From Pseudomonas sp. ICMP 561 (GTDB lineage Bacteria; Pseudomonadota; Gammaproteobacteria; Pseudomonadales; Pseudomonadaceae), in the NCBI RefSeq assembly GCF_002699985.1, contig NZ_LKBT01000001.1, forward strand, positions 248,001 through 312,000: a stretch of 64,000 nucleotides of DNA. The letters are read 5' to 3'. Under the pieces are notes generated by a model. That model had not been told where the DNA came from. It was given only the letters and a program-made list of their open reading frames with translations, and made no database searches. Below, piece by piece: positions 1-64,000 of this stretch; the first letter of the stretch is position 1; every line of letters starts with the position of its first letter. Made by a program: the position numbers and the translations under genes.

Positions 1-1403
1 AACGGCACGTTGACAACGCTGACGCTGTCACCGCGGCTGGCATCGAACCCGACAGCGTTCTGCACCAGACGGGTAAAGCGGTTCAAGTCTTCTGCGCTCC
101 ACGGTGTGCGTGTCGCTTCACCATTGGCCGGGTTGATCTTGAGCTGGTCATCCACCACCACGGCAACCGACAGACGATTCAAACGGCCCTGCTGTTGCTT
201 GGTGTGACTGATGGAGCGGTCCAGCTCGAAGTTCTTGGTCGACTGCACGCGCTTGTCAGCCGGGTATGGCGCCAAGGCTGGCTGACCCGTGGCCGGGTCC
301 ATGATTTGTTGGCCGTTTGCATCCAGCAACGGCTGGCCTGGAGCAATGGCGGCAGCAGCACCGGCTGCACCGGCGCCCGGGGTTTGCGGTGCGGTTGCAG
401 GGCCTGGCGGCTGGTTGCTCAACGCGCCCGGAACACCTGATGCACCTGAACTGCTGGAACGCTGCTCGTTGACCGACTGCTCGCTGCGCAAGGCAGGCTG
501 ATCAGGGTTGAAGCTTTCTGCCGTTGACTCGACAGCACTGAAGTCCACATCAGCGGACACTTCCGCCTTGTAGCGATCAGTGCCCAGCACCGGACGCAGG
601 ATGTTCTGCACACGCTGAGTCAACATGCCTTCCATGCGACGGGCATAGTCAAACTGCTTGCCCGCCATGGTCAGCTCGGAGTTCTCCGCCTGATCAGAAA
701 GAAGATTGCCCTTCTGGTCGACGACAGTGACCTGGGACTTGGTCAGCTCTGGAACGCTGGTCGCCACCAGATTGACGATGGCCATGACCTGGCTTGGCTC
801 AAGGGAGCGGCCAGGGTAAAGCTCAACCAGAATCGAAGCACTTGGCTTGCGATCATCACGGACGAACACCGAGCTTTTCGGGATCGCCAAGTGCACACGG
901 GCACCCTTGATGTTATTCAAGGACGAAATGGTCCGCGCCAGCTCACCTTCAAGGCCACGACGATAGCGCGTCGCTTCCATGAACTGACTGGTCCCCAGGC
1001 CTTGATCCTTGTCCAGGATTTCAAAACCGACGTTGGCGTCAGTCTGGGCGATGCCAGCAGATGCCAGCTGAATGCGTGCACGTTGCACGTCATCAGCTTT
1101 CACCAGCAGCGCGCCGGAATTAGGCTCGACGGTGTAGGCAATATTGGCCGTGGTCAGCGTGTCCATGACCTGTTTGGCGTCCATGCCGGCCATGCTGCCG
1201 TACAACGGACGATAGTCAGGTTGCTGCGACCAGAGCACTACGGCAAAGCCGATGGCCACACTGGCAGCCAGGCCGACCATAAGGCCAACCTGACGCAACA
1301 TGGTCATCTCGGAGAGGTTTTCCAGGAAGGCCAGACCGAACAACGGTTTGCCTGCAGGAGCGCCTGCCTTGGCCGGAACGCTATCGGCGAGTGTTTCTGC
1401 CAT
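1..1403 (-). CDS. fliF: Flagellar MS-ring protein FliF (3' end beyond window)
   Basis: FliF forms the MS ring of the flagellar basal body in the inner membrane. The frame reads from an ATG at 1403 (MAETLADSVPAKAG...) through 467 codons to the window edge, so the C-terminal part, including the second membrane helix and the FliG-binding tail, is missing here. Visible parts are one N-terminal membrane helix around residues 35-55, followed by the periplasmic ring-building domains (SMAGMDAKQVMDTL, then GLGTSQFMEATRYRRGLEGEL, typical of the YscJ/FliF family). A low-complexity Ala/Pro/Gly-rich linker follows near residues 325-385. It lies 14 bp downstream of fliE on the same strand and should be co-transcribed with it. 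No internal stop is seen. Confidence 0.95.
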   Translation of the reverse strand, partial: MAETLADSVPAKAGAPAGKPLFGLAFLENLSEMTMLRQVGLMVGLAASVAIGFAVVLWSQQPDYRPLYGSMAGMDAKQVMDTLTTANIAYTVEPNSGALLVKADDVQRARIQLASAGIAQTDANVGFEILDKDQGLGTSQFMEATRYRRGLEGELARTISSLNNIKGARVHLAIPKSSVFVRDDRKPSASILVELYPGRSLEPSQVMAIVNLVATSVPELTKSQVTVVDQKGNLLSDQAENSELTMAGKQFDYARRMEGMLTQRVQNILRPVLGTDRYKAEVSADVDFSAVESTAESFNPDQPALRSEQSVNEQRSSSSGASGVPGALSNQPPGPATAPQTPGAGAAGAAAAIAPGQPLLDANGQQIMDPATGQPALAPYPADKRVQSTKNFELDRSISHTKQQQGRLNRLSVAVVVDDQLKINPANGEATRTPWSAEDLNRFTRLVQNAVGFDASRGDSVSVVNVP

Positions 1404-1417
1404 GACTCAATACGTCC

Positions 1418-1744
1418 TTAAACCGGCATCTGCATGATGTCTTGGTAAGCCTGAACCAGCTTGTTTCGCACCTGGGTCAAGGCTTGAAAAGACACACTGG
1501 CCTTCTGGGACGAGATCATCACGTCAGTGAGGTCCACGCCGCTCTTGCCGATCTCGAAGGCGCTGGACAGCTGGCTGGAAGCCTGCTGAACGTCGTTGAC
1601 CTTGTTGACGGCCTGGCCAAGCATGTCGGCAAAGCTGCTGGAGCCGATTTGCGGCGTAGCTGCAGCCTTGGGCGCAGCCATGGCATCCATCTGCATGGAG
1701 CGCATGTCCAACATCAAGCGATTAAATTCAACACCTTGGCTCAT
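1418..1744 (-). CDS. fliE: Flagellar hook-basal body protein FliE
   Basis: FliE is the adaptor between the MS ring and the proximal rod and is exported through the flagellar secretion apparatus. The chosen start gives [17 protein letters not shown], 108 residues, the usual family size. An in-frame ATG 15 bp upstream lacks a ribosome site, whereas GAGA sits about 8 bp before the chosen ATG. The conserved C-terminal helix ([20 protein letters not shown]) is present. The gene opens the fliEF operon and is preceded by a clear sigma-54 promoter about 60 bp upstream. In P. aeruginosa this operon is FleR-dependent; regulation here is inferred from that. Confidence 0.95.
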
Positions 1745-1805
1745 GGACGTTTCTCTCATAAGGGCCGCAAATTTTTGACACCGAGTCAGCGGTCAATAAT
1801 GTCAA

Positions 1806-1821
1806 AGCAACAAGAGTGCCA
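1806..1821 (-). promoter_or_regulatory. Sigma-54 promoter of fliE
   Basis: On the minus strand the sequence reads TGGCAC-TCTTG-TTGCT, an exact match to the RpoN -24/-12 consensus with the required GG-N10-GC spacing. It lies about 60 bp upstream of the fliE start. A hairpin with 8-bp arms (CTCTGGAT/ATCCAGAG, 1886-1893 and 1907-1914) lies further upstream, between this promoter and the end of fleR, without a T-tract. Confidence 0.85.
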
Positions 1822-1997
1822 GCTACATAGCAGCATATGGCCATCACGATGCATCCAATCTATCAGCGAATTCCGCTAAACCCTGCTCTGGATAAGCATT
1901 TGGCTGATCCAGAGAGGTTAAAATTTTTTAATTTCAGGTCGATCTGCGACAAATAAGCGCAGGCAGAAAAACTGTATCGGCTCTAAACGACAAACCA

Positions 1998-3422
1998 TCA
2001 GGTCGCGAACAGATAACCTTCCACGTCCATCCCCGCGTCGCGCATTTGTGCCAGCTTGTAGCGCAACGTACGAGGGCTGATACCGAGGCGCTCCGCCGCT
2101 TCTTTGCGGCGACCACGCTCAGCGCGTAGCGTATCGATGATCATTTGAAATTCACGCCGCCGCAGGTCATCCCCCAGCGCGCCAGCCGAATCGCTGACAG
2201 CCAGCTCCATCGGAGCCGACACACCCACTGGCGCGGCAGGTGCCAATGAACCGCCAGCGGTCCCGCTCAACGATGGCGCTGGCGCGTAAGACACAGGGCC
2301 GGACAAGCAGAAGTCTTCAGCCTGAATCACACCGCCCTGCTGCAAAATCAACGCCCGTTGCACAGCGTTATCAAGCTCCCGGACATTCCCCGGCCAGGCA
2401 TAACTCACCAGACAGGCTTGCGCCTGCGCCGACAGCCTGACGGCGGCGTGCTTCATTTTATTGGCATGCTTGGCCAGCAGACGCTCGGCGAGCGGCAGAA
2501 TATCGGCAGTCCTTTGACGCAGCGGTTGCCAGGCCAACGGAAAAACCGAAAGCCGGTAGTACAAGTCTTCCCGGAAGCGACCTGCCGCTACTTCACCGGC
2601 CAGATCACGGTTGGTGGTCGCAACCACGCGAATATCCAGGGTGATCGTCTTCTTGCCGCCGACCCGCTCAACTTCACGTTCCTGAAGAACCCGAAGCAGC
2701 TTGGCCTGCAAACCCAAGGGCATTTCCGAGATTTCATCCAGCAAGATCGTGCCGCCGTCGGCCTGCTCGAATTTGCCAGCCTGGGCGGCGATAGCGCCGG
2801 TGAAAGAGCCCTTCTCGTGACCAAATAACGTGGCTTCCAGCATATTGTCGGGAATGGCTGCGCAGTTAATGGCAATGAACGGCTTTTCCGCGCGGGGCGA
2901 ATGCTGATGGATAAAACGCGCCAGCACTTCCTTACCCGTCCCCGACTCCCCTGAAATCAACACGGTCGAATCGCTTTTCGCCACACGGCTGGCCAGGTTG
3001 AGCAACTGCGCGCTGGCAGGTTCGACGGCGATAGGACCTTCGTTGCCTGCCGGCCCCAGACGCCCCAAGGCATGTCGCTCTACCAGACCCAACAACGCCT
3101 TGGGTTCGAACGGCTTGACCAGATAGTCGGCCGCGCCATGACGCATGGCATCCACCGCGCGCTCCACTGCGCCATGAGCTGTCATCAACAGCACCGGCAA
3201 TTGCGGGTGACGCTCGCGCAGCAAACCGAGCAATTGGTGCCCGTCCATGCCGGGCATGTTGACGTCACTGATGACCAGCCCGAACGACTCATCGGCCGCC
3301 GCCAGCAACGCGTCTTCCGCGCAGGCGACCGCGTGATAATCATGCCCCGCCAGTTCAAGGGTATCGCCCAGCGCTTCCCGCAATGAACGGTCGTCCTCGA
3401 CCAGCAACACCTTGATCGCCAT
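1998..3422 (-). CDS. fleR: Sigma-54-dependent response regulator FleR
   Basis: FleR is the response regulator of the FleS-FleR pair and activates sigma-54 promoters of later basal-body and hook genes. Its 474 residues match the family length. The receiver domain occupies residues 1-120 with phospho-acceptor Asp53 (VISDVNMPG) and the DD pair near residue 10. The AAA+ domain spans about 135-370, with Walker A GESGTGKE, the sigma-54 contact loop as GSFTGA rather than GAFTGA, and Walker B ILLDEIS. A Fis-type helix-turn-helix lies at the C-terminus (AAERLGISPRTLRYKL). Start and upstream stop share one base with fleS (TGATG), indicating translational coupling. Confidence 0.96.
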   Translation of the reverse strand: MAIKVLLVEDDRSLREALGDTLELAGHDYHAVACAEDALLAAADESFGLVISDVNMPGMDGHQLLGLLRERHPQLPVLLMTAHGAVERAVDAMRHGAADYLVKPFEPKALLGLVERHALGRLGPAGNEGPIAVEPASAQLLNLASRVAKSDSTVLISGESGTGKEVLARFIHQHSPRAEKPFIAINCAAIPDNMLEATLFGHEKGSFTGAIAAQAGKFEQADGGTILLDEISEMPLGLQAKLLRVLQEREVERVGGKKTITLDIRVVATTNRDLAGEVAAGRFREDLYYRLSVFPLAWQPLRQRTADILPLAERLLAKHANKMKHAAVRLSAQAQACLVSYAWPGNVRELDNAVQRALILQQGGVIQAEDFCLSGPVSYAPAPSLSGTAGGSLAPAAPVGVSAPMELAVSDSAGALGDDLRRREFQMIIDTLRAERGRRKEAAERLGISPRTLRYKLAQMRDAGMDVEGYLFAT

Positions 3423-4639
3423 CAGCAGATTTCCTTTGCAGCGGAAGCCGGAACCAGTGGCAACGAAACGATCGCACAGGTGCCGCGCCCGACACGGGAT
3501 CGGTACTGCACGCCGCCCTGATGCGCACGGGTAACCGCTGTCACCACCGCCAGCCCAAGACCGGTTCCCGTGGTCTTGGTGGTAAAGAATGGCTCGCCGA
3601 TTCGGGCAAGTGCAGCGGCATCGATGCCACTGCCGTTATCACTGACACAAACCCGCAAAACATCACCGCGGGCATAAGCGTGGATTTTCAGACGCGTGCG
3701 CCCGGCACTGGCCTGCACGGCATTCTCAACCAGATTGAGCAAAGCACCGACCAGCGTGTCGCGATTGCACAGCAGCTGCCCAGGGACATCGTCACACTGC
3801 CACCGCACGGACAGATCGTCGGTTTGGGTATGCGCCGCAGCCTGTAGTGCCGCGAACAGCTCGTGCGGTGTAATGCGATCCGTCAACGGCAACTCGCCAC
3901 GGGCAAAGACCAGCATGTCGCGAACCTGATGCTCCAGCTCATGCAAACGTTCCTTGAGTCGTCCGGCGAAACGCTGCTGGGTTTCCACCGGCAACTGCTG
4001 CTCTGTCAAATGACTGGCATAGATCAGCGCAGCAGAGAGCGGCGTACGAATCTGGTGGGCCAGCGAGGCGACCATTCGCCCCAGAGATGACAGGCGCTCA
4101 TGGCGCGCCAACTGCCCTTGCAGGCGACGGGTTTCAGTCAGGTCGTTAAGCAAGACCAACTGCCCAGGCTCGGCATCCAGTGAACGCGTGGAGATGGACA
4201 GACGACGTCCATCCTTTAGAGAGATTTCATGACCATCGTCTTCGCGAGGCGCAAAGCAACGGCTGATCACGTGCCTCCAGAGCTCACCCACCAGAGGTTG
4301 CCCGAGCAGATCCACCGCAGCCGGGTTCGCTTCGCGTACAACGCCCATGGCGTCGATCACGATCACGCCGCCGGGCAACAGATCCAGAAGGTTCTGCAAG
4401 CGGAATGCAAGGCGTTCTTTTTCTGCCAGCTCCTGCATACGCTGAGCACTGACCACCGCCAGTTCGCCCTTAAGCTCAGTAACCCGTGCTTCCAGCAAGC
4501 TGTAGGAGTCCGTCAGTTGCGACGACATCTGATTGAACAGCTGAAAGGCATGCTCAAGCCCCTGACGACTTTCCAGTTCGAGGGACAGCGGAACTTGAAG
4601 TGCAGAATCAGACGACAGCTGCTGAACGGCCTGGGACAT
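3422..4639 (-). CDS. fleS: Flagellar sensor histidine kinase FleS
   Basis: FleS is a soluble-looking histidine kinase that phosphorylates FleR. The start at 4639 gives MSQAVQQLSSDSAL and 405 residues, close to the P. aeruginosa length; a longer frame from 4699 would overlap the promoter. Domains in order are an N-terminal coiled region (residues 30-90), a PAS domain (about 95-195, GGVIVIDAMGVVREANPAA), a HisKA box with AHQIRTPLSAAL, and a catalytic ATPase with N box LLNLVENAVQAS, G1 DNGSGI and G2 GTGLGLAVV. No membrane segments are seen. It is the first gene of the fleSR operon and has its own sigma-54 promoter. Confidence 0.95.
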   Translation of the reverse strand: MSQAVQQLSSDSALQVPLSLELESRQGLEHAFQLFNQMSSQLTDSYSLLEARVTELKGELAVVSAQRMQELAEKERLAFRLQNLLDLLPGGVIVIDAMGVVREANPAAVDLLGQPLVGELWRHVISRCFAPREDDGHEISLKDGRRLSISTRSLDAEPGQLVLLNDLTETRRLQGQLARHERLSSLGRMVASLAHQIRTPLSAALIYASHLTEQQLPVETQQRFAGRLKERLHELEHQVRDMLVFARGELPLTDRITPHELFAALQAAAHTQTDDLSVRWQCDDVPGQLLCNRDTLVGALLNLVENAVQASAGRTRLKIHAYARGDVLRVCVSDNGSGIDAAALARIGEPFFTTKTTGTGLGLAVVTAVTRAHQGGVQYRSRVGRGTCAIVSLPLVPASAAKEIC

Positions 4640-4694
4640 AGGTAATCTCTCGCGTGGCGAACCGTCAGTAAAAACGGTATGTTCCAAGAGACTT

Positions 4695-4710
4695 AGCAAT
4701 CCTCGTGCCG
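4695..4710 (-). promoter_or_regulatory. Sigma-54 promoter of fleSR
   Basis: The minus strand reads CGGCAC-GAGGA-TTGCT, one mismatch (first base) from the RpoN consensus, with GG-N10-GC spacing. It sits about 55 bp upstream of the fleS start. Its -24 end directly touches the T-tract of the fleQ terminator. FleQ dependence is known for the P. aeruginosa fleSR promoter and inferred here. Confidence 0.8.
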
Positions 4711-4740
4711 AAAAAAAAGCCCCTGATAATTCAGGGGCTT
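4711..4740 (-). terminator. Rho-independent terminator of fleQ
   Basis: Inverted repeat AAGCCCCTGA (4717-4726) and TCAGGGGCTT (4731-4740) with loop TAAT, followed on the minus strand by eight T residues. It lies 24 bp past the fleQ stop codon and separates fleQ from fleSR. Confidence 0.92.
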
Positions 4741-4764
4741 GGCTTTATTTCAACGCAGCACGCG

Positions 4765-6243
4765 TCAATCATCTGCCTGTTCATCACCGTCACGGCGCGT
4801 CATGCCGTACTTGCGCATCTTCTCGACGAGGGTTGTACGACGGATCCGCAGACGCTCGGCGGCGCGAGCCACAATGCCGTTGGCATCGTCCAGCGCCTGC
4901 TGAATCAGACCCTGCTCAAGACCACCCAGGTAATCCTTCAGATCCAGACCTTCCGGAGGCAGAACCGCGCTGTTGGCGAAGTTTGGCGTATGACCATTGA
5001 TCGCAACGCGCTCTTCGAGATCGCTGCGGATACCTTCAACCATCTGCTCGTCTTCATCATCGACGTAGCGGAATTTCTTCGGCAACTCCGCGACACCAAT
5101 CACGCCGTACGGATGCATGATCGCCATGCGCTCAACCAGATTGGCGAGCTCCCGCACATTGCCCGGCCAGGCATGGCGACACAGGGACATGATCGCTGCC
5201 GAGTTGAAACGAATAGAGCCACGCTTCTCGTGTTCCATGCGCGAAATCAGTTCGTTCATCAACAGCGGAATATCTTCGACCCGCTCACGCAGCGGGGCCA
5301 TTTCGATCGGGAATACGTTCAGACGGTAGTAAAGGTCTTCACGGAAACTGCCGATCTCGATCATGGTTTCGAGGTTTTTGTGCGTGGCGGCAATAATGCG
5401 AACGTCGACGCTTTGCGTCTTGTTGCTGCCCACCCGCTCAAACGTGCGCTCCTGAAGAACCCGCAACAGTTTGACCTGCATGGGCAGCGGCATGTCGCCG
5501 ATTTCGTCAAGGAACAACGTACCGCCGTTGGCCAGCTCGAAGCGCCCGGCACGACTGGTGATGGCGCCGGTAAAAGCGCCCTTCTCATGGCCGAAGAGTT
5601 CGCTTTCCAGCAACTCGGCAGGGATCGCCCCGCAGTTGACCGGCACAAATGGCGCTTCACGACGCTTGGAATGGTAATGCAGGTTACGGGCGACCACTTC
5701 CTTGCCCGTACCGGACTCGCCAAGGATCAGCACGGTGGCGTCAGTGTCGGCGACCTGCTGCATCATCTGGCGTACGTGCTGAATGGCGCGACTGGTGCCT
5801 ACCAGGCTACGGAACAGGTTGGGTTCGCGATGGCGACCGCGCTCACGCGCCTGATCGTACATCTCCCGGTAAACCTGGGCCCGGTGCAGCGAATCAAGCA
5901 ACTTGCTGTAGCTCGGCGGCATCTCGAGGCTCGAGAGCACGCGGCGACGCAAATCTTCGGGAAGCTCGGCAGGAGAAGAATTTTCTCCCAAAAGCAAAAC
6001 AGGAAGGAACTCATCCCATGCTGCGACTGTCTTAAGCAGTCCTTGAAGACTGCCCGAGGCATTGACACTGCCGACAAGCACGCAAAGCACTTCGCGAGTG
6101 GACGTCAGAGAGCCGACAACCTGCTGCCAGTCCTGGCTTGAGCAGGAAAGATTTTCTTCGCCAAGAAAATTCAGAATAACCGCCAAATCACGGCGGCGCT
6201 GGCTGTCGTCATCGATCAGGAGAATCTTGATTTCACGCCACAT
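4765..6243 (-). CDS. fleQ: Master flagellar regulator FleQ
   Basis: FleQ is the sigma-54 enhancer-binding protein at the top of the Pseudomonas flagellar cascade. It also binds c-di-GMP and controls exopolysaccharide genes. The 492-residue frame from [13 protein letters not shown] is near-collinear with known FleQ. The N-terminal REC-like domain (1-120) is followed by the LFRSLVG motif implicated in c-di-GMP binding. The AAA+ domain has Walker [14 protein letters not shown], an intact GAFTGA loop and [10 protein letters not shown]. The C-terminus carries the Fis-type helix-turn-helix ([21 protein letters not shown]). GGGAAG lies about 11 bp before the ATG. The gene is monocistronic, with its own terminator. 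Confidence 0.97.
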
Positions 6244-6405
6244 GCAATAGCAACTTCCCTAGTCAACTCAATGCCCATACATGGGGCAGCTTGGTATCCC
6301 GGCCACTGCTTATACCGAGAACCAGAAAATAGTAAACATCGCTAGTTAAGTCAAAATACCGTAAACAGTCAAATTTATGGCGTAAAGCTTTTTTTGACCA
6401 ACCGG

Positions 6406-6705
6406 TCACGAATCAAATAGATGGTAAACCTTTGCTGCATTTTTGGCTTGGTTGATTTGCGTCATTTCATCGACGATAGCCTGACGCTCGCCGGTAGCAG
6501 TGTCGATGAGTTGCCGGTAGACCGTCAATAACTCTTCAAGATTGCTGCGCAACTCAGGGCCATCAGGCGCATCTTCGCGAATAACGTCTTCGACACAGGC
6601 ACGACAGGCCAGGTCCAGCTTGACGATCGTCTCCCAGTCACGCTCGGCCAACGCGCCAACCAGCGCTTCGCGAGTTTCTTCGATACGCTTGAGTGCAGCA
6701 CTCAT
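6406..6705 (-). CDS. fliT: Flagellar chaperone FliT
   Basis: This 99-residue, mostly helical acidic protein (MSAALKRIEETREALVG...) lies directly downstream of fliS and matches the FliT chaperone position and size. In P. aeruginosa the gene at this place was named fleP. FliT-type proteins bind the filament cap protein FliD and escort it to the export gate. GAGG is placed about 9 bp upstream of the ATG at 6705. The gap to fliS is 34 bp, so the two form one unit. Sequence conservation in FliT is low, so the call rests on context as well as on the helical pattern. Confidence 0.8.
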   Translation of the reverse strand: MSAALKRIEETREALVGALAERDWETIVKLDLACRACVEDVIREDAPDGPELRSNLEELLTVYRQLIDTATGERQAIVDEMTQINQAKNAAKVYHLFDS

Positions 6706-6739
6706 GTCTATATCCTCAGTACAAGCCTGTTATTTGATC

Positions 6740-7123
6740 TTAGTGGCCCGCGATTGCGTCCCAGCCTTCTTTGACCGTGCCCAGCAAACCGCCAACTTCG
6801 TCGAGAATTTTCGGGTCGCTTTTTATATTAGCTTCAGCCAGGCGTTTCATCATATAGACGTACAGGTTATCAACGCGAGTCAGCGTATCGGCAGAATTTT
6901 CCATATCCAGGCCTTCACGCAAACCGCCGACGATCTCGATGGCTTTGCCGATCAACACACCTTTGGAGGCAATGTCCTTGCGCCCGATAGCGCCCTTGGC
7001 CTGAGCAATACGATCCAGCCCGGCCTCCATCAGCATTTGCACCAGACGGTGAGGGGTAGCCTCCGAAGCCTGTGCATGGGAGTTCACTTTCTGATACTGC
7101 CGAAGGGCTAACATCGGGTTCAT
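6740..7123 (-). CDS. fliS: Flagellin export chaperone FliS
   Basis: FliS binds the C-terminus of flagellin in the cytoplasm, blocks premature polymerisation and delivers it for export. The start ATG at 7123 gives MNPMLALRQYQKVNSHAQ with GAGG 8 bp upstream; a TTG five codons earlier has no ribosome site. The product is 127 residues, the family norm. Conserved features are the N-terminal YQKV segment, SEATPHRLVQMLMEAGLDRI, and the helical core to the C-terminus. A FliA promoter lies 41 bp upstream, so fliST can be expressed separately from fliD. Confidence 0.94.
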   Translation of the reverse strand: MNPMLALRQYQKVNSHAQASEATPHRLVQMLMEAGLDRIAQAKGAIGRKDIASKGVLIGKAIEIVGGLREGLDMENSADTLTRVDNLYVYMMKRLAEANIKSDPKILDEVGGLLGTVKEGWDAIAGH

Positions 7124-7163
7124 GATGTACCTCGTCAAAGATTTAAAACTTCGTATGAACAGC

Positions 7164-7190
7164 TTATCGACGTATCGGCGACAAACTTTA
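7164..7190 (-). promoter_or_regulatory. FliA (sigma-28) promoter of fliST
   Basis: On the minus strand TAAAGTTT (7183-7190), an 11-bp spacer, and GTCGATAA (7164-7171) match the FliA consensus TAAAGTTT-N11-GCCGATAA with one mismatch. It is placed 41 bp before the fliS ATG and after the fliD stop. Confidence 0.88.
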
Positions 7191-7253
7191 GGACAGAAGC
7201 CAAAAACCCGGCATGCGTATGGACGCAGCCGGGCCTTTGTGAACCAACCAGCC

Positions 7254-8672
7254 TCAGGAAGCAGAGGTACGGGCGTTCAGTGCATCGAAGAACGAGGTGA
7301 TGCTGGACAACGTTGATTTCATTTGCCCAACAGCCAGGTCCATGGCGTTGTATTTGGCAGTCAACGTCGCGGTCAGGGTCTCAACCCGTAGATCCAGCGC
7401 GGCCTTCTGAGCGAGCAGGTCAGCCTTGGTCTTGTTCAACTGAGTGGTACGGACGTCCATGACGCCGCCCGTCGAAGTGTACGGGTCCAGCGCCTTGCTC
7501 ATCCGTTTCAACAAGCCGTCGCTGCCATCCTCCTTGGTACCCGCGAACAGCTGCTGCACATCGCCGCCAAGCCCCTTGGTCATAGCCGCATTGTACTTCC
7601 CAGTATCAAACGCCAGCTTGCCGCCCACTTGATCGGTTTGAATACCCAACTGCGAAAGGGTCGACAGCTTGCCACCCGAAGACGTGTCGTTCAGCACCGA
7701 ACGCATGGTAGCCAACAAATCACGCGCCAGTGAATCACCGCCCAGCGCCGCAACGCCAGTCAAATCACCATTGGAGTCAGTCGTGGCCTTGGTCAGCGAG
7801 TTGATGGTACTGACAACGGTGTTATAGGCATCAACGAAGGCCTGTAAAGAGGTCTTCAAACCGTCGGAGTTGGCACCCACAGTTACTACTGCCGGCGTCT
7901 TGGTTTCAGCAACCGCCGTGAAGCTCAAGCCCGAGACAGCGGTGTCGTAAGTGTTGGTGGAGCTCTTGATCGACAGACCACCAACCTTGATCTCGCCATC
8001 AATTGGCGCGTCGCCGATTCGACCAGCACTGGTCGCATCGGAAGCATCCAGCGCACCCGAACCGATGGTCAGGCCACTAATGCTGCTGCTCGTGGTGATG
8101 TCCGAACCGGCACCGGTTTTGGTCGAACCGAACACCAGGCGCGAGCCTGTAGCGTCAGTGATGATGTTGGCACTGACCCCACTGGTGGAGGTTTTGGCGT
8201 TAATCAGGTCTCGAACCGATTGCAGTGTCGAGCCTTCTGGAATGTTGAACTGCGTATCAACGCTATTTTGAGTGATGGTCAGGGAACCACTCGGAATAGC
8301 ACTGGCAGCCGCCGTGTCAAAGGATGCCGAAGCCACGCTTGAACTGGTGGCCAGTTTCACGACCTCCACTGCGTAAGTACCCGCAACCGCTGTGTTCTTG
8401 GCAGTTACAGTCAATACGGTAGGAGCCGACGACGTTGCAGCATAACCGTTAAAAGAAGGGGTATCGGTCTTTCCGAGATTAGTCAGCGCAGTCTGGAAGG
8501 CATCAAGCGCAGAGTTCAGCGTGCTGATCCCTGACAACTTGGTGGTGTTCAGCGTCGTCTGCTTGGCTATCTGGTTTGTTTTGGCGGCCTTGTCGGAGTT
8601 GACCAATGAAGTAACAAGGTCACCAATGGCCAGACCCGAACCCAGGCCTGAAGATGTAATTGTACCTGCCAT
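7254..8672 (-). CDS. fliD: Flagellar filament capping protein FliD
   Basis: FliD forms the distal cap under which flagellin subunits fold and assemble; in Pseudomonas it can also act as an adhesin. It has 472 residues, starting MAGTITSSGLGSGLAIGDLV, the characteristic FliD N-terminus, with AAGGAG about 6 bp before the ATG. The N-terminal coiled D0/D1 region, a Thr/Ser-rich central D2/D3 region (about 100-270) and a C-terminal coiled coil (MDVRTTQLNKTKADLLAQ... LTAKYNAMDLAVGQM) are visible. It sits between flaG and fliS. Confidence 0.95.
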   Translation of the reverse strand: MAGTITSSGLGSGLAIGDLVTSLVNSDKAAKTNQIAKQTTLNTTKLSGISTLNSALDAFQTALTNLGKTDTPSFNGYAATSSAPTVLTVTAKNTAVAGTYAVEVVKLATSSSVASASFDTAAASAIPSGSLTITQNSVDTQFNIPEGSTLQSVRDLINAKTSTSGVSANIITDATGSRLVFGSTKTGAGSDITTSSSISGLTIGSGALDASDATSAGRIGDAPIDGEIKVGGLSIKSSTNTYDTAVSGLSFTAVAETKTPAVVTVGANSDGLKTSLQAFVDAYNTVVSTINSLTKATTDSNGDLTGVAALGGDSLARDLLATMRSVLNDTSSGGKLSTLSQLGIQTDQVGGKLAFDTGKYNAAMTKGLGGDVQQLFAGTKEDGSDGLLKRMSKALDPYTSTGGVMDVRTTQLNKTKADLLAQKAALDLRVETLTATLTAKYNAMDLAVGQMKSTLSSITSFFDALNARTSAS

Positions 8673-8750
8673 GAATTTCTCCTTCAGATTTCAGCGGTCT
8701 TTTGCCTTTTCAAAAAAACAAAAGAACCCATCACATCGCTCACACCAGCA

Positions 8751-9140
8751 TCAAACCCTGGCGTCGAACAATAAGCTGTGTGCGTTATGAAGGCTGTCGG
8801 CGATTTTCAGTGCCTCCGCTGACGGCAACTGTCGCACGACTTCCCCGGTGTCACCCGCTATCACTTTTACAACAATTTCGCCCGACGACTCGTCGATCGA
8901 AAACTCGAGATTGCGTTTTACCGACTGCACAAACTTTTCAATTTCCTGTACTGCCGACTCAAGCCTCTGAGACTTTTCCGCTTCCGAAAGCCTGAGCGCC
9001 TCTTTACTTTCGGATGAATCCGAAACCACGGCAGGTGTCAGCACAACCGCGGCCTGAGGAACCTCAGCCGGTTTTTCAGCAACAACAGGCGTCGGCTTAA
9101 CGGCCTGGTAAGACAAGCTCAATTTGACGCTCATGTCCAT
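8751..9140 (-). CDS. flaG: FlaG family protein
   Basis: FlaG is a small protein found next to fliC or fliD that influences filament length in Pseudomonas, Vibrio and Campylobacter. The C-terminal half carries the diagnostic FlaG region: VKRNLEFSIDESSGEIVVKV, then GEVVRQLPSAEALKI. Three in-frame ATGs lie close together (9146, 9140, 9134). The middle one is chosen because GAGGAGG ends 8 bp before it, giving MDMSVKLSLSYQ and 129 residues. The longer frame would read through the fliC terminator. An unusual feature is that the Shine-Dalgarno site starts only a few bases after that terminator's T-tract. Confidence 0.87.
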   Translation of the reverse strand: MDMSVKLSLSYQAVKPTPVVAEKPAEVPQAAVVLTPAVVSDSSESKEALRLSEAEKSQRLESAVQEIEKFVQSVKRNLEFSIDESSGEIVVKVIAGDTGEVVRQLPSAEALKIADSLHNAHSLLFDARV

Positions 9141-9160
9141 ATCCATCACCTCCTCAAAGT

Positions 9161-9197
9161 AAAAAAGCGGAGGAGTACGAACTGCATACTCCCCCGC
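9161..9197 (-). terminator. Terminator downstream of fliC
   Basis: Imperfect 11-bp stem, GCGGAGGAGTA (9167-9177) against TACTCCCCCGC (9187-9197) with one mismatch, followed on the minus strand by six T residues. It lies 17 bp after the fliC stop and before flaG, so it should limit read-through of the abundant flagellin message. Confidence 0.8.
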
Positions 9198-9214
9198 CAA
9201 GTCTTACACCGATA

Positions 9215-10066
9215 TTACTGAAGCAGTTTCAGTACAGCGGATGGCAGCTGGTTGGCCTGAGCCAGAACAGCTTGCGAAGCTTGTTGCAGAGTTTGTTGCT
9301 TGGTCAGGTTAGCAGTCTCTTCTGCGAAGTCGGTATCCTGAACGCGACCCAGTGCAGCGGTGGCGTTTTCGTTTACGTTCTGCAGGTTGGAGATGGTGCT
9401 GGTCAGACGGTTTTGCGAAGCACCGAGGTTCGAACGGGTTTCGTTGATGACCGACAGAGCGGCGTCGATTGCGCAGATCGAGGAGTCGATAGCGTTGGCA
9501 GCGTCAGAAGCCGAAGCACCAGTCAGAGCCAGAGTGCCGCTGTCTACGGACAGAGCCACTGCGCCGAAGCCTGTGCTCAGAACCAGGTCGATGTGGTTAG
9601 CGTCGCCAGTGTTGGAACCGACTTGCAGAGTCATGGTGCCAGCACTACCGTCGAGCAGGTTTTTGCCGTTCAGGTTGGTGCTGCTTGCGATACGAGTCAG
9701 TTCGTCAGACAACTGAGCGAATTCGGCGTTGGTCGCTTTCTGCTCGGAAGTACCGTTGGTACCGTTACGTGCCTGGATTGCCAGTTCACGCATACGCTGC
9801 AGAAGGTTGGTGGATTCTTGCAGAGCGCCTTCAGCGGTCTGAGCCATCGAGATGCCGTCGTTGGCGTTCTTGATTGCTACGGTCTGGCCACGAACCTGGC
9901 TGGTGATACGGGTTGCGATCTGCAGGCCGGCTGCGTCGTCTTTGGCGCTGTTGATTTTCAGGCCAGAAGACAAGCGAGTCATGGAAGTGGACAGAGCGTC
10001 GGAGGCGCGACCCAGGTTCTTCTGAACAGCAAGGGAAGCAACGTTAGTGTTTACGCTTAAAGCCAT
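9215..10066 (-). CDS. fliC: Flagellin FliC
   Basis: FliC is the filament subunit. The start at 10066 gives the classic N-terminus [18 protein letters not shown] and 283 residues; the longer upstream frame is non-coding leader. The conserved D0/D1 parts are residues 1-140 and 190-283, with a short variable middle of about 50 residues, as in P. syringae-type flagellins. The flg22 region is present ([18 protein letters not shown]). The C-terminus ends [14 protein letters not shown]. An odd feature is Cys198 ([10 protein letters not shown], codon TGC at 9473-9475), in a protein class normally free of cysteine. A FliA promoter and a terminator bracket the gene. The adjacent glycosylation genes suggest the product is O-glycosylated. 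Confidence 0.97.
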
Positions 10067-10145
10067 GATGAAATCCTCATTGGTTGGGTGCTGCGGCTTC
10101 CGGCCCTGGCGACAGCCGGGTTGGCACAGAGAACCTTCGTAATAG

Positions 10146-10172
10146 TTATCGTCGTCTACCCTGTTTGCTTTA
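10146..10172 (-). promoter_or_regulatory. FliA (sigma-28) promoter of fliC
   Basis: Minus strand: TAAAGCAA (10165-10172), an 11-bp spacer, and GACGATAA (10146-10153). It matches TAAAG...CGATAA of the FliA consensus at the correct spacing, about 80 bp upstream of the fliC ATG. Confidence 0.88.
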
Positions 10173-10311
10173 GGTGTATTTGAAAAAAAATTCCAGCACT
10201 TGGGCAATTTTCTTCAAAAACAACGACTTAACGAAAAAACACATTAACCAAGAGGTCTTGCAACTTTAGATAAAACCAGAGTGCCGTCAAAAAACCGCCT
10301 TAATCTGGCCT

Positions 10312-10569
10312 TTAGCCTCTAAGCAATACTGCTAGTTCGTACTCCATATAGTCGGCCAGTCCAAGCCAATCCTGAGCCTGTTGACACGCCAGCATGGTCG
10401 TCAGCAACTGCACCCATTGCTGCTGCACACCGGGGGAGCGCTCATCAAGATGGCTGCCAGCACTTTCAAACACATCAATCATATCCAGCCCCGCCTCGAC
10501 GCTACGCCCCAAACGAAACAGACCGGCGCATGCGGTGCAGTGCGCGATACATTGCTCGACCGTCGTCAT
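10312..10569 (-). CDS. Small helical protein of unknown function in the glycosylation island
   Basis: An 85-residue acidic, helix-rich protein (MTTVEQCIAHCTACAGLFRLG...) that I do not recognise. Its ATG overlaps the stop codon of the upstream Maf-type gene by four bases (ATGA), so the two are translationally coupled and probably work together. Three cysteines lie near the N-terminus (C7, C11, C14), but there is no second cluster that would suggest metal binding. There is no signal peptide or membrane segment. Its position between the Maf gene and fliC suggests a role in flagellin modification or handling. That is inference from context only. Confidence 0.7.
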   Translation of the reverse strand: MTTVEQCIAHCTACAGLFRLGRSVEAGLDMIDVFESAGSHLDERSPGVQQQWVQLLTTMLACQQAQDWLGLADYMEYELAVLLRG

Positions 10570-11858
10570 TGCACGAACTCCTTATTAAAAGCTGTGCCAG
10601 CGATCATCGCCCCTGCCCGGCTGCTATTAAGGAACTGCACGTCAGGGTGCAGGTAGATATAGCGCTCCAGCTCGCCGAGATAGCGGCGGAAATTCAGTTG
10701 CGTCCTGACTCGCTGGCCATAACCGTCAAGCACCCATTGCCGGGCATGATCGATAGAAGGACCAAGAGTTCCGTCGGCCCACCCGGCATGGGTCTTGTTC
10801 ATCGGATAAGCGAAATCGGTACCGAACAGTGTCACCCGCGACGCCCCCATCTGCACGGCCAGATCCACCGCAGGATGAATCACGCTGCCGCCGCCGAACA
10901 ACTCGCCACGGCTAACGTGCTTGCGCAACTCATCATGTATCGAGCCTGGCGAATAACTGGCGTATCGCGGCCCTTCCCAGGCCTGGATCACCAGAGGGTC
11001 GCTCAAGGGCTTATAGACCAGCACGATTTCTGCCGAGTCAGCCGGTGGCAGGTGTGCAGTCGTGATCTTCTGATCAATGCTCACCACAAAGTCCGGCCTT
11101 ATGCCGTGGGCAAGCAGCGGTTTGTAGGCGGTGTCGACACAGATAAACAGTGGACGTTGCTCGCCCGCACGAATGCTCAGCAGCCTTTCAAAGTGCTGCT
11201 CAAGACTCGGCCCGGTGCCTATCACATACATTTCCCGGCTCACGTGCTGGCCGAACAGCTCGGTCACGTCCCGGTCGGAGCTGACCAGCTCAAGGTTCGC
11301 CAGCAAACGCTCAACGATGTGCGGCGCTTGCGGATCGAACTCACGATTATTGAAATGCAGATGGACTTCACTGACCAGTCGGTCCCGAATCCGCGCATTG
11401 ACCTCATCCGCCAGCTCCAGCTCGGCAGGCAATGCGAAGAACGGCAACTGAATCTCGCGGTCATCAGCGGCATAACCCAGCTCGACCCGAGGATCGCTGA
11501 GCCAGGACGTCTGATCAGCAAGCCTGAGCACCAGCGAGAACAAAGCCCCGTTGAGGATATGCACCTGCAAGCGCTGCAAGTCGGGCCGCTCCAGCAATAC
11601 CTGCTGCAGGTCGCCAAGCCCGGTGCCATATAAATGCAGCGGTGAGTTTTGAGCCGGCAGGCTGGCGGCCTGAAAGCGCGCCTCGGCGGTTCGGTCATGG
11701 CGACTGGTCAATTGTATGCCCGAGACACTCAGGGTCGCTTCAAGTCCATTAACCAGTTCGACCTGAAGCGCCTCGTAATCTTCATCCAGCAACCTGGCAA
11801 ACACCTGCGGCCAGCGATCCTGAAGCACCGCGGCATTTAACTGGAAGCTGTCATCCAT
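10566..11858 (-). CDS. Motility accessory factor (Maf/PseE-type, MptE-like DUF115 domain)
   Basis: 430 residues with the central DUF115/MptE-like fold seen in Maf flagellin glycosyltransferases: MYVIGTGPSLEQHFERLL (residues about 211-228), FICVDTAYKPLLAHGIRPDFVVSID, and ASRVTLFGTDFAYP. Maf proteins transfer nonulosonic acids or other sugars onto Ser/Thr of flagellin in the cytoplasm before export. No nonulosonic acid synthesis genes are visible in this window, so the donor sugar is unknown. GTGAGG precedes the ATG. Only 30 bp separate this start from the terminator hairpin of the upstream KASIII gene, leaving little room for a promoter. It is coupled to the downstream 85-residue gene. Confidence 0.82.
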   Translation of the reverse strand: MDDSFQLNAAVLQDRWPQVFARLLDEDYEALQVELVNGLEATLSVSGIQLTSRHDRTAEARFQAASLPAQNSPLHLYGTGLGDLQQVLLERPDLQRLQVHILNGALFSLVLRLADQTSWLSDPRVELGYAADDREIQLPFFALPAELELADEVNARIRDRLVSEVHLHFNNREFDPQAPHIVERLLANLELVSSDRDVTELFGQHVSREMYVIGTGPSLEQHFERLLSIRAGEQRPLFICVDTAYKPLLAHGIRPDFVVSIDQKITTAHLPPADSAEIVLVYKPLSDPLVIQAWEGPRYASYSPGSIHDELRKHVSRGELFGGGSVIHPAVDLAVQMGASRVTLFGTDFAYPMNKTHAGWADGTLGPSIDHARQWVLDGYGQRVRTQLNFRRYLGELERYIYLHPDVQFLNSSRAGAMIAGTAFNKEFVQ

Positions 11859-11881
11859 AAGACCTCACCCAAATTCCGGAC

Positions 11882-11925
11882 AAAAAAATAGCGCTCAAGA
11901 GTAACCGTCCTGAGCGCTATTTTTT
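11882..11925. terminator. Bidirectional-type terminator after the KASIII-like gene
   Basis: TAGCGCTCA (11889-11897) and TGAGCGCTA (11911-11919) form a perfect 9-bp stem, with A7 on one side and T6 on the other. On the minus strand it lies 20 bp past the KASIII-like stop codon and ends in seven T residues. Confidence 0.88.
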
Positions 11926-11939
11926 ACTGCAATATTCGA

Positions 11940-12866
11940 TCAGGGCCGATAAATGATCGCCGAGCCCCAGGACAAGCCAACGCCAAAACCGCTGAGCGCA
12001 ACGCGTTTCCAGCTGGCATCCAGCACATGCTTCTCAAGCAGCAATGGGATGCTGGAAGAAATGGTATTACCCGTTTCCAGCATGTCTTTGATGAATTTTT
12101 CCGGCTCGCCTTCAAAACGTCGCGCCACGGCATCGACAATCGCCGCGCTGCCTTGGTGAATGCAGAATGCGTCAATATCGCTTTGATCCAGATCCGACTC
12201 CTGCAACAACTCATGCAGGTGTGCAGGCACCTTGAGCAGTGCGAAGTTGAAGACCTGGCGGCCATTCATGAAAAACACGCCATTGCTGACTTTCAAGTGA
12301 GCGGCCCCGGAGCCGTCGGTACCGAACTTGGCCTTGCCCAATTGCCAGGGCGCGTCCTCGCCCATCCAGGTTGCAGTGGCGGCATCGCCAAACAGCATCG
12401 TGGTGTTGCGATCTTCCGGATCGACGATCTTCGAATAAGGATCGGCAGTGACCAGCAGACCGTTTTTCAGGCCTGCTGCTTCCATGAAACCTTTAAGTGC
12501 ATAAATGCCGTAAACATAACCGGAGCAGCCAAGGGATATGTCGAACGCTGCCACATTCGTTGGCAGGCCCAGTTTGTCCTGAACGATAGCGGCAGTGTGT
12601 GGCAAGCCTTCCTCGTCACCGTTCTGCGTGACAACAATCAGCGCATCGATGGACTCGCGTTTGAGGTCCGGATTATTGGCGAACAGGGCGTTGACTGCCT
12701 CGACGCACAGATCGGAGGTTTCCTGTGCATCATCCTTGCGCGGTAGAAAAGCGGAGCCGATCTTGCCAAGGATGAATTCGTCATCCTTGCCGAATTTCGC
12801 ACCCTGGGCGTAGTTGTCGACGCCAGCCAGAGGTACGTAACTCGCTATGCTTTTTATGCCAATCAT
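11940..12866 (-). CDS. 3-oxoacyl-ACP synthase III-like enzyme (FabH/KASIII family)
   Basis: A thiolase-fold condensing enzyme of 308 residues. The catalytic triad is visible: Cys114 (SLGCSGYVYG), His237 (CIHQGS) and Asn267 (ETGNTISSS). The start MIGIKSIASYVPLAG is chosen because GGGAAG lies 5 bp before it; an ATG one codon earlier has spacing that is too short. In P. syringae a KASIII homologue lies between fliC and flgL in the flagellin glycosylation locus, next to fgt genes. It probably makes or transfers an acyl group used on the glycan or its sugar, since housekeeping fatty-acid genes are absent here. It is flanked by a terminator downstream and a 312-bp non-coding stretch upstream. Confidence 0.88.
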   Translation of the reverse strand: MIGIKSIASYVPLAGVDNYAQGAKFGKDDEFILGKIGSAFLPRKDDAQETSDLCVEAVNALFANNPDLKRESIDALIVVTQNGDEEGLPHTAAIVQDKLGLPTNVAAFDISLGCSGYVYGIYALKGFMEAAGLKNGLLVTADPYSKIVDPEDRNTTMLFGDAATATWMGEDAPWQLGKAKFGTDGSGAAHLKVSNGVFFMNGRQVFNFALLKVPAHLHELLQESDLDQSDIDAFCIHQGSAAIVDAVARRFEGEPEKFIKDMLETGNTISSSIPLLLEKHVLDASWKRVALSGFGVGLSWGSAIIYRP

Positions 12867-13178
12867 CATGGCTTCCCAATATAAATAGCTGAATATCACC
12901 GTTTGCCCGATGACTCGGCATCGAAAACAAATGGCTTTTGACCCATGAAAAAAGAGCAGCGAAGGAGTTTGACCGGTCCCGGATTACCGTGAAATCAGCC
13001 TGACGCCATCATCGCCCGCGAGCACGATACAGTGAAGATGCGCGTTATGACTCATAGGTCACTAAGTTTTATACCCTTTTAGCGCATGGCATGACACTGT
13101 TGAGGGCTGTCATCGTGCAGGGATTCACTAAAAAACTTCAAGATGTCATGGAAGTTTGGGTTGGAATCTCTACGTCTT
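12867..13178. other. Non-coding stretch upstream of the KASIII-like gene
   Basis: 312 bp between the KASIII-like start and repeat element A. It should hold the promoter of the KASIII-like gene. I found no FliA or sigma-54 match on the minus strand, and no open frame that looks coding. Confidence 0.5.
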
Positions 13179-13919
13179 GTGTACTTATCCGTTGGCGGGG
13201 TAACGGCTGATATTGGTTGCGCATTTACAGCGCGTCACTTTTGGGGCCCAAAAGTAACCAAAAGGCCTTTACCCCACCCCTCGGCACCTCGCTGTCGCTC
13301 GGTGTACCCGCCCGCAGATCCTGAACCGTGGGCCGCCGCAACGGGCCATCCATGGCCCAATGCGGCTAACCCGGCGTCCTGCCGGGTTACCCACGGTTCA
13401 GAATCTGCGTTCGGCCAGCGTGGTTTAAGGGGGCGCCTCAGATCAACATCAAAAGCGCGGCGGCCTGACAGCCGACCTGATTGTGTGGGTTTGCCGGGCA
13501 TCTGTAGGAGCTGCCGAAGGCTGCGAAGCGGAGTGTCAGGCAACGAATGCGTTGGCTGTGATGACGTCTCGCGAACAAGTTCGCTCCTACCGGTCCGGGG
13601 TGAAACCGATGCTCTTGATCTGCTTTTGATTTTGATCTCAAGCGCCTCGTTAAACCACGCCGGCCGGAATTCGATATTGCTGTGTGGGGCAAACCGGCAG
13701 GGATGCCGGTTTAGCCGCCTCAGGCCATGGATGGCCGGTGGCGGCGGCCCCACGCAGCAATGTCGGATTACGGGTATGCCGAGCGACAGCGAGGCACCCA
13801 GTGGTGGGGCAAGAGCGTTTTGCTTACTTTTGTCTGGGCCGGCTTCCGGATGTTCAAAAGTGAGGCGCTGTAAAAGCGCAACCAATAGAAGCCATGACTA
13901 CGGTAACGGATATGTACAC
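13179..13919. repeat. Palindromic intergenic element A (~741 bp)
   Basis: Element ends are GTGTACTTATCC (left) and GGATATGTACAC (right). Long, interrupted inverted arms follow (TTGGTTGCGC...TTTACAGCGC...CACTTTTG on the left, the complement on the right). Inner arms include CGGCACCTCGCTGTCGCTCG against CGAGCGACAGCGAGG. The core (about 13,450-13,640) carries two REP-like segments, GTAGGAGCTGCCGAAGGCTG and GCGAACAAGTTCGCTCCTAC. A second, related copy lies at 34,866-35,647. Several open frames cross it in all directions, but they follow the palindrome and look non-coding. Confidence 0.9.
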
Positions 13920-13989
13920 CGAAGTGCGAGCAAACCAAGAAACATAAACGCCCCCACAAACATCGCAAGGGCGTCAGGACTCAGCAGAA

Positions 13990-16923
13990 CTAAACGAACA
14001 ACTGCGACCAGTTCACACCGCTCGGCTCACCCAGTGTGAACCCCTCCCCCGTCAACGACAGGTTCTTGTTGTAAGCCTGATCATGCTCGAATTGCCCAGC
14101 CCACTTACCCTTCAAAGTCGCAAGAGCCTGCGGCGCGTCCGGCAGAACACCCGAATGACAGATATGCGCCTGCGGCGTCCATACCGTCATGAAACCGAGC
14201 TGGCCAATGTTCAGACAAAGATCGACATCACTGAAGGCCTGCGCGAAATCACCTTCGTCAAAACCACCCACCTCATCAAACAGTTCCTTGCGCACCATCA
14301 GACACGCCGCCGAAACGGCCGAGTAGTTTTGCGTCACCTGCAGACGACGCATATAACCCGACTCCTCCGAATCCAGACCAATAAATGGCGAGCCCACACC
14401 GCCATTCAAGCCCAGGATCAAACCAGCCTGCGTGATCTTGCCCTCGGCATCCGTCAGCCTCGCACCCACTACCCCGACCTCGGGACGCTGGGCCTGATTG
14501 AGCAGGTTGCCTATCCAGTTCGGACCAACCACCTCACTGTCTGCGGCCAGCCATAACAGGTACTCGCCACGGGCCTGCGCGGCCATGGCATTGCACGACG
14601 CGGAAGGACTGAGCCCCGCCTCGACCTCAAGCACTCGCACCCGGCCGCCAGGCTGCTCCAGCTGACCCAGCCATTCCAGCATTTGCGGTGCCATGCCCTG
14701 ATGACTGGCCAGCAGCACTTCAAAACGCAGGTAGCGGGTGCGTTGCAAGATGCTGATCAGGCAGCGCTGGAGCCGCTCAAGCTCGACCTCGCCGTGCAGA
14801 ATGACGCTCACCAGTGGACGCTCGGTATGGCGATAGTCGATGTGATGGATACCATTGGCCTCGCACGTGACCTGCGCCTTATAGCCACGCGCACTCAAAT
14901 GGCGGGTCAATGCCAGTCGCTCTTGAGTATTTTCAGTAGTCGACGGCGTATCACAAATCATCAACGGCTCATCGAGATGAGCCAGCCAGCCCAGACCGCC
15001 TTGCTGGATAATTCTCAACAGCAGGTCGAATTCCAGAGCGTCGGTGAATTCAGCAGAGTAACCACCGGCCTCGATCAGCACATCACGACGGACCAGCCAG
15101 TGGCGAGCCATCAATGACGGAATGCTTTGCAGCAGATCCAGGTTGAAGCCTGGTCGGAAAATATCCCGCAACGCCCCGTTCGCCTGACGATGAATTTCGT
15201 CGGCGCAGACGGCGCGGCACTCGGGAGCGGCCAGCAACTCAAGGCCAGCCAGCAAAAGGCCGGCCGCTGTGAACTGGTCACCGGCTTCGGCCAGCATCAG
15301 CCAGTCCGTGGATAGCTGGCGAGCAATCTGGTTGAGTTTCTCGACATAGTTGTTCTGGGTGACTTTGACGAAGTGCAGCGTGCTGCCGAACGTCGTTGCA
15401 CTCGGCGGCTCATCCGTCGTGAACACCACCACCTTGAAGCCCTTGTAGAGACCTTCGACCAGGCTGTCGAGGGTGGTCTGCAACTTATGGATGTCGTTGT
15501 CGAGATTGAGTACCAACAGACCAAATTGCGGCGGAGCGCCCTTGGTCTTGAGATAGCGACCTATCGCCCCCTGCTCCTCGATACCTGGAGTACGGGCTGC
15601 CAGCCACTTCAGCAAGCGGCCAGATTGCATGCCGGCAAACGTCTGCTGGTTGTCATATTCATAAATCGAATCAAGACGCTCAGCCCAGGCGAGCATATCG
15701 CTCGAACGGTCATGTTCCTGATTAAGCTCGAGCTGCTGCGCCAGTTGTTTAATCACCCGACGGTTGAATGCGTTTAGGTGCATCGCATCCCACAGACGCG
15801 GGATCTGCGTCTCGGCGGTGTCATTGCCGCGAACGGTTAATAGCTCTTCCTGCAAGGCCCATATACCTTCCAGGGCTTCAAGCTGTACGCGCGCTGCTGG
15901 CATCGCATGCAGGAAGAATTCGATTTCGGTCAACTGGTCGAAAAATGCCTGGTTGTAATAGGGCATTTCCACATACTGCAGAGGACCAAAACGACGCTCC
16001 GGCCCATCCTCAGGGACGTTCCAGGTTGATTCAAAAATCAATTCGTTGGTCAGGGAGCGACGAGCAAGCAGGCATTGGCCCATCGCGGTAAAGCTATCCA
16101 CCACCACCTGGCGGCGCTGCTCAACGCTGAGGTCCTTCATGTCCGCGGGCAGTGACGCACAGAAATCAATAAACGCCTCACGCTCCCTGACAGATTGCTC
16201 ATCGGTAAACAGCAGGGAGTGAGACACTTCGGTCTTGTGCTCAGAAGTTCCGACGTTGATTTCCCGCACCACGTACGGTGCATTCAGAACTCGCGCCTTG
16301 GCAGAGGCCAACAGGAAATACGCATGGCCAATTTCCTGCCACTGCATCGAGGTATTTTCCGGCAGTGTGGCGTACCACTCCTTCAGTAGCGAAGTGCGGG
16401 TAACGGCATAGAAAGGCGGCACGAACTGCCCCATGAACTCGACAACACGTTCCTGGGCCAGATCAGAGCAGTAGTCTTCCTGAATCTTCTTGTCGCGACG
16501 GAAGTATTTGACGTGTTTACCCAAGGACGCATACATCAGGCAATAGCCGTGGCACATGCCGTAATCAGGGTTGTCGTGCAGGAAATCCACTGAAGCCTGC
16601 AACGTGTCGTGCAGGATGAAGTCGTCATCCGAGACAAATACCATGTAAGGCGTGGAAACCAGCGGAACGCCGTACACCAGCTTGGTCTGCAAGCCCCAAT
16701 AACCAAACTGCGGCAGGTGCTGATAGTCGATGTCGGCAACCGTTTGCGTCGGCAAATCCGTTGCTTTCTCGGCAGATGAGTCCAGTACCAGAATCCTGCA
16801 AGGCAGCGTCTGATAGTAGCGCAACGCCCGACGCAGAAAAGCCGGACGATTGTGACTGATGATCACCAGCGTAAGCTGTTCACTCAACGGCGGGCGATGG
16901 CTGGAAAGGTGCTGGCCTTGCAT
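13990..16923 (-). CDS. Large multidomain glycosyltransferase, Fgt2-like
   Basis: A 977-residue protein starting at ATG 16923 (MQGQHLSSHRPPLSE) with GGGGA 8 bp upstream; the longer frame would begin at TTG with no ribosome site. The N-terminal glycosyltransferase domain (about 15-250) has TLVIISHNRPAFLRRAL and an acidic metal-binding motif VFVSDDDFIL. A second GT-A-like region follows at about 485-690 (GLLVLNLDNDIHKLQ... FRPGFNLDLLQS). A third, GT2-type, spans about 720-940 (PLVSVILHGEVELERL... SDVDLCLNIGQLGF), in which the usual acidic triad is replaced by AADSE. It resembles the giant flagellin glycosyltransferases of P. syringae (Fgt proteins). It is the last gene of the sugar operon, 54 bp after the CmcI-like gene. 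Confidence 0.83.
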   Translation of the reverse strand: MQGQHLSSHRPPLSEQLTLVIISHNRPAFLRRALRYYQTLPCRILVLDSSAEKATDLPTQTVADIDYQHLPQFGYWGLQTKLVYGVPLVSTPYMVFVSDDDFILHDTLQASVDFLHDNPDYGMCHGYCLMYASLGKHVKYFRRDKKIQEDYCSDLAQERVVEFMGQFVPPFYAVTRTSLLKEWYATLPENTSMQWQEIGHAYFLLASAKARVLNAPYVVREINVGTSEHKTEVSHSLLFTDEQSVREREAFIDFCASLPADMKDLSVEQRRQVVVDSFTAMGQCLLARRSLTNELIFESTWNVPEDGPERRFGPLQYVEMPYYNQAFFDQLTEIEFFLHAMPAARVQLEALEGIWALQEELLTVRGNDTAETQIPRLWDAMHLNAFNRRVIKQLAQQLELNQEHDRSSDMLAWAERLDSIYEYDNQQTFAGMQSGRLLKWLAARTPGIEEQGAIGRYLKTKGAPPQFGLLVLNLDNDIHKLQTTLDSLVEGLYKGFKVVVFTTDEPPSATTFGSTLHFVKVTQNNYVEKLNQIARQLSTDWLMLAEAGDQFTAAGLLLAGLELLAAPECRAVCADEIHRQANGALRDIFRPGFNLDLLQSIPSLMARHWLVRRDVLIEAGGYSAEFTDALEFDLLLRIIQQGGLGWLAHLDEPLMICDTPSTTENTQERLALTRHLSARGYKAQVTCEANGIHHIDYRHTERPLVSVILHGEVELERLQRCLISILQRTRYLRFEVLLASHQGMAPQMLEWLGQLEQPGGRVRVLEVEAGLSPSASCNAMAAQARGEYLLWLAADSEVVGPNWIGNLLNQAQRPEVGVVGARLTDAEGKITQAGLILGLNGGVGSPFIGLDSEESGYMRRLQVTQNYSAVSAACLMVRKELFDEVGGFDEGDFAQAFSDVDLCLNIGQLGFMTVWTPQAHICHSGVLPDAPQALATLKGKWAGQFEHDQAYNKNLSLTGEGFTLGEPSGVNWSQLFV

Positions 16924-16977
16924 AAATAGTCCCCGTGCAACAGGCGATAAAGGATTCAATGACTTTGCATTCAACGA

Positions 16978-17712
16978 TTAGCGGACACGACGCAGATAGC
17001 CGTCCATCGCCACGGTGATCAGCAATTTGTTGTGAATCGATTCGTCGATCACAAAATCGGCGTTTTCCTTGAGGTAGGCCCATACGGCGGTCTTCGGGTT
17101 ATCGCCTTTGCCCCATGGGCGATCCGGGAACGCGTCCTCGGGCATGTCTTCCACCACCGTATCCATCACCACGCAATAGCTGTCCACGGAAACCAGCGGG
17201 GAATAAAGACGCAACTCTTCAAGCACGTGCTCGTGAGTGTGATTGGAGTCCAGCACCACGATGACTTTCTTGCCCGCCGCGATAGCACGCACTTGCTCGG
17301 CAGTCGCCGGATCAATGCTGGAGGCCTCGATCATCTGGATACGCTTGCTCATCGGGTGGCTTTCAATGGCCTCGCGGTTGTGCGGGCGAATATCACGGTC
17401 GATACCCAGCACTTCGCCATGCCCCTGCAGCTCAAGCAGGGAAGCGTAATAGATGATAGAACCGCCATGAGCGATGCCGCATTCGATGACCAGATCCGGC
17501 TTGATGCGCCAGATCAGTTCCTGCATCGCCATCATGTCTTGAGGCAACTGAATGATCGGGCGCCCCATCCAGGAAAAGTGATAGGTGTATTTGTGCCGGG
17601 CCGACTCGTTGTAGAACTCTTGGGCAAGGGCCTTGAGCTTCTGGTCCTGGCCCTGGTCGTTGACTTGCTCGTCGCATTCACGCTGGAATACTTGCAGTGC
17701 TGTATCCGTCAT
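16978..17712 (-). CDS. CmcI-family (cephalosporin hydroxylase-like) SAM-dependent methyltransferase
   Basis: 244 residues from MTDTALQVFQREC. Family hallmarks are LVIECGIAHGGSIIYYASLL (SAM-binding loop, about residues 70-90), GEVLGIDRDIRPHNR, and VIVVLDSNHTHEHVLEEL. Despite the name, members of this family in sugar clusters are thought to be O-methyltransferases, for example on rhamnosyl residues. Here it probably methylates a sugar hydroxyl of the flagellin glycan. The start is placed at the ATG with GAGAACAG upstream; the longer frame adds a hydrophobic stretch without a ribosome site. The gap to the upstream reductase gene is about 110 bp. Confidence 0.82.
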   Translation of the reverse strand: MTDTALQVFQRECDEQVNDQGQDQKLKALAQEFYNESARHKYTYHFSWMGRPIIQLPQDMMAMQELIWRIKPDLVIECGIAHGGSIIYYASLLELQGHGEVLGIDRDIRPHNREAIESHPMSKRIQMIEASSIDPATAEQVRAIAAGKKVIVVLDSNHTHEHVLEELRLYSPLVSVDSYCVVMDTVVEDMPEDAFPDRPWGKGDNPKTAVWAYLKENADFVIDESIHNKLLITVAMDGYLRRVR

Positions 17713-17821
17713 TTTTCTGTTCTCGATAAAGATAAGTTGAACCAATAGCCAAAGGCCTTGCGAGAAAAATCTTGCCAATGTGCCGACGCGAACCGGCGCG
17801 CATGGTGGCGCTCAACAGCAG

Positions 17822-18694
17822 TTATTCAGCGCCCTGCCGCCCTTCACTCAAGAGTCCCAGCAGCCGCTTGTTGTCACCCCAGAACGCCATGGGTTCATGG
17901 GGGGAATAACCGTAATGCCCCAGATTCAAATGCAACGAGCCCCCTCTCTCCCGCAACCGCTGCTCGACCAGCGCCCGAACCGAGATCGGCTGACCGCTGG
18001 CGCAATTGACGACGCCCGAGAAATCCCGGCAGTGCAGCACGCCGACAAGATTGTCGGCAGCCACTTCAATCGCGAGATAGTCCCGCAACTGGTCACCCGC
18101 CGACATGTTGAAGGAGCTGTCACCGGCATCGATCGACCGGTCAAGGCTGGCCAGCAGACTGTTGCTGTTTTGCCCCTCACCATGCAGATAGAACAGGCGA
18201 ACCCATTGCAGCGTGAAAGCCTGCTGCCGCTGCAAACTTTCCAGAAACAGACGCAAGGTGTTTTTAGCAAGGCCGTAGGGATTGGTCGGCTGAGCCACGG
18301 CGTTTTCATCCAGGGCACCACTTTGCATGCCGTACTCGAAGCAGGTGCCCGTCACCATCACCTGACCGACACCGGCCTCAACGACAGCTTTGATAAAGCG
18401 GTAGTCCGCGAACAGGTTCTGCTCGAAATGAAACAAACCCTGGTAGTTAGGCAGGCCTGGCCAGGCCAGATGCACGAGGGCATCGATACCCTTGGTAAGC
18501 GCCGCCACATTGAGATCATCAGCGTGAATATCCGCGCTGACGAACTCGACGTCTTTTATCCACGGCATGCTTTGTGCGACCTGAGCATTGCGGGCAACGG
18601 CGCGGACACGGCAGCCTTTGTTCAGCAAAGCGCTGACAACATGGCGGCCGACAAACCCGGTCGCCCCCGTGACCAGTACATGCAAGCCCGTCAC
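17822..18694 (-). CDS. NAD-dependent epimerase/dehydratase (probable 4-keto-sugar reductase)
   Basis: An extended short-chain dehydrogenase of 290 residues. It has the Rossmann motif VLVTGATGFVGRHVV at the N-terminus, a Tyr-x3-Lys active site in NPYGLAKNTL and the preceding TGTCFEYG segment. The start is a GTG that overlaps the stop of the upstream C-methyltransferase (GTGA), indicating tight coupling; upstream codons belong to the neighbour's reading space. In nucleotide-deoxysugar pathways such an enzyme usually performs the final C-4 keto reduction or an epimerisation, which fits its place after the dehydratase, epimerase and methyltransferase. The exact substrate is inferred. Confidence 0.82.
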   Translation of the reverse strand: MTGLHVLVTGATGFVGRHVVSALLNKGCRVRAVARNAQVAQSMPWIKDVEFVSADIHADDLNVAALTKGIDALVHLAWPGLPNYQGLFHFEQNLFADYRFIKAVVEAGVGQVMVTGTCFEYGMQSGALDENAVAQPTNPYGLAKNTLRLFLESLQRQQAFTLQWVRLFYLHGEGQNSNSLLASLDRSIDAGDSSFNMSAGDQLRDYLAIEVAADNLVGVLHCRDFSGVVNCASGQPISVRALVEQRLRERGGSLHLNLGHYGYSPHEPMAFWGDNKRLLGLLSEGRQGAE

Positions 18695-19917
18695 AGGACT
18701 TTCAACTCTGGAATAGCCACGACAAAACGCCCTCCCCAACTGTTCACACCCGCGAACTGCCCGGTGATCTCATCGATCAGATTCCAGGGCAGCACTAATA
18801 CGTAATCAGGCTTTTCCAGCGCGATACGCTCAGGCTCGACCACCGGAATGCGACTGCCCGGCAGGAACTTGCCTTGCTTGTGTGGGCTGGCGTCAGCGAC
18901 CCACGCCAACAGATCGGGCTTGATGCCCGCGTAGTTGAGCAGGGTGTTGCCCTTGGCCGCCGCGCCGTAGCCGACCACGCGCTTGCCATCGGCCTTGGCC
19001 TGCAGCAGGAAGCGCAGCAACTCATGCTTGATACGCTCGGCAGCCGGAGCGAGGCTGGTATAGAACTGCGCGGTTTTCACCCCAGCGTTCAACTCGGCCT
19101 CAAGTACACGCTGCACAGCGGGCATCTGATCATGCTGTCCACCGTCGGCGCGCTGCACGAAGACCCGAAGCGAGCCGCCATGAGTGGGCAGTTCACTGAC
19201 GTCGAACACGCTCAGGCCATTACGCTCGCACAGGGTCTGCACCGCAGTGAGCGAGAGGTAGGAATAGTGCTCGTGATACAGCGTATCGAATTGCGCACCT
19301 GCCATTAACGTCAGCAGATGAGGAAACTCGAAAGTTGCCACGCCGCCGGGTTTGAGCAAGGTGGCGAAACCGCTCAGGAAATCATTGATGTCCGGTACAT
19401 GGGCCAACACGTTGTTGGCGGCCATCAAGTCAGCAGCCCAGCCCTGCTCCAACAACTGCGAAGCGCTCTCACGGCCAAAAAACAGCTCGCGAATCTCCAG
19501 GCCTTTGGCCCGCGCTGCCTGCGCTGTGCTGTGGGTCGGCTCGACCCCCAGACAGGCAATCCCGCGTCGGGCTACATACTGCAACAGGTAACCATCGTTG
19601 GCCGCGACTTCCACGACCCGGCTCTGCTCATTCAAGCCAAAACGCTCGACCATGGTCGCCACGTAGTGCTCGGCATGCTCCAGCCAGGTACTGGAAAAAG
19701 AACTGAAGTAAGCGTAATCGGCATCAAACAGGCTGTCGGCCCGCGTGTAGTCCTCGGTCTGCACCAGCCAGCAGGATTGGCAGACCTGAACTTTCAGCGG
19801 CACCCACTGCTCGGCGCTGTCCAGTTGCTCTGCCCGCAGGTAGGCGTTGGAAGGCGGCGATGTCCCCAGATCAATCAGCGGCAGGCTCAAAGCTGCACCG
19901 CACCCACGGCAATTCAT
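18691..19917 (-). CDS. Deoxysugar C-methyltransferase (TylC3/NovU type)
   Basis: 408 residues with the three-part structure of sugar C-methyltransferases. There is an N-terminal zinc-binding region (CRGCGAAL and, about 45 residues on, CQSCWLVQ). A SAM-binding domain carries VVEVAANDGYLLQYV near residue 100 and the conserved FDTLYHEHYSYLS active-site segment. The C-terminal Methyltransf_14 domain has VVGYGAAAKGNTLLNYAGI. Known members add a methyl to C-3 or C-5 of 4-keto-6-deoxy sugars. Together with the CDP-sugar genes beside it, this predicts a branched-chain deoxysugar. It overlaps rfbC upstream (ATGA) and the reductase downstream (GTGA). Confidence 0.9.
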   Translation of the reverse strand: MNCRGCGAALSLPLIDLGTSPPSNAYLRAEQLDSAEQWVPLKVQVCQSCWLVQTEDYTRADSLFDADYAYFSSFSSTWLEHAEHYVATMVERFGLNEQSRVVEVAANDGYLLQYVARRGIACLGVEPTHSTAQAARAKGLEIRELFFGRESASQLLEQGWAADLMAANNVLAHVPDINDFLSGFATLLKPGGVATFEFPHLLTLMAGAQFDTLYHEHYSYLSLTAVQTLCERNGLSVFDVSELPTHGGSLRVFVQRADGGQHDQMPAVQRVLEAELNAGVKTAQFYTSLAPAAERIKHELLRFLLQAKADGKRVVGYGAAAKGNTLLNYAGIKPDLLAWVADASPHKQGKFLPGSRIPVVEPERIALEKPDYVLVLPWNLIDEITGQFAGVNSWGGRFVVAIPELKVL

Positions 19918-20474
19918 AAACGCACTCCGGCGAATTGGGCATCCAGCAAGGGATGCGAAAGATCTCTTTCCGACAGATTCTTGACGGGCAGCGGCCAGGG
20001 GATACTCAGGCGCGGGTCGTGCACGCTGAGCCCACCTTCGTGACCCGGCGTGTAATCGGCGCTGTGCAAATAAAGCAATTCGGCGTCGTCGGTCACGGCC
20101 TGAAAGCCATGGGCGAAACCGGCCGGCAGCAGCAGGCTGCGACCGTCACCCGCTCGCAGGTATTCGGCATGCCAGTGCAGGAAGGTCGCCGAATCGGGAC
20201 GCAGATCGACCGCGACATCCCAGACTTCACCCCGCAGACAGCTGATCAGCTTGGCTTCAGGCAGGCTGGCATTCTGATAATGCAGGCCGCGCACGGTCCC
20301 GCGCTCACGCGTACAGGAATGATTGATCTGACGGATATGAAACGGCTGGCCAAACTGGCTCAGGCTGCCTTCGCAAAACAGTCTGGAGAAATGCCCGCGC
20401 TCATCGGCATGGTATTTATGTTGAACGCTGAACAACCCTTCCAGCGGCAACGCATGCAACATGAACTCGCTCAA
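19914..20474 (-). CDS. rfbC: dTDP-4-dehydrorhamnose 3,5-epimerase family protein
   Basis: A cupin-fold sugar epimerase of 186 residues. The family motif with the catalytic histidine is VRGLHYQ (His65). Substrate-binding segments CLRGEVWDVAVDLR and LLLPAGFAHGFQ are present, and a tyrosine region (ELLYLHSADYTPGHEGG) follows. It should epimerise C-3 and/or C-5 of a 4-keto-6-deoxyhexose. As the neighbours make CDP-4-keto-6-deoxyglucose, the substrate here is probably CDP-linked rather than dTDP-linked. It overlaps both neighbours by four bases (ATGA). The symbol follows the family and does not imply rhamnose synthesis. Confidence 0.88.
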   Translation of the reverse strand: MSEFMLHALPLEGLFSVQHKYHADERGHFSRLFCEGSLSQFGQPFHIRQINHSCTRERGTVRGLHYQNASLPEAKLISCLRGEVWDVAVDLRPDSATFLHWHAEYLRAGDGRSLLLPAGFAHGFQAVTDDAELLYLHSADYTPGHEGGLSVHDPRLSIPWPLPVKNLSERDLSHPLLDAQFAGVRL

Positions 20475-21553
20475 TGCGACCCCCGATATAGATTCAATTG
20501 AGTGAGGGTCACTTCACGCATGTCTTTGCCAGCCTTCCATGCCAGGTGCCAGTCCAGCGTCTGCTCCAGACATTGCTGCAACGACCAGCGAGGTTTCCAG
20601 CCCAGGATCTGCCGGGCACGGCTGCTATCCAGGCGCAAGAGACCGGCTTCATGCAAATCACTGGGCTCTATACGCAAGCCGGGGGCTTGAGGCCAGCGAC
20701 GGGCAAGCAGTTCGACCACTTCGCCCACGCTGCACATGTCTGCTTCACCAGGACCAAAGTTCCAGGCACCGGCAAACTCCGGGCCTTGCTGATACAACCC
20801 GGCCGCCAGTAAAAGATAGCCAGCCAAAGGCTCCAGCGCGTGCTGCCAGGGGCGAACCGCCTGCGGGTAACGCAGGGTTACCGGCTCACTGGCAGACCAG
20901 GCCTTGAGTACATCGGGAATCAGGCGCTCCGGTGCAAAATCGCCACCGCCCAGCACGTTACCTGCACGGGCAGTGGCCAGCGCCAGGCCGTGCTCGGCGT
21001 AACGTTCTGCCGGAAAAAAAGAAGCCGCGTAAGACTGGGCCAGCAACTCGCAACAGGCCTTGCTGCTGCTATAAGGATCATGCCCGCCCAGCGGCTCGTT
21101 CTCGCGGTACGGCCAGAGCCATTCCTGATTGGCGTAGACCTTGTCGGTGGTGACCAGCACGCAAGCGCGGACGCCGCCAACCTGGCGAATGGCTTCGAGC
21201 ACGTTGAGCGTGCCCATGACGTTGCTTGAATAGGTCCCCAGAGGATCGCGATACGCTTCACGCACCAGCGGTTGCGCAGCGAGATGCAGAACGATTTCCG
21301 GCTGGGTCTCGGCAATGATTTCCAGCAGAGCACCCAGATCACGTAGATCACCGCGCTGGTCATTGATGCCCTCGGCAACCCCGGCCAGCTCGAACAGGCT
21401 TGGATCGGTGCCAGGCTCAAGGGCAAAGCCAGTGACGTTGGCGCCCATGCTTTTCAGCCACAAAGCCAGCCAACTGCCTTTGAACCCCGTGTGACCGGTC
21501 AACAGAACGCGCTTGCCGCTCCAGAACTGCGAACTCAGCCCCACTGCTTCCAT
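20471..21553 (-). CDS. rfbG: CDP-glucose 4,6-dehydratase
   Basis: Converts CDP-glucose to CDP-4-keto-6-deoxyglucose. 360 residues from [22 protein letters not shown] lies just before this ATG. The NAD-binding motif is [18 protein letters not shown], the substrate region [13 protein letters not shown], the catalytic Thr/Asp/Lys segment [11 protein letters not shown], and Tyr-x3-Lys is in [11 protein letters not shown]. The [13 protein letters not shown] segment is typical of RfbG. The start lies inside the last 19 bp of rfbF. It sits between the cytidylyltransferase and the 3,5-epimerase in pathway order. Confidence 0.94.
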
Positions 21554-22308
21554 GGGGCCTCCCCGCTCTGCCACAGTTGCTCCAGGTGATTCTTGTCACG
21601 CAGGGTGTCCATGGGGTGCCAGAAACCGTCGTGCTGGAAAGCCTTCAATTCACCCCGCGCGGCGAGCCCAATAAGGGGTTCGGCTTCCCAGGTGGTATCG
21701 TCCCCGGGGATCAGCGGCAACACTTTGGGTGACAACACAAAGAAGCCACCGTTGATCCAGCCGCCATCACCACGAGGCTTTTCAGAGAAACCGAGCACCA
21801 GGTCGCCGTCGCGCTCCAGAGCGCCATAACGTCCTGGCGGCTGCACAGCAGTTACTGTCGCGAGCTTCTTGTGAGAGAGATGAAAGTCCACCAAGGCGCT
21901 GATATTGAGATCGGAAACACCGTCGCCGTAGGTGAAGCAAAAGGCTTCTTCGTTTTCCAGATAGCGGCTGGCACGGCGCAGGCGCCCACCGGTCATGGTC
22001 TCCTCACCGGTATCGATCAGGGTCACGCGCCAGGGCTCGCTGTAGTTCTGATGAACGTCCATGCGGTTGTTGCACATGTCGAAGGTGACGTCAGAGGTAT
22101 GCAGGAAATAGTTGGCGAAGAAGTCCTTGATCGCGTAGCCCTTGTAGCCCAGACAAATCACGAAGTCGTTGATGCCGTGAGCGGAGTACTGCTTCATGAT
22201 GTGCCAGAGAATTGGCTTTCCGCCGATTTCGATCATCGGCTTGGGCTTGAGATGCGACTCTTCGCTGATCCTTGTACCCAGCCCACCGGCCAGAATTACT
22301 GCCTTCAT
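21535..22308 (-). CDS. rfbF: Glucose-1-phosphate cytidylyltransferase
   Basis: Makes CDP-glucose from CTP and glucose-1-phosphate, the first step of the CDP-deoxysugar pathway. 257 residues, the usual size. The nucleotidyltransferase signature [18 protein letters not shown] and [19 protein letters not shown] lie at the N-terminus, and the metal-binding [10 protein letters not shown] is near residue 125. GAGGGG is placed about 7 bp before the ATG. It is the first gene of the sugar operon, which runs from 22,308 to 13,990. A 200-bp gap separates it from the upstream glycosyltransferase and probably contains the operon promoter; I saw no FliA or sigma-54 match there. Confidence 0.94.
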
Positions 22309-22508
22309 CTCATCCCCTCTTCCACTTCACAGGGCCCCGTCAAGCTTTCGGGGGCTTTGCAAACCATCTGGACAAACCGTCAACGCTACCGGGATAGCGC
22401 TCATCGGCTGGCGCAAATACACGTTTTATGACGATATAGAGGGGAATATGCAGGAAGCGCGCCAGCCTGGATTGCCCAGGCCAGCGTCATAAGATCATGC
22501 GGGAGGTT

Positions 22509-25500
22509 TTAATCGGCAAACCAGCCGTTGACCCAATGCTCGAGATTGTCGCCACGCAGAACGAAGTCCCGGAGCACCATCTCTCGTAGCTGGTCACCCA
22601 TACGATAGCTGGCCTCAGGGTCAGCGAGATGCATACGAATAGCCTCCAGCCATTCCTGGGTGCTGTTGCTCTTCACCCGAGTGCAAGGCAGATAACCACG
22701 ATAGGCGGCGGTGTCGGTACACACCACCGGATACCCGCAAGCGCCGTACTCAAGCAGCCGAAGATTACTTTTGCAGTCGTTGAAGATGTGGAACTCCAGT
22801 GGTGCCAGCGCCAGGTCAAGGTTCAGGCTGGCCAGTTTGGCCGGGTAGGCATCCAGGCCGATAACGCCGTGGAACTCGTGGATATAAGGACGCAACTCAT
22901 CGGGGCACATGCCGAAGAACACCCACTCCACTTCGTCAGCCAACTCGCGAACAACCTCGGCAATAATCTCCAGGTCACCGCTGTGACTGGTACCGCCGCC
23001 CCAACCCACCCGCGGCTTTTTGGAAGTCCGGCGCCGGCTGTGTAGATTGCTCCACATGGACGCGTCAAGCATGTTCGGCACTACCCGAATATCGTTATGC
23101 ATGCTCGACAGCGCATCGGCCAACGACTCGGTGGTGACCACTACGCGATCACACAGACCAATTGCACGGCGCACCATACGCTCCATTTCTTCCCGCTCGG
23201 GCTTGTTGCGGGCATGCAGGTTTTTCTTCGTGGACTGTATGACGTAGTCATCAATTTCATAGATGCGCCGCGCCCTGGAGTAAGTTTTCATAGGCTCGAT
23301 TTCCTTGATCGTACCTTCACTGTAGCGACATTGAAGGATGATCACGTCCGGATCCAGCCGCGCCAGTTCGATCGTCGACGGTGCGGAGTAGTAAACCTGT
23401 CCTGTCGCCCTGCCTGCGGCCTGCAGCTCGGCCAGTGGCTGAATCACCCGGTAATGGCCAACGGCGCCGGAGTTGATAGGTATCGCAGCAACGACGGGCA
23501 GCGTCTTGCGCACGAACGGACGCCAACCGGTAGTCAAGCCAGGGTCGAGACCAAAACTGCCGCCACCCAAGGTATTAAGCGACAGGTTTACGTTATAAGC
23601 CGGGTCCCGGGCAATGATAGGCAACCAACGCTTGTAGTAAGTCGTCGTCTCTACCGCTTTGCGCTGTTCCAGCCCGGCATCGACAGTTGCTGGTCGGTTG
23701 CCCAACGCCAGTTGAGCGTAAGGCGTCCAGACCACCAGATAACCTTTCTGGCGAATTCGCAAACAGAGGTCCACGTCGCCAAGGGTGCTGGTAAAGCTCA
23801 GCTCATCCAGCCCGCCTACCTCATCAAATACCTGCTTGCGCACCAGCAGACAGTCAGCCCCGACCGCACTGAGATCATGGGCAACCTGCAAACGATGCAT
23901 GTAACCCGCCGCATGACCGGCGCCCCCATTAAATGCTGAATTTGCCGGACCATGGAGCCCAAGGATCAACCCGGCGTGCACGACACCGCCGGAGGGATTG
24001 AACAGCTTCGCCCCTACGATCGCCACTTCAGGACGCTGTCCGTGATTGAGCAACTCATCGAGCCAGTCAGATTCGGTCACCACCGAAAAACAGTTGAGCA
24101 TCAACAGGTAATCGCCCCGGGCATGCTCGGCAGCAAAATTGTACAGAGCAGCAGTGTTGCCCTGCTCCGGGTAACTCAACACGCGCAACTTGTCACTGCC
24201 TAACTGCGCCATGGCCTCCAGCCAGGCCAGGGTGCCAGGTTGCTCGCTGCCGTTGTCCACCAGCAACAACTCGTATTCGGTGTAGGCCGTTTTTTCCAGC
24301 AGACTTTCTGCACAGCGCTGCAAGGCCGCTATCTGATCCTTGCAGGTGATGATGATCGACACCAGCGGGCGCTCTGCGTGCTGGTAATCGATCCGGTTGA
24401 TCAGCGGCATTCTGCCCTGGCGCAGATCATGTGCAACCCCCAGACGCTGAAGGTGCGCGCGCAGTACGGCAGGGTTCTGCTCGACGACTTCTGGCCGGGC
24501 AAGCCAGCCGGCGAGGCCCAAGGGTGCCTCCACCAGAATATCGCTGACATGCTCCACCACGTGGGTACCATGAGTTTCCACCAGACGCCAGAGCACATCG
24601 TGAGGCGCCAACTCCCCAAAGCCCCCATCGAAGCCACCGACGGCAAGGAACTGCTCGCGGTTAAAGGCCAGCGTTCGACCCACGTAAGGATAACTGCGCA
24701 GCAGATCCAGGTTGAAATCGGGCTTAAAGATCGGGTCTACAGACTCAGTGTCACGAAGCCCGCCTTCATCACTGTACAGACACAAGACATCGGCAAAAGC
24801 GACAATCCGCTCGGCCATCACCAACAATGCTGGCGCGATAACCCGGTCGCCCGCCTGCAACAGATAAAACCAGTCCGCGCCCTGCAACTGCCCCAACACC
24901 TCATTGAGCTGTTGTTGCCAGTTGGCTTGCAACGGCATGCGCAGTGTATTGCCCTCCAGCAGCGTCTCGGTACAGCTGCGGGAAAGTACCAGCGCCAGAT
25001 GCGGTGGATAATTTTGCGCATCCAGGCTTTGCAAGGTCACCGCAAGGTCGCCACCTGTGACCTGATCATCGATGATTACTGGAACGATTTTGGGCTGCCA
25101 GGACCAGCCGTCGAGGGTCTCTGGCAAGAGGTTTTGCTGCACCTCGGAGAGGGAGCGGCACGCCAGCCATTGTTCATAAAGCTCGGAAAAGCTCTGCGCC
25201 TTGGTGCCGACCCGCCAGGGAAGCGTGCTTTGCCGGGTCCCCATGGAACGACCGAGGCAGATCTCTTCCCAGACACGCGGGGCCTCGTCGGCCCGCTTTA
25301 GTGGTAAATAACGAACCCAGCCATGCGCCGGTGCCGACTCTCCGCTGCGCCCTTTGAGCATTTGCCGCAACCAGTCGCGCTCAACCCGCACGGCGTCCTT
25401 CACTGACGGCTGAGCGCTCAAGCGATCCTGGTACAGCCGCTCAACGCTGAGGATATCGTTGAGCAGCACCAGGTTGCCACGGCGCAAGAGGCAAATATAC

Positions 25501-26102
25501 AAAGCAAAATCCAGACTCGCGACAAAGCAATGATCCGGCTGGGTCAGGGCGGGCAGCAGCTCCTGAATATCGGCGCGACGAAACAACGTACTGCTGAACC
25601 CCCCCAGGAAATTGGCCGGATAGGACTCGATAATCGCCAGCAGATCATCGCCCTTGAGAATCGAACTTTCCGGACAAATCACGTCATTTTCCAGACGCTG
25701 CGGAAGCACTATGTTGTCTGCATCCCAGAGCATTCGCTGCGCGGTAACCAGGCTTGCATCGGAGTGCTCAATCAGCGCATTGGCCTGAATCTCGATGCAG
25801 CCGGGAAACAACAAATCGTCGTCGCAGAAAAACTTGATGAACTCGCCCTGAGCCTCATTGAGGCAGACCTGCAGATTACCCGTCAGGCCAAGATGCTCGG
25901 CATTACGCACGTAGCGCAGGCTGACGCTCGCGGCATCGCTCAACGAATCGAAGATGGCCTTGATTTCGCTGCCACGACTGTCATCACAGACGATGACTTC
26001 AAGATTGGAATACGTCTGGTGCAGGGCACTGACCAGTGCAGCGTTGAAAAAGCGCGGGTTGTAGGCGGGGATGACGATACTGACGAGAGGAGCTGGATTC
26101 AC
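22509..26102 (-). CDS. Giant three-domain glycosyltransferase, Fgt1-like
   Basis: 1,197 residues. Domain 1 (1-240) is a GT2 enzyme: VSIVIPAYNPRFFNAAL and the metal-binding FFCDDDLLFPG. Domain 2 (about 590-830) is a second GT2: VSIIITCKDQIAALQRC, LLLVDNGSEQPGT and LGDVDLCLRIRQKGY. Domain 3 (about 880-1190) is a GT-B, group 1 type: VPNMLDASMW, RVGWGGGTSHSGDLE, and LRLLEYGACGYPVVCTD. The length and order match the flagellin glycosyltransferase Fgt1 of P. syringae, whose gene lies by flgL. The frame opens with GTG at 26,102; no ATG or strong ribosome site lies upstream. It starts 105 bp after the flgL stop. Confidence 0.85.
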   Translation of the reverse strand: MNPAPLVSIVIPAYNPRFFNAALVSALHQTYSNLEVIVCDDSRGSEIKAIFDSLSDAASVSLRYVRNAEHLGLTGNLQVCLNEAQGEFIKFFCDDDLLFPGCIEIQANALIEHSDASLVTAQRMLWDADNIVLPQRLENDVICPESSILKGDDLLAIIESYPANFLGGFSSTLFRRADIQELLPALTQPDHCFVASLDFALYICLLRRGNLVLLNDILSVERLYQDRLSAQPSVKDAVRVERDWLRQMLKGRSGESAPAHGWVRYLPLKRADEAPRVWEEICLGRSMGTRQSTLPWRVGTKAQSFSELYEQWLACRSLSEVQQNLLPETLDGWSWQPKIVPVIIDDQVTGGDLAVTLQSLDAQNYPPHLALVLSRSCTETLLEGNTLRMPLQANWQQQLNEVLGQLQGADWFYLLQAGDRVIAPALLVMAERIVAFADVLCLYSDEGGLRDTESVDPIFKPDFNLDLLRSYPYVGRTLAFNREQFLAVGGFDGGFGELAPHDVLWRLVETHGTHVVEHVSDILVEAPLGLAGWLARPEVVEQNPAVLRAHLQRLGVAHDLRQGRMPLINRIDYQHAERPLVSIIITCKDQIAALQRCAESLLEKTAYTEYELLLVDNGSEQPGTLAWLEAMAQLGSDKLRVLSYPEQGNTAALYNFAAEHARGDYLLMLNCFSVVTESDWLDELLNHGQRPEVAIVGAKLFNPSGGVVHAGLILGLHGPANSAFNGGAGHAAGYMHRLQVAHDLSAVGADCLLVRKQVFDEVGGLDELSFTSTLGDVDLCLRIRQKGYLVVWTPYAQLALGNRPATVDAGLEQRKAVETTTYYKRWLPIIARDPAYNVNLSLNTLGGGSFGLDPGLTTGWRPFVRKTLPVVAAIPINSGAVGHYRVIQPLAELQAAGRATGQVYYSAPSTIELARLDPDVIILQCRYSEGTIKEIEPMKTYSRARRIYEIDDYVIQSTKKNLHARNKPEREEMERMVRRAIGLCDRVVVTTESLADALSSMHNDIRVVPNMLDASMWSNLHSRRRTSKKPRVGWGGGTSHSGDLEIIAEVVRELADEVEWVFFGMCPDELRPYIHEFHGVIGLDAYPAKLASLNLDLALAPLEFHIFNDCKSNLRLLEYGACGYPVVCTDTAAYRGYLPCTRVKSNSTQEWLEAIRMHLADPEASYRMGDQLREMVLRDFVLRGDNLEHWVNGWFAD

Positions 26103-26206
26103 TGGACATACTCACGAGCGGCGGGCCTGCCTTACGGATCAAGCCCCTTAACCGCTGAAAAAAGACGGTTTGCTCGGCGATGCGCCGCATTTCTGCGGCG
26201 TTGCAC

Positions 26207-27823
26207 TTACAACTGACTGAACAGATTCAACTGCGCAAGCTTGGTAAATACCAACTGTGAAGCCGTCAACATAGTCTGCTGCATGGTCAAACGCCCGATG
26301 GCATCAACCGGATCGGAGTCGGTAATCTTACCCTGCTCCAGCTTGTTGTTGCCTTTGAGCAGATCATTGGTCACACCTTGATCATCGGCACTGGCCTGAC
26401 GGGCACCACCGGCGGAAATGGCGGTGGAAACCCTCTCGGTACCACTGGCGATGTTACCCAGAGCAGAATCCAGAGCAGCCTGCAATTTCTGGCCCGCCAC
26501 TGGATTGCCATCGGCTGGCGTGCTCAGCGCAGTGATCACCGACGACAGGGTATTGAGTACGTTCTGGGTCTTCTGAGTGCCGCCCTTGACCACAAACTGG
26601 TCATTGATATCTGGCGTGCCGTTGATTGTGAAGTTGATCCCGGAAGCACTGATGGTCGTGTTCGGTGGCGTCAGCGTCATCGTCCCGCTGGAAACCGGCG
26701 TGCTGCTGCTGGTGATCGGCGATGCATACAACGCATAGTCGGTAGCCGAGGTGAACTTGAGGACCGCGCCACCGGCAGGGAACGTATTGTTGTACGCCGC
26801 CATTTCTAAAGGAGTGCTGCCCACTGCCGCACCGGTGATCACTGCACCGGACGTATTACCGTTGCTGCGCGTGGTGCTGATTTTGTCTGTCGTGGCAGCC
26901 AGAGTGAAAGTACGCTCAGGAGGCCCGGCGATAGCTGCATCGGCAAGCGCCGGATCTGCCCGTTCGGCATCCGTGAGGTTCACATTGAGGGAAAACTGTA
27001 CGCCACGAAAATTGATCGTCTGGGACCCAGCATTTGCCGAAGAGAAATTCCCCCCGCTGCTCGCATCAATAGTCACATCGGTGTTGGTCGCAAGACTCGT
27101 GATCTTGTACTGCGTACTGCTCAGAAAGGTCAGCTCGTAAGGCTGTCCTGCCAGGTACTCCGCCGAGTAGGCAGCGCTGGAGGCGACACTCCCCCCGGAC
27201 AGGCTGATCTTGCCGTCATTGGTTGCCGGTGAGGTCAGAGTCGACGAGGTACGCGTGCTGTTGACTGCCGTCTCGAAAGCATCCCAGCCGGTGGTATTGC
27301 TGGCCACACTCAAGCCGTCGCCAATGGCGAGGTTGATGGAAGTCTGATCGCCGTTGTAAGAGTACGTGCCGTCCGAATTCAGGGAGTACGGTGCTATCGA
27401 GGTCTTCGAGCCGGAAAACAGGTACTCGCCGTTCGCGTCCTGGCTGTTCATGAGCCCCAGAATCTGGGTCTGAACCGCTTTCAGTTCGTCAGCGGCGGAT
27501 TTACGGTCGTTGTCTGTGTAAGTACCGTTACCTGCGGCAATAATCAGTTCCGACGCCCTTTGCAGCGAATTCTGAATGCTCTTCAAGGCCGTCTCGGACT
27601 TGGTCACATTGGTGCCAATGGTACTGATGTTGGCACCGTACTGAGTCAGCATCGAGTTTTGCTGGGACAACTCCAGCACTCGCGCAGCACCCACCGGATC
27701 ATCGGAAGCGGTGTTGAGCTTGATCCCGCTGGCGACCTCTTCGCCCGTCTGGTTCACTTTGGCATAGGTACGCTGGTAATTGGCGGTACTGGTTTCGTAA
27801 AACTGAGCAGTTGAAATACGCAT
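26207..27823 (-). CDS. flgL: Hook-filament junction protein FlgL (HAP3)
   Basis: FlgL joins the hook cap FlgK to the flagellin filament. The flagellin-like N-terminus (MRISTAQFYETSTANYQRTY, then SGIKLNTASDDPVGAARV) and the C-terminal coiled region (RLTMQQTMLTASQLVFTKL) are clear. At 538 residues it is about 100 longer than P. aeruginosa FlgL, the excess lying in the Ser/Thr-rich middle (about 190-440). AAGGGGGG precedes the ATG. It is the last gene of the flgF-L series, 14 bp after flgK. Confidence 0.94.
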   Translation of the reverse strand: MRISTAQFYETSTANYQRTYAKVNQTGEEVASGIKLNTASDDPVGAARVLELSQQNSMLTQYGANISTIGTNVTKSETALKSIQNSLQRASELIIAAGNGTYTDNDRKSAADELKAVQTQILGLMNSQDANGEYLFSGSKTSIAPYSLNSDGTYSYNGDQTSINLAIGDGLSVASNTTGWDAFETAVNSTRTSSTLTSPATNDGKISLSGGSVASSAAYSAEYLAGQPYELTFLSSTQYKITSLATNTDVTIDASSGGNFSSANAGSQTINFRGVQFSLNVNLTDAERADPALADAAIAGPPERTFTLAATTDKISTTRSNGNTSGAVITGAAVGSTPLEMAAYNNTFPAGGAVLKFTSATDYALYASPITSSSTPVSSGTMTLTPPNTTISASGINFTINGTPDINDQFVVKGGTQKTQNVLNTLSSVITALSTPADGNPVAGQKLQAALDSALGNIASGTERVSTAISAGGARQASADDQGVTNDLLKGNNKLEQGKITDSDPVDAIGRLTMQQTMLTASQLVFTKLAQLNLFSQL

Positions 27824-27837
27824 GGATTACGCCCCCC

Positions 27838-29883
27838 TTAAAGACTGTTGATCAGCGTGCTGAAAATGGACTGCGCCGCTTTGATGATCTGCGAAGACGC
27901 GGTGTAGTACTGTTGATACTTGATCAGGTTGGCGGCTTCCTCATCGAGGGAAACGCCGGATATGGCATCGCGTGAGTTTTTCGACTGGGTCAACAGTGCG
28001 GCAGTCGCTGTGGTATCGCTAAGCCCCTGAGCAGCCGCCGAACCGACGTTTGAAACCAGCGTTCCGTAAGCGCCAGACATGCTTTGCCCGACGGTCCCGT
28101 TGACTCCCACCGTCTGCTTGGTCTGCAGGGCCAGCAAACTGGTCGCATTGCGGTTGTCGGCAGAACCCGCGCCGGTCAGACCAATGTTGTAGGCATCATT
28201 GTTGTTGGGCGCCCCCGCGATGGTCATTTCGACCGAAAAGGACTGAGCAGCGCTGGCAGAATCGGTGTAACCCACATTAAAGGTCAGCGTGTTGCTTTGC
28301 CCTGGCACGATATTGCCGGTGATGGCGGTACCGGTCTTGTCCAGCACCGCATTGCCCTGAGCGTCCAGCAGCTGATAGCTCTGAACACCCCCTGATGCCG
28401 TGCCGAACAGCAGTTTCATCGGCGTGGAGGTGGTGATTGCGTTACGCAGGTCCGCTGTTGCGGCCGTGTCGTAGATGTCCGATTTAGTCGTGAGTGTCGG
28501 CTGGGTAAACGTACCGGTACCGGAGTTGGCAGCGGCGGTCGCCGTCAGCGGTGCAGCAGCAGCAAGACTGCGCGGATCGGAAATCACGGTCGACAACTGT
28601 GCCGCCGCATTGCGGGTCGGCGTCAACTTGAAGCTGTCACCGAACCCCATAGCGTTGCCATTGAGGCTGACCGAGAAGCCATCGAACTGCTTGGGCGGAT
28701 TGTCATCCAGACTGCCGCTGCCGACAGAAGTACCGTCCGGCAAAGACCGAACAATAAATTTCTTGTTGTCACCGGCGTCGTTAAAAACAACCTCGTAATC
28801 ACTGGTGGTCAACTTACTGGTATCGGTGATCGTGACATCAAGATTGCCTGAACCGGCAGTGTTGGTTGCACGACCGATGCTGCGCTGGCTGATCTGACTC
28901 GGATCATTGATGCTGCTGAACAGGTTGGAGCCAAAGTTACCGTTAGCGTCGATACCCTGATTCAACTGGCTGTTGACCTGATCGGAAAGCACCAGAGCAA
29001 CCCGGCCGAGCTCGTTGGTCGCCGGGGTCAATACCTCGCTGCGGTAGCGCAGCAGACCACCGATGCTGCCGCCAGTGATGACCGACGTCACATCAACATT
29101 CGCGGTGCCGTAAGTCAGCTTGAGGCCATATTGCAGCGGATCGGTAGCGCTCGGTGCAGCAGTCATTGTGTACGCAGTGCTGCCAGTGACCAGGGACTGC
29201 CCGGTACCGATGTAAACGTCGAAGCTGCCGTTGGTCTCGACCACCTTGGCACCGACCAGCTCATTGAGCTGACGCACCGCCTCGTTACGCGAATCCATCA
29301 TGGTGTTAGGTGTTGCGCCGGTCGCACTCGCCGACGTGATTTGCTTATTGAGCGAGGCGATAGTCGACGACAGCTTGTTGACCTGATCAGCCGTGGAAGA
29401 CAACTGGCTGTTAACCGATGCGTTCTGCGAACTGAGCTGTGAGCTGATCGAATTGAAACGACCGCTGAGGGCGCTGGCCTGGGTCAAAAACAGCTGCCGG
29501 GAATTCGAGTCGGTAGCGAGCTTCGAAACACCCTGCAACTGGGTGAAAAACTGCGACAGTGACGTCGAAATACCCGTTGCGCTGTCCGATAACAACTTAT
29601 CGGTCTGGGACGCTTGCCCTGAGTAAGCCACCGCATCGGCACTCAGCGCGGTACTGGTTTGCAATTGGGCGTCCATGTAGCTGTTGTAGATCCGACGAAC
29701 GTCGGACAGCGTCGTCCCGGTGCCGATATAGCCAGCACCCAGATTCTGCTGCAACGAAGCAGTGGTCATGACCTGCTGACGCGAATAACCCGCGGTATCC
29801 ACGTTAGCCGTGTTGTTACCGATGGTGTTCATCGCCGCACTACTCGCGGACAGACCCGACAACCCAATTGAAAGCAGCGACAT
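27838..29883 (-). CDS. flgK: Hook-filament junction protein FlgK (HAP1)
   Basis: FlgK caps the hook and forms the first junction ring. 681 residues. The N-terminus MSLLSIGLSGLSASSAAMNT, followed by GNNTANVDTAGYSRQQV, is the flagellar rod/hook motif. The C-terminus (GVSLDEEAANLIKYQQYYTASSQIIKAAQ) is the HAP1 signature. The middle (about 330-600) is Ser/Thr/Asn-rich and variable. AAGG lies upstream of the ATG. It lies between flgJ (10 bp) and flgL in one transcription unit. Confidence 0.95.
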   Translation of the reverse strand: MSLLSIGLSGLSASSAAMNTIGNNTANVDTAGYSRQQVMTTASLQQNLGAGYIGTGTTLSDVRRIYNSYMDAQLQTSTALSADAVAYSGQASQTDKLLSDSATGISTSLSQFFTQLQGVSKLATDSNSRQLFLTQASALSGRFNSISSQLSSQNASVNSQLSSTADQVNKLSSTIASLNKQITSASATGATPNTMMDSRNEAVRQLNELVGAKVVETNGSFDVYIGTGQSLVTGSTAYTMTAAPSATDPLQYGLKLTYGTANVDVTSVITGGSIGGLLRYRSEVLTPATNELGRVALVLSDQVNSQLNQGIDANGNFGSNLFSSINDPSQISQRSIGRATNTAGSGNLDVTITDTSKLTTSDYEVVFNDAGDNKKFIVRSLPDGTSVGSGSLDDNPPKQFDGFSVSLNGNAMGFGDSFKLTPTRNAAAQLSTVISDPRSLAAAAPLTATAAANSGTGTFTQPTLTTKSDIYDTAATADLRNAITTSTPMKLLFGTASGGVQSYQLLDAQGNAVLDKTGTAITGNIVPGQSNTLTFNVGYTDSASAAQSFSVEMTIAGAPNNNDAYNIGLTGAGSADNRNATSLLALQTKQTVGVNGTVGQSMSGAYGTLVSNVGSAAAQGLSDTTATAALLTQSKNSRDAISGVSLDEEAANLIKYQQYYTASSQIIKAAQSIFSTLINSL

Positions 29884-29893
29884 GATTAAAACC

Positions 29894-31114
29894 TTATAAA
29901 GTCGTGGAAGAGCCCGTAGCGGCGGCGTAGTTCTGGTAACTCTTCATCTGTTTCGCAATCTGCGAAATCTTGCTGGCATAGTCCGGATCCGTAGCGTATC
30001 CAGCCTTCTGCAATTCTTTTACAAACTGTTCCGGGTTATCGGCAGAATTCACGACTTCTTTATAGCGATTGTTGTTCTGCAACAGGCTGACCAGGTCGTG
30101 GAAGCTGTCTGCATAGGAGTCATAGGAACGGAAATCCGCCGTCTCCTTGACCATCTTGCCGTCACGGAACTCGCTGGTAATAGCCCGCGCCTGCTTGCCA
30201 TCCCAGCTCCCCGTCGCCTTGATACCGAACAGGTTGTGACTGCTGCTGCCATCCTGCTGACGCATGATCGACTTGCCCCAACCGGTTTCCAGTGCGGCTT
30301 GTGCCACCAGAATCGCCGGATCAACGCCAATGCGCGCAGCAGCATCCTTGGCCAGCGGCAACATGGTTGCCATGAACTCATCGGAATTGCCGAACGCACG
30401 TTTGGCCGGAGCCAAAGGCGGCTGAGCAATACTGCGCACGTACTGCGGGGTCGCTGGCGCCAGGTTCGGGTCCATCGTCCAGTCGCCGTTTCCACTGCCT
30501 GTGCCTTTACTCGCCACGTTGTTGCGAGCAATAGGCGACAGCTCAGTAGCACCCGACGGCACGATGCCCGCCAGCAGACGATCAGTAAGTTTGCTGGGCA
30601 ATGCCAGGCGGCGGGAATTGAGCGCCGCCACATCGTTGCGCCCTTCTGCCACTGCTGCGGTCTTGTCACTGGCGGCCGAACGCGTCGCCCATAGCGGCCG
30701 TTGCTGAACGCTGGCAGCCAGGCCATTGGCGGCAGTCGAAGCATCGCCTTTTGCCGCATCAGCGGTTGCGGCTGTGTGCATGTTGCGAGTCTTGGAAAGC
30801 TGGCGCATCAGCACGTCTTGCAGGCCGATACCATTGCCCCGCCCGGACAACGTCACGGACAACTGCTGGTCATACATGTCCTGATACTGCCGGGTTGCGG
30901 CGGTATTCATCGGATTGTCCTTGGCCAGCACTTCGTTGGCAGAACGCATCGCCTTGAGCATCTGACTGACGAACAGCGACTCGAACTCCTGCGCAACCTT
31001 TTTCAGGTTGGCATCGCTGTTCACATCACCGGTTTTCAGCGAGCTCAGACGATTGAGGTCGGTGTACGCACCTGAATCGATACCTGAAGAAACCGGGCTC
31101 TTGGGCATGTCCAT
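29894..31114 (-). CDS. flgJ: Rod-cap/peptidoglycan hydrolase FlgJ
   Basis: A bifunctional protein. The N-terminal part (about 30-110: KKVAQEFESLFVSQMLKAM... MYDQQLSVTLSGR) is the rod-assembly domain. The C-terminal part (about 245-400) is a glucosaminidase/muramidase that opens the peptidoglycan for the rod: FMATMLPLAKDAAARIGV, AQAALETGWGKSIMRQ with the catalytic Glu, and HNLFGIKA. A linker of about 130 residues between them is rich in Ala and Ser. 406 residues; GAGGAC is upstream of the ATG. Spacing to flgI is 11 bp. Confidence 0.94.
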   Translation of the reverse strand: MDMPKSPVSSGIDSGAYTDLNRLSSLKTGDVNSDANLKKVAQEFESLFVSQMLKAMRSANEVLAKDNPMNTAATRQYQDMYDQQLSVTLSGRGNGIGLQDVLMRQLSKTRNMHTAATADAAKGDASTAANGLAASVQQRPLWATRSAASDKTAAVAEGRNDVAALNSRRLALPSKLTDRLLAGIVPSGATELSPIARNNVASKGTGSGNGDWTMDPNLAPATPQYVRSIAQPPLAPAKRAFGNSDEFMATMLPLAKDAAARIGVDPAILVAQAALETGWGKSIMRQQDGSSSHNLFGIKATGSWDGKQARAITSEFRDGKMVKETADFRSYDSYADSFHDLVSLLQNNNRYKEVVNSADNPEQFVKELQKAGYATDPDYASKISQIAKQMKSYQNYAAATGSSTTL

Positions 31115-31125
31115 TTACAGTGTCC

Positions 31126-32235
31126 TCAGATCACGATCAGGTCGGCCTGCAACGCGCCGGCCTGTTTCAATGCTTCAAGGATTGCCATCAAGTCGCCGGG
31201 CGCAGCGCCCACCTGGTTAACGGCACGAACGATCTCGTCCAGCGTGGTGCCAGGGCCGAACTTGAACATCGGATGCAGCTCTTGCTGAGCATTAAGCTTG
31301 GAGCGAGGCACCACAGCCGTCTGGCCATTGGAGAGCGGCCCGGGCTGGCTGACAATCGGGTCTTCGGTAATGGTCACCGTCAGGCTGCCGTGAGTCACGG
31401 CAGCAGGCGAAACCTTGACGTTCTGACCGATCACGATGGTGCCGGTACGCGAGTTGATGATGACTTTGGCTGCGGTCTGGCCCGGATCGATTTCAAGGTT
31501 TTCCAGCACTGACAGATAGTCAACGCGCTGACCCGGATCCAGCGGCGCGGTCACACGAACAGAACCGCCATCCAGCGCCTGAGCAACGCCAGGACCGAGC
31601 AGGTCATTAATCTTGTCCACCACGCGCTTGGCGGTAGTGAAGTCCGAACGGTTGAGGTTCAGGGTCAGCGTGTTGCCCTGATTGAAGCCGCTCGGCACTG
31701 CTCGCTCAACCGATGCACCACCCGGAATACGACCGGACGACGGCACGTTGACGGTGATCTTCGAACCGTCCCGGCCTTCAGCATCAAAGCCACCGACGAC
31801 CAGGTTGCCCTGAGCGATTGCATAGACGTTGCCGTCGACACCTTTCATCGGCGTCATCAACAGCGCACCACCGCGCAGGCTTTTCGAGTTACCGATCGAC
31901 GACACGGTGATGTCAACGGTCTGGCCTGGTTTGGCGAACGCGGGCAAGTCTGCGTACACCGCCACTGCCGCGACGTTTTTCAACTGCACGGTACCGGAGC
32001 CGGTCGGCACCTTGATACCGAACTGGGCCAGCATGTTGTTGAAAGTCTGCAAGGTAAACGGGGTCTGAGTGGTCTGGTCACCCGTGCCATTGAGACCCAC
32101 GACCAGGCCGTAACCGATCAACTGGTTGGCCCGTACGCCGGAAATACTGGCGATGTCCTTCAAACGCTCGGCATGAGCGCCGAACGCGGTAGACAACAGC
32201 AGTGCTGCCGCGAGCAATTGCTTGAGATTGATCAT
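31126..32235 (-). CDS. flgI: Flagellar P-ring protein FlgI
   Basis: FlgI polymerises into the periplasmic P ring around the rod. Start [20 protein letters not shown] has a typical Sec signal peptide, cleaved after AHA, and gives 369 residues. The longer open frame extends 65 codons into flgH on a different frame and is not used. Conserved segments are [39 protein letters not shown] and, at the C-terminus, [20 protein letters not shown]. The gap to flgH is 13 bp. Confidence 0.95.
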
Positions 32236-32248
32236 GTTTATCCCGCTA

Positions 32249-32962
32249 TCAGAAAGGGAACAACGGGCTGAGGAAGAACCGGTCAAACCAGCCTGGCTGG
32301 CTCGAATCGGCAAATGCACCAGTACCTGAATACGTAATGCGCGCGTCGGCCACACGAGTGGACGAAACGGTGTTGTCAGTCGCGATGTCGTCAGCACGAA
32401 CCAGACCGGCGATGCGCACCAGTTCGTCACCGGTGTTCAGCGTCATCCACTTCTCGCCGCGAACCGCCAGGATGCCGTTGGGCATGACGTCGGCAACGGT
32501 CACCGTGACCGAACCGGTGAGGCTGTTGCTCTGCGCGGCCTTGCCATCACCGGCAGTGGTGCGTGCGCCGTTGTAGCCAGCACCGAGACTCAGATCGTTA
32601 CTGCCAATCGGGTTGTTGGTGGTCAGACCCGAACCGAACAGCGAGGTCAAACCGATGTTCGCCGTGCTGTTCTTGGAGATGCCCGAGCTTGCAGCCTTGC
32701 TGGCAGCCATACGCTCCGACAAGGTAATGGTGATGATGTCGCCGACCCGGAAGGCCTTGCGATCGCCATACATGTTCTGCTCGAAACCCGCCTGATAAAT
32801 CGAGCCGTTGTTCGCTGCAGCAGGCAGCGGCGTACGCGGCATCACCGGCGCGTAATAAGGGTCATTAGGCTTGGCATTAGGCGCAACGCAGCCTGCCAGC
32901 AGAGCGATTCCACAGAATGGCACCACCAACACAGAAAACCGCAGAACAGATAGCCGTTTCAT
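32249..32962 (-). CDS. flgH: Flagellar L-ring lipoprotein FlgH
   Basis: FlgH forms the outer-membrane L ring. 237 residues with a lipoprotein signal peptide and lipobox LLAGC (Cys25 lipidated). The conserved core includes [37 protein letters not shown] and [19 protein letters not shown]. The C-terminus ends in [12 protein letters not shown], as in other FlgH proteins. It lies between flgG (about 95 bp) and flgI. Confidence 0.95.
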
Positions 32963-33055
32963 GACACTTAAAACCTCGCGGTGTAACTGGCGCCGGGCAG
33001 GCGCCGTATCGAATTGAGCGGGTACAGCAACAGGTCAAACAGGTCGATCAAAGCG

Positions 33056-33844
33056 TTACAGGTTCTGCGTCAGGTTCTGCAGCATCTGGTCAGCCGTCGA
33101 AATCACTTTCGAGTTCATCTCGTAAGCACGCTGAGTGGTGATCATGTTGACCAACTCTTCAACGGTGCTGACGTTGGAAGCTTCGAGGGTGTTCTGCAAA
33201 GTCGTACCCAGGCCGTTCAGGCCAGGTGTTCCGACTTGCGGCGCACCGCTGGATGCAGTTTCCAGAAACAGGTTGCCACCTTGCGCTTGCAGACCAGCCG
33301 GGTTGATGAAGTCAGCCGTCTGGATGTTGCCGATAATCTGTGGCGTTGCAGTCGCACCGGCCAAGGTGATCGACACCGTACCGTCCTGACCTACGGTGAA
33401 GGTCTGGGCGTTCTGCGGTACGACGATGGCGGGTTCCAGCGCATAACCATTGGCGGTCACGATCTGGCCGTTGCCGTCCAGGTGAAACGTACCGTCACGG
33501 GTGTAGGCGATGGTGCCGTCAGGCTGCATGATCTGCAGGAAGCCACGACCGTTCACTGCGATATCCAGTGGGTTTTCGGTGGTTTCCAGGCTACCGGCGG
33601 TGAAGTTTTTCTGCGTACCGACGATGCGCACACCGGTACCCAGTTGCAGACCGGACGGCAGTTCGCTGTCCTGGGTCGACTGAGCACCCGGCTGACGCTT
33701 GATCTGATAGAGCAGGTCCTGGAACTCGGCGCGATCACTTTTAAAACCCGTGGTCGAGACGTTTGCCAGGTTGTTGGAAATGGTCGTCAGGTTCATGTCC
33801 TGAGCGGCGAGACCGGTTTTCGCGACATATAGTGCAGGAAGCAT
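33056..33844 (-). CDS. flgG: Distal rod protein FlgG
   Basis: FlgG builds the distal rod that crosses the outer-membrane ring. 262 residues. The N-terminus MLPALYVAKTGLAAQDMNLT is followed by the rod motif ISNNLANVSTTGFKSDRAEF. The C-terminus ASNVSTVEELVNMITTQRAYEM is the shared axial-protein motif. GAGGAG-type ribosome site upstream. It follows flgF by 46 bp. Confidence 0.96.
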   Translation of the reverse strand: MLPALYVAKTGLAAQDMNLTTISNNLANVSTTGFKSDRAEFQDLLYQIKRQPGAQSTQDSELPSGLQLGTGVRIVGTQKNFTAGSLETTENPLDIAVNGRGFLQIMQPDGTIAYTRDGTFHLDGNGQIVTANGYALEPAIVVPQNAQTFTVGQDGTVSITLAGATATPQIIGNIQTADFINPAGLQAQGGNLFLETASSGAPQVGTPGLNGLGTTLQNTLEASNVSTVEELVNMITTQRAYEMNSKVISTADQMLQNLTQNL

Positions 33845-33890
33845 TCTTTCTCTCCTCGTGCGTCGGTTTATCGACGCAAGCTGTCAATGG

Positions 33891-34628
33891 TTAGCCCTGC
33901 AAGATGCGCGTGGCGGATTCGTCGTTCTGCTCAGCGGTTTTCATCATCTTGACGTGCAATTCAAATTGGCGGGACAAGGCCAGAACGGAAGTCATTTCTT
34001 CCACGGCATTGACGTTGCTCGCCTGCAAAAAGCCCGACTCGACCTGAACGTTGGCGTCGGCTGGAGCCGCTGCACCGCTCTTCAGGTGGATCAGGCCATC
34101 TGGGCCTTTTTCCATGGTTTTCATATCAGGTCTGACGAGCTTGATACGGTCGACCTGAGCCATGACTTGAGCGCTCTCGCCCAGGGAACGAACGCTGATG
34201 GTCCCATCAGCGCCGATTTCAATCTGTTGTTGCGGCGGCACGGCGATAGGACCGCCGTTGCCCATGACCGGCAAACCATTGCCAGCCCGAAGCACGCCGA
34301 CGGCATCGATATTCATGCCTGCACTGCGGGTATAAGCCTCGCCACCGTCAGGTGTCTGAACGGCAATCCAGCCATCGCCCTTGACCGCGATGTCGAGATC
34401 ACGACCGGTCTGGATCATTGCGCCGCCACTGAAGTCAGTACCGGGACGTTCGCTCATTGCGTAGGCACGCGAAGGCTGAACCTCGCCAAACACTGGCATC
34501 GAGCGCGCCTGTTCGAGGTCGCGCATGAAGCCGTTTGTCGAGACGTTAGCCAGGTTGTTGGCATGAGCCTTTTGCGCAACGGCGTTTTCAGATGCACCGC
34601 TCATCGCGACGTAAAGCAACTTGTCCAC
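33891..34628 (-). CDS. flgF: Proximal rod protein FlgF
   Basis: FlgF is a proximal rod subunit and opens the flgFGHIJKL operon. 245 residues, with MDKLLYVAMSGASENAVAQK and the rod motif AHANNLANVSTNGFMRDLEQ. The C-terminal segment SNVNAVEEMTSVLALSRQFE is conserved. The start is GTG with GGAGGAA 6 bp upstream. A sigma-54-like element lies about 55 bp before it. Confidence 0.95.
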   Translation of the reverse strand: MDKLLYVAMSGASENAVAQKAHANNLANVSTNGFMRDLEQARSMPVFGEVQPSRAYAMSERPGTDFSGGAMIQTGRDLDIAVKGDGWIAVQTPDGGEAYTRSAGMNIDAVGVLRAGNGLPVMGNGGPIAVPPQQQIEIGADGTISVRSLGESAQVMAQVDRIKLVRPDMKTMEKGPDGLIHLKSGAAAPADANVQVESGFLQASNVNAVEEMTSVLALSRQFELHVKMMKTAEQNDESATRILQG

Positions 34629-34683
34629 AGTCTTCCTCCTCTGACAGACGTTTGCCGTCTGTAGCTGTTCTAACAGGGAGATA

Positions 34684-34698
34684 GCAATATCCGGACCA
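34684..34698 (-). promoter_or_regulatory. Probable sigma-54 promoter of the flgF operon
   Basis: Minus strand TGGTCC-GGATA-TTGC keeps GG-N10-GC and the TTGC box but departs from the consensus at two bases of the -24 block. Position and operon role support it. Confidence 0.6.
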
Positions 34699-34865
34699 AC
34701 TTGTCAGCGTTGATACAAAGCACTGATTGTTCAGCAAAAACAGGCGTGCTCGTCGTGAGGACTGAAGTACGGGATGGAAATGCGGCGGCGGATTGCCACA
34801 TTTGCTGCGAGGGGTCGGATGGGCCGCCAAAAAAACTACGCTGTGTGTTTTTGTATGGCGATTTT

Positions 34866-35647
34866 GTGTACATATCCGTTGTGGGGTGAAGGCTGGTATT
34901 GGTTGCGCTTTTACAGCGCCTCACTTTTGAACAGCGCAAAAGTAAGCAAAACGCTCTTGCCCCACCACTCGGCACCTCGCTGTCGCTCGGTGTACCCGCC
35001 CGCAGATCCTGAACCGTGGGCCGCCGCAATGGGCCATCCATGGCCCGGTGCGGCTAACCCGGCGTCCTGCCGGGTTGCCCACGCTTCAGAATCTGCGTTC
35101 GGCCAGCGTGGTTTAACGGGGCGCCTAAGATCAAAATCAAAAGCAGATCAAAAGCAGATCAAAAGCAGATCAAAAGCAGATCAAAAGCAGCGATTTCACC
35201 GCAGAACGGTAGGAGCGAACTTGTTCGCGAGACGTCAGCACAGCCAGCACAAATCTCATCTGACACACCGCTTCGCAGCCTTCGGCAGCTCCTACAGAAC
35301 ATCGGTAAGTTCACCCATCAGGTCGGCTGTCAGGCCGCCGCGCTTTTGATTTTGGGCGCCCCGTTAAACCACGACGGCCGGAATGCGATATTGCTGCGTG
35401 GGGCTCTTGTTAAAGGAAGGGGCGGCAGGGATGCCGGTTTAGCCGCCTCAGGCCATGGATGGCCGGTGGCGGCGGCCCCACGCAGCAATGTCGGATTACG
35501 GGCATGCCGAGCACCAGCGAGGCACCCAGTGGTGGGGGAAGAGCGCTTTGGTTACTTTTGTCTGGGCCGGCTTCCGGATGTTCAAAAGTGACGCGCTGTA
35601 AAAGCGCAACCAATATAAGCCGTTACCCCAATAATGGATATGTACAC
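34866..35647. repeat. Palindromic intergenic element B (~782 bp)
   Basis: A second copy of the element at 13,179-13,919. Ends are GTGTACATATCC and GGATATGTACAC, and the arms match element A in the same left-right order (for example AATCTGCGTTCGGCCAGCGT on the left, GTCTGGGCCGGCTTCCGGAT on the right). The core (about 35,195-35,355) with its two REP-like segments is reversed relative to that of element A. It lies between flgF and the small secreted-protein gene. Open frames across it are by-products of the palindrome. Confidence 0.9.
35129..35189. repeat. 11-bp tandem repeat inside element B
   Basis: Four perfect copies of GATCAAAAGCA at 35,146-35,189, preceded by a degenerate, longer unit from 35,129. 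Element A has the corresponding motif essentially once. Confidence 0.9.
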
Positions 35648-35722
35648 AAGAACCACAGCATGACGCCGATGCAGTGATAGTCTTGCACCCAGCACTTACC
35701 CCGAGAGCACCAGCCAACCGAC

Positions 35723-35914
35723 ATGAAAACTCATGCAGGCTTTACCTTGATCCTTGCCGCATCCATTGCATTGGCAAGCATCACCGTACAAGCGAAAAAC
35801 GCCCGCTATTACCGGTGGCAAGGCGCGGACCGCATCGTCTGCGCGCAAACCAGCCCCGGCGAGGGCTGGAAGCGACTGAACGGCTCCTTTATCAAGTCCG
35901 ACTGCTCAATCTGA
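35723..35914 (+). CDS. Small predicted secreted protein of unknown function
   Basis: 63 residues: MKTHAGFTLILAASIALASI leads into a Sec signal peptide probably cleaved after VQA. The mature peptide of about 40 residues is basic, with two cysteines (VCAQ and SDCSI) that could form a disulphide. I do not recognise the family. No strong ribosome site is seen. The gene is convergent with the downstream hook-type gene: its stop codon (35,912-35,914) touches the other's stop (35,915-35,917) with no gap and no terminator. It lies right after repeat element B. It is called as a gene because of the clean signal peptide and stop placement. Confidence 0.6.
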   Translation: MKTHAGFTLILAASIALASITVQAKNARYYRWQGADRIVCAQTSPGEGWKRLNGSFIKSDCSI

Positions 35915-37663
35915 TCAGGTCGACTGAATCAACGTCTGCATCAACGTCACCTCGGTTGAAATCGCTTTAGAGTTCGCCTGATAGGCCGTCTGCGCCTGAA
36001 TCAACTCAATCAACTCATCAGCCAGCGTCACGTTGGAACCCTCCAGCGACTGACCAATGATGACCCCCAGCGTCCCGACACCCGGCTCATCAAAATTGGC
36101 AGGCCCGGACGCACGCGTCTCACTCCAGCGCGTGTCACTCTGCGGCTGTAACCCCTGAAGATTAGCGAAACTGGCAAGCATTACCTGACCGACATCACGG
36201 GTAAGACCGTTGGTAAAACCCGCCCGCAGCACGCCATCGCGGCCCATGGTCAAACCGCTTAATTTCCCCGAAGGATGTCCATCCACCTGCTGTGCCGAAC
36301 GATTCGAAGCACCGTTGTGCTGGCGCAACCCCGTCAAATCGATGGCAATACCGCCGTCGCTGCCCGCCGCACCGTTGGATACCCAGCTCTCACGACTGGT
36401 CCCGCGATCACGAACAATGGCCGGCACCCAGCCCTCGAGCTGCAGGCTATCTGTACCGTTGCCGGTCATTCCCGGCATACCGACCAGCGACTTCAATGAG
36501 CCGTCCCGATTGAAAACAACGTTGGCCGTCATAGGCTCCGTGGACTCGGGCGCCTGAGGGTTACGATCATTAATCAACACATGCATCCGCCAGCTGTTAG
36601 TCCCGTCCTTGACGAAGTATTTCTTCAGCTCGTGCTGATTGCCCTGCCCGTCAAAGATCGCGTTGGCAAATACCCTGCTGTAAGTCTTCAGATTGGTGGG
36701 ATCGAAGACCGGCACAGGCCGGACCATCACAGGATCGCTGTCATCGAGGGCAGTTGCCGCGCCATCGTTCAGGGACAAAGACACCGCCCCGCCATTTGCA
36801 GCACCATTGAAAACCCAATTACCGTTCACTTCTTTGGCTGGACGCCAGCCATGCAGCGAAAACTCGGTGTCCGATACCTTCCGGATATGCTGTGTGTTGC
36901 CAGAGTATTGCAGCGTTCCGTTTGCCGCTTTCTCCAGCGTGACATGCTGCGGAGCGGTACTGCCAGGATCGACGGGATTACGACCATCCACCAATACATA
37001 CATCGACCATTGATTCTCGTCGGTCTTGACGAAGTACTGCTTGAGCTCGTGATCCACAGGCGGGGCTGGCGCGACGCCTGCGTCCTGAATGGTTCGGCTG
37101 GTCATGCGCGTGTAAGTCGCAGGGTTGTCCGGATCAAAGGCAGGCAACTGCGCAAGGGACGGCAGTGACGTATCCAGATTGACTGTTTCCGCGATTTTCG
37201 TGGTTGCCTTGGGCTCAATATTGGAAGCATTAATCTTCAGGTCACCGCGTACTCCCGTCATGATCTCGCCTCTCTCGTTGGCCGCGTATCCCTGCAAACG
37301 CGCGCCTTCGCTGTCGACGATGAAATTGTCGGCATTCTTGAGGAATGCTCCGGCACGCGTATAAGCCAGCGAACCGCGCTCACTGACCACAAAGAAACCA
37401 TTGCCCTGAATCCGCATATCGAGAGGACGGCCCGAAGTGGTCATGGTGTCACCCTGGTTGAAGTTCTGCCGCACCTCCGATAAACGCACACCATCACCGG
37501 CAGCGTTCTGCCCACTTCCCAGGTGTGAAGACGAATACAACGCGGAAAATTGCGCACGCGAGGATTTGAAGCCAACCGTTCCGGCGTTGGCAATATTATT
37601 GCCCGCCACTTCAAGCCGTTTGTTAGCGGCCTTTATTCCACCAATAGCAATATTAAACGACAT
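35915..37663 (-). CDS. Second, enlarged FlgE-type hook protein
   Basis: 582 residues with all FlgE landmarks. The N-terminus is MSFNIAIGGIKAANKRLEVA, then GNNIANAGTVGFKSSRAQFS. The C-terminus has SLEGSNVTLADELIELIQAQ, then TAYQANSKAISTEVTLMQTL. The middle holds two copies of the same hook domain segment, HELKQYFVKTDENQWSMYVL and HELKKYFVKDGTNSWRMHVL, each followed by a DGRNP/NDRNP block, about 150 residues apart. This explains the extra length over the 446-residue FlgE just upstream. GGGAG precedes the ATG. A terminator after flgE means this gene probably has its own promoter in the AT-rich 37,664-37,806 gap, where I saw no FliA or sigma-54 match. Confidence 0.88.
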   Translation of the reverse strand: MSFNIAIGGIKAANKRLEVAGNNIANAGTVGFKSSRAQFSALYSSSHLGSGQNAAGDGVRLSEVRQNFNQGDTMTTSGRPLDMRIQGNGFFVVSERGSLAYTRAGAFLKNADNFIVDSEGARLQGYAANERGEIMTGVRGDLKINASNIEPKATTKIAETVNLDTSLPSLAQLPAFDPDNPATYTRMTSRTIQDAGVAPAPPVDHELKQYFVKTDENQWSMYVLVDGRNPVDPGSTAPQHVTLEKAANGTLQYSGNTQHIRKVSDTEFSLHGWRPAKEVNGNWVFNGAANGGAVSLSLNDGAATALDDSDPVMVRPVPVFDPTNLKTYSRVFANAIFDGQGNQHELKKYFVKDGTNSWRMHVLINDRNPQAPESTEPMTANVVFNRDGSLKSLVGMPGMTGNGTDSLQLEGWVPAIVRDRGTSRESWVSNGAAGSDGGIAIDLTGLRQHNGASNRSAQQVDGHPSGKLSGLTMGRDGVLRAGFTNGLTRDVGQVMLASFANLQGLQPQSDTRWSETRASGPANFDEPGVGTLGVIIGQSLEGSNVTLADELIELIQAQTAYQANSKAISTEVTLMQTLIQST

Positions 37664-37806
37664 TAAAACTCCCTTTTTACCGTCAACGGCTTTTATTGAG
37701 GAGTTTTAATTCTCACATCATCGCGAGTAGGAAATTTCCATAGTCGTTGAGTGACCAATCTGGAAATTAATATTTAATGTAGGACCTCATTTATTATTTA
37801 ACGCCC

Positions 37807-37833
37807 ATAAAAAAGCCCCTTCGAAAAGGGGCT
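37807..37833 (-). terminator. Terminator of the flgBCDE operon
   Basis: AGCCCCTT (37,814-37,821) and AAGGGGCT (37,826-37,833) with a four-base loop, followed on the minus strand by a T-tract. It lies about 30 bp past the flgE stop. Confidence 0.92.
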
Positions 37834-37861
37834 CTTCAGGCAGCGTGTACAGCGACGTTTA

Positions 37862-39202
37862 TCACGTCATCTGGATAGTGGTCTGCATGATAGTGCTTTG
37901 CGTAGAGATGGTCTTCGCATTCGCCTGATAGTTACTTTGCGCCTTGATCAGGTTAACCAGCTCCATGGTCAGGTCAACGTTGGAATCTTCCAGCGCCTGA
38001 CCGGAAATGTCGCCCAGCGTACCCGACTGAGGAGCACCGGTAACCGGCACGCCGGAGGCGAAGGTTTCACGCCAGTTAGTACCACCGGCTGGAGACAGAC
38101 CCTGCACGTTGGCGAAGTTGGTCAGCGAAACCTGACCAATGACTTTGGATTGACCGTTGGTGTAACTGGCAAACAGGTTGCCCGTGGCGTCGACGCTCAT
38201 GGAGCTGATCTGACCGGTTGCGTAACCATTCTGCGACTTGGTGATAGCACCTGATACAGACGCGGTCTGAGTAGTTGAGAGCATGTTCAGTTGCACGCCA
38301 CCCACTGCAGCCGCAGCACCGTTATCAACCCAGTTTGGAACCGTTGCAGTACCCGCATTGTAAGCCGGATTCCAGTTGGAGATCTGGAAGGTAGCATCAG
38401 CATTAACCACGACGTTCGCAGTCGACGTCGGCAACGGGTTGGTAATCAGAGCCCCCGCAGAGTCAAAGCTCAATACCGTCTGGTCCGGGGTAGTGGCGGT
38501 TGCCAAATCAGCGTTGGTCGGGTCGCTGATGCTACGACCATCAATCAGCGAGTACATGGTCCATGTGTTGGTACCGGACTTGGCAAAGTACTGATCCAGG
38601 GTGTGCTCGTTACCCTGAGAGTCGTAGATCGCGGTACTGATAGGGAAGTTGTAAGAAGCAGTATTGCTCGGATCGAACGGTGTGACAGTAGGTATTGTCG
38701 CAGTCGAGTTCATGTTCGAGGCAAGCGTAATGCTACTTGTAGGATTTGGCGCCAGGTTCGAGGAGTCAACCCGCAGATTCTGGGAGACACCCGTTACCAC
38801 ATTGCCGTTGGCATCAACGTTATAGCCCTGCAGGTTCATGCCGGAACTGTTGACGACGTAACCGTCTTTATCGGTATGGAAAGCACCCGCGCGAGTGTAC
38901 AGCTTCTCGCCGTTGTTGCTGATCATGAAGAAACCATTACCGTTGATCGCCAGATCGAGGCTGTTGGCGGTGCCGGTGGTCAAGGTGCCCTGAGTGAACT
39001 GCTGGGACACTGCAGCGGTTCTTACGCCACTGCCGACGTTGGTGTTGCCGGAAGTACCGCGAATGGATTGCGCGTACTGATCAGCAAACTCCACGCGGGA
39101 AGATTTGAACCCGTTGGTTGCAACGTTGGCAATATTGTTGCCTGCTACGTCCAGACTTTTATTTGCTGCGTAGAGCCCACTAAGACCGGTATTGAATGAC
39201 AT
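37862..39202 (-). CDS. flgE: Flagellar hook protein FlgE
   Basis: FlgE is the main subunit of the hook. 446 residues. N-terminus MSFNTGLSGLYAANKSLDVA, then GNNIANVATNGFKSSRVEFA. The single mid-domain unit has EHTLDQYFAKSGTNTWTMYS. The C-terminus has ALEDSNVDLTMELVNLIKAQ, then SNYQANAKTISTQSTIMQ. GAAGGAG lies upstream of the ATG. It is the last gene of flgBCDE, 28 bp after flgD, with a terminator following. Confidence 0.95.
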   Translation of the reverse strand: MSFNTGLSGLYAANKSLDVAGNNIANVATNGFKSSRVEFADQYAQSIRGTSGNTNVGSGVRTAAVSQQFTQGTLTTGTANSLDLAINGNGFFMISNNGEKLYTRAGAFHTDKDGYVVNSSGMNLQGYNVDANGNVVTGVSQNLRVDSSNLAPNPTSSITLASNMNSTATIPTVTPFDPSNTASYNFPISTAIYDSQGNEHTLDQYFAKSGTNTWTMYSLIDGRSISDPTNADLATATTPDQTVLSFDSAGALITNPLPTSTANVVVNADATFQISNWNPAYNAGTATVPNWVDNGAAAAVGGVQLNMLSTTQTASVSGAITKSQNGYATGQISSMSVDATGNLFASYTNGQSKVIGQVSLTNFANVQGLSPAGGTNWRETFASGVPVTGAPQSGTLGDISGQALEDSNVDLTMELVNLIKAQSNYQANAKTISTQSTIMQTTIQMT

Positions 39203-39230
39203 GTAACACTCCTTCGCCGTCGAGTCGGCT

Positions 39231-39911
39231 CTAAATTCCGATAGTTTGTACTTTGGACAGCGCGATACTTTGACCGCCCGCCAGATTTAGTGTCATTTCT
39301 CCACCACTTACACCGGTGGTCACACTGTTGACCGTGGCGGGCAGGTACGTGGACAGGCCTGTTGGAGTGCCGTCCAGAGAACCTGAAGCCACAAAGCTGT
39401 AGTTGCCGGAAGCGACTTTTTCACCCGCTTCATTAGTGCCGTCCCAACTGAAACTTGAAGTACCCGCAGATTGGCTACCCATGTCGACTGTTTTGACCAG
39501 ATTCATCTGCGCGTCATAAATTTTGACGCTGGTTGTCGAGCTGGATGAAGGCACAACTGCAGACCCTGTCATGCCTTTCGCGGTATCAACCGAGGTTGCG
39601 CCCGCATTGACAATCACTGAACGGCCTACCAGAGAAGATGCCTGCAGAGCTTGGGAAGACTGATAGAGGCCAGCAATGCCGTCCACCGTGGTCGTCAGGT
39701 TCTGCATGCTTTCCAGGCTGCTGAACTGCGCCAACTGGGCAACGAACTCGCCGTTGTCCTGCGGCTCCAGCGGGTTCTGGTTCTTCATCTGTGTAACCAG
39801 CAACTGCAAAAACGCATCCTTGCCCAACGCGTCGTTGGAACTGGTCTTGGTTGCAGTAGGGTTTTGCAGCGAACTTATGAATTTCGCGGATACATCGTTT
39901 TCAACGGCCAT
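39231..39911 (-). CDS. flgD: Hook assembly scaffold FlgD
   Basis: FlgD caps the growing hook and is later replaced by FlgK. 226 residues. The N-terminal conserved block is LGKDAFLQLLVTQMKNQNPL, followed by DNGEFVAQLAQFSSLESMQN. The C-terminal part has a FlgD Tudor/Ig-like region with FSWDGTNEAGEKVASGNYSF. It starts 14 bp after the flgC stop. Confidence 0.95.
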   Translation of the reverse strand: MAVENDVSAKFISSLQNPTATKTSSNDALGKDAFLQLLVTQMKNQNPLEPQDNGEFVAQLAQFSSLESMQNLTTTVDGIAGLYQSSQALQASSLVGRSVIVNAGATSVDTAKGMTGSAVVPSSSSTTSVKIYDAQMNLVKTVDMGSQSAGTSSFSWDGTNEAGEKVASGNYSFVASGSLDGTPTGLSTYLPATVNSVTTGVSGGEMTLNLAGGQSIALSKVQTIGI

Positions 39912-39925
39912 TTACACGCCCCTTA

Positions 39926-40366
39926 TCACTGACCGAGGGTCAGGACTTTTTGCATCATGGATTTGGCGGTGTTCATGATTTCCGCGTTGGTCTGGAACGA
40001 ACGACTGGCAGAAATCATGTCGGCCATTTCTTCAACGACGTTCACGTTCGGGTAGTACACGTACCCATTGCCATCGGCAGACGGATGATTCGGCTCGTAG
40101 CGCGCTTCGAGGTTGGAAGCATCTTCAATGATGCCGTTGACCTGTACGCCCTGACCGGCCTCACCCTGATCCTGGAACAGCGAACCGCCGCCCTGCTGGC
40201 TTTGCTGGAAAACGGTCGCGAACACCGGGTGACGGGCGCGATAAGTCTGGTCCATGCTCGAAGACACAGTCTCGGCGTTGGCGATGTTACTGGCGGTGGT
40301 GTTCAACCGAGTGGTCTGAGCACTCATGCCGCTACCGGCAATGTTGAAGACGTTGGCTAGAGACAT
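39926..40366 (-). CDS. flgC: Proximal rod protein FlgC
   Basis: FlgC is a proximal rod subunit. 146 residues. The rod motif TTASNIANAETVSSSMDQTY lies near the N-terminus and the axial C-terminal motif NVVEEMADMISASRSFQTNA at the end. It is separated from flgB by three bases, so translation is coupled. Confidence 0.95.
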   Translation of the reverse strand: MSLANVFNIAGSGMSAQTTRLNTTASNIANAETVSSSMDQTYRARHPVFATVFQQSQQGGGSLFQDQGEAGQGVQVNGIIEDASNLEARYEPNHPSADGNGYVYYPNVNVVEEMADMISASRSFQTNAEIMNTAKSMMQKVLTLGQ

Positions 40367-40369
40367 GAA

Positions 40370-40777
40370 TTATTCTCCGCGAAGGGCTGCAACCAGCCCT
40401 TTGAATTTACTGTTGAGCAAGGTGAAGCTGGCCTGGAAACCGACGGAGTTTTCCGCGTAGTTGGCGCCTTCCACTTGAGCATCGACGGTGTTCTGATCCA
40501 GCGACGGCGCCGACGGTGTGCGGTACATCAGTGTGCCGTCGGTGTTGCCCATGCCTTCAGCTTCGATATGACGGTTGTTGGTCATATTCATCGCAAACTT
40601 GCCGTTGCTGACTTTGTCGCTTTCCGCGGCCAGCACAGAAGAGAAGTCCAGATCACGCGCCTTGTAGTTCGGTGTATCGGCGTTGGTGATGTTGTTAGCC
40701 AGGACTTCGGCACGCTGAGCGCGGAAGCTGAGTGCCTTTTCGTGAATGCCTAGTGCTTTATCGAAGCTGATGCTCAT
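40370..40777 (-). CDS. flgB: Proximal rod protein FlgB
   Basis: FlgB is the first rod subunit after FliE and opens the flgBCDE operon. 135 residues. It has RAEVLANNITNADTPNYKAR near the N-terminus and a C-terminal FlgB helix (SFTLLNSKFKGLVAALRGE). A sigma-54 promoter lies about 47 bp upstream. Confidence 0.95.
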   Translation of the reverse strand: MSISFDKALGIHEKALSFRAQRAEVLANNITNADTPNYKARDLDFSSVLAAESDKVSNGKFAMNMTNNRHIEAEGMGNTDGTLMYRTPSAPSLDQNTVDAQVEGANYAENSVGFQASFTLLNSKFKGLVAALRGE

Positions 40778-40823
40778 TTCGGGAAACCTTTACCGGTTGA
40801 CCAGATTTTCTTGATAGAGACAT

Positions 40824-40839
40824 AGCAATCAGCGTGCCA
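40824..40839 (-). promoter_or_regulatory. Sigma-54 promoter of flgBCDE
   Basis: Minus strand TGGCAC-GCTGA-TTGCT is a perfect RpoN match, about 47 bp upstream of the flgB ATG. Confidence 0.88.
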
Positions 40840-40990
40840 GTTTAGGAAAAGCCCTGTTTCAAAGGGCTGCGGGGCTTTGGGACAGACGTGATGCCAGAAA
40901 AGCGGCAAGTCATTTCCGCTGAGAGCGGCATAAGCGGCAAGGTGAACGCCGTAAAATTGCCAGGGTGGAGTCAAATGTGCTGAGTTCTAT

Positions 40991-41075
40991 GGTGTTCTTA
41001 TCGCGGGCAAGCCTCGCTCCCACAGGCAGAACGCAATCTCATGTGGGAGCGAGGCTTGCCCGCGATAAGAACACC
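40991..41075. repeat. REP doublet with 34-bp perfect inverted arms
   Basis: Arms 40,991-41,024 and 41,042-41,075 are perfect complements. They contain the Pseudomonas REP core GCGGGCAAGCCTCGCTCCCA and its complement, separated by 17 bp. The doublet lies between the flgB promoter and the cheR terminator. Confidence 0.9.
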
Positions 41076-41115
41076 ACCGACTCAACAGACCTGACATCAA
41101 TCAATCGCCACTACC

Positions 41116-41144
41116 AAAACAAAAAAGAGACCCGAAGGTCTCTT
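41116..41144 (-). terminator. Terminator of cheV-cheR
   Basis: AAAGAGACC (41,123-41,131) and GGTCTCTTT (41,136-41,144) around a CGAA loop, with a T-rich tail on the minus strand. It lies 20 bp past the cheR stop. Confidence 0.92.
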
Positions 41145-41163
41145 TCCTGAACAGCACTAAAGC

Positions 41164-41991
41164 TTACTTCGCCTGGTAAATAATCCCCGGACTGCATTGC
41201 ACCATCTGGTAATGATCCGGCAGACCATTCAGCGCCTCGGACGCACCGAGGAACAGATAGCCGCCCGGCTTGAGCGTGCCGTGAATGCGCAGCAGTATGT
41301 CTTTCTTCACCTCGGCCGAGAAGTAGATCAGCACGTTGCGGCAAAAGACGATGTCGAACTTGCCCAGGCTCGCATAGCTGTCCAGCAGGTTAAAGGCACG
41401 AAACTCGACCCGGCTCTTGATCGGAGCCTTGACCACCCAGCGCCCCGGCGACTTGACGTCGAAGTAACGCTGCAGGCGATCCGGAGACAAACCCCGACCG
41501 ATCGCCAGGCTGTCGTACTCACCCGACTTGCAGTTGGTGAGCATCAACCCCGACAAGTCAGTGGCAACAATCTGCGCACCGTTCTTCAACAGCCCGGAAT
41601 TGCTGCGCTCAAACTCGTCGATGGTCATCGACAGCGAGTACGGTTCCTGACCCGAAGAGCAGGCGGCCGACCAGATGCGCAGACGCTGACCAGGAGCAGC
41701 CTTGATCGCTTCGGGCAACACCTTGTTCTTCATCACCTCGAACGGATAGGTGTCGCGAAACCACAGGGTCTCGTTGGTCGTCATCGCATCCACCACCTGC
41801 TCGCGCAAACCGCTGCGTGGCTGTGACTGGATACGCTGAATCAGCTCCCCAAGGGTTTTGATGCCTTGCTGTTCCATCAACTTGTTGAGGCGACTGGAAA
41901 CCAGGTACTGCTTGTTCTCACCCAAAAGGATGCCACAGGCTTTTTCCAAAAATACCCGGAACTGCTCGAAATCCAAATTACCCGTAGCCAA
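41164..41991 (-). CDS. cheR: Chemotaxis protein methyltransferase CheR
   Basis: CheR methylates glutamates of chemoreceptors using SAM. The best start is TTG at 41,991, giving MATGNLDFEQFRVFLEKACG and 275 residues. GAGAGG lies 7 bp upstream of it, and this matches the N-terminus of other Pseudomonas CheR1 proteins; a GTG ten codons earlier has no ribosome site. The N-terminal helical domain carries SSRLNKLMEQQGIKTLGELI. The catalytic domain has AMTTNETLWFRD, LRIWSAACSSGQEPYSLSM, FDIVFCRNVLIYFS and PGGYLFLGASEAL. It lies 44 bp after cheV, in the usual Pseudomonas cheV-cheR pair. Confidence 0.94.
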   Translation of the reverse strand: MATGNLDFEQFRVFLEKACGILLGENKQYLVSSRLNKLMEQQGIKTLGELIQRIQSQPRSGLREQVVDAMTTNETLWFRDTYPFEVMKNKVLPEAIKAAPGQRLRIWSAACSSGQEPYSLSMTIDEFERSNSGLLKNGAQIVATDLSGLMLTNCKSGEYDSLAIGRGLSPDRLQRYFDVKSPGRWVVKAPIKSRVEFRAFNLLDSYASLGKFDIVFCRNVLIYFSAEVKKDILLRIHGTLKPGGYLFLGASEALNGLPDHYQMVQCSPGIIYQAK

Positions 41992-42035
41992 AATGCCGCC
42001 TCTCAAATCATGTAAAACCACCAGGAACGACGTTC

Positions 42036-42968
42036 CTAGCTGATGTCTGCTGCCTTGATTCTGTCCACAACGCGTGCTGCGAGATCATCAGGCCGGAATT
42101 TGGCAAGGAAGTCATCCGCGCCAACTTTCTTCACCATAGCCTGATTGAACACACCTGACAGAGAAGTATGCAAAACGATGTGCAATTTTTGCATCCGAGG
42201 GTCATTACGAATCTCGGAGGTAAGCGTGTAGCCGTCCATTTCCGGCATCTCGATGTCGGAAATCATCATCAGGAATTCTTCTTCAGGCTTCTTGCCTTCA
42301 GCGACCATCTGCTTGAGGTAATCCAGTGCCTGACGACCGTCGTTGAGCGCAACCACTTCCACGCCAACAGTCTGTAGACAGCGGCTGACCTGTTTGCGCG
42401 CCACTGACGAGTCATCGACCGTCAGCACTCGCAGAGAAATGGCTTTGTGATGGGTTTCCTCGTCGATCACACCGACAGACACGGCTTCCGACATCGGTGC
42501 CACTTCCGCAAGAATTTTCTCGACGTCGATGATTTCCACCAACTGGTTATCGACCCGCGTCACCGCCGTCAGGTAGTGATCGCGACCCGTTCCCTTGGGT
42601 GGCGGATGGATCTCTTCCCAGTTCATGTTCACGATGCGCTCGACCGAGTCCACCAGAAAACCCTGAACCTTGGTGTTGTACTCAGTGATGATCACGAACG
42701 CATTATCAATCGACATCTGCCCTGGCAAACCGGTTGCCATGGCGAGATCGAGAATCGGGATCGTCCCGCCACGAATGTTGGCAACGCCGCGCACAATCCG
42801 ACTGGATTTAGGCATCACAGTGAGCTTGGGGCATTGCAGCACCTCCTTCACCTTGAAGACGTTGATCCCATAAAGCTGTTTGCCATTGAGACGGAACAAC
42901 AAGAGCTCAAGGCGATTCTGCCCAACCAGCTGTGTTCGCTGGTTCACTGAATCCATTACACCGGCCAT
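42036..42968 (-). CDS. cheV: Chemotaxis coupling protein CheV
   Basis: CheV links receptors to CheA and carries its own receiver domain. 310 residues: an N-terminal CheW-like domain (about 15-165, ELLLFRLNGKQLYGINVFKV... IVRGVANIRGGTIPILDLAM) and a C-terminal receiver (about 180-305) with DD in LTVDDSSVARKQV and the phospho-acceptor Asp in MMISDIEMPEMDG. GGGGAG lies upstream of the ATG. It is divergent from flgA, with an 80-bp intergenic region. Confidence 0.95.
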   Translation of the reverse strand: MAGVMDSVNQRTQLVGQNRLELLLFRLNGKQLYGINVFKVKEVLQCPKLTVMPKSSRIVRGVANIRGGTIPILDLAMATGLPGQMSIDNAFVIITEYNTKVQGFLVDSVERIVNMNWEEIHPPPKGTGRDHYLTAVTRVDNQLVEIIDVEKILAEVAPMSEAVSVGVIDEETHHKAISLRVLTVDDSSVARKQVSRCLQTVGVEVVALNDGRQALDYLKQMVAEGKKPEEEFLMMISDIEMPEMDGYTLTSEIRNDPRMQKLHIVLHTSLSGVFNQAMVKKVGADDFLAKFRPDDLAARVVDRIKAADIS

Positions 42969-43020
42969 GCTGCGACTCCCCTATCAAAGTAACCATCGCC
43001 ACAGCACCTGGTCAGGTAAG

Positions 43021-43036
43021 CGGCACGGGCCTTGCT
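43021..43036 (+). promoter_or_regulatory. Sigma-54 promoter of flgA
   Basis: CGGCAC-GGGCC-TTGCT matches the RpoN consensus with one mismatch and correct GG-N10-GC spacing. The predicted transcription start (12 bp past the GC) falls at about 43,047, essentially on the proposed flgA ATG. Confidence 0.72.
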
Positions 43037-43047
43037 TTTCATACTTC

Positions 43048-43806
43048 ATGAATGCAAAAACGACAATTTCCCGACACGCCATCTTCAAGAACCGCATCTT
43101 GCTCTGTTCGCTGGCTTTGCTGTGTCTTTCTGCCTTGGTGAATACCAGCCGGGCAGACAGTTTCACATTGCCTGAACAACTTATCGGCGTCACTCAGGGG
43201 TTTCTTGAATTCACAGTTGAAGACTATTTGGCGACTGCCCAGATCGAAGGGCGCTACGAAATTGAAGTGCGTCAATTGGACCCGCGTCTGCGCATGCCTT
43301 TTTGCGACAAGGAATTGACAGCAAGTCTGGAAAGCCCGCGTCCCGTTGGCCGCGTGACTACCCGGGTACGCTGCGAGGGCTCGTCGCCCTGGACGGTGTT
43401 TGTGCCCGCCCAAGTGCGGTTGTTTCGCAATGTAGTGACCGCTGTTCGCCCACTCAAGCGTGACGCGGTAGTTACCGAGCAGGACATCGCCATGCGCGAG
43501 CGCGACATCGGTTTGCTGGGTCAGGGATTTCTATCTGCCGAAGATCAGGCGATAGGACAGAAGATCCTCCGACCAATGGTCATCGATCAAATCATTGCAC
43601 CCAACTTTCTGGAACAGCCCCAGATGGTTAAAAAGGGTGATCAGGTGGTGATCACCGCTCGCAGCGGCTCCATCTCCGTGCGGATGCCGGGTGAAGCGTT
43701 GTCTGACGGGACGTTCAACGAACAGATACGGGTCAAGAACCTCAACTCAAAGCGCATCATAAAGGCCAACATTACCGGGCCTGGACAGGTGGAGGCCCCT
43801 ATGTGA
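43048..43806 (+). CDS. flgA: P-ring assembly chaperone FlgA
   Basis: A periplasmic chaperone for P-ring assembly. The start [20 protein letters not shown] gives 252 residues with a signal peptide ending near NTSRA. The conserved C-terminal SAF/FlgA region includes [60 protein letters not shown] and [20 protein letters not shown]. The longer open frame runs back into cheV and is not used. No good Shine-Dalgarno precedes the ATG, and the sigma-54 promoter predicts a start site right at it. The message may therefore be leaderless or the true start may lie further in, for example a TTG in the signal peptide. Confidence 0.92.
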
Positions 43807-43928
43807 TCAGCTATGCGGCGCGATAGAACACTGGCGTGAAACGCTTGTTTTTCCTAGACTGCGAAACAACTTCTGCGGTTCGAGGTCCATTGGCTGCGCA
43901 AAACGCAAATGGATTTCACTTAGCAGGC

Positions 43929-43955
43929 TAAAGTTTTTTTGCATTTGGTCGAAAC
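43929..43955 (+). promoter_or_regulatory. FliA (sigma-28) promoter of flgMN
   Basis: TAAAGTTT (43,929-43,936), an 11-bp spacer, and GTCGAAAC (43,948-43,955). The -35 is perfect and the -10 keeps the CGA core. It lies about 36 bp upstream of the flgM ATG. Confidence 0.82.
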
Positions 43956-43990
43956 CATGGCAAGCGTCCAATTACCCAGAGGTTTTTATC

Positions 43991-44308
43991 ATGGTCATTG
44001 ACTTCAACAGACTGAACAGCGGCAACGCGGTTAGCGGCACGACACGTACCAACAGCGTTAAAGAAACAGGCAAGACAGAAGCAGCGGTTAAAACCGGCGC
44101 ACTGGAAAAAACCGCCGGCACCGGCGAATCCGTAAAACTGAGCAGTGAGTCTCAACAGTTGCAAAAGATCACTGACAAGCTAGGCGAACTGCCGACCGTC
44201 AACAGCGCCCGCGTGGCGGAGTTGAAACAAGCGATCGCAGATGGCAGCTATAAAGTGGACAGCAACCGTGTAGCCAGCAAGCTGCTTAATTTCGAAGCTT
44301 CGCGCTAG
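43991..44308 (+). CDS. flgM: Anti-sigma-28 factor FlgM
   Basis: FlgM binds and inhibits FliA until the hook is complete, when it is exported. 105 residues: [16 protein letters not shown], a disordered Thr/Lys-rich middle, and the conserved FliA-binding C-terminal half [20 protein letters not shown], then [22 protein letters not shown] lies about 9 bp before the ATG. Its FliA promoter gives the usual feedback loop. flgN follows after 49 bp. Confidence 0.95.
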
Positions 44309-44357
44309 CCCAATGCTCGCGCGGTATCTTCTGGACGCTTAAAAACCAGAGCATGCG

Positions 44358-44822
44358 ATGCAAGACACTACTTTGCTCCAACTGATGACCGAAGACATGG
44401 TCCCGGCCCAGCAATTGCTGGAAATACTGCAGGCAGAATCCCTTGCCCTGATCGGCCGCGACATGGTCGAGATGGAGCACGTTCTGGCTAAAAAGCAGGC
44501 GCTTGTGGTATTGCTCGAACAGCATGGCCGCAAACGCAGCCAGATCCTTAGTGGGTTAGGACTGAGTCCGGACCGCAATGGCCTGAGCGCGCTTGCAGCC
44601 AGCTCGTCGCTGGGCGAACAGTTGATCAAGGCGGGCGACGAGTTGAGCGCAGTGATTACTCAGTGCCAACTCGTCAACACACAGAATGGCAGTTCCATCG
44701 TTATGCAGCAGGCCTCTACTGCGCATCAATTACGGATACTGACCGGTGACATGCCCACGCTCTATGACAATCGTGGGTCGACATCGGGCCGTGCAAAACC
44801 ACGGCCGTTAAGCCAAGCGTAG
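44358..44822 (+). CDS. flgN: Flagellar export chaperone FlgN
   Basis: FlgN is the cytoplasmic chaperone for FlgK and FlgL. 154 residues, helical, with [20 protein letters not shown] and [20 protein letters not shown]. The disordered tail is basic. It lies between flgM and flgZ, as in other pseudomonads. Confidence 0.92.
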
Positions 44823-44904
44823 TTTTCTGTATCAAGGCGCTTTGCATGCTGGCAAGATGCCTGCAATTGCATTGCTGTCGTATTTTGCCTGGAGATGGAA
44901 AAAA

Positions 44905-45651
44905 GTGAATGGCTCAAGCGCGGACGATGCTCCGCAGCCCCCAAAGGTACTGAATACGCCTTTGGAAATTGCCGCCAATTTGCGGCTGCTACTTGAAAGT
45001 CATGATCCCCTGATCATCACTTTTCATGAGCGCACACAACGTTTTCAAAGTTATTTGATTGAGGTCGACCGCGAAAGCGATGTCATTGCCCTCGATGAAA
45101 TGATCCCCCGTGACGGCGAAAAATTCCTCGCCAACGGTGAAGCTTACCGGGTTGAAGGCTTCCATGACGGCGTCCGAATCGCCTGGGAAAGCAACAACCA
45201 GATGACCATTCATGAAGTTAATGGCGAACGTTTCTACCGCGGCCCGTTGCCAACTGAAGTTATCTATCACCAGCGTCGTAACGCCTTCCGTGCAGCATTG
45301 AAGCTTGCCCAGCTGGTCAGCATCGAGATGGGCGGCGACCGACTGAAATTCCCTTTAAGCGGCAAATTGCTGGATATCTCCGCGACGGGGTGCAAGCTTC
45401 GCTTTGAGGGCGATGTTTCAGAACGCATGCAGTTGGGCCAGGTGTATGAGCGTTTCGTTGCTCAATTGCCGTTCGGCACCATGACCGCCCCGGTTGAATT
45501 GCGTTATCTGCACTTCGAAGAAAGGGTCAACACCACCTTTGCCGGGATTCGCTTCCATAACATGAGCGGCCTTGTGCAGCGTCAGGTTGAACGTTTTGTG
45601 TACCAACTGCAGCGTGAAGCCCGTCGCTTCGACAAGGACGACGACTTCTGA
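44905..45651 (+). CDS. flgZ: PilZ-domain flagellar brake protein FlgZ (YcgR type)
   Basis: A c-di-GMP receptor that slows swimming by acting on the motor stators. Start GTG at 44,905 (reads [15 protein letters not shown]) with GGAG 9 bp upstream; 248 residues. The N-terminal YcgR domain (about 20-120) contains [20 protein letters not shown]. The C-terminal PilZ domain (about 125-240) shows both c-di-GMP-binding motifs, RRNAFR and [11 protein letters not shown]. It follows flgN by 82 bp and ends at a strong terminator. Confidence 0.93.
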
Positions 45652-45670
45652 CAGCGGTATCCGGTTGCTA

Positions 45671-45705
45671 AAAAGGCGATTGCGCGGTGAGCGTAATCGC
45701 CTTTT
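45671..45705. terminator. Terminator of flgMNZ
   Basis: AAAAGGCGATT (45,671-45,681) and AATCGCCTTTT (45,695-45,705), an 11-bp perfect stem with a T-tract on the plus strand and an A-tract on the other side. Confidence 0.93.
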
Positions 45706-45735
45706 TTGTTCATCCTGCCTGCCGTGACGCGGAAC

Positions 45736-45826
45736 CTGTAGGAGTGAGCTTGCTCGCGATTGGGCCTGTCAGTCGATGAATATATTGCCTGTGCTGGAGC
45801 TATCGCGAGCAAGCTCACTCCTACAG
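45736..45826. repeat. REP doublet
   Basis: Inverted arms of 25 bp at 45,736-45,760 and 45,802-45,826, containing GTAGGAGTGAGCTTGCTCGC and its complement, with about 41 bp between them. Confidence 0.9.
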
Positions 45827-45911
45827 TAAAAAGCATTCCAAATCAGATAGTTATATTTTTTTGATGAGAGCTAACTTTTTGGCAAGGCAGAGCTTCTGAC
45901 TATGCAGGCTT

Positions 45912-45941
45912 GGCTTCTCGCCAACAAGTTGGCTCCTGCAG
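45912..45941. repeat. Single REP sequence
   Basis: Reverse complement reads as CCTGCAGGAGCCAACTTGTT followed by GGCGAGAAGCC, a Pseudomonas REP variant different from the doublets nearby. Only one arm is present. It lies just past the 3' end of the MFS gene. Confidence 0.75.
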
Positions 45942-45976
45942 GTCAGTCCACTCAAGCCTGACGAGCGTTAAAGACC

Positions 45977-47347
45977 CTAAGGCCGATTGATCTCTTCATC
46001 CTGCACAACCCCATCGGCCTCCCCTTCAGCCTTGACCTCAACCGGCGCTTCAACCTCAGGCTCCGGTTCAACCACCGGTTCAACCGTAGTCTGCATCTGA
46101 TCCTGAACCACCTGCTCATCAACCCGCGGGTCAAGCGCAACCACCAGTGGCGAACTGGACATGCTGTCCGGCATCGCGACGTGGTGCAGTGGCGCATCGT
46201 CCACCTGATGCAGGTGAGTCACGGCTTTAGGTCGGATCAGGAACACCAGCGCCAGTGAAGTCAGGCAGACGAAGGCATAAAGCATATTGCTGCCTAGCGC
46301 CTTCATCAGCGCACCCGCCGCCAGCGGACCAATACTGGCGCCAATGCCGAAAGTCATCAGCAACATTGCCGTCAGCGACACCCGGCGCTCACCTTCCACG
46401 TGGTCGTTGGCGAACGCTACGGCCAGCGGGTAAAGGCTGAATTGAATCAACGACACAATGAAGCCGACGACAAACAACACCTCCAGCGGCATGCTGGGCA
46501 GGATTGCCAAAGGCAACGCCACGACCGTCAGGACGCCGGCAAAAGCCCGCATCAGTTGAGCACGATCATAACGGTCAGAAAGAAGCCCCAGTGGCCACTG
46601 AACCAGCAGGCCGGCCAGAATACAGCAAGCCATGAACATACCAACATGCTCGGTCGACAGGCCCTGTTGCGCTGCATACAGAGGCGCCAGACCATAGAAA
46701 GCACCGACGATAAGTCCCGCACCCAATACGGTTGTCAGCGACTGCGGAACCCGACTGATAAAGAAGCGGGGTTCCAAAGGCGCGGGATGCAGGGGTGCCG
46801 GGTGAATGCTGCGGGTCATCGCCACAGGGACCAGACACAAGGCAAAACACATGGCAACCAGCATCAACAGCTCAGGCCCCAATCCGGGGTGGACCACCAG
46901 AATCATCTGACCCAGTACCAAACCCAGGTAGGACGCGATCATGTAGCCACTGAAGACCATGCCACGCTGCTTGGGGGCTGCCTGCTCATTCAGCCAGCTC
47001 TCGATCACCATGTACTGGCACATCATGCCCAGGCCCACGATCATCCGCAGGAATAGCCAGGCTGGCAGCCAGTCAATCAGGCCAAGGCCCAATACCGCTG
47101 CTCCGACAATCCCAGCACAGGTGGCGTAGGCACGAATATGCCCGACACGACCGATCAGGCGATGCCCGACCTTGCCACCCAGCACCAGCCCCACATAGTT
47201 AGCGGCCATCAACGCACCGATCCACAGGCCATCGACCTGGTCAGCGGACAATCGCAAGGCAAGGTACGTACTCAGAAGACCGGAGCCGGTCAACATCATC
47301 AGGGAGGCAAAATACAGACCCTGAAAGGACTTCCAGATTTGGCGCAT
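45977..47347 (-). CDS. MFS transporter (YcaD-like) with charged C-terminal tail
   Basis: 456 residues with 12 predicted membrane helices between residues 10 and 380. YcaD-like motifs are GLWIGALMAANYVGLVLGGK, GRVGHIRAYATCAGIVGA and MVIESWLNEQAAPKQRG. The substrate is unknown. The last 75 residues form an unusual acidic tail rich in Val, Glu and Pro (VEPEPEVEAPVEVKAEGEAD), probably cytosolic. It is transcribed towards flgZ, downstream of the glutamine-synthetase-like gene (54 bp gap). Confidence 0.82.
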   Translation of the reverse strand: MRQIWKSFQGLYFASLMMLTGSGLLSTYLALRLSADQVDGLWIGALMAANYVGLVLGGKVGHRLIGRVGHIRAYATCAGIVGAAVLGLGLIDWLPAWLFLRMIVGLGMMCQYMVIESWLNEQAAPKQRGMVFSGYMIASYLGLVLGQMILVVHPGLGPELLMLVAMCFALCLVPVAMTRSIHPAPLHPAPLEPRFFISRVPQSLTTVLGAGLIVGAFYGLAPLYAAQQGLSTEHVGMFMACCILAGLLVQWPLGLLSDRYDRAQLMRAFAGVLTVVALPLAILPSMPLEVLFVVGFIVSLIQFSLYPLAVAFANDHVEGERRVSLTAMLLMTFGIGASIGPLAAGALMKALGSNMLYAFVCLTSLALVFLIRPKAVTHLHQVDDAPLHHVAMPDSMSSSPLVVALDPRVDEQVVQDQMQTTVEPVVEPEPEVEAPVEVKAEGEADGVVQDEEINRP

Positions 47348-47401
47348 CGACTTTCCAAAAATTAGGAGCCGCCGAAATGGACGTCTCCTGAAACACGATT
47401 C

Positions 47402-48745
47402 TTAAGCCTGGGCAGCCAGAATGCGCCGTTCCCAGGGGGTGATTTCATCAAAAAAACTGGTCAGTTCCAGGGTCTTCGATGCGATGTAGCCTTCGATGAA
47501 CTCAACGCCAAACAGTTCCTTGGCCAACTGACTGCGTTTCAGACGCTCCAAAGCGGCATGCAAGGTACATGGCAATGACAATTCATCCGGCACATGAATA
47601 TCGCCCTGGGTCGGGGCCGTCGGCTCCAGTTGCTGATCGATACCATGAAGCCCTGCTGCCAGGCTTGCCGCTATCGCCAGATAGGGGTTGGCGTCTGCGC
47701 CCGGCAAGCGGTTTTCAACACGTCTGGCTGCCGGTCCACTGGCCGGAATACGTAATCCCGCCGACCGATTGTCATGGGACCAACAGGCGTTATTCGGCGA
47801 AGCAAATGGATGATACAAACGCTGGTACGAATTCACGTTTGGAGCAAGCAGCGCCGTGAAGTCAGCCATGCAAGCTTGCTGACCGGCAATGAACTGCCGG
47901 AACAGTGCCGTTGGCTCGCCCTGCTCGTCGCTGAACACATTCGCGCCAGTGACCGAATCAACCACACTTTGATGAATATGCATCGAACTGCCCGCCGTAT
48001 GCGCCAGCGGTTTTGCCATGCACACCACGATCAAACCATGCTTGAGCGCCACTTCCTTTAGCAAGTGCTTGAACAGCAGCGTCTGATCGGCGAGCAGCAG
48101 CGGATCGCCGTGAAGCAGATTGATCTCGAACTGGCTGACACCCATTTCATGCATGAAGGTGTCACGGGGCAGACCCAGTGCAGCCATGCATTTATAGACT
48201 TCGCTGAAGAACGGCCGCAGACCATTGTTGGAACTGACACTGAACGCTGAGTACCCTTCCTCGCGACGGCCATCGATTCCGGCTGGCGGCTGAAAAGGCC
48301 TGGCCGGATCGGGATTTGGCGCAAAGACAAAAAACTCCAGCTCGGTAGCAACCACCGGTGCCAGTCCACGCTCGGCATAACGAGCGATCACTGCCTTGAG
48401 CAAGCTTCGGGTAGACAGATTACAGGCTCCACCGCCCAGCTCTTCGGTATCACAGATCGCCAGCGCGCGAGGCTCGGCACTCCACGGCAAGCGATGGATC
48501 TGCTGCGCATCGGGGATCATTGCCACATCACCGTCATCGCTGCCGTAAAAACGCGAAGGCGGATACCCGCCCATGATGCATTGCAACAGAACACCCCGGG
48601 CCATCTGCAAACGCCGACCTTCAAGAAAGCCTTCGGCAGTCATCACTTTGCCGCGGGGTATTCCATTTAGATCAGGGGTGATGCATTCAACTTCATCAAT
48701 GCCCTTCAATCGCTGTGCGAGCGTGTTGTGGCCATCGCTGGTCAT
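47402..48745 (-). CDS. Glutamine synthetase family protein, probable gamma-glutamylpolyamine synthetase
   Basis: 447 residues, close to the PuuA/PauA group that ligates glutamate to putrescine or other polyamines. N-terminal beta-grasp (ECITPDLNGIPRGKVMTAEG) and catalytic signatures VATELEFFVFAPNPD, EMGVSQFEINLLHGDPLLLA, MAKPLAHTAGSSMHIHQSV, NSYQRLYHPFASPNNACWSH and NRSAGLRIPASG are all present. The shorter length and the lack of an adenylylation loop argue against housekeeping GlnA. P. aeruginosa has a similar gene near its flgMNZ locus. GGAAGGA lies before the ATG. Substrate assignment is by family only. Confidence 0.85.
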   Translation of the reverse strand: MTSDGHNTLAQRLKGIDEVECITPDLNGIPRGKVMTAEGFLEGRRLQMARGVLLQCIMGGYPPSRFYGSDDGDVAMIPDAQQIHRLPWSAEPRALAICDTEELGGGACNLSTRSLLKAVIARYAERGLAPVVATELEFFVFAPNPDPARPFQPPAGIDGRREEGYSAFSVSSNNGLRPFFSEVYKCMAALGLPRDTFMHEMGVSQFEINLLHGDPLLLADQTLLFKHLLKEVALKHGLIVVCMAKPLAHTAGSSMHIHQSVVDSVTGANVFSDEQGEPTALFRQFIAGQQACMADFTALLAPNVNSYQRLYHPFASPNNACWSHDNRSAGLRIPASGPAARRVENRLPGADANPYLAIAASLAAGLHGIDQQLEPTAPTQGDIHVPDELSLPCTLHAALERLKRSQLAKELFGVEFIEGYIASKTLELTSFFDEITPWERRILAAQA

Positions 48746-48866
48746 GACTCGAATCCTTCCTTTTTCTTACGGAGCGCTCCGTAGCTGGACGTACAAAATA
48801 CGCACCACGTGTGGAGACTTTCAAGTATCAGAGGCTGATCAGCAGCAGGAGCGACCCGAACAGCTG

Positions 48867-48891
48867 AAAAAAACCCACCGTTCAAGGTGGG
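48867..48891 (-). terminator. Terminator of the response regulator/kinase pair
   Basis: CCCACC (48,874-48,879) and GGTGGG (48,886-48,891) with a six-base loop, then seven T residues on the minus strand, 55 bp past the kinase stop. Confidence 0.85.
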
Positions 48892-48945
48892 CTGATGAGT
48901 GCGCCGGGGTGTCCGGATTGTTTTGAAGAGCTCAGTAAACGATGA

Positions 48946-49638
48946 CTAAGGCAAATAGATCCGAAACAGCCCGCCCCCTAGGGCACCGCCATTAGCCAGC
49001 TCAATCCGCCCATGCACTCCATTACGCTGATGCTGCTCAGCAATGCGAGCGGCGAAGTAAAGTCCGAGGCCGGTGCTGCCGCTGGCCTGGTTGATACCCA
49101 GTGCGTAATCAGCCTGCTTCTCAAGCATGCTTGCGGAAAAGCCTGCACCGTCGTCATTGATCGCGATGCAGAGTTGCCCGACCTCTTCGCTGACGCTGAT
49201 GGCAATGGACTTGCGGGCATAACGAATGGCGTTGATGGTGACGTTACCCACCACCGTGCCGATCAATTCGCGGTCGAAGAAACCCAGCGGGATGAGCGCA
49301 TCGACTTCGCAGGTCGCCACGATACCGCGACTGTTCAACACTTCTTGATGATGAGCCAGTTGGCCTTCGATGAAGTCGTCCATCTCATGGTAATCAGGGC
49401 GCAGGGGCAGCTGATTGACGTCCAGCTTGTAGAGGCCGAGTAACTGCACGAGCATGCCATTGAGCCGGGCAAACTCGTACTCGATCACTCCATGTTCCGG
49501 GGTGTCTCGCTGCTCGTCGGTCAACTTCGCAAGCCATCGGTTGTGAGACTGACCCAGTGTCGACAGGGAGTTCTTCATATCATGTACCGTCGACGCAATG
49601 ACCATGGAAAAATCCATACTCGTTTCGTTTTCGCTCAT
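48946..49638 (-). CDS. Small soluble sensor histidine kinase
   Basis: 230 residues. A dimerisation helix carries the phospho-acceptor in STVHDMKNSLSTL. The ATPase domain has the N box VVGNVTINAIRYARKSI, G1 NDDGAGFS and G2 GSTGLGLYFAARI. There is no sensor domain and no membrane segment, so the input must come from a partner. Its start overlaps the stop of the TPR response regulator gene by four bases (ATGA), making the two a coupled pair. The same pair lies near flgZ in other pseudomonads. The output is unknown. Confidence 0.88.
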   Translation of the reverse strand: MSENETSMDFSMVIASTVHDMKNSLSTLGQSHNRWLAKLTDEQRDTPEHGVIEYEFARLNGMLVQLLGLYKLDVNQLPLRPDYHEMDDFIEGQLAHHQEVLNSRGIVATCEVDALIPLGFFDRELIGTVVGNVTINAIRYARKSIAISVSEEVGQLCIAINDDGAGFSASMLEKQADYALGINQASGSTGLGLYFAARIAEQHQRNGVHGRIELANGGALGGGLFRIYLP

Positions 49639-51239
49639 GCTCCAAATGCCTTGCTCTGCAGTTTTTGATAACGCTCGAAACGCGGGTCACTCTCCGGCAT
49701 CTTGCCAACCATTCTCAGGCAGGCGCGACACTCTTCCAGTTTCGCTGCGTCAGGTGCTGTCGCCATGGAATGGAGCAATGCCTGCGCCAGATTCAAGGCG
49801 ATACTGATGTTCTTGGCTTGCAGTGCCAGAGCGCGACGGAAAAAATCCTGCGCATCGTTGAGATTACCGGCCTTGTAGGTGCGCACGCCCTGAACGTTGA
49901 GCTCGATGGCAGCTTTGTTGGCACCGAGGATCGTGGGGTCATCCGTCTGTTTGGCGATGCTTTGCATCACCTGCGGGTCATCACCGTAAATCTCGGCGCA
50001 GCTTTTCAACACGCCCGCCCCCGCCTCTTCATGCCCAAGACTCTGCAATTGCGAAGCAACGGCCAACGCGGCATCAGCACTCAGGAACTGGTCCATGTTC
50101 TGCAAGCGACCCATCGCATCCGCAGTCAGCTTGGCAGCCATCTCAGGATCGGAATGCTTGACGCTGGCAGCCTTCATCAGCCGCGTGCGCACCTGAAGCC
50201 CCTGGTCGGCACCGTTTTCCTTGGCGACCTCACTCAGCGTCTGATTGATCTCAACACGAGCACGCGCATCCAGGCCTTGTTCACCACCGCGACTGATCAA
50301 TGCCTGAGCGAAACCAAGATTGGTTTCCGGATTTTTGAAACGCGAAAACTGACCTTGGTTGACCGCCTGGCGAAAGGCCTTGGAAGCACCGTCAAAATCG
50401 TTGTTGTCCAGCGCTAGCTTGCCGAGCAATGTTTGTCGGCGCACTGCCAGTGGAGAAATCTTGACCGCGTCTTCCAGCACTTTCTGGGCCCGCACCACAT
50501 CACCACGTGCAACCAGCGCCTCGGCCAAGCCATCGTAAAGGGTTGGCATACCGGGAAAGGCTTTTATGGCCGCATCAAAAACGGCCTGGGCATCGGCGTG
50601 CTTGTTGCGCTTGAGCAATAGATTGCCGAGGGCCGCGTAAGCCCAAGGGGCCGGGCGATCAGCCAGAATTGACTTGAGGAATGCTTCAAGGGGTTCAAAT
50701 TGTTTGAGGTCGCGCAGTGCGTCCGCCTTGTACCGCAAACACAGCGGTGCATAGCGCGGGTCCTGCTTGGTCAGGGCCACGCAGGCGGCGAGCACTTCAG
50801 CAGGCTTGCCGCGATCCAGCGCCTGCAGGATTGGCTTGAGTACGCCCTTGCGCTGCACCAGTTTTTCAAGACGCTGCGCCAGGCCTGCCCGGTTGAAAGG
50901 CTTGGTCAGGTAAGCATCCGGTTCCCATTCCAGAGCACTCATTACCATGGCCTGGCTGTTTTCCGCCGTGACCATGACAAATACGCTTTCGTGGCTCAAC
51001 AACCGGTCGACCATCAGGTCTTCGAGCACATGCTGGCCGTTTTTCTTGCCGTCACCGAGATTGAAGTCATGCAGAACAAAATCGTAGCGCTTCTGCGAGC
51101 ACATCTTCAGCGCCTGCTCTCCGGTGTCGGCGGTGTCGACATCCCTCACCCCCAATTCACGCAGCATAGAGCGCACCGAACTGCGGAAGTCGGAGAAGTC
51201 GTCGACGATCAGAAAACTTTTTTGGTTGTACGCCAGCAT
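49635..51239 (-). CDS. Response regulator with TPR repeats
   Basis: 534 residues: a receiver domain (1-130) with IVDDFSDFRSSVRSML and the phospho-acceptor Asp58 (VLHDFNLGDGKKNG), then tetratricopeptide repeats over about 140-530 (for example WAYAALGNLLLKRNKHADAQ and ALLHSMATAPDAAKLEECRA). There is no DNA-binding or enzymatic output domain, so it probably acts by protein contacts. AGGATCCCTG precedes the ATG. It is translationally coupled to the kinase downstream. Confidence 0.88.
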   Translation of the reverse strand: MLAYNQKSFLIVDDFSDFRSSVRSMLRELGVRDVDTADTGEQALKMCSQKRYDFVLHDFNLGDGKKNGQHVLEDLMVDRLLSHESVFVMVTAENSQAMVMSALEWEPDAYLTKPFNRAGLAQRLEKLVQRKGVLKPILQALDRGKPAEVLAACVALTKQDPRYAPLCLRYKADALRDLKQFEPLEAFLKSILADRPAPWAYAALGNLLLKRNKHADAQAVFDAAIKAFPGMPTLYDGLAEALVARGDVVRAQKVLEDAVKISPLAVRRQTLLGKLALDNNDFDGASKAFRQAVNQGQFSRFKNPETNLGFAQALISRGGEQGLDARARVEINQTLSEVAKENGADQGLQVRTRLMKAASVKHSDPEMAAKLTADAMGRLQNMDQFLSADAALAVASQLQSLGHEEAGAGVLKSCAEIYGDDPQVMQSIAKQTDDPTILGANKAAIELNVQGVRTYKAGNLNDAQDFFRRALALQAKNISIALNLAQALLHSMATAPDAAKLEECRACLRMVGKMPESDPRFERYQKLQSKAFGA

Positions 51240-51806
51240 CAGGGATCCTGTCAGGGAAGAAAGAAGATGAGCCCAAAGGCAAACATATAGACGGGTCCAG
51301 CTTCGCTACCCATTTTTGGCGTGCAATTACCAGTAAATAGCATTACGCCATCACACACATTCTACATCAAAGCTCTGCTACAGGGCTCTGAACGGCACGT
51401 TGCGGCCTTGCCCGGTTCACGTACATCACCACCGTGTGAAATCAAACGAGCCATCACCGATATGACGTTTATCGGCACCCTGCCAGTTTTCTGGAGCCTG
51501 AATAATGGCCGGTGACTGTGTTTTGATAGGTGGTCTGTGGGAGTCAGAAATCGAGCTGCAAAACAGAAAAACTCACAAAATAAGTTTCTGTAGGAGCGCA
51601 CGAGCAATGCGAGGCCGCGATGGCGTTCTGTCTGACACACCGCAATCGCGGCCTCGCGTTGCTCGTGCGCGCCTACAGGACCACCGTTTACTGAGCGACT
51701 TGAGCGTCGAAAGCAAGGGATTCGAAAAAAATTGCGTATCCCCTGTCCCCTTTCTTCGCCTCACCGGTCATCACAGGTAAGTGAACAAATATGAGAGCCT
51801 ACCTCC
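51240..51806. other. Intergenic region between the response regulator and the TonB receptor genes
   Basis: 567 bp between divergent genes. It contains the REP doublet at 51,588-51,678. I see no convincing Fur box ahead of the receptor and no credible small gene. Confidence 0.6.
51588..51678. repeat. REP doublet, GCAATGCGAGGCCGCG variant
   Basis: Imperfect inverted arms at 51,588-51,621 and 51,645-51,678, beginning CTGTAGGAGCGCACGAGCAA. This core differs from the other REPs in the window. Confidence 0.88.
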
Positions 51807-54212
51807 ATGTCCCCAGCGTCGCCTTTTCGTTTGCGCCCCTTGCTGCATTTCAGCCTCTTGCTGACCTTGAGTTCCAGTCCACTCTTCATTTCCTCCAGTT
51901 GGGCCGAGGGAGCAGACCGTCGCACTTACGAGGTGCCCGCAGGCAGTCTGGGCGCGGCGCTTACCCGCTTTGCCGGTCAGGCTGGCGTCAACCTGTCGGT
52001 GGACCCAGCCCTGGTAAGTGGTCGTAACAGCGCCGGACTGTCTGGCGATTATGCGGTGGAAGAAGGCTTCTCACGCTTGCTGCAAGGTTCCGGCCTGCAA
52101 CTGGTGTCGGTGGCGGATCATGCTTACACCCTGATCCCGGCGCCGGAAGGCAGCAGTAGCCTGCAACTGGCGCCGACCTCGATCCTTGGTGCAACAGGCT
52201 CGACGGACGGTCAAGCCTACGCCGGAGGCCAGGTGGCTCGCCGCGGATCCCAGGGCCTGCTTGGCTCGCGGGATTTCATGGACACGCCGTTCAGCATGAC
52301 CACCTACACCAGCAAGACGGTCAAGGATCAACAGGCCAGAACCCTGGGCGACCTGGTCGCCAGCGATCCTTCGGTACGTGCGACCAACCCCGCAGGCGGG
52401 CGTTACGAACAGTTCACCATCCGCGGCCTGAGCCTGTTCAACAGCGACGTTTCCTATAACGGTCTGTACGGCATTTTGCCGACCTATACGATCGACATGG
52501 AAATGGCTGACCGGGTGGACATCCTCAAAGGCCCGAGTCAACTGGTCAACGGCATATCACCGCGAGGCAGCGTCGGTGGCGGCATCAACGTGGTGCCCAA
52601 GCGCGCGACTGACAAGCCCATCACCGAGCTCACCGGCAGCTACGCCTCCAATAACCAGTTGGGGACCGCCATCGACGTCGGCCGCCGGTTTGGTGACGAG
52701 GGCAAGTTCGGCATCCGCTTCAACGGCGTCAAGCAATCAGGCGACACCGAATGGGACCATCAGAGCGTCGACCGCGAGATGGCGGTGCTGGGTCTGGATT
52801 TCCGTGGCGAACGCCTGCGTCTGTCAACAGACATCGGGCACACCGAACGTGACACCGATGCCCCCCAGGAACGCGTACAGATCTCTGCCGCCGCACAAGT
52901 GCCGAACGCCAATGACGTGCGTCGCAACTACGCGCAAGCCTGGAGCCAGGCGCGCACCCGAGATACCTTTGGTGCTGTGAACGCCGAGTATGACGTTAGC
53001 GATTCGGTCATGGTGTACGGCGGCGTGGGCGCGCGGAAAAGTAACCACGACTTTCTCCGCCATGCCGTTTCAATCCTGAATGATGCGGGCGATTTCAGCG
53101 TCCCGCCTCGCGACTTCACCCGTGATGAAAATGTCCGTACGGCCACTGCGGGCGTGCGCAACTGGTTCCAGACCGGTCCTGTGAGCCATGAAGTCAATCT
53201 GGCCGCCAGTTACTTCTACATGGACTTCGAAAATGGCGGGGCGCGCTATGCATCATCTAATAGCAACCTGTTCGATCCAGTGGCCACGCCAACGCCCAGC
53301 AATCCCACACGGCAAGATGCAAAGGTTTACACAGAGAGTCGCTACAACAGCGTGGCCTTGTCCGACACCCTCGGCTTTTTCGATGACCGCCTGCTGCTGA
53401 CACTGGGTGCCCGCTGGCAACGAGTCGAGGTCGATGACTGGAGCGATAACTTCAAAGGTAAAACGGGCTACAACGAGGAGAAGATCTCACCCTCGGGCGG
53501 CATCCTCTACAAAGTGACCGATCAACTGTCGGTGTATGCCAATTACATGGAAGGGCTGAGCCAGGGCAAGATTGCTCCTTCTACCGCAAGTAACGCAGAC
53601 GACATCTTTCCGCCCTTCCTCAGCCGTCAGGTTGAGGTGGGCACCAAATACGACCTGGGCACCTTCGCTTTCACCGCCAGCGTCTTCAGAATCAAACAGC
53701 CGGCTTACGAAAGGAACGAGATCTCCACCCGCTTTGGTCCAAACGGCAAGCGTGAAAACACCGGCGTCGAACTCACCCTGTTCGGCGAGCCACTTGAAGG
53801 CGTCCGCCTGCTGGGCGGCGTGATGTACATCGACAGCGAATTGACTGGCACAGTCAATGGCACCTTCGACGGCAAACGCGCGCCCGCCACACCTGAATAC
53901 AACGTCAATCTGGGGGCCGAGTGGGACGTGCCTAATGTTAAAGGCCTGACCCTGACCGGCCGCGGCATTTACTCCAGCTCTCAGTACCTGAACCAGGCCA
54001 ACACCAAGGAAATCGACTCGTGGGAGCGCTTCGACGTAGGCGCACGCTATGCGTTCAAGGTTGACGACAAGGACGTAACCCTGCGCGCTAACATCGAAAA
54101 CGTTATGGATAAACGCTTCTGGAGTTCGGCAGGTGCGTCGGATGACAGCGAGCCAGGTCTGACCCTCTCTACGCCACGGACTTATCTGGTTTCGGCGACG
54201 ATCGGGTTTTAA
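51807..54212 (+). CDS. TonB-dependent siderophore receptor with signalling (STN) domain
   Basis: An outer-membrane receptor of 801 residues with a signal peptide ending near SSWAEG. A STN/secretin-TonB short N-terminal domain follows (about 37-115, RTYEVPAGSLGAALTRFAGQ). The plug (about 150-260) has QGLLGSRDFMDTPFSMTTYT, then TIRGLSLFNSDVSYNGLYG. The beta-barrel runs to the C-terminal LSTPRTYLVSATIGF with a final Phe. The STN domain marks transducers that signal to a FecR/FpvR-type anti-sigma factor, but no sigma/anti-sigma pair adjoins it. The sequence is of the FpvA/ferrichrome-receptor group. The ribosome site is weak. Confidence 0.93.
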   Translation: MSPASPFRLRPLLHFSLLLTLSSSPLFISSSWAEGADRRTYEVPAGSLGAALTRFAGQAGVNLSVDPALVSGRNSAGLSGDYAVEEGFSRLLQGSGLQLVSVADHAYTLIPAPEGSSSLQLAPTSILGATGSTDGQAYAGGQVARRGSQGLLGSRDFMDTPFSMTTYTSKTVKDQQARTLGDLVASDPSVRATNPAGGRYEQFTIRGLSLFNSDVSYNGLYGILPTYTIDMEMADRVDILKGPSQLVNGISPRGSVGGGINVVPKRATDKPITELTGSYASNNQLGTAIDVGRRFGDEGKFGIRFNGVKQSGDTEWDHQSVDREMAVLGLDFRGERLRLSTDIGHTERDTDAPQERVQISAAAQVPNANDVRRNYAQAWSQARTRDTFGAVNAEYDVSDSVMVYGGVGARKSNHDFLRHAVSILNDAGDFSVPPRDFTRDENVRTATAGVRNWFQTGPVSHEVNLAASYFYMDFENGGARYASSNSNLFDPVATPTPSNPTRQDAKVYTESRYNSVALSDTLGFFDDRLLLTLGARWQRVEVDDWSDNFKGKTGYNEEKISPSGGILYKVTDQLSVYANYMEGLSQGKIAPSTASNADDIFPPFLSRQVEVGTKYDLGTFAFTASVFRIKQPAYERNEISTRFGPNGKRENTGVELTLFGEPLEGVRLLGGVMYIDSELTGTVNGTFDGKRAPATPEYNVNLGAEWDVPNVKGLTLTGRGIYSSSQYLNQANTKEIDSWERFDVGARYAFKVDDKDVTLRANIENVMDKRFWSSAGASDDSEPGLTLSTPRTYLVSATIGF

Positions 54213-54350
54213 GCGCTACTGAATGAGCAGCGCCCAAGGACGGGCGCACCCTGCTCGCCATTCTGAAACGGTGCAATGCCGTACAGGAACCTGAGTGACC
54301 GGTATCGGGTCGCATACAAAGTTGCTTTATTCACGCAGCAAACACGCCTA

Positions 54351-54435
54351 TAGGAGCGCGCTTGCCCGCGATAGCGTCAACGCAGCCGAAAGATTTATCG
54401 ACTAACAGATCGAATCGCGGGCAAGCGCGCTCCTA
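54351..54435. repeat. REP doublet
   Basis: Arms at 54,351-54,372 and 54,414-54,435 (TAGGAGCGCGCTTGCCCGCG and complement), perfect over 22 bp. It marks the boundary between the receptor gene and the accessory region. Confidence 0.88.
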
Positions 54436-54508
54436 CAAATCATATGTTTGCTGCGCGACATTGCGCCCCTTGCCTGTGGGCGACCTTCTACAGACTGATT
54501 CCAATCGC

Positions 54509-54859
54509 ATGTTGATGACAGGAGCTTTCAACCTGAACCCCGTAACCCCGGATGGCCGTTATTTCATTGTCAAAGGGCAACTGTGGCGCTGCTCCAATCC
54601 TGCACTGGATGAGAATGAGCGCCAGCGCCTGGTGAAAGACCTGATGGCCGCACGCCGCTCCGTCAAGGCAGCAAAGGCGTCGGGTGATCCTGATGAGATG
54701 ACGGCGGCGAGATCAGCCGTTCAGTCGGCGAAAGTGGCCTTGGGGGAACGTGGGCCGGTGTGGTGGAAGGACGGTGCATCGGACTTCAACAGGCACAAGA
54801 TCGTCAATACACCGTACGCGGAGTGGTATCGGTCGCTGGGAGACGCCCCACCCCGTTAG
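54509..54859 (+). CDS. Conserved hypothetical protein
   Basis: 116 residues from MLMTGAFNLNPVTPDG; the longer open frame starts inside the REP doublet. The core DGRYFIVKGQLWRCSNPALD, an Arg/Ala-rich helix (LMAARRSVKAAKASGDPDEM) and GPVWWKDGASDFNRHKIVNT look like a small soluble protein that I have seen widely in proteobacteria without a function. No clear ribosome site. An alternative start is an ATG two codons on. The stop overlaps the end of the broken LysR gene, which is convergent. Confidence 0.72.
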   Translation: MLMTGAFNLNPVTPDGRYFIVKGQLWRCSNPALDENERQRLVKDLMAARRSVKAAKASGDPDEMTAARSAVQSAKVALGERGPVWWKDGASDFNRHKIVNTPYAEWYRSLGDAPPR

Positions 54860-55266
54860 ATTGATGAAAATGTCTGCCGCTCCGAGAACCACTCCAGCGC
54901 CTTCGCTTTGAATGCTTCGGCCGCAGGGGTTAGCGGGTAACGCTGATCGTAAGCCAGGACGATTCGCTGAGGAGGAAGTGCCTGTTTGATCGGGCGACAG
55001 ACCAGCGGCAAGCCATCGTAGCTTCTGTCACCGAAGGGCCTGGTATAGGTCAGCGCTACACCAAACCCGTTGGCGACCAGACTGCGCTGAAATTCAAAGC
55101 TATGAGCCCGGGTGACGTTCTCGGGGACAAGACCGAAGATATTGAACAGATCCAGCACGTGCTGCCAGCTGTGATGTCTGATCCGTGACCACCAGATTGC
55201 AGGCGCTGAGTGCCTCCATACTCACGTAAGACTCAGTGGCTAACGGGTGATCGGCAGCCATTAGCG
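54856..55266 (-). pseudogene. Truncated and frameshifted LysR-type regulator remnant
   Basis: The minus strand holds only the C-terminal part of a LysR effector-binding domain. Segment 1 (about 55,266-55,165) reads ADHPLATESYVSMEALSACN, then LVVTDQ. Segment 2 (about 55,163-54,856) reads HHSWQHVLDLFNIFGLVPEN and ends at ERQTFSSI. The two lie in different frames: one extra base between GATCAG and CATCAC breaks them. The helix-turn-helix half is absent, cut off at about 55,266 where phage-like sequence starts. The gene cannot make a working regulator. Confidence 0.82.
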
Positions 55267-55302
55267 CGTGAGCCGTCAACTGGCAGAGTTCCAGGCGTTC
55301 AG

Positions 55303-55863
55303 TATGCCGACGACCCGCATCTACTTGTCCGGATCCTTGGCGCGTAAGTTCTTCCGCTACAAGGACTATCTGCTCGACAGCGGTTGTGCGTATGAGGGGT
55401 CTAAGGCGCTAAAAAAACACGGTCGACGGCTTCGCTGCAGAGGTGGCGAGGCTCGCCAGCCTGGGGATGCGATTCGCCATTTTGCGAAACCGAAAGAACG
55501 TCGGCGACGACGGTTTCGGGATGAACGGCGCGCGTGAGATTCGGATTTTGCCGGTTATTGCGGGCGCCAAGCGCGCCGGGATTCTTCAAATGGTGTTAGG
55601 AATAGTTCTGATCGTGGTCGGCGCCTATTCACAAAACCCGAATCTCATCGCCGCAGGTGTTGCGATGACGGCCGGTGCGCCATCCAGGTGCTAAGCCCAC
55701 AGGCCTCAGGCCTGCGGCAGAGCGGTTCCCCTGATAACTTCCCGAGCTATGCGTTCGGCAGCGCCAAGACCACCACAGCCAGCGGCAACCCCGTTCCGAT
55801 CTGCATCGGCTACCAACGTTGGGGCGGCGCGATTATATCGGCCTCGATCTATGCTGAGGAAAG
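55303..55863 (+). pseudogene. Phage tail assembly protein (lambda gpI-like), two frameshifts
   Basis: The three reading frames together give a lambdoid tail assembly protein: MPTTRIYLSGSLARKFFRYK (frame 1), then TVDGFAAEVARLASLGMRFA and VLGIVLIVVGAYSQNPNLIA (frame 2), then LSPQASGLRQSGSPDNFPSY and GNPVPICIGYQRWGGAIISA (frame 3). The first break is one extra A in the A7 run near 55,411-55,417; the second is a one-base loss near 55,676-55,684. The rest of the tail gene set is missing. The third frame continues to 55,948 with unrelated residues. The remnant abuts the truncated LysR gene and indicates an old prophage scar. Confidence 0.85.
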
Positions 55864-55974
55864 ATATGAATTCATCTATCAAGGGTTTGGTGTTCGCGGC
55901 CGATCCGTAGGGAACGCGCCTAACATTAAGTTTCACCTACGCACCTAAACGATCCAACGCGCCGGCCAGATAGA

Positions 55975-56004
55975 ACGGGGCAAAAGAAGAACTCTTTGCC
56001 CCGT
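55975..56004. other. Hairpin, possible weak terminator
   Basis: ACGGGGCAAAAGA (55,975-55,987) faces TCTTTGCCCCGT (55,993-56,004) with one bulged A. No T-tract follows, so its role as a terminator is uncertain. Confidence 0.4.
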
Positions 56005-56029
56005 GGCAGTGAAGCTCAACTAAGGAGGC

Positions 56030-56137
56030 ATGAGCTACGAGAACATCAAAAAGGCTCTTTCACGTTCTGCTCCAAGAAGTCCGGCGTGTGCTCATCTTCT
56101 AAAGTTTCCATACCCGCAATACAACGCACGAATTTAA
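56030..56137 (+). pseudogene. Possible 5' fragment of a phage gene
   Basis: A strong ribosome site (TAAGGAGG) directly precedes ATG at 56,030. The first residues, MSYENIKKAL, look like the start of a phage minor tail protein. After about 12 codons the frame becomes the antisense of the OLD-nuclease gene and ends at 56,137. This suggests a phage gene cut by insertion of the OLD-nuclease segment near 56,045. The call rests on the ribosome site and a very short match. Confidence 0.4.
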
Positions 56138-57851
56138 CTATAGGAATGGATGTATCTTCTATATTTATGCCACTCACATAACGGTAAGCAGAAAGCGGCT
56201 TACCTAGCAATTTATCGTAGGTGTAACTGTGTGCATCCTCGAAATTTCTAATAGAAACATAGCGCACGGCTCGGCACCCTTTGGCTGTAGCTGCTGAAAG
56301 CTCACCCCAGATACTCGCATTCAGCGCCCATGCGCTATTTTTCCTTGGCGACATGTCAGAATTCGTAGAGAGAACCCCATCTTTGTACAGGTACCTTTCA
56401 TCGGAGTCATGAATGACATGCTGACTAATTTTGAAATGACTTAAAATCTTTATAAAAAACGGCATATTGTTCTTTGAGCCAGTATTCAGCACAAATATCT
56501 CAGATGCGTTGAAATTTCTGTCCAGAAGATCACGAACAACAATGGCTTCAGTATCTCCTTCAACTAATACCACTTCATCCGCAAAAAAGGATTCGCACAC
56601 ATGAGGATCAAACCTATTGAGCATCTGCACTCGGTTCTTCGTTTCATCGTCGCTATCGAACAATCCATGCCCCGCCTGGTGGATTGAGGTCGTTCCATCC
56701 TTGTTTTTTACAAACCTAGCTAGCGAAGTGTGGGGTTTGGTGAGGTCAATAAGCTGGGGATCGTGAGAAACGCAAAGAATCTGATAGCAATCCTGATTAG
56801 CTAGATCGTACAGAGCTTCACGAAATCGACGTTTGTTGCTTGGGTGCAGATATAGCTCAGGTTCCTCAAACAAAATCACATGTTTCCCGTCAGTCTTGGT
56901 TTCTTTGAATATCCCCAGCAGGTTTATTATCGCCTGACGTATCAAACCATGACCGTGTTGATCAAACTGTCTACCCCGGTAAGTCGATGCAGTTTCAGCT
57001 CCCGCACTAGAAGCGTTTACTTGCTCCTCTTTCAGCATTTCCAGCGTTTCCAACGCATCGGCCAAAACCGCAACTTCTTCCGGAACAGGCTGAGCACTAG
57101 ACTTATCTCCGATGAAAATACTAAAATCTTTGTCAAAAGCCTTTGTTAGGTCGGTTTCTTTATATGGATTGGTTACGATCTTTAATTCCAGCTCGGGGAA
57201 TGTTTTCGCAAAGTTAGCATTTGCACCCGCGCAAATCTTCCCGAGATAGTCATCATCTTCCACTTTTTTCTGCAGCTTTTGAAACGCACCAATAGCGGCG
57301 TTATACTCAGCCTCATGATTATCCTTGAGCGTTTTTAGCAGTTTATTCTTTATCTCTTTCTCCAGCCACTCCGTCAGATCTTTTATGTTAGGCATAGCCT
57401 CTATGAAAATTATAGACGGAGTAGCATTTGTAAGAATCTGATCCAACCCTCCAAATCCGCCTTTAGCGTATTCATCCTTTTCAGGATCGAAGGTTTCTTT
57501 CACTGCCGCAGTACCGGGGACGCTCCAGGTTTTCCTAACTCGTACCTCGCCGGTGAGTTTCGACACCCACTTATTAAGCCCTTTATCATTAAAATTTTCT
57601 TCATCCGTGGCATCTTTGAGGTAAACCGCCTCTATGATTATAGGGCAGTCCTTCGGCTCTTGATGATGGAAATCGGTAATTAATGCTTGCTTACTGGGAG
57701 AGGCAAAATACTCATAAGCCCTGAGCACACTTGACTTCCCTAGATTGTTTTTTCCGAAAAGGAATATAATATTATTATCATCGAAGCCAATCTCATTATT
57801 ATCGCCTCTAATTGCACGAAAGTTTTGTATCTTGAGTGTTTTCAATCGCAT
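56046..57851 (-). CDS. OLD-family ATP-dependent endonuclease (AAA ATPase + TOPRIM)
   Basis: 601 residues from MRLKTLKIQNFRAIRGDNNE with AAGGATAG about 7 bp upstream; the open frame continues 106 codons further without a start signal. The N-terminal ABC-type ATPase has Walker A IFLFGKNNLGKSSVL, a long coiled middle (about 200-300), and Walker B HVILFEEPELYLHPSNKRR, then LCVSHDPQLI. The C-terminal TOPRIM nuclease has EVVLVEGDTEAIVVRDLL and the acidic HDSDERY. OLD nucleases act in phage exclusion, alone (P2 Old) or with a helicase (GajAB); no UvrD-like partner adjoins it, so it looks like a stand-alone class 1 enzyme. Its A+T content is visibly higher than that of neighbouring core genes, suggesting transfer. 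Confidence 0.86.
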   Translation of the reverse strand: MRLKTLKIQNFRAIRGDNNEIGFDDNNIIFLFGKNNLGKSSVLRAYEYFASPSKQALITDFHHQEPKDCPIIIEAVYLKDATDEENFNDKGLNKWVSKLTGEVRVRKTWSVPGTAAVKETFDPEKDEYAKGGFGGLDQILTNATPSIIFIEAMPNIKDLTEWLEKEIKNKLLKTLKDNHEAEYNAAIGAFQKLQKKVEDDDYLGKICAGANANFAKTFPELELKIVTNPYKETDLTKAFDKDFSIFIGDKSSAQPVPEEVAVLADALETLEMLKEEQVNASSAGAETASTYRGRQFDQHGHGLIRQAIINLLGIFKETKTDGKHVILFEEPELYLHPSNKRRFREALYDLANQDCYQILCVSHDPQLIDLTKPHTSLARFVKNKDGTTSIHQAGHGLFDSDDETKNRVQMLNRFDPHVCESFFADEVVLVEGDTEAIVVRDLLDRNFNASEIFVLNTGSKNNMPFFIKILSHFKISQHVIHDSDERYLYKDGVLSTNSDMSPRKNSAWALNASIWGELSAATAKGCRAVRYVSIRNFEDAHSYTYDKLLGKPLSAYRYVSGINIEDTSIPIVKFVRCIAGMETLEDEHTPDFLEQNVKEPF

Positions 57852-58208
57852 ATATCTATCCTTGACTATAGCGGTAGTGGTTGGCAGTTCCCAGACCGAG
57901 AGCCACAGCCTACAACTGTAGCCTAGGTATGAGCTCCTGCCTGGTCGAGGAGAACTAAAGCAGCCCGCTCCCACACCCGCAACGCAATACTCCGAAGTCG
58001 TACAGGCGAATGCGCGACCTTTAGGCCCTAGACAGCGCAAATAATGTCGGGCCAAGATAGCGTCCAGATTGATGGCGAACCAGTGTGGATGAGGATTAGT
58101 CGTGCGCCATGTGGATGAGTGCATGCTCTTGCGACAGACTGCCAGGGCGCGACCGCCAAATTGAGCCACTCAGCCCTTTTGCCACGGCCCTATAAGATGG
58201 GAGAGAGA
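57852..58208. other. Divergent intergenic region upstream of the OLD nuclease gene
   Basis: 357 bp between divergent genes. The minus-strand frame remains open but has no start signal. No promoter of a recognised class or hairpin with a T-tract is evident. Confidence 0.4.
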
Positions 58209-58538
58209 ATGGAATCGCATGATCCGAACCGCGAGCTTACCGAAGCCCTGCTTAGGTTTTTCCTCAAGTTTTATGGGGTGGACAAGATAGATCCGGGGAC
58301 CCACATGCATGAAATCAGGGCCTTAGGGGAGCAGGTGGGTGAGATGTGGGGCCGAAGCTGTGCCGTTTGCCTGCACGAGGGCCCTATTGAGGCCGGTATA
58401 GCCTTTGAGATACGGGCCAAAGTCGTGGAAAGTAAAAAAAGAGCTTTGGACACGGTCACCGAGCTCTATGGCCCTGGCGGGCGCATTAGGGAAATCCTTT
58501 CGGGTACTCAGGGGAACCCGTCGGATGAGGGCAGATAG
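58209..58538 (+). CDS. Hypothetical protein in the accessory region
   Basis: 109 residues from MESHDPNRELTEALLRFFLK, with GGGAGAGAGA directly before the ATG; an ATG four codons upstream is an alternative. It is soluble and acidic, with two cysteines close together (SCAVCLHEG) and a helical start. I do not recognise it. It is divergent from the OLD nuclease gene and could belong to the same transferred block. Confidence 0.6.
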   Translation: MESHDPNRELTEALLRFFLKFYGVDKIDPGTHMHEIRALGEQVGEMWGRSCAVCLHEGPIEAGIAFEIRAKVVESKKRALDTVTELYGPGGRIREILSGTQGNPSDEGR

Positions 58539-58807
58539 CACCCGATGCCAACGTGGGTAGGATTGTGAGTAGGTTCGCAATAGTCAACGTGATAAACCGC
58601 TAGCTGTAAGGCGTATGCGAGTGGTGTTTGAGTCTCCCTCGGAACCGGGCCTCTTTACAGGTTTGTTCAACACCTGTCTGCAGCGTGTGTAGGCCTTAAC
58701 GCTGTGTTTGCAGTCAGGCACGGTTGAACCGCGAAGCATTTCCGGGGGACTTGCTAAATCAACAGCGATATGGCTATTTGGCATTGACCATCAAGGACTG
58801 ATAGCTC

Positions 58808-59728
58808 ATGACCCCCAGAAGAAAAATTGCTTACGCCCACTACCTGCCCGGTTGGAGTTTTGAAAAGGGTAGCCGGGACGCGTTGAAGGCCAGCCGACGG
58901 GTTGCGCCAGATGAATACGAAGACGACATGATTGGCAGCTTGTACTGCCCAGGCTGCTACACCAATGTCGAACGGACACCTCGGAAAAAAGAAGTGTTCA
59001 CCAACCAGCGCGACCCCTTCTTTCGCCATTTGAAACGGTGGCAACACGTTGGCTGCGTTTTGAGGGCCAAGAAACCGGTAGGTAAGCGGTACGACACATG
59101 GGAGGAAGCAAAGCGAGCTGTCGAGCACGAGCATTTGGCCGTCGTGAAAGAGTTTCTCCAGGAGAGGCCGGAGGTGGATATATCTCCAGGCGCCGAGTAC
59201 GACGAGACGCCTGTCGAAGATATTGCTGGGCCGCTGTCGAATGTCCCGATTGGAAGACACCAAGGCGAGTCATTCGAGCTCCCTAGCACCATCACAACCG
59301 TGGCAGGTATTTGCCGGAACTTCGAGAAAAACAAGGACAAATATTTTGTCCTGCCTGGCGCGATCCATGCAGTGAAGCTTGCTGAGCTGCTCACTGATGT
59401 GGTCGATTTGGATAAAAAAATCTTGGACCGCGATCAGGTAAAAAAGCTTTATTTTGGCAAAATCACCGATAGCTGGAACGCGGGTAGTCAACGGCACAAC
59501 ATCAGAATGACAAGGCTGAAATGCGCTTCGGCAGCTGGTGATTTCACAGTCAAAATGAACGATGGGTTTTGCAGAGACAAGGGAATCGCTGAACAGTCGG
59601 TGGGAAGGGTTGTTATGTTCTACGGGGTTATCTCCAAGAACGGAAGTGGACTTGCTGTGGAGAATCTGGCATGGGGCGAGATCGCGCTTGTGCCAAAAAA
59701 GTACAACGAGCTTTTGATAGCGGGCTAG
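58808..59728 (+). CDS. Hypothetical protein with N-terminal cysteine cluster
   Basis: 306 residues, starting MTPRRKIAYAHYLPGWSFEK, with AAGGA about 11 bp upstream. An N-terminal part contains YCPGCYTNVERTPRKKEVF, then PFFRHLKRWQHVGCVL, a Cys2...His-Cys arrangement like a small zinc-binding domain of recognition proteins. The C-terminal half (GQSFELPSTI-like start at about 155, then KIL, RVVMFYGVISKNGSGLAVEN) could form a beta-barrel/OB-like fold. No catalytic signature is seen. It is most likely part of the accessory or defence block. Function unknown. Confidence 0.7.
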   Translation: MTPRRKIAYAHYLPGWSFEKGSRDALKASRRVAPDEYEDDMIGSLYCPGCYTNVERTPRKKEVFTNQRDPFFRHLKRWQHVGCVLRAKKPVGKRYDTWEEAKRAVEHEHLAVVKEFLQERPEVDISPGAEYDETPVEDIAGPLSNVPIGRHQGESFELPSTITTVAGICRNFEKNKDKYFVLPGAIHAVKLAELLTDVVDLDKKILDRDQVKKLYFGKITDSWNAGSQRHNIRMTRLKCASAAGDFTVKMNDGFCRDKGIAEQSVGRVVMFYGVISKNGSGLAVENLAWGEIALVPKKYNELLIAG

Positions 59729-59988
59729 ACCACTTGGTCCACGCGACAGCAGCGATACGGGCACGTAGAGATTTAGGGGCAGATTTGGGGGCAGATCTAT
59801 TTACGAAACCATAGGCTGCCATGCTTTTCGGGGCCTGTAGCCCACAGTTCGATTCCGTCTCTGGCCTGATGCCGGTCGCTATCTACAATGTGTGGCCCCA
59901 GATACCCAGGCGCGTCCTCCAGCGATTTAGGATAGATTGCCAGTTCGATTTACGGGCACATGAAAATCCATAGGCAAGGAGCGCAAGC

Positions 59989-60303
59989 ATGATCTGGCTT
60001 GAAATTGAAAACCCTGAGGGTAAAAAAATTCCTAAATGGATGAGGACTCTCGGCGTTTCCGAAGACCATTCGATTTTCGTACCAGCTGCCATTGGCGGAA
60101 ACGAGATGAGCGTATCTCTTTGCACCGCGTATGACGGTACGGCTATGGTCACATATCGCAATCGCGTTTTCGTGCCCTCGACCTGGATGTCTAAAGAGTT
60201 TCCAGACACACGTGAGCTCTGCGAAGTTATGGATAATTGGGCTAACGCTCAGATAGCCGCAGGTATTTTGGAAGATCCGAGTACCACACCACCCAATCGC
60301 TAA
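59989..60303 (+). CDS. Hypothetical protein in the accessory region
   Basis: 104 residues: MIWLEIENPEGKKIPKWMRT, with AAGGAGCGCAAGC before the ATG, a good ribosome site. It is a compact mixed alpha/beta protein, without signal peptide or known motif. It is the last gene before the terminator and tRNA-Arg. Not recognised. Confidence 0.65.
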   Translation: MIWLEIENPEGKKIPKWMRTLGVSEDHSIFVPAAIGGNEMSVSLCTAYDGTAMVTYRNRVFVPSTWMSKEFPDTRELCEVMDNWANAQIAAGILEDPSTTPPNR

Positions 60304-60393
60304 TAGCGGGCATGGAATATCGAACATTGCGGTGATTACACCCCGTGTGAATGGCGCCGCGCGCGAATCAGCGCCCAACGGAGGCACAATTAA

Positions 60394-60428
60394 AAAGGCC
60401 CCACCTGATCAATCAGTGTGGGGCCTTT
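60394..60428. terminator. Strong hairpin terminator between the accessory region and tRNA-Arg
   Basis: AAAGGCCCCA (60,394-60,403) and TGGGGCCTTT (60,419-60,428) with a 15-base loop, flanked by A/T tracts on both sides. It lies 78 bp downstream of the tRNA on the minus strand and may serve both directions. Confidence 0.85.
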
Positions 60429-60505
60429 CTATATTCTGGAGCTGGTATGGTGCTGGTAGGATCTGCTGGCGCTAGTATGGAAACTGCTCAGAAGCCCTGT
60501 TTATA

Positions 60506-60582
60506 TGGTGTCCCAGGGCAGGTTCGAACTGCCAACCTTCCCCTTAGGAGGGGGATGCTCTATCCAATTGAGCTACTGAGAC
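60506..60582 (-). tRNA. tRNA-Arg (anticodon CCT)
   Basis: A 77-nt cloverleaf on the minus strand: acceptor GTCTCAG/CTGGGAC, D-arm GCTC...GAGC, anticodon stem TCCCC/GGGGA around CTCCTAA (anticodon CCT, reads AGG), T-arm GGCAG-TTCGAAC-TGCC, and an encoded CCA (60,506-60,508). The tRNA is intact. tRNA-Arg genes are frequent phage and island integration sites, which fits the accessory region beside its 3' end. Confidence 0.97.
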
Positions 60583-60891
60583 GCAGTGGCCAGCACACAG
60601 AACGGTGCCAGCGAGGACGGCGTGCATGTTAACGACACATGACCATTTTGTCATGTCGTCTTTGGCTTACACGGCTGTGGTCCATATCCGTTTAATTTGC
60701 CCGAAATCTGCACGGTCATGCATTTTGCAACGTTCCATATGGCCATCATTGCAAAACGCATGCAAACACCCTCCTGCAGACATTTCAAGTCATTGATTTA
60801 TAACGATTTTATTAGCAATCAAAGTTGGCATGCAGACTGCACTATTACTGACGGTAGAGACCCTTCCTTAAGAAAGTTCCATCGGAGGTAA
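60583..60891. other. Non-coding region between tRNA-Arg and a small-protein gene
   Basis: 309 bp. It holds the tRNA promoter on the minus strand and, on the plus strand, a possible sigma-54 element at 60,826-60,840. No convincing coding frame. Confidence 0.5.
60826..60840 (+). promoter_or_regulatory. Possible sigma-54 promoter upstream of the 85-residue protein
   Basis: TGGCAT-GCAGA-CTGC keeps GG-N10-GC spacing but differs from the consensus in the last base of -24 and the first of -12. It lies about 50 bp ahead of the ATG at 60,892. Confidence 0.4.
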
Positions 60892-61149
60892 ATGAAAATG
60901 AACATCACCCTTTCAGTGTTGAACGCTGCAGCGCTGGTTGCACTGGTGGCTTTTCATTTTCAAGACGATGGTAAAGCAGAGCAGACCGCACTGCAGACTC
61001 AGCCACACCACCTGCTGCGCCAGGCACCGCAGCTGGCGGTCATGACTGATCGCAGCAACAAGCCTCAAGCTGTGACGCTTGCCAATGACGGCGATTCCCA
61101 AGCCTCTGGCTCAGCAAATCTTAGAACTGAGCCTCGCTGGGTTTTCTGA
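60892..61149 (+). CDS. Small protein with hydrophobic N-terminus, function unknown
   Basis: 85 residues: MKMNITLSVLNAAALVALVA, a single hydrophobic segment that could be a membrane anchor or signal peptide, then a hydrophilic tail rich in Gln, His and Ser. A strong ribosome site GGAGG lies 3 bp before the ATG at 60,892 and 9 bp before the second ATG at 60,898, so the true start may be the second. I do not recognise the family. It stands alone, between tRNA-Arg and the next small membrane protein. Confidence 0.7.
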   Translation: MKMNITLSVLNAAALVALVAFHFQDDGKAEQTALQTQPHHLLRQAPQLAVMTDRSNKPQAVTLANDGDSQASGSANLRTEPRWVF

Positions 61150-61198
61150 AGTCTTCCACGCCTCCGTGATGCAACGAATAATCGAAAAGAGAACCGCC

Positions 61199-61384
61199 AT
61201 GTCCAAGTCCGCTGTGTCGTTCATCCTCCTTGCCTTGCTGGCTGTAGCTGTTGACTTTCAGTTGCCTGCAACGGCTGAAGGGCTGAGTAGTGCTGCAAAG
61301 ATCGCTGCTGGTGTGTTTTCGGTTCTGTTTGTTGTCGCTCTGATCCTCGGTCGCCGTTTCAAATTCGACCCGGTACTTCGTTAA
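61199..61384 (+). CDS. Small membrane protein with two transmembrane segments
   Basis: 61 residues from MSKSAVSFILLALLAVAVDF, with AGAG before the ATG; the longer open frame begins inside the preceding gene. Two hydrophobic segments (about 6-22 and 32-50) flank a short polar loop, and the end GRRFKFDPVLR is basic. It may belong to a short Pseudomonas-specific membrane family (compare PA3371-type proteins); I am not certain of that. It lies 49 bp after the 85-residue gene. Confidence 0.65.
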   Translation: MSKSAVSFILLALLAVAVDFQLPATAEGLSSAAKIAAGVFSVLFVVALILGRRFKFDPVLR

Positions 61385-61805
61385 CTGCAACCCCCTCCTC
61401 TGCGGATCCATCATTTGCGATCCAGCGAAGCGTCAAGCGCGGGACTGGCGGGCTACCCGTCACGTCTGTCGGCCAGCATTCGTATTCCACTGGCAACCTT
61501 CTAAGCTGACAAATAGCCATCACGGCAGTCATGGGCTCGTAAAAGGTACGAATTCGCACCTTATAGATGAGCGGATGCTTTAGGGCTTTGCTAATTCGCT
61601 CGCAATTCTGATAATTGGTGCTGGCTAATCGCCTTTATCTGAGTCAATATTTGTCACAGAATTGACGCCAAGGATATGGCAGATTGGGGCATGATGCTGG
61701 CCTCTTGAGAACACGGTTGAACATTTCGCCAAAAGGGCTGTCACAGATTGACATCCATGCGGCGACTTGCAAGAACCGCTCCCCCTGAACTAACCGGTTA
61801 AATAT
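61385..61805. other. Intergenic region upstream of amrZ
   Basis: 421 bp with no credible gene. It should hold the amrZ promoter. I could not identify an AlgU-type (GAACTT/TCTGA) pair with confidence. Confidence 0.5.
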
Positions 61806-62135
61806 ATGAGCCCTATGAAACAGGCTACTTATTCCAGCCGCACGGCTGACAAGTTCGTCGTACGTCTACCAGACGGCATGCGTAATCGTGTGCAAGAGGT
61901 AGCTAAAAACCACCATCGCAGCATGAACTCAGAAATCATTGCTCGCCTCGAACAAAGCTTGATTCAGGAAGGTGCACTGGGCGACGAACCTAGCCTGCGC
62001 CTCGACAGTCCTGAGCTGTCCCTGCATGAACGTGAATTGCTGCAACGCTTTCGTCAATTGTCCCACCGTCAGCAGAACGCACTGGTGTCACTGATTGCAC
62101 ACGACACTGAGCTGGCTGCAGACAACGAAGACTGA
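61806..62135 (+). CDS. amrZ: Ribbon-helix-helix transcription factor AmrZ (AlgZ)
   Basis: AmrZ (alginate and motility regulator Z) controls alginate, exopolysaccharide, c-di-GMP and flagellar genes; in P. aeruginosa it represses fleQ. 109 residues. The ribbon-helix-helix is [20 protein letters not shown], then [17 protein letters not shown]. The C-terminal oligomerisation region [20 protein letters not shown], then [10 protein letters not shown], is nearly identical to P. aeruginosa AmrZ from my knowledge of that protein. No strong ribosome site precedes the ATG. A terminator follows at once. Confidence 0.95.
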
Positions 62136-62154
62136 TCGCAAGATCAAGTTTTTC

Positions 62155-62181
62155 AAGCCAGCGTAATTGCTGGCTTTTTTT
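62155..62181 (+). terminator. Terminator of amrZ
   Basis: AAGCCAGC (62,155-62,162) and GCTGGCTT (62,169-62,176) followed by a T-tract, 20 bp past the amrZ stop. Confidence 0.92.
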
Positions 62182-62245
62182 ATTCGCGGATTTTTATTGT
62201 TTAGTTATTTGTAGTACCACCTTGTAAGACATATCCGCGAACCAT

Positions 62246-62275
62246 AAAAAAACCGCCTGCGAGGGCGGTTTTTTT
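62246..62275 (-). terminator. Terminator of mgtE
   Basis: AACCGCC (62,251-62,257) and GGCGGTT (62,264-62,270) with a six-base loop and T7 on both strands, 15 bp past the mgtE stop. Confidence 0.9.
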
Positions 62276-62290
62276 ATGCAGCTAAAACAA

Positions 62291-63733
62291 CTAAAGCAGG
62301 AAGATGGTGGCCAGCCCCAGGAAGATGAAGAAGCCACCACTGTCGGTGACTGCTGTGATCATGACGCTCGCCCCCATTGCCGGGTCTCGGCCGAGCTTGG
62401 ACAGCGCCATAGGGATCGTGACCCCCATCAGAGCTGCCAGCAGCAGATTGAGTGTCATGGCCGCTGTCATCACGACACCCAGCGACCAGCTGCCATAGAG
62501 CAGATACGCCACGACCCCAATCACCCCACCCCACACGACACCGTTGATAAGCCCCACCGCCAGCTCTTTGCGCAGCAGGCGCTTGGTGTTGCCGGTATTG
62601 ACCTGGTCGAGCGCCATGGCCCGCACGATCATTGTGATGGTCTGATTACCAGAGTTACCGCCAATCCCGGCCACAATCGGCATCAAGGCTGCCAGCGCGA
62701 CCAGCTTCTCGATAGAGCCTTCGAACAAGCCAATCACACGCGAAGCCAGGAATGCAGTGATCAGGTTGATTGCCAGCCACGCCCAACGGTTATGCAGTGA
62801 GCGCCAGACGGAAGCAAAGATGTCTTCCTCTTCACGCAAACCGGCCATGTTGAGGACTTCGGTTTCGCTCTCTTCACGAATGAGGTCAACCATTTCGTCG
62901 ATGGTCAGACGGCCGATCAGCTTGCCGTTCTTGTCCACCACCGGCGAGGAGATAAGGTCGTAACGCTCGAACGCCTGAGCGGCCTCGTAGGCATCACCAT
63001 CCGGGTGAAAACTCACCGGATCATTGGCCATGACCTCCGACACCTGCTTCTCAGGGTCATTGACCAGAAGGCGCTTGATGGGCAGCACGCCCTTGAGCAC
63101 GCCGTCGTAATCGACTACGAATAACTTGTCGGTGTGCCCCGGCAGCTCTTTCAGACGACGCAGGTAGCGCAGAACGACTTCAAGGCTCACATCCTCACGG
63201 ATCGTGACCATCTCGAAGTCCATCAGCGCGCCGACTTGCTCTTCATCGTACGACAGCGCAGAACGCACACGCTCACGTTGTTGAGTGTCCAGAGCCTCCA
63301 TCAGCTCATGGACAACATCGCGAGGCAGCTCGGGAGCAATGTCGGCCAGTTCGTCGGCGTCCATTTCCTTGGCGGCAGCCAGAAGCTCGTGATCGTCCAT
63401 GTCGGCGATCAGCGTTTCCCGAACGGAATCGGATACTTCGAGGAGGATGTCGCCATCGCGGTCCGCCTTGACCAACTGCCAGACCGTCAGACGATCTTCG
63501 AGAGGCAATGCTTCCAGGATGTAGGCGACGTCGGCAGAGTGAAGATCTTCGAGCTTGCGTTGCAGCTCGACCAGGTTCTGCCGGTGAACCAGATTTTCTA
63601 CACGGTCTTGATTCTGACCTTCCTGACGATGAGTCAGGTCTTCAACAATACGCTGGCGCTGCAGGAGCTCGATAACCTGAGCCAGACGATCCTGCAAACT
63701 ATCCTGCGTTTTTTTTACTTCGATTTCGGACAT
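62291..63733 (-). CDS. mgtE: Magnesium transporter MgtE
   Basis: An inner-membrane Mg2+ channel. 480 residues from MSEIEVKKTQDSLQDRLAQV with GGAG upstream; the longer frame adds ten codons without a ribosome site. An N-terminal cytoplasmic MgtE_N domain (about 60-160, DLHSADVAYILEALPLEDRL), two CBS domains (about 165-290, FVVDYDGVLKGVLPIKRLLV and GKLIGRLTIDEMVDLIREES), and five membrane helices (about 310-480) are present. The pore signature is ALMPIVAGIGGNSGNQTITM. It is convergent with amrZ. Confidence 0.95.
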   Translation of the reverse strand: MSEIEVKKTQDSLQDRLAQVIELLQRQRIVEDLTHRQEGQNQDRVENLVHRQNLVELQRKLEDLHSADVAYILEALPLEDRLTVWQLVKADRDGDILLEVSDSVRETLIADMDDHELLAAAKEMDADELADIAPELPRDVVHELMEALDTQQRERVRSALSYDEEQVGALMDFEMVTIREDVSLEVVLRYLRRLKELPGHTDKLFVVDYDGVLKGVLPIKRLLVNDPEKQVSEVMANDPVSFHPDGDAYEAAQAFERYDLISSPVVDKNGKLIGRLTIDEMVDLIREESETEVLNMAGLREEEDIFASVWRSLHNRWAWLAINLITAFLASRVIGLFEGSIEKLVALAALMPIVAGIGGNSGNQTITMIVRAMALDQVNTGNTKRLLRKELAVGLINGVVWGGVIGVVAYLLYGSWSLGVVMTAAMTLNLLLAALMGVTIPMALSKLGRDPAMGASVMITAVTDSGGFFIFLGLATIFLL

Positions 63734-64000
63734 AGGCGAACTCCACTCCCAGCAGCGGAGCACGCCGGGAGATCAATCAGTTAATGCATGATTGCTTAAA
63801 GAAACTGTTGAGTAACTACTGGGTAAGTCCATGGAGGTTTTCCACAAGCCCCGGCGGGGCTGACGGGCGCAATCATACACCGCTTGACCACATTGCACGC
63901 TACAAAATTCTGGCCAGAACAAGCGCTTGCAACACAAACTTCATAATCTGCGCGGCAATAGACCTTCGACGACACATCCCGCCAAGAAAACACCTGCCCG
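63734..64000. other. Upstream region of mgtE to window end
   Basis: 267 bp without a credible gene. A short hairpin (AGCCCCGGCGGGGCT) is visible near 63,850. No Mg2+ riboswitch fold could be recognised by eye. Confidence 0.4.

Follow-up and report, generated by a model that had tools for sequence, protein, structure and literature searches.

In Pseudomonas syringae, flagellin is glycosylated by way of an island with two glycosyltransferase genes, fgt1 and fgt2, located upstream of fliC (PMC3927599, PMC3402453). Fgt1 transfers rhamnose onto serine (PMC3927599), and the finished glycan has a rhamnosyl core that ends in a 2-O-methylated 4,6-dideoxy sugar (PMC3927599, PMC3402453). One P. syringae pathovar was found to need flagellin glycosylation to be virulent (PMC3927599), and another to need it for swarming, not for virulence after entry (PMC3402453). 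In view of these effects, a different flagellin glycan is worth knowing.

A second point of reference is CDP-vinelose, CDP-6-deoxy-3-C-methyl-2-O-methyl-L-talose, which was reportedly obtained from Azotobacter vinelandii by Okuda, Suzuki and Suzuki (J Biol Chem, 1967–68). To our knowledge, its genes have never been assigned. The literature searched, which leaves out most subscription journals, gave no mention of vinelose, no match for flagellin together with CDP-glucose and methyltransferase, and no title on flagellin with a C-methyl sugar.

Here we analyse a flagellin island of Pseudomonas sp. ICMP 561 within a 64,000-nt stretch of DNA, referred to as the window, to which all positions apply. 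The island holds a six-gene cassette that probably provides a CDP-linked C-methyl, O-methyl 6-deoxyhexose, most likely of the vinelose type, to be added to the flagellin glycan by the N-terminal domain of the glycosyltransferase gtB.

Layout of the flagellin island

All island genes are found on the minus strand. The upstream border is flgL (26207–27823; 538 aa), identified by its sequence and by its location ahead of flgK (27838–29883). At the other end lies fliC (9215–10066; 283 aa; PF00669 and PF00700; start taken at MALSVNT), whose product is the likely acceptor. As read from open reading frames and family matches, the cassette is located between the two, as the sequence-only reading had claimed, and its six genes (rfbF, rfbG, epimerase, C-methyltransferase, reductase and O-methyltransferase) are all present in the proposed order; likewise, the island showed no aminotransferase gene. 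Two large glycosyltransferase genes border the cassette. The 1197-aa multidomain gtA (22509–26102) carries PF00535 twice and shows weak C-terminal GT1/GT4-like matches, and the 994-aa gtB (13990–16974) matches TIGR04440 at aa 33–238 (125.7 bits, cut-off 70) and PF00535 at aa 729–902. Glycosyltransferase genes between flgL and fliC are typical of Pseudomonas flagellin glycosylation islands, and the same arrangement is seen in relatives. Searches for regulatory sites gave 17 sigma-54 sites (17.3 expected) and 2 sigma-70-like promoters (6.3 expected).

With two glycosyltransferase genes upstream of fliC the window resembles the P. syringae island; gtA and gtB are likened to fgt1 and fgt2 by position. 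The window differs in that a CDP-sugar cassette with a C-methyltransferase and without an aminotransferase is located between the transferases, whereas in P. syringae the viosamine genes are dTDP-based (dTDP-mVio) and located in a separate island. Rhamnose and Fgt-type transferases probably remain part of the glycan. There is precedent for CDP-sugars in flagellin islands: the enterobacterial type 23 islands, reported in 4 strains, encode synthesis of CDP-4-keto-6-deoxy-D-glucose, as the island of the window is predicted to do; the term “C-methyl” is absent from the main text of that report (PMC4875605). Six serines are glycosylated in P. syringae flagellin. A position-wise check without alignment found serine at two of these six positions in the fliC product of the window and was set aside as uninformative; if anything, it speaks against a conserved site pattern.

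The sequence-only reading did not list gtA, gtB and three further genes within the span that it covered. One of them is a Maf-like gene (10566–11858) next to fliC, which matches the Maf flagellin glycosyltransferase family (PF01973, 120 bits, cut-off 34.6) and reaches 41.1 of 670 with the NCBIfam PseD model. It may encode a pseudaminic acid transferase, and a complete pathway for this sugar (pseBCFGHI) is found elsewhere in the genome, which together suggests a second flagellin modification, by pseudaminic acid. Coupled to the Maf-like gene is an 85-aa open reading frame (10312–10569) without Pfam match or assigned family; all 12 loci that show Maf also have a relative alongside. The KAS III-like gene (11940–12899; PF08541, PF08545) is present in 21 of 38 genomes searched, including the genome of the window, whether or not the island carries the cassette.

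Predicted assembly of the branched sugar

Each enzymatic step given below is inferred, as are the stereochemistry of the sugar, the position of its O-methyl group and the acceptor. RfbF (21535–22308; TIGR02623, 458.8 bits, cut-off 300.25), a glucose-1-phosphate cytidylyltransferase, and the CDP-glucose 4,6-dehydratase RfbG (20471–21574; TIGR02622, 472.8 bits, cut-off 278.45) both exceed the curated NCBIfam cut-offs of CDP-specific models, as typical of a CDP-6-deoxyhexose pathway. They would convert glucose-1-phosphate into CDP-glucose and CDP-glucose into the 4-keto-6-deoxy sugar, respectively. The start of the epimerase gene (19914–20474) shares four bases with the rfbG stop. Its product matches PF00908 (183.2 bits) and stays below the cut-off of the dTDP-L-rhamnose 3,5-epimerase RmlC equivalog TIGR01221 (139 versus 155.75 bits). 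Judged by these matches it is an RmlC relative that would epimerise C5 and/or C3. The RmlC catalytic tyrosine was considered as a mark of 3- versus 5-epimerases and dropped, as the window protein has a tyrosine one position on, in common with several RmlC proteins.

The C-methyltransferase gene (18691–19917) again overlaps its upstream neighbour, sharing four bases with the epimerase stop. The protein has the zinc-binding, SAM and C-terminal domains of TylC3/MtmC/TcaB9-type enzymes in this order (PF08421, PF13489 and PF08484) and aligns almost end to end with solved sugar 3-C-methyltransferases (PDB 5t64, 4rv9 and 3ndi). The long PDB hits are 3-C enzymes, some of them named as such. The enzyme is most likely of the 3-C type and would place a methyl group from SAM onto C3, adjacent to the 4-ketone. 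A rather unlikely alternative is a CDP-linked 5-C-methyl, noviose-like sugar, made by a NovW-type 3-epimerase and a NovU-type 5-C-methyltransferase with subsequent reduction and O-methylation. The set of NovW, NovU, NovS and an O-methyltransferase has the same gene types and order as the cassette, and the epimerase finds NovW (2c0z) with E 5.3e-30, one of several near-equal top hits in the PDB. The long matches of the C-methyltransferase argue against it, if weakly, as they include no NovU or other 5-C structure, and so does the parallel with the vinelose of A. vinelandii, the reported chemistry of which favours 3-C.

For the preferred 3-C-methyl sugar, the next step would be reduction at C4 by the SDR-type 4-ketoreductase (17822–18694; PF01370, 95.8 bits). 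The GTG coupling claimed for its gene is confirmed, as the GTG start at 18694–18692 overlaps the C-methyltransferase stop. The last gene (16978–17778; start possibly the ATG at 17712) is the sole PF04989 copy of the genome. Its product clearly belongs to the CmcI/rhamnosyl O-methyltransferase family (310.6 bits, cut-off 23.2) and misses the rhamnosyl O-methyltransferase equivalog NF045824 by a wide margin (107.1 versus 400 bits). O-methylation would probably take place at O2, a position presumed from the activity of the PF04989 member Rv2959c.

The C4 step separates two kinds of cassette. Downstream of the C-methyltransferase, 60 of 84 relatives with a window-type cassette have an SDR gene and 19 of 84 an aminotransferase and a NeuD/VioB-type N-acyltransferase, with both combined in none of the 84. 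This mutual exclusivity suggests that the reductase and aminotransferase variants both start from one 4-keto, C-methylated intermediate. The switch of C4 enzymes requires at least five changes on the C-methyltransferase tree versus two on the O-methyltransferase tree, on which L209, a locus of the aminotransferase type, forms a very long branch. The lower number indicates that the C4 enzyme, be it reductase or aminotransferase, is exchanged together with the O-methyltransferase, while the front of the cassette stays the same. PF04989 matches were found in 98 of 298 Pseudomonas genomes; 86 of these have the C-methyltransferase and 4 more a variant cassette. An argument that VioM of P. syringae is a PF04989 protein was considered and dropped, the comparison covering 90 of the 98 genomes.

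The C4 switch bears on another reading, according to which the flagellin sugar is C-methylated and not vinelose-like: its configuration may differ (e.g., virenose- or evalose-like), another oxygen may be methylated, or the O-methyl group may be placed on rhamnose after transfer. PF04989 takes in enzymes that methylate rhamnose of finished glycolipids, and the sequence does not fix the C3 or C5 outcome of the epimerase. Conversely, the O-methyltransferase is swapped along with the C4 enzymes, which fits action on the same sugar, and we regard this reading as somewhat unlikely, while preferring the vinelose type.

Distribution of the cassette and its slot between gtA and gtB

The C-methyltransferase occurs in 91 of the 298 sampled Pseudomonas genomes, the genome of the window included, and the cassette is, with variations, present in more than a quarter of them. 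Among the 90 other carriers, 84 are of the window type. In relatives, flagellar, gtA, gtB and cassette genes were called by BLAST with the proteins of the window, family models being used only where stated. The 84 loci contain rfbF (84), rfbG (84), the epimerase (83) and a PF04989-like O-methyltransferase (81), with the first four cassette genes in the same order in 83; the complete set of six with a window-type reductase is found in 59. The cassette is not a chance cluster. A flagellar gene is present within the fetched stretch in 75 of the 84, or 71 when the match must span at least one fifth of the protein.

All 70 window-type loci in which both transferase genes are in view have the cassette between them. 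gtA keeps its place whether or not a relative has the cassette, and in 27 relatives without it, picked because gtB is present, the two genes adjoin with a gap of at most 546 bases. Four of these (L254, L256, L257 and L258) have an rfbF-like gene downstream of gtB, i.e. another cassette. A set of 11 relatives without the C-methyltransferase comprises four with gtA and gtB adjoining, one with a variant cassette, and six that lack both transferases between flgL and fliC. The N-terminal domain of gtB (aa 1–330) covaries with the cassette. For loci with all three segments, its identity to the window minus that of the rest ranged from −9.6 to 7.1 with the cassette (78 of 84) and from −21.8 to −11.0 without it (27 of 27), and the two groups do not overlap. 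L273 and L274, both without the cassette, are separated by this difference only, as their N-terminal identities of 49% and 47% fall in or near the range of the loci with it. As the domain follows the cassette, it is likely the transferase of the cassette sugar: the first step would fall to gtA, which has the fgt1 position and would put rhamnose on serine like Fgt1 of P. syringae, and the gtB domain, in the fgt2 position, would transfer the branched sugar to the flagellin glycan.

The same data address whether the cassette serves another surface polysaccharide, e.g. the O-antigen, with accidental proximity to flagellin; use for the O-antigen is what the sequence-only reading had named as a refutation of its own. 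The front genes also occur in 59 of 80 named loci without flagellin in the stretch, some of these stretches being short, and the roughly 20 kb examined show no flagellar gene for five of six distant Pseudomonas copies. Of the 80 named loci, 21 have a flagellin match no more than 10 kb away, or 19 when at least 30% of flagellin must be covered; the binomial figure for the 21 assumes independent loci and a chosen rate of 0.9%. However, on a tree of 28 of the 90 Pseudomonas copies and 79 of the 80 named loci (L025 was omitted as the same gene as L020), the sampled window-type C-methyltransferases fall into one starred clade. Together with the constant slot, the covariation of the gtB domain and the cassette rfbG being the only CDP-glucose dehydratase over cut-off in the genome, this makes use for the O-antigen very improbable. 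About 185 kb separate the cassette from a surface-polysaccharide-like cluster (ORF translations read, with a family scan of its pse genes only). A swimming screen in P. protegens Pf-5 treats rfbG as an O-antigen gene (PMC11004494) and is of no help for the flagellar reading.

In summary, gene identities, gene order and flagellin context support the proposal of a CDP-linked, C-methyl-branched deoxysugar, the sugar itself being a prediction. The glycan appears to be built of interchangeable parts: a fixed front for the branched 4-keto sugar, an exchangeable end that sets C4 and the O-methyl group, and a transferase domain that varies with this end. If true, the assignment names a common, so far unnamed flagellin sugar of Pseudomonas, gives exact mass predictions for it, and provides genes and a biological role for a sugar nucleotide that was reportedly isolated more than 50 years ago.

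Comparison with known branched sugars

Yersiniose, which the sequence-only reading had offered for comparison, is a poor counterpart. It shares the origin from CDP-4-keto-6-deoxy-glucose, and its two-carbon branch stems from a thiamine enzyme. As none of the six cassette proteins has a Pfam domain of thiamine diphosphate enzymes and the branch here would be a methyl group from a SAM enzyme, a yersiniose-type sugar was rejected. The solved 3-C-methyltransferases 4rv9 (D-mycarose), 5t64 (sugar) and 3ndi (TcaB9) resemble the window enzyme in architecture and nearly over full length; they act on dTDP-sugars of antibiotics, whereas the window enzyme is encoded in a flagellin island and its substrate would be a CDP-sugar predicted to retain O2.

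A. vinelandii CA, i.e. the species reported as the source of CDP-vinelose, has a similar cassette beside fliC, with the C-methyltransferase about 8 kb from fliC. Identity to the window amounts to 74% for RfbF, 50% for RfbG, 55% for the epimerase, 61% for the C-methyltransferase and 50% for the O-methyltransferase. The C-methyltransferase is 57–65% identical between the window and the named loci, and the A. vinelandii copy is no closer than many non-flagellar ones. The cluster holds the only CDP-glucose dehydratase over cut-off of that genome. Three of its genes are additional to the set of the window (an acyltransferase-like ORF, one for a PhyH-type protein and one for a TylF-like methyltransferase), and the SDR gave no BLAST match to that of the window at 1e-4; the final sugar there may therefore differ. 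Still, the cassette may account for the orphan sugar nucleotide of A. vinelandii. More tentatively, and with somewhat less than even confidence, we propose that CDP-vinelose is a flagellin donor in A. vinelandii and in more than a quarter of Pseudomonas species, used by an exchangeable N-terminal transferase domain and subject to a hydroxyl/acylamino switch at C4, the acylamino end of which would be a 4-amino vinelose, so far unknown. The six genes of the window predict a CDP-linked 6-deoxy-3-C-methyl-2-O-methyl sugar, in line with the CDP-vinelose of A. vinelandii.

Gene order and surroundings of the flagellin island

The island is bordered by flgL (26207-27823) and fliC (9215-10066), both on the minus strand. 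From flgL towards fliC, this strand carries gtA (1197 aa), rfbF, rfbG, an RmlC-like epimerase, a C-methyltransferase, an SDR reductase, a CmcI-family O-methyltransferase and, directly after the latter, gtB (994 aa), where gtA and gtB denote the large glycosyltransferase genes flanking the six-gene cassette. The sequence-only reading had named these sugar genes between fliC and flgL, and all of them were found there, in the order it gave and on the minus strand. Its description of the reductase as GTG-coupled holds as well, with a GTG start at 18694 and a 4-base overlap with the C-methyltransferase; overlaps of the same length occur at rfbG/epimerase and epimerase/C-methyltransferase. RfbF and RfbG passed curated CDP-specific cut-offs, and the epimerase fell below the curated RmlC cut-off. 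Past gtB, about 1.1 kb with no convincing gene is followed by a KAS III-like gene, and then by a Maf-like gene and an 85-aa ORF (10312-11858) beside fliC.

The stretch separating gtB from the KAS III gene contains a 740-bp imperfect inverted pair (13179-13919; main arms 81-87% complementary). Its left half has 55 genome matches including itself, many of them inverted pairs about 460 bp apart, and a further copy of the repeat is located at 34866-35144. Elsewhere in the window, at 56046-58169, matches in Pfam and PADLOC identify a low-GC (44%) gene for an OLD-family ATPase/TOPRIM protein, which may have been acquired as a defence gene; a tRNA-Arg (60506-60582) is found nearby.

The slot between the two glycosyltransferases

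The C-methyltransferase was detected in 91 of 298 sampled Pseudomonas genomes, own genome counted (E 1e-60 or better), and the neighbourhoods of the remaining 90 carriers were examined in stretches of up to 20 kb. By identity to the window's protein, 84 copies are window-type (77-84%) and six are distant (53-54%). The 84 window-type loci comprise rfbF and rfbG throughout, the epimerase in 83, the O-methyltransferase in 81 and gtB in 79. A flagellar gene (flgL, flgK, fliC, flaG or fliD) was matched in 75 of them, or 71 when at least one fifth of the protein had to be covered, and the stretches of window-type loci without such a match stop before or at that point. For the distant copies, a flagellar gene was absent from view in five out of six. 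Among 11 near relatives without the C-methyltransferase, gtA and gtB adjoin in four, one holds a variant cassette, and six have neither transferase between flgL and fliC. The cassette lies between gtA and gtB in all 70 window-type loci showing both, while in 27 cassette-less loci, selected for having gtA and gtB, the two are separated by at most 546 bases (at most 191 in 26). Thus, the cassette fills a slot between the transferases. A KAS III gene was matched in 19 of the 27.

The slot is not always filled identically. Four loci (L245, L270, L275, L276) hold a variant cassette that lacks this C-methyltransferase and has, after the reductase, a methyltransferase with weak similarity to it; the L245 protein (355 aa) matches PF13489 and, weakly at its tail, PF08484. 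L163 carries the C-methyltransferase, gave no match for the epimerase, the reductase or the O-methyltransferase, and has pseB and pseC after gtB; its cassette is partly replaced. In four further loci (L254, L256, L257, L258), which lack a cassette between the transferases, a gene resembling rfbF (70-75%) lies downstream of gtB and may belong to another CDP-sugar set.

For identification of a candidate transferase, gtB was compared with the window's copy in three pieces. The identity of the N-terminal piece (1-330) minus that of the rest ranged from -9.6 to 7.1 points in 78 loci with the cassette (median -0.8) and from -21.8 to -11.0 points in the 27 loci without it (median -18.7), with zero overlap (Mann-Whitney p 1.2e-14, the loci not being independent). 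The four variant-cassette loci, at -2.3 to 7.9, side with the loci that carry the cassette. gtA gave no such step. As its similarity follows cassette presence, the gtB N-terminal domain is the leading candidate to transfer the CDP-sugar.

Probable pathway branch point and spread of the module

The gene after the C-methyltransferase in the 84 window-type loci is a window-type reductase in 60, a DegT aminotransferase with an acyltransferase in 19 and something else in five, types being assigned where identity to the reductase of the window or to the aminotransferase of L135 exceeded 50%; reductase and aminotransferase occur together in none of the 84. The L135 aminotransferase matches PF01041 (403 bits), and its partner belongs to the NeuD/PglB/VioB acyltransferase family TIGR03570 (162.8, cut-off 160.8). 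By the chemistry known for their families, both alternative next enzymes act on a 4-ketone. The product of the first four enzymes is therefore most likely a CDP-4-keto-6-deoxy-C-methyl hexose. In quick trees, the C4 type changes at least five times on the C-methyltransferase tree and twice on the O-methyltransferase tree, where L209 forms a very long branch; this suggests that the C4 enzymes are exchanged together with the O-methyltransferase as a unit.

A wider scan found 474 relatives and retained 80, with rfbF in 72, rfbG and the epimerase in 76 each, and the O-methyltransferase in 56. A flagellin match lay within 10 kb in 21 of the 80 (19 with at least 30% covered), among them loci of Achromobacter, Curvibacter, Rhodoferax, Simplicispira and others. 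A 110-protein tree places all 23 window-type Pseudomonas rows, window included, in a single group with full support; outside that group, the supported branches require the flagellar label to change at least five times. The front module is thus a general surface-sugar module that entered flagellin loci on several occasions.

Relation to known surface sugars

The genome encodes a single CDP-glucose dehydratase over cut-off and a single PF04989 protein, both within the cassette. About 185 kb from it, C1:445000-480000 appears from its translations to be a surface polysaccharide cluster. A full pseBCFGHI set is encoded there (six of six over cut-offs; L249:9069-14646, equal to G000:C1:454068-459645), some 142 kb past the end of the window. 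With a Maf-like gene at the flagellin locus and complete, if not local, pse genes in the genome, the flagellin may also carry pseudaminic acid, a sugar unrelated to that of the cassette. The island of a different Pseudomonas (L243) itself groups pseF and pseG with a Maf-like gene.

CA (OP) is a variant of Azotobacter vinelandii strain O, and flagella are described on O and OP (PMC4465626, PMC3675510). A. vinelandii CA (NC_021149.1; same family as Pseudomonas; two AnfG/VnfG matches) carries a cassette-like set near fliC: rfbF, rfbG, epimerase, C-methyltransferase, acyltransferase-like ORF, SDR and CmcI-family O-methyltransferase, then a PhyH-type protein, a TylF-like methyltransferase, a glycosyltransferase and fliC, the C-methyltransferase lying about 8 kb from fliC. 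The genome has one CDP-glucose dehydratase over cut-off and one C-methyltransferase of this kind. In the 1960s, CDP-vinelose was reportedly obtained from strain O of A. vinelandii; vinelose is 6-deoxy-3-C-methyl-2-O-methyl-L-talose, and the word matched zero papers in the literature searched. Since a CDP-6-deoxy sugar requires CDP-glucose dehydratase, this cluster is the candidate source of CDP-vinelose, if strain O makes it. Of four Azotobacter genomes, three encode flagellin and two of these the C-methyltransferase; the flagellin-less genome lacks it.

Flagellin islands as such are already well known, and a CDP-sugar was predicted earlier for one of them (type 23, PMC4875605). What is new is the predicted C-methyl branch, how widely the cassette occurs in Pseudomonas, the switch at C4, a gtB domain that tracks cassette presence and the proposed connection with vinelose; among the matches listed in the literature searched, there was no earlier account. 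In gene arrangement, gtA and gtB resemble the published P. syringae island, where fgt1 and fgt2 lie upstream of fliC (PMC3402453, PMC3927599). The flagellin glycan of P. syringae pv. syringae B728a is reported as residues of 203, 160 and 146 Da (PMC3927599), of which the 160 Da residue, described as a methylated deoxyhexose, could serve as a point of comparison with the cassette pathway.
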